Shown piece by piece: positions 1 to 37,152 of a DNA stretch of 37,152 bases. Origin of the DNA: a virus. The position numbers were made by a program, and so were the translations under genes. Location of the stretch: the IMG/VR virus record IMGVR_UViG_3300034044_000059, positions 1 to 37,152 of that record; one strand, 5' to 3'. Under the pieces are notes generated by a model that ran no database searches, had not been told where the DNA came from, and saw only the letters and a list, made by a program, of their open reading frames with translations. How positions within the stretch are numbered: position 1 is the stretch's first letter; each line of letters begins with the position of its first letter.

Positions 1-608
1 AGCATAACTGCTATTGCAGTTGCATCATCAGCGCCTAAGCAACTAGGCATATAGGGGTTGGGGACTACAAGACCAAATCTTTGAGATAATCCATAATCCT
101 GAAATTTTTGGGGCTGTGTCGGTTGTACCCCGTCACGTTTATGTTTACTGTCATAATGCGCTGTATCTAAGGATAAAAAACCTTTGTCATTAAGAAAAAC
201 ACGTTGATAAACGTCATCCGTGGGGGAATGCACTGTGTCTAAGTGACCTACGTGTAAGACACGATTTTCTTGGTCACCCGCTATTTTAATATAATAATTA
301 CCAAAGCTGTCTTGGGTGTAGTGAGCACCTAATTCGGCTAGGCGTGGCTCAAACCAATCGGTAAGAAAGCGTTTCTCACCAACACCACCATGCCCACGAC
401 GATAGCGACAAGCTTGGATTAAATACTGTTTAACAGTGTGGTGATAAGCTAAAGCGTTAGGGTCTTTAACATCCCCTAACTCAGGCGTTGGCTCAGTTAC
501 AGGCGTTATGATTAATGGTAGTGTCATTGAAAGTGGTACAGCCTCGGGAATACCCTTAGTACCTTTAGTCCAGTTAGTTGGTTTTGTGTGTTTATTGTGT
601 AAAGACAT
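1..608 (-). CDS. M20/M28-clan zinc metallopeptidase, 3' part outside window
   Basis: This open frame starts at ATG 608 and runs off the left edge, so only about 202 N-terminal residues are visible. Two signatures of co-catalytic zinc peptidases can be read: H-L-D-T-V at about residues 122-126 (metal His and Asp) and L-G-A-D-D at 191-195 (bridging Asp). These match the M20/M28/M42 clan of amino- and carboxypeptidases or deacetylases. Such genes occur in phages as accessory proteins; the substrate cannot be inferred here. The start has an AAAGGA Shine-Dalgarno sequence followed by TTCAACAATG, a degenerate copy of the phage's TCGACGATG start motif. A hairpin leader lies directly upstream. It is the last visible gene of the minus-strand cluster. 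The fold is fairly sure; the role is unknown. Confidence 0.75.
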   Translation of the reverse strand, partial: MSLHNKHTKPTNWTKGTKGIPEAVPLSMTLPLIITPVTEPTPELGDVKDPNALAYHHTVKQYLIQACRYRRGHGGVGEKRFLTDWFEPRLAELGAHYTQDSFGNYYIKIAGDQENRVLHVGHLDTVHSPTDDVYQRVFLNDKGFLSLDTAHYDSKHKRDGVQPTQPQKFQDYGLSQRFGLVVPNPYMPSCLGADDATAIAVM

Positions 609-645
609 TGTTGAATCCTTTGAGATATATAATCTCAGTTATTAA
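606..645 (-). promoter_or_regulatory. Stem-loop leader, copy 3
   Basis: Read on the minus strand: TTAATAACT, then a hairpin GAGAT-TATAT-ATCTC (plus coordinates 622-636), then AAAGGA and TTCAACAATG. The layout matches the leaders at 2598 and 3332, but the stem sequence differs while pairing is kept. Just upstream (651-675) is a further GGGGTTT/AAACCCC inverted repeat. Confidence 0.6.
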
Positions 646-700
646 GTTGTGGGGTTTCTCTTTTGGGAAAACCCCTTTTGTGGTGTAATACTCTACGTTA

Positions 701-757
701 TTGGGGGTCATTGACCCCCGAGGCTAGTATTGGGGTCATTGACCCCCGATGCTAGTT
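701..757. repeat. Tandem pair of GGGGTCATTGACCCC palindromes
   Basis: Two near-identical units of about 29 bp lie head to tail. Each holds the palindrome GGGGTCATTGACCCC (703-719 with five G/C per side; 732-746) followed by CGAGGCTAGT or CGATGCTAGT. Related palindromes lie at 2661, 3391, 5171, 5345 and 6061. The pair fills the gap between the 612-residue gene and the peptidase gene. No T-run follows, so simple intrinsic terminators are unlikely; operator or RNA hairpin is more likely. Confidence 0.7.
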
Positions 758-761
758 AGTA

Positions 762-2600
762 CTAAGCAGCATCTTCCTCAGGCTTGTTTAAATAAAAACA
801 ATCCTTAGCTTTGTCATAGTACAATTCGTCCATAGGGTGATATTCATCGTCTTCCTGAGCAATCGCCCAGCGTTTATAGCTAGCCCAATCTTCTAAATCA
901 GATTCAAAGATATAATCCTCCCCATCTGGGGTTTGTATAGCTTCATCAGTATAAAGACACTTCTCTAAGTAGCTTGAGTACACAGTGTCCTCCTCTAGAT
1001 ACCAGCTTTCACAACCGTAAGAATCAGTAGCTCTAACGTGTTGGTGTGCTTCGTGGTACTCAGCTTCATTACTTTCTAAATAATAATCAACCTCAAGTTC
1101 ATCATACAAAACATAACCATTATCCACGGCTAAATCTGAGATGAAGTCATTTTCATACTCTGAAAAATGACAACAGCTCTTATCAAAAGCTTCGTTGTAA
1201 TAACAACAACGTTGCCATGTACAATCCTCGTCATCCTCATAGAAGTACTCTTGTTCATAATAATCTGGAACCGCGTCATCCACGTGAAGGTACTCCTGAC
1301 GAGATTCACACCAAACTACATCTTCTTCATCATAGTACTCCTGACGCGTTTCTACGTAGACTCTATGGTCGTTCTCTTGGGCATCTGGAATAATACCCCC
1401 TTTGTGTCGATAGGCTTCTTTGAGTGAGCAACTAGGTCTATAAGGACGACCAACACCATAATCTTCGGTTGGTTCAACACATAGAATGCAACGACTAAGA
1501 ACCCCCAATTTCTCTGTATCACCACAAACTAATAATTTGTCCGTTTGTGTTGCAATCCCCTCAGGGATAACTGTGTTTATTAGCGTTTCACTACTATTTA
1601 TGCTTGAGGAAGATTCTAGCCTATCAGACCAAATAACTTGGTTTCTATATTCGAGGTTATTATCCACGTAAGGCAGAACTAGGACTCCCTCGTTACTATA
1701 GATAGCATTTAAAACACCACCTGTTAGGCTATTGTTGAAACCCATAGCTTTTATTTCTTCACTTACTCCATCATAAACACGACCATAATAATTATGGTTG
1801 CCCCCGTAAGGCTTCATCTCACGGTCAAATAGTAAGATGGTGCGAATATCGAACGGATATTCGTCGTCTTCCCACTCACTGTGATGAATTTTGGTGATCA
1901 AACCCAAACGCAAGTTAGGGCTGTTTTCGTATGTTTCCAGTGGATGAATCCACTTGGCATCCCCTGTGTATTTATCTGCATTTGGTCTAGGGTGCTGGTA
2001 AGCATCATTTGTCCGAGACATACATGATGAAACATTCCGTAAATTTTCAAACATTCGATAGTGCTTTGGAATGTGACAGTTAGTGGTATACAAGTACCAC
2101 GTATGCCCTAACGATGAAATATACTCTTGGATAGCTGCTACCCAAGCATCATAGCTATAGTGTTTGTCTTTGAATGGGAACTTGATATCCCCAAAGTCGT
2201 CTTTGAAGTCGCCATAAACGCGACCTAAAGAAACTTCCGATTTAACGCGACACTCTGTAGGGACGCCATTTACTGTTTCCCCCAATACACAGTAGGAATA
2301 TAGCCACTCGTCCACGGGGACGTTTCTCTCCTGTTTTAACCTGCGTAGGGTGCTAGGCGCTAAATTAAAATAAAATGCTGTTTTATACATCAGAATTTTA
2401 GATTTCTTCAAACACTTCATTTCAGAAGCGTCTAAAATTCGTAACTTACCACTAAAGATATTAAAACTTTTACGCACTTCGCTCACAATATCAGTTGGAT
2501 CTCCAGTTGACGCGCATTTAAATGGCTCGTCACGACCATCAATTGCCATGCTTGTAAGCACAGATTTTTTTAAAATTTCGTAGGTTTTTTCAGTAAACAT
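762..2600 (-). CDS. Acidic repeat phage protein of unknown function, 612 aa
   Basis: I do not recognise a characterised family. The middle part (about residues 190-350) holds a serine-Cys-Met motif, then HPLETYENSPNLRLGLI, a YGRVYDG segment and VLPYVDN. This order reminds me of an uncharacterised protein found in many tailed phages; that is recollection, not a search. The C-terminal third (about 415-600) is extremely rich in Asp, Glu, Tyr and Cys. It is built of degenerate units of about 18-22 residues, such as the paired RQEYYDEEDVVW and RQEYLHVDDAV. Such a chain would be strongly negative at neutral pH, so a DNA-mimic or protein-sequestering role is conceivable. The start carries AAAGGAATCGACGATG and the stem-loop leader. 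It is probably an early gene. Confidence 0.85.
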   Translation of the reverse strand: MFTEKTYEILKKSVLTSMAIDGRDEPFKCASTGDPTDIVSEVRKSFNIFSGKLRILDASEMKCLKKSKILMYKTAFYFNLAPSTLRRLKQERNVPVDEWLYSYCVLGETVNGVPTECRVKSEVSLGRVYGDFKDDFGDIKFPFKDKHYSYDAWVAAIQEYISSLGHTWYLYTTNCHIPKHYRMFENLRNVSSCMSRTNDAYQHPRPNADKYTGDAKWIHPLETYENSPNLRLGLITKIHHSEWEDDEYPFDIRTILLFDREMKPYGGNHNYYGRVYDGVSEEIKAMGFNNSLTGGVLNAIYSNEGVLVLPYVDNNLEYRNQVIWSDRLESSSSINSSETLINTVIPEGIATQTDKLLVCGDTEKLGVLSRCILCVEPTEDYGVGRPYRPSCSLKEAYRHKGGIIPDAQENDHRVYVETRQEYYDEEDVVWCESRQEYLHVDDAVPDYYEQEYFYEDDEDCTWQRCCYYNEAFDKSCCHFSEYENDFISDLAVDNGYVLYDELEVDYYLESNEAEYHEAHQHVRATDSYGCESWYLEEDTVYSSYLEKCLYTDEAIQTPDGEDYIFESDLEDWASYKRWAIAQEDDEYHPMDELYYDKAKDCFYLNKPEEDAA

Positions 2601-2637
2601 CGTCGATTCCTTTAGGGCATTTAGCCCAGTTGTTTAA
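2598..2637 (-). promoter_or_regulatory. Stem-loop leader, copy 1
   Basis: Minus strand: TTTAAACAACT, hairpin GGGC-TAAAT-GCCC (2615-2627), then TAAAGGAATCGACGATG, where ATG is the start of the 612-residue gene. A second small hairpin, GACC-TTTA-GGTC, lies just upstream (2642-2653). Copies 2 (3332) and 3 (606) have the same layout with different stem sequences. Confidence 0.65.
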
Positions 2638-2660
2638 ATAAGACCTAAAGGTCAAGTTTG

Positions 2661-2675
2661 GGGGTCATTGACCCC
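2661..2675. repeat. GGGGTCATTGACCCC palindrome
   Basis: A perfect 15-bp dyad with a single central base, in the gap between the 193- and 612-residue genes. Next to it (2685-2703) is a GAGGG/CCCTC hairpin followed on the minus strand by TGTTTTAA, perhaps a weak terminator for the 193-residue gene. Confidence 0.65.
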
Positions 2676-2752
2676 GAGTTAAAACAGGAGGGTTTATCCC
2701 TCAGGTTTGTTTAAGAAAGACTTCTGATCATCTTCTGACCAGTAGAGCCCAT

Positions 2753-3334
2753 CTATAGACTTTGGCTTGTGTCAGTTTTACTGGCGCGACCATAGGTAGC
2801 TGACCAAAACTTTAAGTCATCCTTATAAATTAAAGTTTTATTGTCAGGTGCAAGGGTGGTTGAATCCCCTAAATATATGTATGATATATAGAACTCTGAG
2901 TAAAGTCCTCGGCTCGCAAAGTCCCAGACTTTATTCAAGTCCTTTGTCGTGAACATAGTAATGTTCAATTGTACTCGCATTTTAGCGAGATTTTGGCGTC
3001 TAACATAGTCGTGGGCTATGTTATCCCACACCACGATCCCCGCTTTTACAGTCTCAACTGAAAAATATAACCCCTCAAAGCGACTGTAAATTAAATTAGC
3101 CATTAAATAGGCTTCGTGGTTGACACCACAATAAGCCCATTTGAAGTCTTCATCCCCGATGAATAGTACCTCATCGTAAAAACCACGAATCATGTCATCT
3201 CGTGATATATAGCCACCATAACTGGGGCAATAAACACAATTTGATTTGTGTTCATAGCCTCTGCGGTAAGGAAGATAAATTAAAACCTCAGAGTCTGGGT
3301 TATTAATTGGGATATGGGGACTTGTGTCAGTCAT
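2753..3334 (-). CDS. Hypothetical protein, 193 aa
   Basis: Not recognised. The protein is soluble-looking and rich in Tyr and Asp, with no signal peptide or membrane helix. An early Cys pair (NCVYCPSYGGY, about residues 32-42) and a later lone Cys (WAYCGVN) could bind metal, but no classic zinc motif is complete. The start has AAAGGAATCGACGATG, identical over 17 bases to the start of the next gene, and follows stem-loop leader copy 2. It is the first gene of the left minus-strand cluster and lies next to a candidate promoter with an overlapping palindrome, so early expression is likely. Confidence 0.8.
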   Translation of the reverse strand: MTDTSPHIPINNPDSEVLIYLPYRRGYEHKSNCVYCPSYGGYISRDDMIRGFYDEVLFIGDEDFKWAYCGVNHEAYLMANLIYSRFEGLYFSVETVKAGIVVWDNIAHDYVRRQNLAKMRVQLNITMFTTKDLNKVWDFASRGLYSEFYISYIYLGDSTTLAPDNKTLIYKDDLKFWSATYGRASKTDTSQSL

Positions 3335-3370
3335 CGTCGATTCCTTTAGAGCCTTTGGCTCAGTTATTAA
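3332..3370 (-). promoter_or_regulatory. Stem-loop leader, copy 2
   Basis: Minus strand: TTAATAACT, hairpin GAGCC-AAA-GGCTC (3349-3361), then TAAAGGAATCGACGATG. All five base pairs of the stem are kept, although the sequence differs from copies 1 and 3. That pattern favours a selected RNA structure over a DNA site. Confidence 0.65.
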
Positions 3371-3374
3371 TTTA

Positions 3375-3405
3375 GGTCAGTGACCAGTAAGGGGTCATTG
3401 ACCCC
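3375..3405. repeat. Two palindromes at the start of the left minus-strand cluster
   Basis: GGGGTCATTGACCCC (3391-3405) and a shorter relative GGTCAGTGACC (3375-3385) have centres 18 bp apart. The first would overlap the transcription start of the candidate promoter at 3411-3437, as an operator would. Confidence 0.6.
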
Positions 3406-3410
3406 TGAAA

Positions 3411-3437
3411 TTTATAGCAGTTTAAAAAAAGATACAA
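3411..3437 (-). promoter_or_regulatory. Candidate sigma70-type promoter for the left cluster
   Basis: Minus strand: TTGTAT (3437-3432), a 15-bp spacer, then TATAAA (3416-3411). The spacer is short, so this is tentative. A start of transcription near 3404 would fall inside the palindrome 3391-3405. Confidence 0.35.
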
Positions 3438-3719
3438 GTTTTTTATTAAACTACAGGGTTTAAATTTAAATGAGTTGTGTTGGCAACCCATTAAATGCTC
3501 ACGAGGCTATCAAACGAGCACAAGGAGCTGTTTTATTGGGTAGTTAACCCAATCATACCACTTTTGTTTTAAAGTGGCTTAAAAAGCGTTATAGAGCTTT
3601 TAAGTATTTTGGTGTCCCAAATGGTTTGCCCTCTTTGGTGTTTAGTTGTGGTTGTCGCGTTGATACCACTTTTAAAATAAATATTGATACTAAGTAAGCA
3701 ATAACTAGAACACCAAATT

Positions 3720-3747
3720 AAAATCGAAAATCGAAAATCGAAAATCG
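3720..3747. repeat. Heptamer AAAATCG, 4 tandem copies
   Basis: Four exact head-to-tail copies of AAAATCG lie in an A-rich stretch. The unit length, 7 bp, equals that of the second array at 5029. Confidence 0.85.
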
Positions 3748-3956
3748 AAATATAAAAAATTTTGCATGTTGTTTTTAAAACCTAAGAAACTAGAAAATTG
3801 AAACTCAAAACTAAGGACAAAAAACAACAACAAAAAACAACGATAGAAATAGAGACAAAATAAAAACCAAAAAACAAAAATTGGTTTAAGAAAATAAATC
3901 AAGGCTAAAAAAGAGTACTGGTCAAACCAGTTGAGCTTAATCAGGTGATTTAGGAA

Positions 3957-4232
3957 AAGTGCACACTTTCGCCCCTAATGAAAAATACATTATATATATA
4001 TATAGAAAAAGTTTTTTTTGTGTGCACTTTTTCACTTTTTTGCTCTTTTCCTAGAGCTGGTGCGGTTTGTAGGCGTTTTTTGGTCATTTTTGGTGATTTG
4101 TGCACTTTTTTGAAAATCGTAGCTCTTAAACCCCTGAAACCATTAGGAAAGTTTGCGGAATGAGGGGTAAAAATAGCCCTTTTTCACCTGATTTTTTTAG
4201 AATAAATACTCTAAAAAGTTTGTGTGCACTTT
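3957..4232. repeat. Four dispersed GTGCAC boxes
   Basis: The GTGCAC core occurs at about 3959, 4022, 4100 and 4223, each next to T- or A-rich flanks (for example AAAGTGCACACTTT at 3957-3970 and TTTGTGTGCACTTT at 4219-4232). Recurrence of a palindromic hexamer with similar flanks within 280 bp suggests protein-binding sites. Confidence 0.5.
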
Positions 4233-4316
4233 GCTTTTTTCCGTCCAAAAAATTAATGCTTTATTAACACTTTATTAACAGTGTTTTTGGTTATTTTTTG
4301 ACCAGTTTTACCGCTG

Positions 4317-4325
4317 TTATACACA
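4317..4325 (+). other. DnaA-box match TTATACACA
   Basis: A perfect match to the TTATNCACA DnaA-box consensus inside the AT-rich region and beside the inverted and direct repeats. One 9-mer of this kind can occur by chance; its context raises its value. Confidence 0.45.
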
Positions 4326-4384
4326 ACAAAAAATGCTTAAAAATCCCTAAAAAACCCTAAAAATTCGACCCGATTATTAACAAT

Positions 4385-4520
4385 CACGCCTAGTTTTTGA
4401 CGCTATTTTCAGCGCCATTTCTCTTAAATCACACCCTGAAATAGACTAAATCCTCATCGAAAATCGACAAAAACCCTCTGCAGATTTAGGCTATTTCAGG
4501 GTGTGTATTAGCTAGGCGTG
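4385..4520. repeat. Large nested inverted repeat (cruciform-forming)
   Basis: An outer pair, CACGCCTAG (4385-4393) and CTAGGCGTG (4512-4520), encloses an inner pair of 23-bp arms (4430-4452 and 4483-4505) matching at 22 of 23 positions. The central loop is about 30 nt. A small CGCT/AGCG hairpin (4401-4414) lies in the left spacer. The inner arms begin with CACACCCTGAAATAG. No open reading frame uses this segment. It could be an origin structure, a recombination site or a structured RNA. Confidence 0.75.
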
Positions 4521-4658
4521 GGTTCATGGCGTGGCAAATAGAACTTTACAAGGCTGGTTTATAACTCGTATAGTGCCAAATTATGCTTTAAATAGTAGAG
4601 GTAGTGCTCGGTTTGGGTTTATAGCACCCACCCCAGGCTGCTGATTTTACTACAAAAA

Positions 4659-4832
4659 GTGGTCAAATTCACCAAAAAGTGGTCAAATTAACCAACACTT
4701 GGTCAAACTCACCAACCTACACCTCAAAAACCACCAAAAACACCTAAAAACACGCCTAAAACCAGCCACTAAATTAGTCAAATACACTAACTTAGTGGTC
4801 AATCTAACCACTGAGTTGGTCAATTTGACCAA
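4659..4832. repeat. Iteron-like GGTCAA repeats in two triplets
   Basis: The GTCAA core occurs at 4662, 4682 and 4702 (period 20) and at 4777, 4798 and 4819 (period 21). The first three read GTGGTCAAATTCACC, GTGGTCAAATTAACC and TTGGTCAAACTCACC. The last is a perfect 17-bp palindrome, TTGGTCAATTTGACCAA (4816-4832). Spacing of two helical turns puts all copies of a triplet on one DNA face, as expected for initiator or repressor binding. The half-site GGTCA is shared with the GGGGTCATTGACCCC palindromes. Confidence 0.7.
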
Positions 4833-4840
4833 TCCGTTAC

Positions 4841-5008
4841 TTATCGACTAAAAAACTCGACAAGTAACACGGCTAAAATCCCTAGAATACAGCTATTTAA
4901 GCTGTATTCTGTTCTAAACTCGTTACCCCAATCTAGGATTAGGGCAAACACACTAACTATGCAAACCATTACCAGCGTTATTAGCGTAGTTAAATTTAGT
5001 ATAATCAT
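4841..5008 (-). CDS. Small two-helix membrane protein, 55 aa
   Basis: A short gene that is easy to overlook. ATG 5008 is preceded by AAGGATTCGACG, so it has both a Shine-Dalgarno sequence and the phage's TCGACGATG start motif; this decides the start. The protein has one hydrophobic segment at about residues 8-25 and a second at about 40-53, joined by a charged loop (LDWGNEFRTEYSL). It ends in FFSR. Two short helices with a small loop are compatible with a holin-like, antiholin or superinfection-exclusion protein, but nothing else supports one of these. Its 3' end adjoins the iteron repeats and its 5' leader contains the AAGGCGT array. I do not recognise a family. Confidence 0.6.
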   Translation of the reverse strand: MIILNLTTLITLVMVCIVSVFALILDWGNEFRTEYSLNSCILGILAVLLVEFFSR

Positions 5009-5028
5009 CGTCGAATCCTTATTATTAC

Positions 5029-5084
5029 ACGCCTTACGCCTTACGCCTTACGCCTTACGCCTTACGCCTTACGCCTTACGCCTT
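5029..5084. repeat. Heptamer ACGCCTT, 8 perfect tandem copies
   Basis: Eight identical 7-bp units (AAGGCGT on the minus strand) start 21 bp upstream of the ATG of the 55-residue gene and lie in its leader. Perfect identity suggests recent slippage expansion or selection. The ACGCC core recurs in many other places between 4385 and 6410. Confidence 0.9.
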
Positions 5085-5093
5085 GCCCTTGTA

Positions 5094-5160
5094 CCAGTAA
5101 GTACCTCTTGAGCCACACGCTAGGCTCAGGTTTTGGTGTAGTTGCAGGTGTAATTACTGG
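5094..5160 (-). other. Structured leader segment (branched inverted repeat)
   Basis: Arms 5094-5104 and 5150-5160 pair at 10 of 11 positions and enclose an inner GAGCC/GGCTC hairpin (5110-5114, 5123-5127). It lies upstream of the ACGCCTT array in the leader of the 55-residue gene. It is not a tRNA: there is no T-loop sequence or anticodon arm. A structured regulatory RNA is possible. Confidence 0.45.
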
Positions 5161-5170
5161 AGCGAGGCGT

Positions 5171-5187
5171 GGGGTTCATTGAACCCC
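5171..5187. repeat. GGGGTTCATTGAACCCC palindrome
   Basis: A variant of the recurring palindrome with a symmetric extra T/A in the arms (8-1-8 dyad), so dyad symmetry is kept although the sequence has changed. The following 5188-5344 is AT-rich, with no gene that I can support. Confidence 0.6.
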
Positions 5188-5341
5188 TTTTCCGCATAAA
5201 TACATGTACAAAAAATAGCCCAGATTTTTCTTCACGCGGAAAATTAACGCCTCGCGTTTATATAAAAAATAATTAAAAAAATATAAAATCGAATTTTGAA
5301 GATAAAAAAAACCACAAAATATGCGATTTTTTTTCTTTTGG

Positions 5342-5364
5342 CTAGGGGATCAATGACCCCCTAG
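5342..5364. repeat. CTAGGGG...CCCCTAG palindrome downstream of the 223-aa gene
   Basis: Outer arms CTAGGGG and CCCCTAG surround the TCAATGA core found in the other palindromes. It lies 10 bp past the stop of the minus-strand gene at 5374. No T-run follows on the minus strand. Confidence 0.55.
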
Positions 5365-5373
5365 TTGATTGGG

Positions 5374-6045
5374 CTAGGCTTGGAAATTTTGCCTAGCCAG
5401 ATTGAGGACTGCGGCTTTTGCTATTGCCAATGCCTTTTCTTTTGTTTTTTCCTTTTTTGCTAGTTCAAATATAGCATTGACAGCCTCCAAGGCTGCTGTT
5501 TGGGCTTGTTGGATTACTTCTTTATCCAAAGTTGGTTCAACTTGCGCGGAAACCGCGCTATTGCTTTGTTCCCCGGTTGCCGTTATTTTCTTAGGGTTTT
5601 CTTGCGCGGAAACAGCGCCATTGCTTTGTTCCCCGGTTGCCGTTATTTTCTTAGGGTTTTCTTGCGCTGGTAACTCTTTTTTGGTCATTGCCATTAGTGC
5701 CGTCTCGAGCTCCGTACTATTATTAAAATTATCTACTTTTAATAATTTGAATTTCTCAGGGCAAACGTCCTTAGCCGTTGATGCAATAGCTTGCATCTTG
5801 CGTATACGTTTACAAAATTGATAGGGTGCACTGTCCTTTTTCGGGTTAATTTTATACCCTAAAATATTATACATTTCATCGACCTCATACGGCTCAGCGC
5901 CCAATTTTAGCCGTTGAATAATACCCTTATTAATTGAAAATCTAAGTTTGAGATCACGCTTTTGAAGATTGAAAAGCGCTTTTATGTTTTTGGCTAAAAT
6001 AGTGTCAATAGCCGATAATGTAGCGGTACTGTTAGTAGTAGTCAT
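5374..6045 (-). CDS. Hypothetical protein with 20-residue duplication, 223 aa
   Basis: The ATG at 6045 is preferred over a GTG 47 codons upstream. It has an AAAAGGGA Shine-Dalgarno sequence and GGAATATACAATG, a loose match to the phage's start motif; the upstream extension overlaps promoter-like and hairpin sequences. Residues 1-100 are basic and helical, with a segment resembling a helical nucleic-acid-binding domain (RLKLGAEPYEVDEMYNILGYKI). The middle has two copies of a 20-residue unit beginning AQENPKKITATGEQSN. The C-terminus is an Ala/Glu/Lys-rich helix. I do not recognise a family. Its place between the candidate origin and the helicase gene would suit a replication accessory or DNA-binding protein, but that is a guess. 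Confidence 0.75.
   Translation of the reverse strand: MTTTNSTATLSAIDTILAKNIKALFNLQKRDLKLRFSINKGIIQRLKLGAEPYEVDEMYNILGYKINPKKDSAPYQFCKRIRKMQAIASTAKDVCPEKFKLLKVDNFNNSTELETALMAMTKKELPAQENPKKITATGEQSNGAVSAQENPKKITATGEQSNSAVSAQVEPTLDKEVIQQAQTAALEAVNAIFELAKKEKTKEKALAIAKAAVLNLARQNFQA
5541..5670 (-). repeat. 60-bp tandem duplication within the 223-aa gene
   Basis: Units 5541-5600 and 5601-5660 differ at few positions and are followed by a partial third (5661-5670). The duplication stays in frame and contains GCGCGGAAACCGCGC, itself an inverted repeat in the first unit. It is likely a flexible linker with variable copy number. Confidence 0.85.
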
Positions 6046-6060
6046 TGTATATTCCCTTTT

Positions 6061-6077
6061 GGGGATCATTGACCCCC
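6061..6077. repeat. Palindrome next to the ribosome-binding site of the 223-aa gene
   Basis: On the minus strand GGGGGTCAATGATCCCC can form a 7-bp hairpin that ends just before AAAAGGGA, the Shine-Dalgarno sequence. The position parallels the stem-loop leaders at 606, 2598 and 3332. Upstream in the same leader is a second hairpin (6112-6131, arms GGTGTCAA and TTGACGCC with a TTTT loop). Confidence 0.6.
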
Positions 6078-6169
6078 AGTCGTATAATGGACGGAATTGT
6101 CCCGTGTGCAAGGCGTCAAAAAATTGACACCTTACGTTTGGGGCTAAGCTTCTCTCACCCCATGAACAT

Positions 6170-6175
6170 ATTATA
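6170..6175 (-). promoter_or_regulatory. Candidate -10 element TATAAT
   Basis: A consensus TATAAT on the minus strand, about 125 bp upstream of ATG 6045. No good -35 is seen at 16-18 bp, so an activator would be needed. A competing candidate closer to the gene is TTGCAC with TTATAC at an 18-bp spacing (about 6080-6110), which would place the palindrome at 6061 near +1. Confidence 0.3.
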
Positions 6176-6270
6176 GAGGGGTACACGAAAAAAAGCTAGT
6201 CTTTTCAACAGCTTATGCGCCCCAGTGCCCAAACTCGACTTAAAAAAAATTAGAAATTTCAGGAGGTATC

Positions 6271-6423
6271 AACTATAACCCACTCCTCACGCCCACGCCC
6301 ACTCCTCACGCCCACTCCTCACGCCAACACCCACACCAACACCCACGCCAACACCAACACCAACACCCACGCCTGAACAAGTAAATACCACCCACACCTC
6401 ACACCTCACGCCTGAACAAGTAA
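6271..6423. repeat. C-rich, G-poor degenerate repeat tract
   Basis: A mosaic of CACGCC, CCAACAC and CCCACTCCTCACGCC units; the complementary strand is runs of GG and GGG separated by T. A 17-bp sequence, CACGCCTGAACAAGTAA, occurs twice (6368 and 6407), 39 bp apart. The tract is non-coding on the plus strand as far as I can tell. G-quadruplex formation on the minus strand is possible. Confidence 0.7.
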
Positions 6424-6561
6424 GTTCTTATGAGCAAGCAACAAGCAACAAACAACAAACAACAATAAAAATTTGGCATAAAAAAAAAGCCCACAATAAA
6501 GGGGCTTTCTTGGTTTTGCAGGCTTCGTTACTGAGGGTGTAAAACAGTACGTCCTATTCAT
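6406..6561 (-). CDS. Possible 51-aa small membrane protein
   Basis: ATG 6561 carries the CTTCGACGATG start motif but no clear Shine-Dalgarno sequence. The frame encodes 51 residues with one hydrophobic segment (about residues 28-43, Leu/Val/Cys-rich) after a basic N-terminus. Against it, a strong terminator hairpin (6486-6508) lies inside the frame, so most transcripts from the local promoter would end before the stop codon. The motif may instead mark a truncated or regulatory reading frame in a small RNA. Confidence 0.3.
   Translation of the reverse strand: MNRTYCFTPSVTKPAKPRKPLYCGLFFYAKFLLLFVVCCLLLAHKNLLVQA
6478..6508 (-). terminator. Intrinsic terminator
   Basis: Minus strand: AAAGCCC, a 9-nt loop, GGGCTTT, then a continuing run of T (eight in all). 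It is well placed to end both the local small transcript and messages reading through from the helicase gene. Confidence 0.75.
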
Positions 6562-6665
6562 CGTCGAAGTATATTATCTTAATGTTTGCCGCTAAGTACT
6601 ACCTGTATAGCCAATCAAACACTAGAGTAGATTCTAGTTGATCACTGTATATAACCACACTAGAC
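6478..6665 (-). ncRNA. Candidate small independent transcript, about 185 nt
   Basis: A good promoter (6700-6672) and a strong intrinsic terminator (6508-6478) bound a unit of about 185 nt on the minus strand. It contains a TCTAGT/ACTAGA inverted repeat near its 5' end and one TCGACGATG motif at 6561-6569. Either a small regulatory RNA or a short mRNA is possible. Confidence 0.35.
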
Positions 6666-6671
6666 TGAAAG

Positions 6672-6700
6672 AATATACCCCTAGAATCTGAGTTTATCAA
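6672..6700 (-). promoter_or_regulatory. Sigma70-type promoter
   Basis: Minus strand: TTGATA (6700-6695), a 17-bp spacer, TATATT (6677-6672). Four of six -35 bases and five of six -10 bases match consensus at optimal spacing. The predicted start is near 6665. Confidence 0.55.
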
Positions 6701-6795
6701 ATAAAAACACTAAACTCGCTTAAAGTGACCAGTTTGGTGATATTTCTGGGTTATAAATGGCGCATTTATCGTTATTGTTGATTTAGTGTCCAAGG

Positions 6796-9300
6796 CTATT
6801 TCTCCCTAAATCCGTAATACCTTGTTTCTATACCTCCGTCTTGCGCCTGACAAACAACACTGAGAAACCCCTTAGTGGCAGCAAATTCACGCATCTGGTG
6901 TTGAAACTCAGTTTGGTTCAAGGTCGAATTAGTTACCTGCTTAAATCGGATATAGAGTTTACGACTCTCGAAATAAGCCAAACCATTTAGAAGCGTGTTC
7001 TTTTCTTCAAGTGTTAAAGGGTCAATTTGCTCAGCGAAATGTGGGTCAAACACAAACAAGCCGCTTGCTTCTAAAAACCACTTCACATGATTATTTTTCT
7101 GTCCGAGTTCTTCTGTTTTTTGCTTGAAGCTTTCGGATAGATGATAGTCACTCTTATTGGCTATGGTGCTAAATCCAGAAATCACCCAGCACAAGATGGC
7201 TTCTTTTTCTTGTCTTACTATACGGGTTGCAATATCAGGTATTCTTTTGTGGCTAGGTACTGGGTTTGGAAAATCAAATATTAACCACCGACGAGAAAAG
7301 CCATAACTAAAGTCCTTTGTTTTAGGTAGGTGGTTACTTGCAAACCAATGGGCGCACGTTACTTTGTGTACACTCATAGCTGTTTGCTCAGGGTTGGTTA
7401 AACTTGCACCATGCGCTGTTATACTGGTTCTATGCTTTGCTTTTAGGTTGTCGTCTAGTTCACCACCGTCTACAACATCCTTGAATATCTGGCTGTTAAT
7501 GTCTTTTGACTCCGACAACTCACCACAGACGTTTAGCATCTTGGTTCTGAGCGATAGCAAGGAATTTATGTTTGTCCAGTTTTCAGGTGATATTGCCCCT
7601 CGCTTATGTTTAGGCGTTAGCTCCTTGATGATATTTAGTAATTGGGTTTTGCCTGACTGTGGCGCACCATGTAGTAGAAACGCTCTCTGGTAACTTGGGG
7701 CTTTGTTGAAGAATGTAACTGCCATTGCTTGTCTTAGCGTATACACTTTGTCCTTAAAATCCTCGGTTCTGCCCCAACACTGGGTTAGGAAATCCTCAAA
7801 TAGTGTTGGGATTTCTTGCGTTGGCTGGTAGTTGAACGGCAGTACGTAGGTCAATCCCATGTCTGGGTCATGCGGAAGTACTTGGCTTTGCTCTGTCACA
7901 AAACCGTTTAGGAAGTTAACGCCCTCTATGTCCCGTCTTTTTAGCTCCGCTAGTAACTGAACCTTGACCCCATGCAGTACCAATTTCTTGTTATAGGCTT
8001 TGGTCGTGCTTTGGTCGAAGAAGCGGTTGTACAATTCAACAATCGTGAAATCTGGTACAACTTCCCAATAACAACCATTCCATGCCCAAAGATGTTTATC
8101 GGAATAGCGATGCTGTGTCTCTTTGGTCAGCAAATTCACTAGGCAATTAACAACACTCTCTAACGTGTCGACCCCTAGTGAGTGTCGTCGTGCCTCTGTT
8201 ATTTGGCTATCTAGTTTGTTCATGTGGATTTGCAGTCCAGACTGCCGACTTACAAAACGCTTTAGGTTGTCAAGTTCGATACGCGTAATGAGGGTGTGCT
8301 GCCCAATCAGCTGTATGATTTCATGTACCGTTTTTAGCATTAGGCTCTCGTTCTGAAAGCTGTCACAGAGTTTGGTAAATATAACTTCTTTTAGTTTCTC
8401 GAATTCTAGCTGGACAAGGTTCTTTGTAATCGGGCTGTTATATTTTAGTTTAAGGTTGCGCCCAAAGCCCTTGTCCCAATTAGGTGGTAATCTAAGATTG
8501 TGATTATGTATTTCCTCAAGGAGAAAGCTGAACAGTTTATTTATATAAACTTCCTTACTAAATTGGGGTGTTAAGACCAACCCCTCAGATTCACTAGTGT
8601 GTAGAGCTTCTAATTCATAGATTAGTGGTAGTATTGGTTTTGAATTTCTCAATACTTCATAGGAAAATATCGTTGCATAACGTGTCATGGCTACATCGAA
8701 CTGACCTATGTTTTTGTTGACATCAAACACCAAATCTTCTTTTGAGTGTTTGGTTAATGGTAGTTTATCCAGATTATAAAAGCGCTCAAAGTCCAGTTGT
8801 ACCTGAGAATTTAACACTGGGAGATTATCTAGTTGCTCCTGTGTTGGGATAATAAAATTCTCAGGCAGATATAGAGGGCAAACATCCGTAAGAACTTTAA
8901 CCACAGGAATTGGTGAATATTCTTCCAGATAGTAACTACTCGGTGAAATAGGTGATTTGATTGATGGGTCGGCTAGCAAGCTCTTAAACAGAAAAACGTG
9001 ATAGTCCTTTGATACGAATTGGTAGCAGTTTTCTGGTACACGCAATCGAACCTCTGCTAGTACATCAGGATAATTTGTATGTACCATAACCGCAGCTAAT
9101 TGTTGGTTTGACTTGCTCTCCCAATTCAACATAACCCCTGTGTAATTGGTGGCATATTGCTGACCCCATTTCTTTGCATAAGCATCTTGCGTACAAAACT
9201 GTAACTGGTGTTTTGGCACAGCTGGAAGCAAGGAGATTTGAAACAGTGGTATACAGGGAAACTTAACGGCTCGTAGTCGTGGACATAGCAATTTATACAT
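6796..9300 (-). CDS. D5-type primase/SF3 helicase, 834 aa
   Basis: The C-terminal half has the superfamily 3 helicase core. A Walker A loop (HGAPQSGKTQ, about residues 540-550) is followed, about 100 residues on, by the FASNHLP sensor segment (about 655) and paired arginines (FSRRW). This layout is that of phage D5/P4-alpha-type replicative helicases, hexameric ring motors that unwind DNA at the origin. A D5_N-like segment around WAWNGCYWEV (about 400) precedes it. The N-terminal 370 residues have no primase motif I can name, so priming activity is uncertain. It begins 3 bp after the stop of the 161-residue gene, so the two form an operon. Length is normal for phage D5 proteins. Confidence 0.9.
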   Translation of the reverse strand: MYKLLCPRLRAVKFPCIPLFQISLLPAVPKHQLQFCTQDAYAKKWGQQYATNYTGVMLNWESKSNQQLAAVMVHTNYPDVLAEVRLRVPENCYQFVSKDYHVFLFKSLLADPSIKSPISPSSYYLEEYSPIPVVKVLTDVCPLYLPENFIIPTQEQLDNLPVLNSQVQLDFERFYNLDKLPLTKHSKEDLVFDVNKNIGQFDVAMTRYATIFSYEVLRNSKPILPLIYELEALHTSESEGLVLTPQFSKEVYINKLFSFLLEEIHNHNLRLPPNWDKGFGRNLKLKYNSPITKNLVQLEFEKLKEVIFTKLCDSFQNESLMLKTVHEIIQLIGQHTLITRIELDNLKRFVSRQSGLQIHMNKLDSQITEARRHSLGVDTLESVVNCLVNLLTKETQHRYSDKHLWAWNGCYWEVVPDFTIVELYNRFFDQSTTKAYNKKLVLHGVKVQLLAELKRRDIEGVNFLNGFVTEQSQVLPHDPDMGLTYVLPFNYQPTQEIPTLFEDFLTQCWGRTEDFKDKVYTLRQAMAVTFFNKAPSYQRAFLLHGAPQSGKTQLLNIIKELTPKHKRGAISPENWTNINSLLSLRTKMLNVCGELSESKDINSQIFKDVVDGGELDDNLKAKHRTSITAHGASLTNPEQTAMSVHKVTCAHWFASNHLPKTKDFSYGFSRRWLIFDFPNPVPSHKRIPDIATRIVRQEKEAILCWVISGFSTIANKSDYHLSESFKQKTEELGQKNNHVKWFLEASGLFVFDPHFAEQIDPLTLEEKNTLLNGLAYFESRKLYIRFKQVTNSTLNQTEFQHQMREFAATKGFLSVVCQAQDGGIETRYYGFREK

Positions 9301-9302
9301 AA

Positions 9303-9788
9303 CTAACCTCTTAAAAGTTTTGAAACTTCATCAACGAATTCAGCTTTTTGTTGTGGGTCTAAATATCTATCCATTGTATTTAAAATTAAGGTTTCGAATT
9401 CCTCAAATTTCTTTATACCCTTTGCACGTTCAGCCATATCTAAAAGTTTCTCTAGCAGCGAGGTTGTCACACGAAACATTGAGGCTTTTTCTGTTACATC
9501 GGTAATATCCAAAGCATTTTTAAATGCTTTCATTTCACGATAGATAGCTTTGGCTTCGCTCTCAATATTTATTTCAGACGAGGCGTTATCTAGTTCTTGC
9601 TGTAGAGAATTTTCGCTACTAGGCTGTGTGTTTTTAAACACATCCTCTAACAATAGTATTTGTGCATCAGTATATGGGCATTCTGGGTCAGCTAAGTAAG
9701 TAGGGTTGTTACGCATCACCTGACGCCATATTGATAAATTGCGCTGAATTTCATCAGTAAAGGCTGGGAAGAACATGGCTTGTTTCAT
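9303..9788 (-). CDS. Probable terminase small subunit, 161 aa
   Basis: An all-helical, acidic protein. Its C-terminal half (SLLEKLLDMAERAKGIKKF, then LILNTMDRYLDPQQKAEFV) resembles the C-terminal pattern of small terminases I recall from other phages. It is divergently adjacent to the large terminase gene, which supports this, although lying in an operon with a helicase on the opposite strand is unusual. It could instead be a replication accessory protein. Upstream sequence TTCGACGGTGATATATG holds a variant start motif whose GTG is out of frame with the chosen ATG, 7 nt ahead of it. Confidence 0.5.
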   Translation of the reverse strand: MKQAMFFPAFTDEIQRNLSIWRQVMRNNPTYLADPECPYTDAQILLLEDVFKNTQPSSENSLQQELDNASSEINIESEAKAIYREMKAFKNALDITDVTEKASMFRVTTSLLEKLLDMAERAKGIKKFEEFETLILNTMDRYLDPQQKAEFVDEVSKLLRG

Positions 9789-9885
9789 ATATCACCGTCG
9801 AATTTTTATTTGTGGTGGTAAATGATACCTTAGATTCTTTTTTATTTCCCGTTTTCAATGTAAACTAGAGAAAATTTAATCGACG

Positions 9886-9897
9886 ATGACCCTATGA
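9886..9897 (+). promoter_or_regulatory. Three-codon leader mini-ORF overlapping the terL start
   Basis: The motif AATCGACGATG opens a frame of ATG ACC CTA TGA whose stop overlaps the terL start as ATGA (9894-9897). No Shine-Dalgarno sequence precedes it. This geometry is typical of termination-reinitiation coupling. The same arrangement occurs at 26610. Confidence 0.5.
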
Positions 9898-11663
9898 CTA
9901 ACCCTTTTTTGACGGCTTTTCACAACACTGTTGTAGACCGATACAATATAGACACCAAAGATATGACGCTTGGTGACTGGATTTGTGCCAACACTAGTCT
10001 CAACAAGCGTAAATTCAGCTTCGACAGATACCCATTCCAAAAACAAATCGCTGATGATATGCACGAAAACCTTGACTGTATCAAACCAAGTCAGGTGGGG
10101 TTGACTGAAATTCAAATACGCAAAGCTTTGGCACTATTAAAACGTAATGACAATCTAAGTCTTATATACACCATGCCAAATGAAAATATGTTTAAACGTA
10201 TTTCAAAAGCTCGTATACAACCACTAATAGAGTATGACAAAGCCTTTCAAACTAAAGGCTCTAATAATCGACAATCAATGGATTTAATGAAGATAGGCTC
10301 TAGTTATATGTATGTTACTGGGTCTAGTGAAGCAGATGCTACATCCATCAACGCAGATATTGTCTTTAATGATGAAATAGATTTAACCCCACAGGCAATG
10401 CTGGGTTTGTTTAACTCTCGTTTGCAAGGTTCGGATTGGAGGATTAACCAACGCTTTAGTACACCTACCTATGCTGGGTTCGGTGTTGATAAGGGGTATA
10501 GCTCTAGCGACCAACATGAATATTTTATTAAATGCCGCGCTTGCAATCACCAACAAGTCCCTTTGTTTAACCGAGATTTTGTTCATATAGATGGATTGCC
10601 TGACAACTTAGAAAACTTGATTGATATTGATGAAAAGCTTGTTGATGAACAAGTTATTGATTTACAAAGTGCGCATGTAATTTGTCAAAAATGTCACAAG
10701 CCTTTAGATTTATCTGATTACAAAAACAGACAATGGGTGTCTAAATTCCCAAGTCGTGTTCACAGTCGAGGCTATCGTGTAAGACCGTTTTCTACACACC
10801 GACTAGATCCAATGTATATTATTGGACAACTGTTAATATACAAACGCAGAGACAACTTAAAAGGTTTTTGTAATACGGTGCTTGGGGAAACCTACGAGGA
10901 TTCAGATACTAAACTCACGGATGCCCAGATAGACTTAGTGCTTAGAGATTCTAATGTACAAGGTAAGGTTGACAGCCTACAGCATTGGATAGGTATTGAT
11001 GTTGGTTTAACTTGTCATATTGTTGTTGGTGCTGGGAATAGTCTTGACAAAGTTCATATTCTCCGTATTTTAACGTGTAGAGAAGATGAACTCCGCGGAG
11101 TTCTCATACATCTAGCCTCAGAATACGAAATAACGGGTGGTGGCATGGATAGATTCCCATACACACCACTAGCTAATGACGTCCGTGATGACTCCAAGGG
11201 TAAAATTATGCCAGTGGAATATCGTGGGTCTAAAGATATTAACGAGGTTAAAGATACGCTTGGTGTAATTTCCCATCTTCAAGCTAACAGAACAATGATG
11301 CTAGACCACGTTGCCTCAGGAATTCGTAAAGCGACGTGGACAATTAATGGTTATGGGTTAGAGGGCTCTGTAATAAAAGAGCATTTAAAGGATATGGTGC
11401 GTGAAGTTCCTGCTGAGGGTGAAGCTCGTTGGGTTAAACTAAATAACAATGACCACTATTTTCATGCCTTTGCTTTTATGGTGTCAGCAATGGTTTATAA
11501 CGGTATAATGGAAGAAAAAAAGGGTTTTGAACCATTATCCTATGGTATTTTTGGTACACACAATGGTATGTTAGGAAAACAAACTGATGTTTTTGGGGCT
11601 TCTGATTTAATAGGTTTTTCTGCTCGTTCTGGAAAATCAGATAAAATCATCACAAGATATTAA
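9894..11663 (+). CDS. terL: Terminase large subunit, GpA family, 589 aa
   Basis: This is the packaging motor: an N-terminal ATPase and a C-terminal nuclease. A Walker A-like loop, KPSQVGLTE, is at residues 64-72 and a Walker B segment, DIVFNDEID, at 155-163. Two CxxC pairs (C214/C217 and C264/C267) form the zinc-binding element usual for lambda gpA relatives. The nuclease domain starts with WIGIDVGLT (D369 as first metal ligand). Length is close to lambda gpA (641). It is the first plus-strand gene of the late region and is followed 17 bp later by the portal gene. Its start overlaps a motif-bearing mini-ORF. Confidence 0.95.
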   Translation: MTNPFLTAFHNTVVDRYNIDTKDMTLGDWICANTSLNKRKFSFDRYPFQKQIADDMHENLDCIKPSQVGLTEIQIRKALALLKRNDNLSLIYTMPNENMFKRISKARIQPLIEYDKAFQTKGSNNRQSMDLMKIGSSYMYVTGSSEADATSINADIVFNDEIDLTPQAMLGLFNSRLQGSDWRINQRFSTPTYAGFGVDKGYSSSDQHEYFIKCRACNHQQVPLFNRDFVHIDGLPDNLENLIDIDEKLVDEQVIDLQSAHVICQKCHKPLDLSDYKNRQWVSKFPSRVHSRGYRVRPFSTHRLDPMYIIGQLLIYKRRDNLKGFCNTVLGETYEDSDTKLTDAQIDLVLRDSNVQGKVDSLQHWIGIDVGLTCHIVVGAGNSLDKVHILRILTCREDELRGVLIHLASEYEITGGGMDRFPYTPLANDVRDDSKGKIMPVEYRGSKDINEVKDTLGVISHLQANRTMMLDHVASGIRKATWTINGYGLEGSVIKEHLKDMVREVPAEGEARWVKLNNNDHYFHAFAFMVSAMVYNGIMEEKKGFEPLSYGIFGTHNGMLGKQTDVFGASDLIGFSARSGKSDKIITRY

Positions 11664-11680
11664 CAAATAGAGACTCGACG

Positions 11681-13147
11681 ATGGCTGGCACAGACATATT
11701 AAGTAAGTTAAAAATTCTACTGCCTAGTAGAACAAAACCTAAGGGGTCTATTCAAACTCCGACCTACGATGATGCACAAAAATCATCAGTACTCAGTGTA
11801 CCAACATACAAAGACCATCTATCTGATTTAATTAGCAACCGTCAGTCTCAAGACTCACAAACCCTAATCCTAGATTTATTACGTACTGACCCTGATGCAA
11901 GTAGTGCTCTAAATAGTTATCTTACAACAGCTGACGTTGAACCCTATATTTTAGTTAAAGACCCTGATGGTGTGATAGACCGTGATGGGCATAAAATTGT
12001 TAACCAAGTTTTAGAAGCTTTAAGTGTTAGACGAGATTATTCAAAAGGGTTTATGCACAAGCGTTCATTACGCGCTATTTTTGAAGATATGCGCTACATG
12101 ATTCTAGCTCGTGGTGGAGTTGGTGTTGAAGCTGTTTTTGATGAAGTACTTTCATTGAGTGAAATACGTAACGTTGATTTAGCCTCAATTCGATGGCAAG
12201 AAAAGCAAGCTGGTTTGTTAACTCCTTACCAAGACCGAGGGCAAGGCGACCCAATTAAGATTGACATACCTACGTTTTTTGTTGGTTTCTACCGAAAGTC
12301 GCCAACATCAGCCTACACTTACAGCCCGTTCATCAGCGCCATAAATACAATGGCAGCTAGACAGCAAGTAATTAACGACTTGTATAGAATAATGCAAGTA
12401 ACAGGTTACCCACGTATAACCATAAAAGTTCTAGAAGAAGTTCTTGCTAAGAATGCCCCTGCGGATGTTCGCTCTGACCAAAGACAAATGCGTCAGTATA
12501 TCAATGCTAGAAGAACAGAGATTCTTGGACAATTTTCATCTATTCGCCCAGACGAACCGTTGGTTCACATGGATAGTGTTGATATTTCTATCTTAAACGA
12601 TAAAGCCCCCGCAATGAGTCTCAACATAACATCAATCATAGATACCTTGAACGCTCAAAACCAAGCTGGGTTGAGAACAATGGCTACCGTACTAGGTCGT
12701 GGTGAAGTTGGTGTAAACACTGCAACGGTTGAAGCTCAATTGTTTGCCAGAAATGCTGCCTCAATTAATAAACCTATCGGGGAAGTTATAAGTTCTGTAT
12801 TAACCCTTGCAATACGGTTGCTAGGTTCTGAATCAAGAGTTATATTAGAATTTCCTGACATTGATTTGCGCTCTGAGTTAGAGTTGGAAGCCCAGCTTAA
12901 CTTAAAGGCAAACAGACTTCGGTCAGATTTGAGTGACGGGTTAATTACTGATGACGAATATCATTTAAAAATGTATAAGCGTATAAGACCCGATAGCGCC
13001 CCAGAACTGATGGGTACAAAATTTGTTGGGGCAAGTATGAAAGTTGACCCTGCTGCGGTTAGCCCTAATAGTGACCCGACTGGACGTTCAGTTAGTAGGG
13101 CAGCAGATAAAGCTGCAAAATCTAACCAGAACAAGATAAAACAATAG
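11681..13147 (+). CDS. Portal protein, 488 aa
   Basis: Position right after terL, length, and an Asp/Asn-rich N-terminal region with a helical stem and crown-type C-terminus fit a phage portal, the dodecameric ring through which DNA enters the capsid. Conserved-looking segments include LLRTDPDASSALNSYL near residue 65 and IIDTLNAQNQAGLRTM near 330. The C-terminal tail is Lys/Ala-rich. Start ACTCGACGATG has only a weak GAG upstream. Family assignment below 'portal' is not possible by eye. Confidence 0.8.
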   Translation: MAGTDILSKLKILLPSRTKPKGSIQTPTYDDAQKSSVLSVPTYKDHLSDLISNRQSQDSQTLILDLLRTDPDASSALNSYLTTADVEPYILVKDPDGVIDRDGHKIVNQVLEALSVRRDYSKGFMHKRSLRAIFEDMRYMILARGGVGVEAVFDEVLSLSEIRNVDLASIRWQEKQAGLLTPYQDRGQGDPIKIDIPTFFVGFYRKSPTSAYTYSPFISAINTMAARQQVINDLYRIMQVTGYPRITIKVLEEVLAKNAPADVRSDQRQMRQYINARRTEILGQFSSIRPDEPLVHMDSVDISILNDKAPAMSLNITSIIDTLNAQNQAGLRTMATVLGRGEVGVNTATVEAQLFARNAASINKPIGEVISSVLTLAIRLLGSESRVILEFPDIDLRSELELEAQLNLKANRLRSDLSDGLITDDEYHLKMYKRIRPDSAPELMGTKFVGASMKVDPAAVSPNSDPTGRSVSRAADKAAKSNQNKIKQ

Positions 13148-13152
13148 ATATG

Positions 13153-13185
13153 TTGTAAAACGTAGCATAAACTACTAATATGCTA
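13153..13185 (+). promoter_or_regulatory. Sigma70-type promoter with overlapping inverted repeat
   Basis: TTGTAA (13153-13158), a 17-bp spacer, TAATAT (13176-13181), in the 60-bp gap before the protease gene. An inverted repeat, TAGCATA (13163-13169) and TATGCTA (13179-13185), covers the spacer and -10 with 16 bp between centres, as a repressor operator would. Confidence 0.55.
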
Positions 13186-13207
13186 GTAAATTTAATAGGA
13201 ATCGACG

Positions 13208-14389
13208 ATGACAAAAAAAGTAACTCTAACCGAGAAGCTTAAAGAGCAAATCCGTAAGGTTGTTGGAGGCGACATTGCCTTTGATAAAATAGCTGTCTAT
13301 GAAGCTGTCGTTGCTTCTACTCGTCCAATATCTCAAAGAAATTCTGCCTATGATGGGGCTGTGTTAACCGAAGCCTATCTAAATCAAATGGTTGAGTATC
13401 TAGCCGAAGAATCTGTCCCAGTTCAAGTGATGCACAACAACGAAGTACTCCCCATTGGTAAGGTGTTCTCTGCTGGTGTGCTTGATGTAGAACAAGGTCA
13501 AAAAGACTTAAATGCTTTGTTTTATGTTGAGTCTGACAGTGACTTTGCTAATAAAATTGATTTAGGGATCATAGATGAAGTGTCTATTGGTTCTCTACCT
13601 AAACACGCTCTATGTAGTGAATGTGGTTTTGATTATGCTGCTAACGGTAACGAACTAGCGTTTTACTTTCGTGAGTGTGACAAGGGTCATGTTTTAGGTG
13701 AAAACAATGTTCACCTAAACCTAACAAAAATGGCGAACTGGAGTGAACTTTCTTTAGTCGGAAAGGGAGCTTCTGATAAACCTAAAATTCTTGGCACAGC
13801 CAAGCAACGATTGAGTAAAGACTCTTATGAAAAGTTAGCCGCGTCTGGTATTTCACCTGACCGCGTTGATTTGACGTATCTTCATTGCTCAGCAACTCAA
13901 CCCCCAGAAAATAACGAGGACGTAGATATGGATCTTAAAGCCCTGACTACACAAATCTCTGACCTATCTGCGGCTAAAGCTAAGCTGGAACTTACCAAAG
14001 AACAAGTTGATACCCAACTGTCTGCGGCTAATGAACAGTTGCAATCAGCCAAGGATAAAATTGTAGATTTAGAAACACAACTAGCTGCTAATTCTGATTC
14101 AGAATTATCAGTTAAATTGGCAGATGTAGAAGCTAAGTTAGCTGATGCAGACAGAGCTAAAGAATATTTAGCCAAACAGGTAAAAGTTGCCTGTGTTGCT
14201 GCTGATATTAAATTAGCCGAAGATGCCTCTTTGGATGACCAAATTGAAGCTTTAGAAAAAGCTCAAGTTCGCCTAGCTGCTATCCCTCGCGGGGGTGTGT
14301 TACAGGGTTCTGAGGTAGACCGAGAAGCTTTAGATAATTTAACCGCAAGCGCACAGCACAACAGCGCTTTTTCATTACGTAATAAATAA
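13208..14389 (+). CDS. Prohead protease fused to scaffold, 393 aa
   Basis: The N-terminal 190 residues have the S78/U35-type prohead protease pattern. MHNNEVLPIGKV carries the likely catalytic His (H76), EVSIGS the Ser (S126), and ELSLVGKGA a closing strand. Between these lies an unusual Cys/His cluster (C136, C139, C157, H161) that looks like a small zinc knuckle. After a Pro/Asn/Glu linker, residues about 240-345 form a long Ala/Leu/Glu/Lys coiled coil typical of a scaffold. Such fusions cut themselves and the capsid protein's scaffold during maturation. An internal start at 13928 may yield the scaffold alone. Start: ATAGGAATCGACGATG, below a good promoter. Confidence 0.8.
   Translation: MTKKVTLTEKLKEQIRKVVGGDIAFDKIAVYEAVVASTRPISQRNSAYDGAVLTEAYLNQMVEYLAEESVPVQVMHNNEVLPIGKVFSAGVLDVEQGQKDLNALFYVESDSDFANKIDLGIIDEVSIGSLPKHALCSECGFDYAANGNELAFYFRECDKGHVLGENNVHLNLTKMANWSELSLVGKGASDKPKILGTAKQRLSKDSYEKLAASGISPDRVDLTYLHCSATQPPENNEDVDMDLKALTTQISDLSAAKAKLELTKEQVDTQLSAANEQLQSAKDKIVDLETQLAANSDSELSVKLADVEAKLADADRAKEYLAKQVKVACVAADIKLAEDASLDDQIEALEKAQVRLAAIPRGGVLQGSEVDREALDNLTASAQHNSAFSLRNK
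13928..14389 (+). CDS. Possible separate scaffold from internal in-frame start, 153 aa
   Basis: ATG 13928 is in frame with the protease gene and is preceded by AACGAGG with an 8-nt spacing to the start. It begins MDLKALTTQISDLSAAKAK, just at the onset of the coiled coil. Nested scaffold genes of this kind are known in lambda (C and Nu3). Confidence 0.5.
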   Translation: MDLKALTTQISDLSAAKAKLELTKEQVDTQLSAANEQLQSAKDKIVDLETQLAANSDSELSVKLADVEAKLADADRAKEYLAKQVKVACVAADIKLAEDASLDDQIEALEKAQVRLAAIPRGGVLQGSEVDREALDNLTASAQHNSAFSLRNK

Positions 14390-14400
14390 GGAGTCCCAAC

Positions 14401-14796
14401 ATGATTGGTACACTAACTCACTCAGGCATCCGTACTGAAACTGCGGCAGCTACTTTCTATTTAGCATCGGGTATCACCCAAGCCTCAATTGGGCTTCCTA
14501 TGGCTATTGACCCAACTGCGGATTTTACAGTGAAAATCGCTGGTGACGGAGACCAAGTAATTGGTTACTTAGAATCACATGAATATCACGCTGATACTAA
14601 TACTCGCCTTGGTGCAGTAAGCTGGCATTTATGTACAACCTTTACCTATGAGGGTGCTGCCCCTACTCGTGGTCAAGGTATTCTAGGCTCAGTAACTTCT
14701 GGTACAGTGAAAGCTGCTGGAGCTACTGTTGTAACCCACAATATCGTGACGGCTGTAGATACTACTAACAGTACTGTTGAAGTATTGTTCCGCTAA
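14401..14796 (+). CDS. Head decoration/stabilisation protein, 131 aa
   Basis: Position between the protease-scaffold and the major capsid, size, and beta-rich Gly/Thr/Ala composition fit a capsid decoration protein of the lambda gpD role (trimeric cement on the shell). I see no diagnostic motif. It has a standard AAGGAG Shine-Dalgarno sequence and lacks the TCGACG motif. Confidence 0.6.
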   Translation: MIGTLTHSGIRTETAAATFYLASGITQASIGLPMAIDPTADFTVKIAGDGDQVIGYLESHEYHADTNTRLGAVSWHLCTTFTYEGAAPTRGQGILGSVTSGTVKAAGATVVTHNIVTAVDTTNSTVEVLFR

Positions 14797-14826
14797 GCAC
14801 TCATTCTAAAATTTGGAGATTCGACG

Positions 14827-16044
14827 ATGAATTTAAAACCAACCACTGATATTCAGCGCAAACCACTTGAAGTTGTACTGGGTAAGATTAATAGCCAAGA
14901 CCCAGATGAATCACAACGCGCTGGTTTATCTCTTATCAGAGAAGCCAAAGAATATGGCTTAAATGTACGTGACTACTTAACCTTAGCGGTTGATGTTCGT
15001 GCTTCTAATAAAGAAGCTAACGGCATGAAATATAACCCTTATATGTTAGGTGAGGGTCGTTTTATGACTGGTTATGAAGCGGCTATTTCAGAGCTTAACT
15101 TACCATTTAAAAATGACTTTAGCCAAGGTGTCACATTACAAGCTGCGGCTGATACTTTTAGCTCTCGCGCTGGTACACGTGCGTTATTCCCAGAAGTAAT
15201 TGACGATATGTTGCAGTGGGCAACACGCCAAGAGTTCTTGGAAAATGCCAGTAACTTAGTAGCTCAATCACGTACTATTAAAGGTAATGAGTTAATTACT
15301 CAAGCTATCTTTGATGACCAAAACCCTAGCGGTGGCTCACCAATCGCTGAATTAGCCAACATTCCAGTGCAGACTTTAACAAGCTCTGACCGTTCTGTTA
15401 GCTTCTTCAAACATGGTTCTGCTATTCGTACTTCGTATGAATTTGAAAGACGTGTAAGCTTAGATGTACTAACTCCATACGCAAGCCGTATTGCTCGTAA
15501 CTTAGAAATTAGTAAAGTTAAGCAAGCAACTAATCTATTGATTAGTGGTGATGGTGTACATAATGCGGCTGATACCGTAGCAATCACTAGTTACAAAAAT
15601 GGTGATATTGCTGGTGGCAAAACATTAAAAGATAACTATATCGCTTTAATGGATTTCTTAGTTCAACGTGCTAAAGCTGGTACGCCAGTTGATACAATCG
15701 TTGGTAACTTAGATATGTATTTAGAGTTATTCTTAATGTTTACGCCTGTGACTGGAAACAAATCTGTTTCTGAACACTTGCAAGACAAAGGTGCTCCTAC
15801 TGTATCACTTAACTTACCATTAATGAAAGGTGTTAACTTTGAGTTATCAAGCTCAATGCCAGCTGGTAAATTAATGTGTTACAGCAAAGCTGATACCTTA
15901 GAAGAATTGATTGAAGCAAACTCTCAAATTTCTGAGTCTGAATCAGCAGTTCGTAACCAGTCTATTACGTATGTTAAGACTGAAACCTCTGGTTATCGCT
16001 TGATTTATGGTGATACTCGTATGATTTTAGACGTTACTGTTTAA
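14827..16044 (+). CDS. Major capsid protein, 405 aa
   Basis: Size, position and sequence character fit an HK97-fold major capsid protein. A helical N-terminal region of about 110 residues is followed by LFPEVIDDMLQW (start of the shell domain) and a mixed alpha/beta body ending in strands (YRLIYGDTRMILDVTV). The N-terminal region could serve as delta domain. GGAG and ATTCGACGATG both mark the start. A strong terminator follows, so this gene probably ends an early-late transcript, allowing a high capsid level. Confidence 0.85.
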   Translation: MNLKPTTDIQRKPLEVVLGKINSQDPDESQRAGLSLIREAKEYGLNVRDYLTLAVDVRASNKEANGMKYNPYMLGEGRFMTGYEAAISELNLPFKNDFSQGVTLQAAADTFSSRAGTRALFPEVIDDMLQWATRQEFLENASNLVAQSRTIKGNELITQAIFDDQNPSGGSPIAELANIPVQTLTSSDRSVSFFKHGSAIRTSYEFERRVSLDVLTPYASRIARNLEISKVKQATNLLISGDGVHNAADTVAITSYKNGDIAGGKTLKDNYIALMDFLVQRAKAGTPVDTIVGNLDMYLELFLMFTPVTGNKSVSEHLQDKGAPTVSLNLPLMKGVNFELSSSMPAGKLMCYSKADTLEELIEANSQISESESAVRNQSITYVKTETSGYRLIYGDTRMILDVTV

Positions 16045-16052
16045 AACATCCT

Positions 16053-16089
16053 AAAGCTAGGTATGCACTTGCACATCTAGCTTTTTTTT
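16053..16089 (+). terminator. Intrinsic terminator after the capsid gene
   Basis: AAAGCTAG (16053-16060), a 16-nt loop, CTAGCTTT (16077-16084), then further T residues. The stem is 8 bp. Confidence 0.8.
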
Positions 16090-16110
16090 ATCTATTTGGA
16101 GAAGACACCA

Positions 16111-16458
16111 ATGTCAAAATTAATTGTTGAAACCACAGGTTCATTTATGCTGGTGATGCACGATGGTGATGTAATTCAGTGGAACAGACCGTCAGTTGTC
16201 CGTACTTCAACCTTTCTTCAAGAGCGAATAGCTAATGGTCAGATTCGCGTCTTAATTGATGACGTACCAGATACCGCAACTGATGAAGCTTTTGCCGAGT
16301 TTTTTGCTGATTCTAAAGATTTAGATAGTGCTGCGGCTAACTATTTTTCTAGCTTAGAAAAAGATGAAGATGTAGCTGATAGTTCATCTAATGAAGACGT
16401 AGCAGACAAAAAGCCAGCTAAGAAAGCTACTGCTAAAAAGCCCACTACTAAATCCTAA
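16111..16458 (+). CDS. Hypothetical head/neck protein, 115 aa
   Basis: The ATG at 16111 is chosen over a TTG 15 bp upstream because GGAG lies 9 nt before it. The first 60 residues are globular (ETTGSFMLVMHDGDVIQW). The last 45 are acidic, then Lys/Ala/Pro-rich (KKPAKKATAKKPTTKS) and surely disordered. It lies between capsid and connector genes, so a head-completion role is likely but not shown. Confidence 0.65.
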   Translation: MSKLIVETTGSFMLVMHDGDVIQWNRPSVVRTSTFLQERIANGQIRVLIDDVPDTATDEAFAEFFADSKDLDSAAANYFSSLEKDEDVADSSSNEDVADKKPAKKATAKKPTTKS

Positions 16459-16472
16459 GTGAGTTTACTACG

Positions 16473-17162
16473 ATGCTAACAGTAATTGAGGGTAGAGGTT
16501 TAGACCTTGAATTTTTTAGGACTGAGGACGTTGAACTAACACCCGACTCAGGCTCGGTTTCTGTTAGTATCACTAACTTAGAAAACCAATTGTTACAAAT
16601 CTCAGGAGAAGATACACCTGAATTGGCGTTACAAATTCCTGAGGGTGAGTTAACTGTCTCAGCAGGAGAACTTGCTTCTTTCTATAATCTTCGCGCTGAT
16701 TACACCCTTAATGGTGTAGATAAAGTCTACTATGATTTAATCAGAGTTATAAAAAATCTCCCGATAACTGTTGCCCCAACAACAGTTCAGAATATTTTAG
16801 GGGTTTCAGAACTTGAGCTTGAGAGTTCACAAATAGACATTTACGGCTATTACATGGAGCTTACATCACTCCTAGCGGTAGATATTTTTTCTGATGTGAG
16901 CAAGATAGTAAAAGCTAACCAACTTTTAGCTTATTTTGCAGCCTTTAACGAATTACAAACTCTCTCATTGAAAGTCCTCCAAACTTTCAGTGTCGATGAC
17001 TATAAGAAAACCCGTTACTCGAATGTTGAGTTGCAGAAATTATCAGAGATAATTTCTCAAAAATATTGGTCACTTCGCAGTGAATTTGATGCCAGTGGTG
17101 CATTGCCACAAGAACCATTAGTTCAGTTTGCTACCCGAACTGATGTAGTTACGGGAGCCTAA
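16473..17162 (+). CDS. Probable head-tail connector protein, 229 aa
   Basis: An N-terminal beta-rich part (residues 1-95) is followed by a helical part (from TTVQNILGVSELELE), whose helical character and place after the capsid gene suit an adaptor/connector. Not recognised by motif. The start ACTACGATG retains the last bases of the start motif. Confidence 0.55.
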   Translation: MLTVIEGRGLDLEFFRTEDVELTPDSGSVSVSITNLENQLLQISGEDTPELALQIPEGELTVSAGELASFYNLRADYTLNGVDKVYYDLIRVIKNLPITVAPTTVQNILGVSELELESSQIDIYGYYMELTSLLAVDIFSDVSKIVKANQLLAYFAAFNELQTLSLKVLQTFSVDDYKKTRYSNVELQKLSEIISQKYWSLRSEFDASGALPQEPLVQFATRTDVVTGA

Positions 17163-17163
17163 T

Positions 17164-17646
17164 ATGCGACTCCCAAAATATAAAATTGATAAATACCTTG
17201 TTCGGGCTATCATTACCAAGCCAACCCCAGATTTAAAAGCCCTATTACCTGTACGTAGTCTTGTACATCTACCGTTAGCTTACCCTGTTTATGGTGGTGA
17301 AATACTTTACAGGAATAACAAACCTTATATTTTACTAGCTGACCATCACGAGCATCTACTAGGTAGGGTTTTTTCTGGTCTTCACATTAATACCTCAGTT
17401 GAAGTAATTTATTTCCAAGAAACCATGCACCCAGTTACCAATATGTCTAATGGGAAAACCGAAACCAGTCGGGTAACAGTCCCAGCGGTAATTGAGGTTG
17501 GGGCTGAGGTAACAGATAATAATTTGACGTCTAAACAAAATATTTATTATCTAGGTACGGCTGTTAGTCTAGACGATAAAATAGATAATGTTCGCGTTCG
17601 TAAAGTCGATTTAATTAGTGGTGTGTATAGAGTAGAGGCTTATTAG
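17164..17646 (+). CDS. Probable head-closure/neck protein, 160 aa
   Basis: A beta-rich protein of the size of head-closure or tail-completion proteins. It begins 2 bp after the preceding stop, with GGGAG upstream, so it is co-translated with the connector. No diagnostic motif is seen. Confidence 0.5.
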   Translation: MRLPKYKIDKYLVRAIITKPTPDLKALLPVRSLVHLPLAYPVYGGEILYRNNKPYILLADHHEHLLGRVFSGLHINTSVEVIYFQETMHPVTNMSNGKTETSRVTVPAVIEVGAEVTDNNLTSKQNIYYLGTAVSLDDKIDNVRVRKVDLISGVYRVEAY

Positions 17647-17648
17647 TC

Positions 17649-18596
17649 ATGGTTGGGTTTATCTCAAGTTCCTATACTGAGCGAGGTCTTCTAGAAGACT
17701 TTGATTACTACTATGGGAATTTGCTGCGGTTGGCATCTACTGAAACTAAAATTAGATATGAAGATAAGGTAAAAAAAGTAGTTTTAGACCACTTAAAAGA
17801 CCTGTTTTTTCGTGTAGCTGACTTTTTGGTTCAATTCAATAATGCTGACCGTATAAACCAGAAAACCTATGCTTGGCGTAGCTTTGGTTACCCAACGACG
17901 GCACCATTAACGACTAAGTTCCTTTTGTATAAATCTGAGGGTAAAGGACAGGCTAACTTGTGGAATCAACAAGTTTTACGTGGTTCGATCAGACAATCAA
18001 AAAGACCTAAGCATATCGCGCTATTTAGACAAGTAAAAGCTACTAGCCTAACAGGTAAAGACTTAGCAAAAGAACTCTATACTACGTTTGGTGGGGTGAA
18101 TGTTCAAAGTTACTCCGCTGGAAAAGATATTTATAAAGCGGGTGTAACCATTAGAAACAATAAACCCTATCTAACCACTAGTACAGGGACAACAAGAATT
18201 TCATGGGCAGACTCAATAGACTACAAATACAGTCATTTGGTAGATAAGCTCCCAGAGGGTGTGTCTTATATTGGTAACGGTCGCTACACCTATTATGGTC
18301 GTGGTGGTTTGGGTTTAGCTAACTTAATAAACAAATACAACATCCCAACGGATGAAAAAATCAGTATCTTTGATAACTTACTTACCTTGTTATCTTATAG
18401 TGATTCAGGTGACCCAATAGCCGAAATGCTTAAAAAAACCAAAGTCTTTGATGGTGACGATGGTGAACAATTACTGGATGTTATTATTGGTTTGGGTAGT
18501 CAAAAGCATCCGTTCTTAACCCCTTTTATAGGTAATGACTTGTTTGGCACTAGCAGCAAAAGTCTATTATCAAAACTAAACAAACTTGTGGAGTAG
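17649..18596 (+). CDS. Neck/minor tail protein of unknown type, 315 aa
   Basis: Starts 3 bp after the previous stop behind GAGG. Helical N-terminus (YEDKVKKVVLDHLKDLFFRVADFL), then basic Gly/Lys-rich regions. Position is that of lambda Z or HK97 gp10-like tail completion proteins, but it is longer than those. Not recognised. Confidence 0.5.
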   Translation: MVGFISSSYTERGLLEDFDYYYGNLLRLASTETKIRYEDKVKKVVLDHLKDLFFRVADFLVQFNNADRINQKTYAWRSFGYPTTAPLTTKFLLYKSEGKGQANLWNQQVLRGSIRQSKRPKHIALFRQVKATSLTGKDLAKELYTTFGGVNVQSYSAGKDIYKAGVTIRNNKPYLTTSTGTTRISWADSIDYKYSHLVDKLPEGVSYIGNGRYTYYGRGGLGLANLINKYNIPTDEKISIFDNLLTLLSYSDSGDPIAEMLKKTKVFDGDDGEQLLDVIIGLGSQKHPFLTPFIGNDLFGTSSKSLLSKLNKLVE

Positions 18597-18601
18597 TCCT
18601 C

Positions 18602-19051
18602 TTGAACTATTACTTAAATACACTAGCTTCATTACTCAGACTCACTAACGACTATGCTGGTGTGTTATCAACTGATTTAGGTACTCCATTTAAACCACTT
18701 AATTTTGACGCTTATTCAGATATTATTGCTTTACCAGCAGGGAATCTAGTGGGTATAGAAAACCTAACAATGACTAGTCAAAACGACAGCTCTCCCTTTT
18801 TTGAACTCTCAGTTATGATAACCGTAGCTACAGAAAACGATGTGAACAATATGCTTTTATCAAAAGCATTAAACTATTTGTTTTCAAAATTACAGCCAAC
18901 ACATACGTTCATGCTTTATGATGAAAGTAGTGGGGCTGCTATTGGAAAGGCAACGATATTTGGGAGAGTAAATATACTCCCCGTAAATAATACCAGTGGG
19001 AATACTAAAACGTTTCAGTCTATTAACTTCGAGGCTGCGTTTACCGTTTAA
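18602..19051 (+). CDS. Tail terminator-like (gpU-position) protein, 149 aa
   Basis: Begins with TTG at 18602 behind GGAG at 8 nt. Length and position just ahead of the tail tube gene match tail terminator proteins that cap the tail and join it to the head. The sequence is beta-rich and ends KTFQSINFEAAFTV. Its last 11 bp overlap the opposite-strand gene at 19041. Confidence 0.6.
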   Translation: MNYYLNTLASLLRLTNDYAGVLSTDLGTPFKPLNFDAYSDIIALPAGNLVGIENLTMTSQNDSSPFFELSVMITVATENDVNNMLLSKALNYLFSKLQPTHTFMLYDESSGAAIGKATIFGRVNILPVNNTSGNTKTFQSINFEAAFTV

Positions 19052-19361
19052 GTATTAGCCCTAAGTCTAGGACTGATGCGCAGATAGCTATTTGAAAAGC
19101 TTGTTGTCTAGTATATAGTGTCTTAGAACAATAAGTGTCCAACTTTGTGAGTTCACAGGTGGATAATCTTAATGTAAAATGTTTTGTAGATGACTTAATA
19201 TCAAAATCACGCATATCTGGTGTTGGTAATTGATTATCTAAAAAATGATTAATTAGCGTAACTAATTTTTCAGAATTAGTTTCACAATTAATCGGTGCTT
19301 GCTGTGCAAGCGTTATGATAGCTTCGGGGCTTCGGATCGCTATAGGGTGTTTCTTACTCAT
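19041..19361 (-). CDS. Ribbon-helix-helix DNA-binding protein, 106 aa
   Basis: A real opposite-strand gene inside the tail module: it fills an otherwise empty gap, and its GGAATCACCAATG start resembles the phage motif. The C-terminal 45 residues fit an Arc/MetJ-type ribbon-helix-helix: a strand (HFTLRLS), a helix (CELTKLDTYCSKTL), a turn, then a helix (TRQQAFQIAICASVL). The N-terminal 60 residues are helical. Such proteins bind inverted repeats as dimers of dimers, often as repressors. Being convergent with a late gene, its transcription could also oppose late reading. The target is unknown; the palindromes of the left region are candidates. It behaves like a moron gene. Confidence 0.7.
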   Translation of the reverse strand: MSKKHPIAIRSPEAIITLAQQAPINCETNSEKLVTLINHFLDNQLPTPDMRDFDIKSSTKHFTLRLSTCELTKLDTYCSKTLYTRQQAFQIAICASVLDLGLILKR

Positions 19362-19427
19362 TGGTGATTCCAGTTTCTAAGTGTTAATAGGTATTGAGTA
19401 TAACCTAAAAATTAAGAGGAATCGACG

Positions 19428-20261
19428 ATGGCGGCTGATGCTAAAACCACAAACTTTATGCTAGGTGTTGCGGAAGTAATGCTTGGTAATGTAAATGAAT
19501 TATATGACCTTAATCCTGTAACACATGGTATTGGGCTTGTTAAAAACTTTACGTGCGAGGCTACTAAAGATCGTACAGATTTAACGCAAGGTAGAACAAA
19601 CGATATTGTTTTTAGTATGACAACATCATCAACAACTAAGTGCAATATGGAAGTCTACGAGTATTCTGTATCAAATATGGCTTATGCCCTTGGTTTACAA
19701 GGTGGTGCTGTTACTGTAGCTTCTGGTGATGCGTTAACAACTACTGGTTCAGTAGCTTTTTCTTCTGGTTCAGTTTCATTGTCTTTTGCCGATGGCACTG
19801 GTTTACAAACACCTATCGTGGGTGACTATGTATCATTACGTAATCCTAATTCAGAAAATATCCTTATGGGTAAAGTTTCTGCGGTTACTGGTATTACGGC
19901 TGGTACAGCTTCTACAGCTACAATGACTGTTGATATTGCTGACTTAAACTCTACTCAAACAATAGCTGCTGGAACGTTAGTTTCTGTGGTTAATGTTCTT
20001 GATATTGGTTCAACTGACGTTGACTACGACCTCTCAGCAAAAGTTTCTGGTCAGTTAGCGAATGGTACTTGGGTAACTTTCTTATTCCCGAAAGTACGTA
20101 TTACTTCTGGGTTGTCTATAGCATTTACCACAGATAACTTCGGTAATATCCCGTTTGAGTTCACACCGTTAAAAGCTTCGGCTTCTGACCCGTACTACGC
20201 TGAGTTTAAAGGAGTTGCGGCTAAAATATTGGTTGACTCAATCAAAGCACCTTTAGCTTAA
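19428..20261 (+). CDS. Major tail tube protein, 277 aa
   Basis: Size, position after the tail terminator and before the chaperones, and a beta-rich sequence fit the tail tube protein that stacks as hexameric rings. A Ser/Thr/Gly/Val-rich insertion (about residues 95-175) resembles an Ig-like or surface domain placed inside the tube fold. The start is AGAGGAATCGACGATG. A terminator follows, again compatible with abundant expression. Confidence 0.8.
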   Translation: MAADAKTTNFMLGVAEVMLGNVNELYDLNPVTHGIGLVKNFTCEATKDRTDLTQGRTNDIVFSMTTSSTTKCNMEVYEYSVSNMAYALGLQGGAVTVASGDALTTTGSVAFSSGSVSLSFADGTGLQTPIVGDYVSLRNPNSENILMGKVSAVTGITAGTASTATMTVDIADLNSTQTIAAGTLVSVVNVLDIGSTDVDYDLSAKVSGQLANGTWVTFLFPKVRITSGLSIAFTTDNFGNIPFEFTPLKASASDPYYAEFKGVAAKILVDSIKAPLA

Positions 20262-20282
20262 TACCCATAAAAGCTTAATCTT

Positions 20283-20314
20283 AAAAAGGACTCCCAGTAG
20301 AGTCCTTTTTCTTT
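20283..20314 (+). terminator. Intrinsic terminator after the tube gene
   Basis: AAAAAGGACTC, a 6-nt loop, GAGTCCTTTTT, then CTTTT. The stem is 11 bp. Confidence 0.8.
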
Positions 20315-20353
20315 TATACTGATAAAAATAATTTATACATAGTTGAAACGACG

Positions 20354-20758
20354 ATGACTACCACGCAACAACACATTGATCCACATTTCACATTCAAAAC
20401 CAGTAACGAAAGCTACGACCTATTTATGTCTTTTGGTTTACTGAATCAATTGAGTCGATTTTTTACTGACTTATCAGAGTTAGATGAAATCTACCGAAAC
20501 CCAGAAGTAAAAGGGGCTATCTTAATAGAATGCCTGTCCGAGCGAGATACTCGTGGAGGCATAACATCACCATTCAATTTAATGGAATTGGAATGCACTA
20601 ATGCTGATGTTGAAGAACTTTTAGTTTGGGTTGAGCAACATCTTACTGATTTTTTTGTTCAGGCTCTACGCTTATCCAACCACGCAATTCAGCGCAGAGC
20701 AGCAATACTCAAAGCGACCAAATCAGCCCAGTCTACAGAAGTTGGTACGAGGGATTAA
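20354..20758 (+). CDS. Tail assembly chaperone, G-like, 134 aa
   Basis: A helical protein ahead of the tape measure gene in the position of lambda gpG. It probably coats the tape measure during tail assembly. Codons 99-101 (GAT TTT TTT) create an in-phase T-TTT-TTT slippery heptamer (20650-20656) for -1 frameshifting into the next frame. The start AAACGACGATG lacks a Shine-Dalgarno sequence. Confidence 0.75.
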   Translation: MTTTQQHIDPHFTFKTSNESYDLFMSFGLLNQLSRFFTDLSELDEIYRNPEVKGAILIECLSERDTRGGITSPFNLMELECTNADVEELLVWVEQHLTDFFVQALRLSNHAIQRRAAILKATKSAQSTEVGTRD

Positions 20759-21030
20759 CTACCGAATATAAGTTGTGTTATTGTCTTGACACTACACCTA
20801 GTAACTTAGTAGTTAAGTATTGGCAATACAGTCGTTCTGATATATGTTATCTAACAGATATTAAGGTTGGACGTGAAGTAATTGGCTTTGCACAAGACTA
20901 CGAGAATTTAATTAAAGTGGTTTCCAAAGCTTTAGGTGGTGGCTCAGATGATGCCAAAGAAAAACCTAAAGCAAAAGAACCTAAGAATGCCGAAGAAGCA
21001 CAAACCCTGTTTGCGGCTGTTTTTGGTTAA
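20656..21030 (+). CDS. T-like part of the tail chaperone, made by -1 frameshift
   Basis: This frame is -1 relative to the G-like gene and is open from 20650 to the stop at 21030. The first possible independent start (TTG 20773) has no Shine-Dalgarno sequence or start motif. Joining the frames at T7 gives a fusion of about 225 residues with uninterrupted helical sequence (VYRSWYEGLTTEYKLCYCL). The C-terminal tail is Lys/Ala/Glu-rich and contacts the tape measure in related systems. Lambda G/GT is the precedent; a ratio of the two forms is needed for correct tail assembly. Confidence 0.7.
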   Translation, partial: CSGSTLIQPRNSAQSSNTQSDQISPVYRSWYEGLTTEYKLCYCLDTTPSNLVVKYWQYSRSDICYLTDIKVGREVIGFAQDYENLIKVVSKALGGGSDDAKEKPKAKEPKNAEEAQTLFAAVFG

Positions 21031-21041
21031 AGGAATCGACG

Positions 21042-24000
21042 ATGACGAAAAAAACGCTCTTAGCTGAGATTAAGATTAGTAAAAAAACTACATCTGACTT
21101 AGAGGCTTTTCAAAAGAAACTATCAGCTTTAGCCGCGGAACTAAAAAAAACTGAGGCAGCGTTTGCTAAAGTAGCACCGTCATCACGCGACCCTAAACTT
21201 TCAAAAGCTTTAAAACTTCAACAAAATGATTTAGGTAACTTCCTCAACATTTCTAGAAAGAATTTACTCTCTGGGGTTAAAGACCCCAGTGCGCGTAAAT
21301 TTATAGAAACTCAATTAGCTGAGTTAAAAAATCAGATTCTTGGTAGTGTTAAAACCAGTTTTAAAGAGGGATTGCGCCTAAACTTTAAAGAACTAGAAAA
21401 AGAAGCTTATTCTAAATCTCAATATAAAGCCCCTAGAGGTTCACTCCTAAATAAAGATTTAGGGAAGCTAACCACTAAGGCTGAACTTTCGGATATGCGA
21501 GAGCAATTAAAGCTTTCAAAATCTGCGGCTACTGAGTACGTAAAAAATCTCTCTACTAGTGGTAAGGCTTGGACTAACGAACATAAATTAGCTCAAAACC
21601 AACTAGCGCTTTTTGAAAAGCGACTAAAAGAAGTTAACGAGATGATTCGTGCGTTATCAAGCACGAAATCCTCAGGTGGTGTCCCACTACCTAAAAAGAC
21701 AGCCCATGAACTCGCTCAACTACGTGCTTCTCAAGGCGCTTTAGATGGTTCAGCAAAACGTAATTATAACGGTGGTGCTAATCTATTTTTAAACCAAGCC
21801 CAAGTAATGAGAAATTTTTTGATTATGGGTGGTGGTTTAGGGGCTCTTGGTAGTTCTGCAAGCTTTGTTACTGGGCTAGACAAATCATTTAAACAACTGC
21901 AATCAATTGTTAATTTAACCAACAATGAAATGGAAACACTTTCTAAACGATTGATTGATGTTTCTGAAAAAACCAAATTCACAGCCGTTGAAGTTGCTGA
22001 CGCAGCTATTGTTTTAGGTCAAGCTGGTCTAGGGAAAGACCAAATCGAAAACTCTATTGAAGCTATCACGCTTTTTGCCACAGCCGTTGGTTCAGATTTA
22101 AAAAGCGCTGTTGACTTAGCGACCTCTACGTTAGGTGTTTACAATAAAGACGCCTCTCAAATGACGACTATTGTTGACGAAATGACTGTAGCCATCAATA
22201 ACTCGAAATTGAACCTTGAGAAACTAACCTTAGGTTTACAATACTCAGGTAATATCGCAGCCCAATCTAACGTAACCTTTGAAGAAACTGTCGCTGCCCT
22301 AGCAGCTATGGCTAACTCTGGTATTCGTGCTGGGTCTACTTTGGGTACAGGTTTACGTCAAATTTTAATTGCATTACAAAATCCGAGTGTTGGTTTCAGA
22401 AAACGTGTCTCTGAGCTCAACATTGATATGGCTAAACTCAACATAAGCACTCATGGTTTGATCCCAGTATTAAAAGAATTGGGACAAGCTGGGTTCACTG
22501 TTAATGATGCTATGAAAACTATGCAAGTTAGGGCGGCTTCTGCATATGGTGCATTCATTAACAACATAGACTCCGCAGAGGAGCTTTCAGTAAAAATGAA
22601 ACTAGGTGGCGCAGCAACTAAAGCAAATGCCACTCAAATGAAAGCTTTCTCAAACCAGTTAGACAGATTCGGGTCAACGGCTAAGTCAGTTGTCTATGAA
22701 GCATTCAAACCATTTTTAGAAACGTTAACTAAGATAATTGAAAAGGGAGCTGATTTTTTAAGCTTTTTAAAAGCTGCTGCTCCTTTACTAACAACAATAG
22801 CAACACCTTTGCTTGTTTTAGGTTCTGTATTAGCCACTAGAAGTGTCGCTAGTCTCGGTTATGGTGTAGTGGCTAGTGCTGTTGATAGTTTTAGAGCTGC
22901 TAGAAGCACCCCAAAAATTACAAAGGGTGAAACTGCTTCGGCTGGTAAAGTAATAAAAGAAACTATTACCAAAGGGGGTAGTGTTAGGTCGTTAGCAAGT
23001 GCAGTTTTAAGTGTGTTGAAAGTAACCCCTGTGGTAGCTGCAATAACTACAATTGCGTCTGCGGCTATTCTGGGTTACAGCTACTTAAACAACAAAAGCA
23101 CTCAAGGTTTAAAGAGTGACATAGCCCAAGCTAACGTGAATGAGGCTACCTCAAAATTCTCGAAGTTTGAATCCACTGCAAAGAAAGTTAATAAAGAAGT
23201 TATATCGTTAATTTCAAAGCAACAGTTATTGATTAATGATACTAGTGGTGCTTTGCTAACCAGAGAAATTCAGCGTTTAAACAGAGAGTATAAAACCTTT
23301 GGTTTGTATCTCGACTCCAGTGTTACCTCTTTTGACGACCTATTACATAAGGTTCAAGACTTTCGAGCCAACCTATCAGGCATTGGTGATGATTATAAAA
23401 AGTCTCTTTATAAACAGGGTGGCTTGCTCGACAAAGCAGCCTTTATAGATATTGAAGATTATCTAAATAAGAAACAACAGAAAGCTTCTGAACAAAGACG
23501 TGCTGCTAAATATGAGACTGGCGTAGACAATATTCCTTACGGGAGTTATGGCTATACTCCACCTATAGAGTTACCAGAAAACAACCGACAAAAGACTACC
23601 AAAGCCGCGCTTATAGAAGTACTTGGGTCTAAAGATTTATACAAGGAACTTATAACTAATAGCTATTCTAATGTAAATTCTTTGAAACAAAACTCTGATT
23701 CCGAAGCTGGTTTTGCTCGGTCTAAAACCTATGTTGATAATTTGAATAAAGGGATTGCAGTGCTTGAGGGTTTCTTTAGTCGAAACCAAGATAGCGCATT
23801 CAACATAATTGGTAAGAAAGTTGGTACTTCTGGAACGCAAGTTAAATCTGAGCTAAAAGCAACACTTGAGGACTTTAAGCATGAAATGGAACTTATTACT
23901 AAGTTCTTAGAAACTCGTAAAAATGTCTTTGAGGCTAACTCAGCCTCAGCTAAAGAAACTCAAGCGGCTATTGATGAAGCTCTTGGAAAAAATGGCTTTC

Positions 24001-26009
24001 AGCAACGTGCGAGTTTCCTACAATCAAATTTACAAAAATCGTTATTACCTTATCAAAAGTCTGTTAACGGTGGGGCTAATGGTGACGTAGTAGCGATTGA
24101 TTCTATCAAAGCCATTGCTAAGATAGTTCAGGACTTTAAGTCTAAGTCTGACCAAAATACTAAAGAGTTTGTTGATTACTTAAAAACTAACTACCCTAAG
24201 ATAAAAAATGTTAGTGATGTAGTTTCACGCGTAGGTGCAGGGGCATTTGAACAGCTTCCAGCCTCGGTGTCACAAACACTAAACACATTAGCTCCTTACG
24301 CGAGTAAGGCTTATCAAAATGAGATTGACGCTGTAGGGAATAAGATAACTCAAGTTAGAGCTGATTTAGATACTCAGGAACTTGGTAATAGTGAAATGAC
24401 CAAGTACCAAACTCAATTAGCTGACTTATACAAAAAGCAAGCTGACCTCCAAAGTCAGAAGCTATTAATTGAAAGGGCGTCCTCGTCCACAGGGGTTTCT
24501 GTTGACCAGTTTAACTCCGAAGAAGAACGGATTAAGACCGAGCTTGATGCTAATCTTAACAAGCTAAATATCCTCGTTTCTGAGGGACAGTCTCGTGCAA
24601 AAATAGCTAATAAGTTATTAAACCACGAAGCTTTTTCATCGAATGACTTGATTAAAAACTATAGTACTACCGACTTACTCAAAGTGGTCAATCCAGCAAA
24701 TAATGCTGAGAAAACACGTATTGGTAACGCCCGTACAAAAGATTTAGAAAATGTGAAATTAGCTGAAACTATGAAAGAGGCTATGGTTCAAGCTATGGGT
24801 GACGCTCTTTCAACCTCTCAAGATGTTCAAGGTACATCTCCAGAGGACAGAAAAAAAGCTTACGCTGAATATTTAGCTTACCAAAAGACGGTTGCAGAAC
24901 AAGAGCGTAAGATTGTTGATTTAAAATTATCAGCTGAGGCTGATTACGTCAAAGCTATTAAGATTTGGGTTAGTGAACTTGAGTCATTGAGTAGTGTTGC
25001 TACTCCTGCGGCAAAGTTAAAGATTAAAGAAATAACTTCTAAGCTGGAGAAGTCACTACAAGAATCAAAAACGACAGACTTAGCAACTGAAAAAGAAGCT
25101 AAAACTAATGCTCGTAACCAACTTCAACGAGAAAGACAGGGAAATTTAGCTGCTCAGAGTGGTTACAATACCAGTGCTGAGTATCGTAGAGCTAAAGGAA
25201 CGTTAAACGGTCAAGGCTATGTAAACAGTGCTGGGGATAATATCTCTAGTGGTAGTAGTGACTCAGCAGTAAATAATGCGATTGGTTATATCTCAGGGGA
25301 AGTTAATGCCGCTTATGAGGGTTACGATGGTATGACCTCAATGCTAACTGAGTTAACCAACATGAGCAAAGGGCTTGGTGACTCTTTTGGGAATACTTTT
25401 GCCTCTTTTGCTACAGGGGCAGAATCAGCGGGTACAGCCTTTAGAAATCTTGCTACATCAATGTTGGCAGAGATGGCTAACATTGCAGCTAGAGCCGCTA
25501 TGAATCAAGTGTTCTCCTATATCTTTCAAGGAATTGGTGGTCTAGCTGGTGGCAGTGCTGCTGGTGGCAGTACCTCTGGTTATGCAAATATGGGGAGTTT
25601 TGGCGCACCTAATTACACTGGTGGTTTAATCACCGCAGGACGTTATGCTGCTGGTGGTTTGATAACCTCAGGTATTTCTACAAGAGACTCAACATTAGCA
25701 CACGTTGCTAAAGGCGAGTTTGTTCTTAGAAAACGGGCTGTTGATGCACTGGGTTTAGATACTGTTAGGTCATTAAACGCAGCAGACACCTCAACTATAA
25801 AATCTGGTGAAACTAAGCTTGGTGCCAATACTAGTCTACTCCCCAAACAAGATGATGCTACAAGCAACACTGTAAACGTATGGGTAGTTAGCCCTGACCA
25901 AAAACCAAAGACGCTAGGAGCTAGAGATATTATTGCTACGGTTTCAGATGATATTGCTCGTGGTGGTCAAGTGAAACAACTTATTAAACAAGTACAAATG
26001 GGTAAATAA
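21042..26009 (+). CDS. Tail tape measure protein, 1655 aa
   Basis: The longest tail core protein; it sets tail length. Residues about 255-480 match the TP901-type tape measure core (LSKRLIDVSEKTKFTAVEVADA, ANSGIRAGSTLGTGLRQILIALQNP). Two hydrophobic segments follow (about 583-605 and 665-690), as expected for membrane passage of DNA. A long helical region is followed by a lambda H-like C-terminal domain (FRNLATSMLAEMANIAARAAMNQ) and Gly/Ser linkers. At about 1.5 Å per residue the tail would be near 240 nm, on the long side for a siphovirus. The start is AAAGGAATCGACGATG. Confidence 0.92.
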   Translation: MTKKTLLAEIKISKKTTSDLEAFQKKLSALAAELKKTEAAFAKVAPSSRDPKLSKALKLQQNDLGNFLNISRKNLLSGVKDPSARKFIETQLAELKNQILGSVKTSFKEGLRLNFKELEKEAYSKSQYKAPRGSLLNKDLGKLTTKAELSDMREQLKLSKSAATEYVKNLSTSGKAWTNEHKLAQNQLALFEKRLKEVNEMIRALSSTKSSGGVPLPKKTAHELAQLRASQGALDGSAKRNYNGGANLFLNQAQVMRNFLIMGGGLGALGSSASFVTGLDKSFKQLQSIVNLTNNEMETLSKRLIDVSEKTKFTAVEVADAAIVLGQAGLGKDQIENSIEAITLFATAVGSDLKSAVDLATSTLGVYNKDASQMTTIVDEMTVAINNSKLNLEKLTLGLQYSGNIAAQSNVTFEETVAALAAMANSGIRAGSTLGTGLRQILIALQNPSVGFRKRVSELNIDMAKLNISTHGLIPVLKELGQAGFTVNDAMKTMQVRAASAYGAFINNIDSAEELSVKMKLGGAATKANATQMKAFSNQLDRFGSTAKSVVYEAFKPFLETLTKIIEKGADFLSFLKAAAPLLTTIATPLLVLGSVLATRSVASLGYGVVASAVDSFRAARSTPKITKGETASAGKVIKETITKGGSVRSLASAVLSVLKVTPVVAAITTIASAAILGYSYLNNKSTQGLKSDIAQANVNEATSKFSKFESTAKKVNKEVISLISKQQLLINDTSGALLTREIQRLNREYKTFGLYLDSSVTSFDDLLHKVQDFRANLSGIGDDYKKSLYKQGGLLDKAAFIDIEDYLNKKQQKASEQRRAAKYETGVDNIPYGSYGYTPPIELPENNRQKTTKAALIEVLGSKDLYKELITNSYSNVNSLKQNSDSEAGFARSKTYVDNLNKGIAVLEGFFSRNQDSAFNIIGKKVGTSGTQVKSELKATLEDFKHEMELITKFLETRKNVFEANSASAKETQAAIDEALGKNGFQQRASFLQSNLQKSLLPYQKSVNGGANGDVVAIDSIKAIAKIVQDFKSKSDQNTKEFVDYLKTNYPKIKNVSDVVSRVGAGAFEQLPASVSQTLNTLAPYASKAYQNEIDAVGNKITQVRADLDTQELGNSEMTKYQTQLADLYKKQADLQSQKLLIERASSSTGVSVDQFNSEEERIKTELDANLNKLNILVSEGQSRAKIANKLLNHEAFSSNDLIKNYSTTDLLKVVNPANNAEKTRIGNARTKDLENVKLAETMKEAMVQAMGDALSTSQDVQGTSPEDRKKAYAEYLAYQKTVAEQERKIVDLKLSAEADYVKAIKIWVSELESLSSVATPAAKLKIKEITSKLEKSLQESKTTDLATEKEAKTNARNQLQRERQGNLAAQSGYNTSAEYRRAKGTLNGQGYVNSAGDNISSGSSDSAVNNAIGYISGEVNAAYEGYDGMTSMLTELTNMSKGLGDSFGNTFASFATGAESAGTAFRNLATSMLAEMANIAARAAMNQVFSYIFQGIGGLAGGSAAGGSTSGYANMGSFGAPNYTGGLITAGRYAAGGLITSGISTRDSTLAHVAKGEFVLRKRAVDALGLDTVRSLNAADTSTIKSGETKLGANTSLLPKQDDATSNTVNVWVVSPDQKPKTLGARDIIATVSDDIARGGQVKQLIKQVQMGK

Positions 26010-26398
26010 TGGCAGCACAAATATTTGATTTTCCATATCATAAAGTAAAAACTCGGTACTTTAAGCGTGGTTTAAGTGTAACTTTAGGTAATGGTTGGGA
26101 CTACTCGGCAACCCCGCACACACCCGCAGTACGCATTTTTACCTTGTCGTTTCAAACCATGAAGTATTTTGACACAGCATACACAACGACAGGAAAAGAA
26201 GCTCAAATTGATATGGCTAAGTTGGAAACTTTTTATCAAACACACGAACAATATGCTGAATTTCTTTATCCGCACCCAATTTACGGGAATATACTCGTCA
26301 AATTCAATGCCCCATTAGAAATCCCAGAGGGTATTACTGGTGGAGAGGGGGCTTTAGGTGCTTTTTCATTAGAATTTAAAGAAGTTCCAGTCGTTTAA
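26009..26398 (+). CDS. Minor tail protein, gpM-like, 129 aa
   Basis: Its start overlaps the tape measure stop (TAATG). The sequence fits the phage minor tail protein family of lambda gpM: an N-terminal F-P-xxx-K-xxYxR pattern, a central FYQTHEQYAEF, and a C-terminal FSLEFKEVPVV strand. It is part of the tail tip. Confidence 0.75.
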   Translation: MAAQIFDFPYHKVKTRYFKRGLSVTLGNGWDYSATPHTPAVRIFTLSFQTMKYFDTAYTTTGKEAQIDMAKLETFYQTHEQYAEFLYPHPIYGNILVKFNAPLEIPEGITGGEGALGAFSLEFKEVPVV

Positions 26399-26464
26399 AA
26401 AGTCTTCAACTGTTTGAAAACTGTGCAGAAATAAAAAATATTTTAAAAAAAGTAATATTTTTTA

Positions 26465-26493
26465 TTTACAGGGGTGTTATATGAGTCTAATAT
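26465..26493 (+). promoter_or_regulatory. Sigma70-type promoter before the tail tip genes
   Basis: TTTACA (26465-26470), a 17-bp spacer, TAATAT (26488-26493), in a 216-bp gap. A GAGT/ACTC inverted repeat brackets the -10. Upstream (26430-26465) an A/T inverted repeat, AAAAAATATT/AATATTTTTT, may terminate the tape measure transcript. Confidence 0.5.
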
Positions 26494-26517
26494 AATACTC
26501 GGTTTGTGTAAGCAGAT

Positions 26518-26526
26518 CATCGTCGA
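26518..26526 (-). promoter_or_regulatory. Reversed copy of the TCGACGATG start motif
   Basis: Minus strand AAATCGACGATG with ATG at 26520 opens a frame of only 26 codons. Its upstream sequence is the hairpin at 26535. It is either a very small gene, a remnant, or evidence that the motif also has a role apart from start codons. Confidence 0.35.
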
Positions 26527-26534
26527 TTTATATT

Positions 26535-26554
26535 AACCCTGCTTCGGCAGGGTT
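26535..26554. other. UUCG-tetraloop hairpin
   Basis: AACCCTGC-TTCG-GCAGGGTT, an 8-bp perfect stem with a stable UUCG loop when read on the plus strand. No T-run follows, so it is not a classic terminator. It lies in the leader of the L-like gene, about 35 nt after the predicted transcription start. Confidence 0.65.
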
Positions 26555-26609
26555 CCATCTCTAAAGTATCTCGGATATACTCAAGTAATAAAACTTGGCA
26601 ACTCCGACG

Positions 26610-26618
26610 ATGATATGA
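26610..26618 (+). promoter_or_regulatory. Two-codon mini-ORF overlapping the start of the L-like gene
   Basis: CTCCGACG followed by ATG ATA TGA; the stop overlaps the true start as ATGA (26615-26618). This is the same layout as at terL. Confidence 0.5.
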
Positions 26619-27100
26619 AAACCGTTTCCCCTAATGTTCAACAAGATTTAAACTCACTGCACCCAAAGCAATTTATTACCTTTCTGCAAATTACGATAGA
26701 AACCGATAGCGCACCTGTTAATTTCTATTTAACAGACGGGGAGACAAGAACATGGAAATCTATCTCTTGGTCTAACGCACCATTCTATATCTCTGGCATT
26801 AGTGCTACAGGTTCAGGGGAGCGCTCTCGACCAAAAGTAACTATCCCTAATGATGGTGGCACATTCACCTATTATGTTAGTAAACGATATATCGAGGGGG
26901 CTACAGTAACTCGTTACTTGGTACACCCCGATGACCTTGCTTCTGGTGTTGCTCTTGAGTCAGTATTCTATATAGCACAAATCAGCTCATTGTCTGGGCT
27001 ATCTATAACCGCAGAGCTACGTTCTCCCTCTGACGGTAACAACTTTGTGTTACCAAGCAGACGTTATGTGCAACCTGAATTCCCATCGGTGAGCTTATGA
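26615..27100 (+). CDS. Minor tail protein, gpL-like, 161 aa
   Basis: It precedes the NlpC/P60 gene, as lambda L precedes K, and begins with the VQQDLNSLHPKQFITFLQI pattern of that family. Lambda gpL binds an iron-sulfur cluster through C-terminal cysteines. This protein contains no cysteine and is shorter, so the cluster domain is absent. Its stop overlaps the start of the next gene. Confidence 0.65.
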   Translation: MKTVSPNVQQDLNSLHPKQFITFLQITIETDSAPVNFYLTDGETRTWKSISWSNAPFYISGISATGSGERSRPKVTIPNDGGTFTYYVSKRYIEGATVTRYLVHPDDLASGVALESVFYIAQISSLSGLSITAELRSPSDGNNFVLPSRRYVQPEFPSVSL

Positions 27101-27567
27101 TGAATTTAACTGAATACTTAAATAAGCCTTTCGTTGAGGGTATTAATGATTGCTACTCACTAGCCAGAGAATTTTACCAACATACTTATGGGGTAACGCT
27201 CGGTAACTACGCTCGTCCAACGAACTGGTATCTTGTTGATAAATTCAATTTCTTCACTGATAACTTTGAACAAGAGGGTTTTTTTGAGCCTAAAACAACT
27301 GCTAACAAAGTAAGATATGGTGATGCGTTATTGATGGTTATTGGTCGCTCTACTGTAGCTAATCACGTTGCTATCTATGTTGGTCAAAACAAGATTTTGC
27401 ACAACTTAACTGGTGGAATTAGTCGCTTAGATTCTTACTCAGACAGGTGGAGAAGTCGCGTTACTACGGTTCTTAGACACCCTGCGAGTGAATTGGGCTC
27501 AGAAGAAAATGCTATTACTTCTTTTAACAACACGCCACATCACATTAAATTGCGGAGCCAAAGATGA
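27097..27567 (+). CDS. NlpC/P60-family tail peptidase, 156 aa
   Basis: Catalytic residues can be read: Cys19 in INDCYSLAREFY, His90 in ANHVAIYVG, and a third polar residue near His102 (ILHNLTGG). This is the papain-like NlpC/P60 fold that cuts cell-wall peptides during DNA entry. In lambda this domain is the second half of gpK; here it is a separate gene overlapping its neighbours at both ends. A C-terminal extension past about residue 130 is low in features. Confidence 0.85.
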   Translation: MMNLTEYLNKPFVEGINDCYSLAREFYQHTYGVTLGNYARPTNWYLVDKFNFFTDNFEQEGFFEPKTTANKVRYGDALLMVIGRSTVANHVAIYVGQNKILHNLTGGISRLDSYSDRWRSRVTTVLRHPASELGSEENAITSFNNTPHHIKLRSQR

Positions 27568-27905
27568 TTGATTTGTTGAATGCTGATTGGTCTGCGTACT
27601 ACACACCTACAATTGAACGTTGTGGGGTTATTCTTGATACAGGTGAAGTGGTTGAGCTTTCAAATGTTTCTGAAACTCCAAGTGAAACTTTTGAGATAAG
27701 TGATAAGGATTTAGCCTCAGTTAAGGGGGCTGTGACAGCTACGTGGCACACCCATTGTGGTGATGACCCCAATTTAAGTTTGCCCGACTACGAAATGTTC
27801 GTAGAGCAAAGTCACTTAAAGCATTTTATTATTAGTTTGCATTATGTTGTGGTCTACGGTTTTTTAACCGACACACTGTTAGTATTGGGGTCTAAAAAAC
27901 GATGA
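27564..27905 (+). CDS. JAB/MPN (JAMM) metallopeptidase, 113 aa
   Basis: A full JAMM motif is present: Glu18 (IERCGVIL), His62 and His64 (WHTHCGDDPN), Ser72 and Asp75 (LSLPD), with the standard seven-residue spacing between the second His and Ser. It corresponds to the JAMM half of lambda gpK, but follows the NlpC/P60 gene instead of preceding it. Probably processes the tail tip or cell-wall material. Confidence 0.85.
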   Translation: MIDLLNADWSAYYTPTIERCGVILDTGEVVELSNVSETPSETFEISDKDLASVKGAVTATWHTHCGDDPNLSLPDYEMFVEQSHLKHFIISLHYVVVYGFLTDTLLVLGSKKR

Positions 27906-28705
27906 AAGTAACGTTAAAATTTACAGGGCTTTTAGCAAAAATAGCTAAGTCTGTTGTTGTTGAAGCTAATACTCCAAGAGAAGCTTTAACGGCAATAAAG
28001 CTGATGCCAAAGTTTAACCCAAGAACAAACAACAAACGCTACGTTTGTTCTATTAAAGAATGCAAAAGTGTTCAGGATTTAGATGCTGGTTTAGTCAAAA
28101 AAACCTTAACAGTCTTTTGCGAGGGTTTAGCAACAGTCCCCCCTAAACTTTCGGGTTCGGGCAACAACCCATACATACGTATTATTATCGGGATAATTAT
28201 TATTATTCTAGCCGTGTATTTTGGTAGACCTGATATTGCTGCCGAGACTAGTGCCGAAGCAGCTGGGGGGGCTTCTGCGGGGTTTACCACGATGGGTGCT
28301 GCCGCCTTTTCAATGGGTATCTCTTTGGTTATGGGTGGTTTGTCCCAGTTAATGATGCAGCAAGACCAAGATGGTTCTGACCAAAGTAGGTCAACTAATG
28401 GTTTTGGTAATACTGTCCGCTCAGGAACCCCTATTCCTATTATTTTAGGTAAAACTAAATGGGGGGGTCATTTATTCACATTAAATATTGAAACTCAAAG
28501 TGGAAAAATGAATACTTTAGCCGAAGAAGCCGCTAAAATGATCGACATAAACTCCATCAACAAATGGGATTCGTGGCGCACCTTGTTCTTAGGCAGCACT
28601 GTGGGTGTCGCTGGAACTAACAACGGTGATGCTGGCGGTACTGGTGGTGGTGGTGCTGGTGGAGGTGGTGGTGATGGACAGGGTAAAGTGATTTACGGTC
28701 GCTAA
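27902..28705 (+). CDS. Tail assembly protein, gpI-like, 267 aa
   Basis: An N-terminal beta-grasp-like part (LKFTGLLAKIAKSVVVEA) is followed by two hydrophobic segments (about residues 93-108 and 125-150, Ile- and Gly-rich), then a conserved TPIPIILGKTKWGGHL segment typical of the lambda tail I family. The C-terminus is an almost pure Gly run before GKVIYGR. It overlaps the JAMM gene stop and precedes J, as in lambda. Confidence 0.8.
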   Translation: MKVTLKFTGLLAKIAKSVVVEANTPREALTAIKLMPKFNPRTNNKRYVCSIKECKSVQDLDAGLVKKTLTVFCEGLATVPPKLSGSGNNPYIRIIIGIIIIILAVYFGRPDIAAETSAEAAGGASAGFTTMGAAAFSMGISLVMGGLSQLMMQQDQDGSDQSRSTNGFGNTVRSGTPIPIILGKTKWGGHLFTLNIETQSGKMNTLAEEAAKMIDINSINKWDSWRTLFLGSTVGVAGTNNGDAGGTGGGGAGGGGGDGQGKVIYGR

Positions 28706-28739
28706 GCCACAAACAATTACAATTATAATTATTTCGACG

Positions 28740-28754
28740 ATGATAGGTGCATAA
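28740..28754 (+). promoter_or_regulatory. Four-codon mini-ORF ahead of the J-like gene
   Basis: TTTCGACG then ATG ATA GGT GCA TAA; the stop lies 3 nt before the ATG of the J-like gene (28758), in the same frame. Either a coupling mini-ORF or a nonsense mutation near an original start at 28740. Confidence 0.5.
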
Positions 28755-28757
28755 ACA

Positions 28758-31700
28758 ATGGTTTTAAAAGGTTCTGGTGGTGGGGATACTGGTGGTAATG
28801 CAGCAGACACTCTATATTCTACGGACGCATTTGAATTTGTTCTTGGTTTGTCTGAGGGGCAGATTTATGGTTTAGATGGGTACACATTAGAGGATAAACT
28901 AAAGAACCTTTATATCGACGATACCCCTATTTTAAATCAGCAAAATGTCTCTAACTTTAAAGACTCTGATTTAATTATTCGTTATGAATCTGGTATTGAA
29001 TACACCGCTGAAGACCCAGCAGATGCTACTACGGGTCAAACGCCAATCCGATATTTATTTGGTGGTTCAGTAGCCCAAGTTACTGTTAACGGTGGGTCAC
29101 TACATCAAAATACAACCCTCACTAGAACTATGCCTACGGTTACTGGTGGCTATGACAACATAGAAGTACATATCAATGTTCAACAGCTAATGAAAATTAG
29201 TGACACAGGGACAGATATTGCTACAGCTAAGCTAACCGTTGAGTACAAAAAGAGTACAGACACAACTTGGACTGGGCTCTACTATAGCTCCTTTTTGCCA
29301 GCCTCAGTTTTCTTTGGTCGTGCCGAAGAAGTTGCTGCTACAAGAGACCCTGCTTCTGTTGACGGTTCTAAAGTCTTAATTACAGGTAAAACTACAGGGG
29401 GTTTCTCTATAACACTCCCTATCGTTCTACCAGAACGGGCATCTAGCTCAGATATTTACGAAGTTCGTGTAACCAAAACTTCCGACGACTCTAGTGAAGC
29501 TTTATCCTCTGAAATTATGTGGACAAGTTGCGAACTTCAAACTAAATCAAGTGATGCTTATTCACCTAACGGTGTTCCGTTTACAGACCCAAATCTTGAG
29601 TATCATGCTGGTACAGCCATGCTACATATGGTGGGTGTGTTGGGTGAAGAAATAAACAGACTACCAACCATTACTGGGGTTTGGAAAGGATTGCTTTGCC
29701 GTATACCAACTAACTATGATGCTGTCACTAAAACCTACAACGAAACTACCTCTTGGGATGGTAATTTTAAAGCTTATAAAGAGTGGACGGATAACCCATT
29801 CTGGATTGTAAACGAGCTAATATTAAACACTCGTATGGGGATGGCTAAAGCCAATCCTAGAGTGAGTGTCAACCGCTATCAAATATATGAACTAGCTAAA
29901 TACGCTGATGGTTATAACTTAACAACAGGCTTAAAAGATCTAACCGATGCAATAACAGGTGAAACACAAGTTGCTCGATATACTTTTAACGGTGTACTGG
30001 CACAGCCTCGCTCTGGACTAGACACTATTAACTACATACTAGGTTCAGCCTTTGCTAAAGCTTTTGATTCTGCTTCTGGCGAAATCTTTATTGTTGGGGA
30101 TATTCCACAAACACCTGTAGCTACAATAACACCTGAGATGTGTTTGGGCTCTGAAATATCTCCTTTTGTGTATAATTTCACACCGTTAACTGCAAGACAC
30201 AATGAAATAAGCGCCACGTATATTGACCCTAAGCTAAATTGGAGTTCACAAACGCTTGGTAACTTGCGTGATGACGCTGATATACTAAAAAACGGTGTTA
30301 ACACCTATGAGTATCAGGCTTACGGTTGTATTCATGCAGGAGAAGTGTGGAGAAAAATGCACTTCTATCTAACTACGGTACAGACTGAGGTTTCAACTGT
30401 CTCGTTCACACTTCCGCTTTCTGGTATACAATTTGATGCGTTTGATGTAATCAATGTTTGTGACCCAGAATTAGGGAACGCTCTTACTGGTAGAGCTATA
30501 AACTTAGATGCAGTTGCAAACACAGTAACAGTTCGTGACCCGATGTACTTTGCCTCTGCGGGTGTCTACAACATAGAAATCGTTGGTATCAGCACCAACT
30601 TTTTGTTCACTACCGTAATAGCTGCAAATCAAGTGAACACTCCCATTACTTTCTTTCAATTGCAAGAGGATTTGGTTTCAACAAGCGTGTACCCAGAGTA
30701 CGCTGCGGTAATTGTAAAAGATAAAAGTGTTCAGTCTGTAGGCTTACCCAAACCCTATAGAATCGTTGGAATTACTGAAACTTCGGATGGTTTTTATCAG
30801 ATTGATGCCACCGAAGTAAATCCAAATAAATATAGTGCTGCTGATGCGGCAACTACAGCTAAGAGCCCTAACTTCAGTTACATAGCGCAAAATAAAGGAC
30901 AGGTAGTTAACAACCTTAGGGTTATAACGCAAGACAGAGTACAGACCCTAGATGGACAGCGCGTAAATCTATGGGTTGGTTGGGATATTCCAGCAAATCA
31001 ACCTTTCGGTACGTCTTATGAAGTACGTGTTTCTCAAAGAACAATTAAAAGTACGCAATGGACTGACGTTACAACACAAAATATTATTGAAATACCAAAC
31101 ATTAGTTTTGGTAAAATTGTTGTCACTGTAAAAACTGTTGTTGGTGGTAAGCACGTAGCTAGTGCCAATTTAGAGTGGGACTTGACTCCTGTTACTAACC
31201 TTGATTTACAGGTTAGCAATCCAACACTTGCGGTTACTGGTACTTACCGCAACCATAGATTAACGTTAGACTCAATGTTAATGTATGACTTTAATGACCC
31301 AACAACGGCTCCTGTAGATATTACTAAATCTGGGGATATTAGAGGTGTTGTTTATACCCTATTTGATAATACTAACGTAGCTACACCAACAGTACTAACG
31401 ACTAAAACTAGTACTACCTCTGGTTTGGTTATTGATTCTGGGGAACTACAAAATCTCGTTGGCGCATGGGCTGGATTTCCAGCTAATATTTTGGTTAAAG
31501 CTCAGGCGCAAGCTTTTGATAATAGCCTCTACCCAGCTACACCAGTAGCTTTAACACTAACATCTGACTTAACGGGTAAAACCCCTAATCCACCCTCATT
31601 ACTTGCTTATGATAATAACACAAGTGTTTTATCTTGGGTGCATTCAAACCTAGAGGCTGTGGGTCGTTTTTCTGTTACGGTTTTGGATAATTCTGATAAC

Positions 31701-34700
31701 TCTGTAGTCTTTCAATCTAATGTAAATGACACTGCTGTTAAGATAGATTTAACCGTTGGTTTTTATACCGCAAAAGTTAAAGCTATTAGTACTGATAGTG
31801 CTGGGGCATATTCTTCTCCAGAAGTCTTATTATCAATTACTGATACACTCCCTGTGGCTGATACTAGTGGCTTACATCAAACAGCTGATAGAGTTACTTA
31901 CATACCTTTTGCAAATTTATCAAAAGCAAATCATAGTAACTGGCATTTTTGGTATGTGTTAGATGTTGATACAAACCCACCAGTAGGAACACCCCCAGTA
32001 GGAGCTATTAACTATCAATCACCAATAGGGCGGTCATTTGATTTAAAATTAACTGACCCAAGCAAACAATATGTTCATCTGTGGTTTACCGCTAAAAAAC
32101 TGACTGCTGGTGATTTGTTAGGTAATGGAGAGCCTAATCCAGCTAAACTCTCTAACTGGAATTATATTTTACTCACTAGTACATGGGCTGGTATGACTGA
32201 GGCTGAGCTAAACTCAGCTTTAGCTACCAAAATAAATGAGGCTAGTGCTAATCAGCTTAGATACCGTGGAAACTTTGCAAATCATGCCGCTGTACCAACA
32301 CCGTTATTTGGTGATGTGTACCACAATACTACAGACCAAAATACTTATGCGTATAACGGTAATGTTTGGAATTTGTTCGTGCCAAAAGGTACTGATGGTG
32401 TTGGTAATGATGGTAAGTCAGCCTATCTACATATTGCTTACGCAGATAATGCTACAGGTACAGTAGGCTTCAATCAAACTAACGGTAAATACATTGGGAC
32501 ATACACCGATTCAATAGCTACTGATTCAATTGACCCAACAAAATATAACTGGAAACTTTTTCAAGGAACTGATGGTGAAACTGGTGCGCGAAGCTCTGGC
32601 AGTTTTTACGGTCAGGTATTGGTTAGTTATTGGCGTGATTCTGATGCACTCGCCACTATTCAAAGCGAGTTAGGCGCAGGGGCGCAACCCGTTATGGGTG
32701 ACAGAGTTACACTTTCAAATGCGTCTGAGCAACTAAATAGTTCAGCATTGTATCGCTATCATTTAGGATTTACTGAAACAAGAATATGGAATAATTTCAC
32801 ATGGAAAAATTTCAAAAAATTGCGTCCGTGGGATGGCATCATCAACCCACCCAAAGCGCTGCAAGATATTACTAAGTATGATGATGGGCGACCGTTTGAA
32901 AATAACCGCGCAAGTCAGGGCATTGAGCTAGTCGCAAATGGTACAGCGGAGCAAGGCGATAACTACAATTTCAGTTCGCTAACCTTTGTTAATGCTGATT
33001 CGTACAGTGGTAATGGTAGTTGTTTTGAAACAAGCGTAACTAGCCAAGCGGTTTTTTCAGATATATTAATTCCCGTTGATACAACAGAAACCTATCGCGT
33101 AAGCGTAGCGGCAAAAGCGCTAGTTGGTTCGCCTCGGATTTATGCTGGTGTAGCTTGTTGTGATATTGATGGTAATGTTATTGCCGATATTCATAGCAAT
33201 TATACTGTTGGCAGTTTAACCACACTAGCAACTGATTTAAACGATGGTGATACTGTTGTTAATTTAACAAGTGCGGCTGGATTCAACAAAGCAACAACGC
33301 ATGGTTATCAGAATCGATTAATATTTTGGGATTACACTAATTCAAAGGGTTACACTTATCCACCTGAATCTTATTCTAGAAACTTGTCGGTTAAATCTTT
33401 GTGGGTTGATGCTGCAAGTTTTGTCGGCAATTCAATAACACTATCCGCCCCGTGGTCTGGGGGATTTAAAGCGGCAGGCACAAGCGTTAGCCAAGCGAAT
33501 GCTGGCAGCTCTTATACTTATGCAGCAGCACAAAATCCACTTGTACCTAATAGCTGGACGCTATATTCAGGCACTGTCGGTGGGCTTAATTATTCATCTG
33601 GCACACCAAAGGATAAATTCAGACAAGGCACTGCATTTGTTAAATTTTTGCTGTTAGCGAACTTTCAAACATCAGGTTGCACAACACAGTTCGATGCCTT
33701 TAGCATACAAAAAGAAGTTGAGACCCCAGTAGGGGCACAAGCTAAAGCTGCTGCCGCAGAAACAGCAGCTAAAGCTGCGGCAGCTATTGATGCAACAAAT
33801 AAAGTAAATAGTTTGGAAGTTGGTGGACGAAACCTTGTTTTAATTAATCAACTAACAGGAACAGTAGCTACAGGGGTTAATTCCGTATCGACGGCTAGGT
33901 CATCAACAGTAGCAGCAAACGGCAACTGGAGAACGGTTACACATCTAACCAACACCGAATTAGGGCTATATTCTATTAGCGGTTATATCAAATCCAGTGT
34001 GGCTACTAATGTTGCTATTGATTTTTGCGACGAGCCAGCAACCACAATCGCTGTAGACTCAACGTTTAAATATTTTAAAATTGAGGGTCTAAATGTATCA
34101 TCACAATATTTAAATCACCCAAACTACTACGGGTTTTTTGATATAACAAGTGTCGCAGCATCCACATTAACATTAAGCGATTTAAAAATAGAGCGAGGAT
34201 CAAAAGCAACTGCCTATAGTTTGTCACCAGAAGACCAAGCACAAGCTGTTGCTGATGCAGAAGCCGCAGCCAAGCAGCAAGAGCAAGATAATCGAGTCGA
34301 GCTATTACCCGATGTAGTTGAGGGTCGTTTGCGCTGGAAAAAAGGCGCAATATCATTTGATTATGACGTTTTTAGCCCAACTGAACGTGGAAAGTTAGAT
34401 AATTTAAGATTAGGTAAAATGCCTACTGACTCAGCTAAACTGTTAAACAATTGGGCTCATGTAACGGGTACAGGTAAACCCGCTGACTACGCAAACAAGT
34501 TTGACTTAATAAGTGATCCAACTGAGGGGCGTTTTGGTTATAAATCAAATGATGGCACAACTGTTTACTATGATGTATTTAGTGCTGGAGAGCGAACTAA
34601 GTTAGATAATTTAAGATTAGGTAAACACCCACTAAATACGACTAAATTTCTTGAAGACACAGACAGTGCTCAAGCTAAAGCTAACACAGCTAAAACGGAT

Positions 34701-36215
34701 GCAATAAACACCGTTGTTGTTGATTCCCGAGTAGCTAACAACCAAATAACGGCAACGCATATTAAAAGTGGCGCTGGTTGGGCAGTGCTTCCTGCAAGTG
34801 GCGCAGACGTAACCTCTCAAAATAAATCCGCAGGGATAAACAGTGCAGACACTCGTAATGATAATCAACCACCAAGCTATTATTATGATAAAGGGTTTGG
34901 TACTTATAATGAGTTTAAATATAGAAACATAATTGGAGCCCTAGGCGCGGCAGGATATGTCACATTAAAAACCGTAGTTCCTTGGAATGACATCAGCGGT
35001 GGTTATATTGTTCAATATGCTTATTCACAAGAGGGTACTCAGAAGCGCCATGCAACAAGCTATACAGCATGGTCAGCTTGGGCTTGGTCTTTTGATGGGG
35101 ATAACAAACCAAGCAAAGCTGATGTCGGACTACCAAATGTGTTTGATGGTGCTAATAAATTTGAACTAGTCAACGATGGCACATTAGGTCGTGTGAGCTT
35201 TAAATTGAACGGTGGTGTTACACAAAATTACGAAGCCGTAAGCCAAGCTCAAATTGACGGACGTGTAACAAGTGTACGTCCTGATTCTGTTTACAAAAAT
35301 TCAAACACCACCCCTGCGGATATTGGTTACACGGGGGATTTAGATGCTACAAAAGGCGCTACATGGGGTAGTAATCTAAGCGGCAGACCGACTGAGCTAA
35401 CAGACGGTCGAGTAGCAAACGCACTAGGCTCAAATGGTCGCTTAAATAGTCAAACCAATATACCGATGGTTAATAGCGCTGGGGGCATGGCGAGTTTAAG
35501 CACTAACCCATTAACAGCAATAGATGGTGGTACTACGGCAACAATTAATATAGCGTCACATACAGTACAGTTCGGTTTTGGCACAGTAACCTATAGCGCT
35601 GGTTCTATCACTGGTTTAGCTTTTTCAACTAAATATTACGTTTATTGTGATGATCCCAATTACTCAGGTGGAGCCGTTACTTATTATGCAACCACTACCA
35701 TCACCGCGATAACAGCCAACTTAGGCAGACGGTTTATCTCAAGCATAATAACACCAGCTAACGGAGGTGGTGGCACAGTGCCACCGGCAGGTGAATGCGC
35801 TTGTTTAGATATGTGGGTTACTGACGAATTACAGGCTCAAGATGTTGAAGTTGGTACTGAACTTGATATATGGTGGTCTGGTGACTCCTATGTTAAGGGA
35901 CGAACTACGGGGGTTATTCGTGTAGATGAACCTCAAATGTGTGTTGAAATAGAGACAGAATCAGGAGCAATGGTTTGTGTGTCAACAACAACCCCAGTGG
36001 AGTTGAAAGATCATAGAATTTTGTACGCTCCTGATGTACTTGGTTGTGAACTTGCTGTTATAATTGATGGTGTTATGTTATGGGAACCAGTAACCCGTGT
36101 TGATTATATTGGAGAACACCCTGTAATGCGTATCAGCGTGGGTAACGGAAGTTATGCTGCTGGTGTTGATAGAAACAAACGGGTTATAACGCATAACTTA
36201 CAGAATAAACCATAA
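28758..36215 (+). CDS. Central tail tip/receptor-binding protein, gpJ-like, with C-terminal Hint domain, 2485 aa
   Basis: The N-terminal part has the lambda J pattern (EFVLGLSEGQIYGLDG, then LYIDDTPIL) and forms the tail hub. Fibronectin-III-like strands follow at about 750-1080. The region from about 1280 to 1700 is a Ser/Gly/Asn-rich receptor-binding part. Residues about 1850-1960 hold two copies of a YDVF...KLDNLRLGK unit. The last 139 residues look like a Hint (intein/hedgehog) domain: Cys2347/Cys2349 after a Gly/Pro linker, a TESGAMVCVSTTTPV strand, and a final T-H-N (His2479-Asn2480) before LQNKP. The block-B His is not evident, so full splicing is doubtful. The likely roles are host recognition and self-processing. 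Confidence 0.85.
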   Translation: MVLKGSGGGDTGGNAADTLYSTDAFEFVLGLSEGQIYGLDGYTLEDKLKNLYIDDTPILNQQNVSNFKDSDLIIRYESGIEYTAEDPADATTGQTPIRYLFGGSVAQVTVNGGSLHQNTTLTRTMPTVTGGYDNIEVHINVQQLMKISDTGTDIATAKLTVEYKKSTDTTWTGLYYSSFLPASVFFGRAEEVAATRDPASVDGSKVLITGKTTGGFSITLPIVLPERASSSDIYEVRVTKTSDDSSEALSSEIMWTSCELQTKSSDAYSPNGVPFTDPNLEYHAGTAMLHMVGVLGEEINRLPTITGVWKGLLCRIPTNYDAVTKTYNETTSWDGNFKAYKEWTDNPFWIVNELILNTRMGMAKANPRVSVNRYQIYELAKYADGYNLTTGLKDLTDAITGETQVARYTFNGVLAQPRSGLDTINYILGSAFAKAFDSASGEIFIVGDIPQTPVATITPEMCLGSEISPFVYNFTPLTARHNEISATYIDPKLNWSSQTLGNLRDDADILKNGVNTYEYQAYGCIHAGEVWRKMHFYLTTVQTEVSTVSFTLPLSGIQFDAFDVINVCDPELGNALTGRAINLDAVANTVTVRDPMYFASAGVYNIEIVGISTNFLFTTVIAANQVNTPITFFQLQEDLVSTSVYPEYAAVIVKDKSVQSVGLPKPYRIVGITETSDGFYQIDATEVNPNKYSAADAATTAKSPNFSYIAQNKGQVVNNLRVITQDRVQTLDGQRVNLWVGWDIPANQPFGTSYEVRVSQRTIKSTQWTDVTTQNIIEIPNISFGKIVVTVKTVVGGKHVASANLEWDLTPVTNLDLQVSNPTLAVTGTYRNHRLTLDSMLMYDFNDPTTAPVDITKSGDIRGVVYTLFDNTNVATPTVLTTKTSTTSGLVIDSGELQNLVGAWAGFPANILVKAQAQAFDNSLYPATPVALTLTSDLTGKTPNPPSLLAYDNNTSVLSWVHSNLEAVGRFSVTVLDNSDNSVVFQSNVNDTAVKIDLTVGFYTAKVKAISTDSAGAYSSPEVLLSITDTLPVADTSGLHQTADRVTYIPFANLSKANHSNWHFWYVLDVDTNPPVGTPPVGAINYQSPIGRSFDLKLTDPSKQYVHLWFTAKKLTAGDLLGNGEPNPAKLSNWNYILLTSTWAGMTEAELNSALATKINEASANQLRYRGNFANHAAVPTPLFGDVYHNTTDQNTYAYNGNVWNLFVPKGTDGVGNDGKSAYLHIAYADNATGTVGFNQTNGKYIGTYTDSIATDSIDPTKYNWKLFQGTDGETGARSSGSFYGQVLVSYWRDSDALATIQSELGAGAQPVMGDRVTLSNASEQLNSSALYRYHLGFTETRIWNNFTWKNFKKLRPWDGIINPPKALQDITKYDDGRPFENNRASQGIELVANGTAEQGDNYNFSSLTFVNADSYSGNGSCFETSVTSQAVFSDILIPVDTTETYRVSVAAKALVGSPRIYAGVACCDIDGNVIADIHSNYTVGSLTTLATDLNDGDTVVNLTSAAGFNKATTHGYQNRLIFWDYTNSKGYTYPPESYSRNLSVKSLWVDAASFVGNSITLSAPWSGGFKAAGTSVSQANAGSSYTYAAAQNPLVPNSWTLYSGTVGGLNYSSGTPKDKFRQGTAFVKFLLLANFQTSGCTTQFDAFSIQKEVETPVGAQAKAAAAETAAKAAAAIDATNKVNSLEVGGRNLVLINQLTGTVATGVNSVSTARSSTVAANGNWRTVTHLTNTELGLYSISGYIKSSVATNVAIDFCDEPATTIAVDSTFKYFKIEGLNVSSQYLNHPNYYGFFDITSVAASTLTLSDLKIERGSKATAYSLSPEDQAQAVADAEAAAKQQEQDNRVELLPDVVEGRLRWKKGAISFDYDVFSPTERGKLDNLRLGKMPTDSAKLLNNWAHVTGTGKPADYANKFDLISDPTEGRFGYKSNDGTTVYYDVFSAGERTKLDNLRLGKHPLNTTKFLEDTDSAQAKANTAKTDAINTVVVDSRVANNQITATHIKSGAGWAVLPASGADVTSQNKSAGINSADTRNDNQPPSYYYDKGFGTYNEFKYRNIIGALGAAGYVTLKTVVPWNDISGGYIVQYAYSQEGTQKRHATSYTAWSAWAWSFDGDNKPSKADVGLPNVFDGANKFELVNDGTLGRVSFKLNGGVTQNYEAVSQAQIDGRVTSVRPDSVYKNSNTTPADIGYTGDLDATKGATWGSNLSGRPTELTDGRVANALGSNGRLNSQTNIPMVNSAGGMASLSTNPLTAIDGGTTATINIASHTVQFGFGTVTYSAGSITGLAFSTKYYVYCDDPNYSGGAVTYYATTTITAITANLGRRFISSIITPANGGGGTVPPAGECACLDMWVTDELQAQDVEVGTELDIWWSGDSYVKGRTTGVIRVDEPQMCVEIETESGAMVCVSTTTPVELKDHRILYAPDVLGCELAVIIDGVMLWEPVTRVDYIGEHPVMRISVGNGSYAAGVDRNKRVITHNLQNKP
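34392..34625 (+). repeat. 27-bp exact direct repeat within the J-like gene
   Basis: Identical 27-bp copies at 34392-34418 and 34599-34625, 207 bp apart, encode the same KLDNLRLGK stretch of a duplicated domain. DNA identity suggests a recent duplication or gene conversion. Confidence 0.8.
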
Positions 36216-36230
36216 AATTAGGACTCGACG

Positions 36231-36617
36231 ATGATAGTGACACCGACAGATTTGACAACCCTGACGTTCACCCCTGTACAAGATGCAGTGGTTACTGAGC
36301 GTGTATTCGACGTTGACAGCAATGGAACGATTTACACAACACTTGTTCACATCGACAAGCAGACAACCGACAGCAATGGTGACGGTACACCAGATACGCT
36401 AGACGCTAAATTTTGCTGCTCAATCATCAATTTAGATGGTACAGAAGTTCTCGTAAATAACGCCCCAGTTAAAATATCCCAAGTTCACAGTGTTGCAGTT
36501 TCAGCCATTAACGATGGGAGTGTTGTGCTGACTGATTGGGTAGCTGGAATCAGCGCAACAATGTTGCCCACGTTAATCAACAAAAAAGCCACCCTCACAG
36601 CATGGGGGGGATTCTAA
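36231..36617 (+). CDS. Hypothetical protein after J, 128 aa
   Basis: Starts at GGACTCGACGATG with AGGA as Shine-Dalgarno sequence. Beta-rich, with an Asp-rich loop (DSNGDGTPDTLD) of the calcium-binding type seen in thrombospondin-3 or dockerin repeats. It is probably a small tail or accessory structural protein. The stop overlaps the next start (TAATG). Not recognised. Confidence 0.65.
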   Translation: MIVTPTDLTTLTFTPVQDAVVTERVFDVDSNGTIYTTLVHIDKQTTDSNGDGTPDTLDAKFCCSIINLDGTEVLVNNAPVKISQVHSVAVSAINDGSVVLTDWVAGISATMLPTLINKKATLTAWGGF

Positions 36618-36967
36618 TGAATCATATAATTGGAACGCTTCAAGCAATCAGGCAATTATTAGTTTACTTAATAAGCGGCTTGCTAATTTGTCTAAACCCT
36701 TATCTTTTATATCTATTTACACAAGTTAAAAAGCTAAGAAAAGCTTATTACTCATGGCTTTTAATAGACCGATTAATTTGTACTATAGCGCACAACACGT
36801 TCAAACGCACAATTAGCGGTTGGTCTGGGCAATGGGCTGAACAAGGAGTTAAACGCTATGTTATTCAAGCAAAAGTTATTGACTTTCTAGCATACAAATT
36901 CTCAGGCGAAGTTGGACATTGCAAACACGCTTACGAGTGGGAATTAAAAAACGGTTGGGTTGAGTAA
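36617..36967 (+). CDS. Small phage membrane protein near lysis genes, 116 aa
   Basis: The ATG overlapping the previous stop is preferred to an upstream start in the same frame, since the latter would overlap the previous gene by 80 bp. One hydrophobic segment at about residues 15-38 is followed by IDRLICTIAHNTFKRTISG, IDFLAYKFSGEVGHC and AYEWEL. This order (ID/LD-R/QL, a TIS motif, an ID-L segment, then HC...A..E) recalls small membrane proteins found beside holin/endolysin genes in many phages; that is a recollection. Function unproven. Confidence 0.6.
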   Translation: MNHIIGTLQAIRQLLVYLISGLLICLNPYLLYLFTQVKKLRKAYYSWLLIDRLICTIAHNTFKRTISGWSGQWAEQGVKRYVIQAKVIDFLAYKFSGEVGHCKHAYEWELKNGWVE

Positions 36968-37152
36968 TGATGTTTGATGACCCAGTTGTTGAGCAGTATC
37001 GGTTAAACCCAAGTGAGAACGGGTATTCAGGCGTGTTCACACTGGCTTATCCAAGTAAATCAGTCTGCATAGCATTGGGATTTACAAGCACAAAACCGCT
37101 AAAACTTAGTCAAGTCAAGGCGCTTATAACACACGTTAAAAGTAAACACAGA
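36967..37152 (+). CDS. Partial gene at the right edge, at least 62 aa
   Basis: ATG ATG at 36967 overlaps the previous stop (TAATG), and the frame is open to the end of the window. The visible 62 residues (MMFDDPVVEQYRLNPSENGY, then a beta-rich part) are not recognised. Co-translated with the small membrane protein. Confidence 0.5.
   Translation, partial: MMFDDPVVEQYRLNPSENGYSGVFTLAYPSKSVCIALGFTSTKPLKLSQVKALITHVKSKHR

Follow-up and report, generated by a model that had tools for sequence, protein, structure and literature searches.

The start-associated sequences (SAS/ESAS) of cluster K mycobacteriophages are short, asymmetric and located a few nucleotides from start codons, at genes with larger upstream gaps; inverted repeats lie upstream of about half of the SAS, and the K1 phages have one reversed copy without a gene (PMC3203893). 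Many asymmetric, oriented sites are also distributed across the genomes of temperate cluster A mycobacteriophages, where they are known as stoperators (PMC9283540). At the RNA level, the c4 antisense RNA of phages P1 and P7 (77 nt) pairs around a ribosome-binding site, blocks translation and has a role in immunity, while VpdS of phage VP882 and PreS of lambda are phage-encoded trans-acting base-pairing RNAs, with VpdS targeting both phage and host mRNAs, according to the account in PMC12197685.

The window analyzed here is a 37,152-base IMG/VR virus record with a GC content of 0.40, a fragment of a phage with siphovirus packaging, head and tail genes. In this window, 15 exact copies of CGACGATG were found on the two strands, compared with a mean of 0.19 in 100 dinucleotide shuffles, none of which reached 15. 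The start-associated motif noticed in a preliminary description of the window is therefore real, and all the motif positions listed there exist (Table 1). Fourteen copies lie ahead of genes or ORFs on the same strand and one (26518-26525, minus strand) ahead of none; this reversed copy had already been singled out as the sole one not fronting a gene. Matches inside the capsid gene (I-D-D-M) and an HTH gene (K-I-D-D-N) were rejected as coding coincidences.

Table 1. Motif copies and predicted antisense RNA locus in the window
Feature	Position	Strand	Remarks
motif TCGACGATG	2598..2606	-	start of 612-aa gene (ATG 2600); AAAGGAA and hairpin GGGC/GCCC precede
motif	3332..3340	-	start of 193-aa gene (ATG 3334); hairpin GAGCC/GGCTC upstream
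motif	5006..5014	-	start of 55-aa ORF (ATG 5008); gene uncertain
motif	6559..6567	-	start of 51-aa ORF (ATG 6561); gene uncertain; without Shine-Dalgarno
degenerate motif TCGACGGTG	9793..9801	-	just ahead of start codon (9788) of 161-aa gene
motif	9880..9888	+	upstream of terminase large subunit gene terL, true start 9894
motif	11675..11683	+	portal gene start
motif	13202..13210	+	start of 393-aa gene (phrog_37797)
motif	14821..14829	+	major capsid gene start
motif	19422..19430	+	start of putative tail tube gene
motif variant ACGACGATG	20348..20356	+	start of tape-measure chaperone gene
motif	21036..21044	+	tape measure gene start; preceding gene's stop codon immediately 5'
putative promoter of antisense RNA	26465..26493	+	TTTACA-17 nt-TAATAT (G010: TTGACA-17-TAATAT)
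predicted antisense sRNA	26500..26562	+	5' end inferred from promoter; 5' stem-loop 26501-26518, seed, terminator hairpin
seed TCATCGTCGATT	26517..26528	+	reverse complement of target motif AATCGACGATGA; the reversed copy
terminator-like hairpin AACCCTGC-TTCG-GCAGGGTT	26535..26554	+	tail weakly T-rich in window phage
motif variant CCGACGATG	26604..26612	+	upstream of minor tail gene, true start 26615
motif	28734..28742	+	24 nt upstream of start codon (28758) of 2485-aa tail fibre gene
motif	36225..36233	+	start of 128-aa gene 3' of fibre gene

The motif had been introduced as a start-codon motif, but its conserved core, (A)TYGACGAT, is not tied to the start codon, which lies 0-28 nt further on, and the Shine-Dalgarno sequence is found before or after the core. 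The ATG is dispensable, as shown by the forms TTGACGATATG and TTGACGATTATG; at terL and the fibre gene, a separate Shine-Dalgarno lies 3' of the motif. Likewise, the ATG of the motif had been taken as the gene start throughout; reading frames and orthologue alignment place the starts assigned to 9886, 26610 and 28740 at 9894, 26615 and 28758. At 5008 and 6561 the motif copies were confirmed, but the ORFs they front encode only 55 and 51 aa and have no support from relatives. The list of copies was also incomplete: TCGACGGTG at 9801-9793 (minus strand) had been overlooked, and orthologues of the 9788 gene in motif-bearing relatives carry the motif. The weak variants proposed at 608, 6045 and 19361 are doubtful, with a predicted seed pairing (see below) of -5.0 to -6.6 kcal/mol against -16.6 to -23.3 kcal/mol otherwise, and orthologues of the gene at 19361 are without the motif. 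Several motif copies do lack a preceding Shine-Dalgarno, as was claimed, and genes without the motif do tend toward tight coupling to the preceding gene. In Pseudoalteromonas phage KB12-38, motif-bearing genes have a median upstream gap of 63 nt, and genes lacking it one of 8 nt (P=0.0002). The tape measure gene, with an upstream gap of ~11 nt, is one of the exceptions to this trend.

Relatives were sought with the capsid protein, TerL and the 393-aa protein, giving KB12-38 and a number of IMG/VR records; these relatives have capsid proteins 72% to about 60% identical to that of the window. Each carries 28-49 copies of the motif, as GGAAATYGACGAT or GGATTGAC; for TYGACGAT in these 65-91 kb genomes, 3-6 would be expected under a second-order Markov model. 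No such excess was observed in five more distant relatives, JWF, Lumi, Seuss (partial), Mystique and G009 (5-10 found, 4-10 expected). In KB12-38, 22 of the 27 copies of the form GGATTGAC are located at -45 to +8 of an annotated start, an area that alone predicts 3%. The motif is shared by the window and the orthologues in relatives at terL, portal, the 393-aa gene, capsid, tail tube, tape-measure chaperone, minor tail, fibre and the 9788 gene, and it is absent from both at the primase and eleven other genes. KB12-38 mostly shares this pattern, with no match at terL, portal and fibre. The preliminary view of a phage-wide start-associated motif, with a spacer conserved independently of the Shine-Dalgarno and kept at orthologous genes, thus held up in the relatives, where both presence and absence agree. 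KB12-38 and G010, among several relatives, encode an integrase, and G010, which was scanned in full, an HTH_3 protein; the motif phages are at least partly temperate. A pattern scan of IMG/VR returned mostly chance matches, and four led to relatives (L084, L089, L146, L181). One of them, L084 (IMGVR_UViG_3300034044_000061), is a 33-kb contig with TCGACGATG almost exclusively and a ProQ gene, and may be closely related to the half of the window's phage that is missing.

The comparison with the cluster K sequences, made in the preliminary description, is apt as an analogy. Here too, the motif stays within a few nucleotides of the start codon and tends to mark genes whose upstream gap exceeds 50 bp. 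The cluster K SAS differ in their 13-bp consensus GGGATAGGAGCCC, an unrelated sequence from phages of another host, and in being confined to non-structural genes, whereas the motif described here is also found at structural genes (terL, portal, capsid, tail tube and tape measure). The single reversed SAS of cluster K phage Anaya (L200) is located at 59870 on the minus strand in a 385-nt non-coding gap. No adjacent terminator was seen there on inspection, and the parallel with the reversed copy therefore stays a lead.

Many of the motif copies at early genes are preceded by a palindrome that is specific to the phage (GGGGGAATGTTCCCCC, GGTGGGGAACTCCCCACC, GGGGGCATGTGCCCCC, GTGTTCACGTGAACAC, GGGGTAACGTTACCCC). 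Such palindromes were found upstream of early genes in the relatives L035, L044, L192, L198, L027 and L028, with 10-14 per genome, 58-80% of which are followed by the motif 15-95 nt away, mostly 15-40. They differ even between close relatives. The order of the palindrome and an AT-rich block varies between phages and within G014, while the motif stays at the start codon; palindromes and AT-rich block therefore form a separate layer, perhaps of operator and promoter. By analogy with the cluster K ESAS, the palindromes are candidate immunity operators or RNA hairpins. Upstream hairpins as such were rejected as the conserved element: they are enriched, yet missing at many sites, and many of them are palindromes that differ between phages.

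Some local structures were observed in addition. Small hairpins occupy a near-constant place just 5' of AAAGGA on the minus strand of the window (590-660, 2560-2660, 3295-3395, 6000-6090) and have different sequences there (GAGAT/ATCTC, GGGC/GCCC, GAGCC/GGCTC, GGGG/CCCC), and the sister contig L084 has the identical layout. A tandem heptamer, (CGTAAGG)n, lies directly upstream of the motif copy at 5014 (5015-5080, minus strand). In G010 (L036; 23240-23280) and G006 (60270-60310), the tape-measure chaperone gene has a Shine-Dalgarno that is preceded, at a distance of a few nucleotides, by the end of a terminator-like hairpin with a T-run, so that no promoter would fit between them.

The reversed copy, mentioned in the preliminary description as a mere exception, turned out to be the most informative one, as the opposite strand has the anatomy of an antisense sRNA gene. 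It was present and syntenic in all 13 phages checked (11 that were measured, and later L201 and L214), always between the gene after the tape measure and the minor tail gene and never fronting a gene. No conserved ORF follows on its own strand, the reading frame being 3 codons in several phages, 10 in KB12-38 and 25 in the window. The opposite strand reads 5'-promoter-stem-loop-ATCGTCRA(TTTCC)-hairpin-3', with a predicted RNA length of about 63 nt for the window and of 80-88 nt for the other phages (~65-85 nt overall). A terminator-type stem starts exactly 10 nt past the anti-core in 11 of 11 phages. With the same lax stem test, 43 of 402 other sites had any such stem, at scattered distances. 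A sigma-70-like promoter pair is located 33-42 nt before the end of the anti-core with near-fixed spacing in the 11 phages (TTGACA-17-TAATAT, TTGACA-17-TAATCT, TTGACT-17-TACTAT, TTGACG-16-TAATAT or TTTACA-17-TAATAT). The promoter match of the window, taken alone, is within chance for the region; in G010 a consensus scan gave TTGACA-17-TAATAT together with an 11-pair terminator.

The stems vary in sequence yet pair, and 7 of 11 terminator pairs had changed on both sides, indicating compensatory changes. Fold prediction gave a 5' stem-loop and a 3' hairpin for all loci; in the predicted folds the seed is exposed, except that it is largely paired in KB12-38 and partly paired in G006. A covariance model built from the G010/G006 clade only and applied to held-out phages matched the syntenic place in G012 (E 2e-8), L201 (7e-6), G014 (1e-5), the window (0.006) and L214 (0.012), and found KB12-38 weakly (E 0.5). 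It had no match below E 0.1 in the motif-negative relatives. In two of these, JWF and Seuss, the flanking genes overlap, and in Lumi they are 44 nt apart, which leaves no room for an RNA gene. No Rfam family reached its gathering score at the locus, the best being STnc180 with 18.2 of 50 bits. Taken as sequence evidence, the case for a predicted RNA locus is strong.

Each seed matches the consensus of its own phage including the spacer length, with GGAATTG in G014, GGAAATTG in G010 and GGATTGACA in KB12-38. Predicted pairing between a seed and the sites of its own phage averages -17.8 to -22.6 kcal/mol, compared with about -6 kcal/mol for random 40-mers, and the own seed was the best partner of the own sites in 5 of 6 phages, with three seeds tying in G010. 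Agreement of this kind within a phage would also be expected if the reversed copy were just another DNA copy of the motif. The site adjacent to the locus ranked 12/17, 23/46, 15/40, 23/27 and 24/26 in pairing strength. Distant sites usually pair better, which favors action in trans over a purely local role.

We consider it likely from these comparisons that a single trans-acting antisense sRNA, encoded by the phage, has the motif as its shared target and would probably block translation initiation. The sRNA, predicted at about 26500-26562 on the plus strand, would be transcribed from its own sigma-70-like promoter and consist of a 5' stem-loop, a 12-15-nt seed antisense to the ribosome-binding motif of the same phage, and a terminator hairpin. 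It may pair with the translation-initiation regions of some 15-45 phage genes. As the predicted duplex spans the spacer next to the Shine-Dalgarno and in most cases the start codon as well, it would be expected to block ribosome binding, and repression is the default expectation; the direction of regulation, up or down, is the least certain step of the proposal. A ProQ/FinO-domain protein of the phage itself may assist the sRNA. The likely purpose would be coordinated translational control across the genome, either as silencing in the lysogen or as a timing switch.

Instead of an RNA target, the motif could be a start-associated translation signal read by a protein or the ribosome, as in cluster K, with an incidental reversed copy. 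Such a signal would agree with the narrow distance of 0-28 nt from the motif to the start codon that follows, whatever the strand and gene class, and with the parallels in PMC3203893, among them the inverted repeats ahead of many early genes. We nevertheless regard it as unlikely, since it leaves unexplained why one geneless antisense copy is kept in every phage with promoter-like and terminator flanks at constant spacing. A protein binding TCGACG, suggested in the preliminary description as the partner of the motif, is less well supported than an RNA partner. A local, cis-acting attenuator is also conceivable, in which the anti-motif of a read-through transcript would pair with the ribosome-binding site 78-106 nt further down, that of the minor tail gene. 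The anti-motif and the adjacent site do form an inverted repeat in phages with the locus, but this site nowhere pairs best and often ranks near the bottom, and a terminator-like hairpin, in several phages also a -10-like box, intervenes. We give this reading little credence.

We also regard it as very improbable that a repressor uses the motif as an asymmetric DNA operator. The sites do share their asymmetry and their orientation along transcription with the cluster A stoperators, and an integrase in several relatives and the HTH_3 protein of G010 would be in keeping with a repressor. Stoperators, however, are bound as DNA by a protein repressor and lie in promoters and short intergenic gaps, whereas the motif is fixed between Shine-Dalgarno and start codon rather than anywhere intergenic, and the phage-specific palindromes upstream are better operator candidates. 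A role of the motif within a phage promoter, which would put a -10-like box at -13 and the transcript start on the motif itself, seems extremely improbable. A -10-like signal does occur at the fixed offset of -13 in G010, G006 and KB12-38, but the offset is -12 in G014, the signal is absent in G012, and a palindrome occupies the place of the box in G012 and in part of G014. The motif of the tape measure gene, moreover, directly follows a stop codon, and the T-run of the signal is equally predicted by pairing with the seed (CCAAAU). A promoter for a phage RNA polymerase was not supported either, as no PF00940 match was obtained, in a weak test in which the control was silent too. Extended anti-Shine-Dalgarno pairing was dismissed, with no consistent match found by eye. 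The 16S rRNA stretch AAAGGAATTGACGG, known from a standard primer site, shares 13 nt with the consensus of some phages. Mimicry of 16S rRNA was treated as a coincidence, as the TCGACG and GGATTGACA variants break the match.

A ProQ/FinO gene was found in 10 motif phages, a set that takes in all the full-length ones tested, and the five motif-negative relatives yielded none. The window, as a phage fragment, does not include it. Few genes are common to the motif phages and missing in the others (ProQ/FinO, integrase, a replication-origin-binding homologue and a methyltransferase). Judged from this shared gene content, the ProQ association may reflect shared ancestry, tracking one lineage in which it arose once.

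The putative antisense sRNA resembles c4 as a small phage RNA that would pair around ribosome-binding sites, but c4 has a single target, the ant mRNA, and here one seed matches 15-45 genes. VpdS and PreS use the Hfq of the host, whereas the motif phages encode a ProQ/FinO protein of their own, and the account in PMC12197685, as far as it goes, mentions for VpdS and PreS no unvarying target box that recurs at a large share of the genes of the phage itself. It is possible, and proposed here only tentatively from the sequences, that in a family of temperate phages one self-encoded sRNA, together with a self-encoded ProQ-type chaperone, governs much of the genome as an RNA-based immunity or lysogeny switch. 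The sRNA of such a switch would pair with one unvarying box at ribosome-binding sites, those of early as well as late genes, much as a protein repressor acts on its many operators.

If the antisense reading is correct, a single RNA would exert post-transcriptional control over the whole genome of a phage. The phage antisense RNAs found in our literature search act on one or a few mRNAs, and the predicted RNA appears able to reach the initiation sites of a large proportion of the phage's genes, with targets that span early and late functions and that drift between phages together with their regulator. This reading would also provide a candidate job for the phage-encoded ProQ/FinO protein. Similar antisense logic might, by analogy, underlie start-associated sequences in other phages, giving a testable idea for sequences that, reported in 2011, are still said to have no known role.
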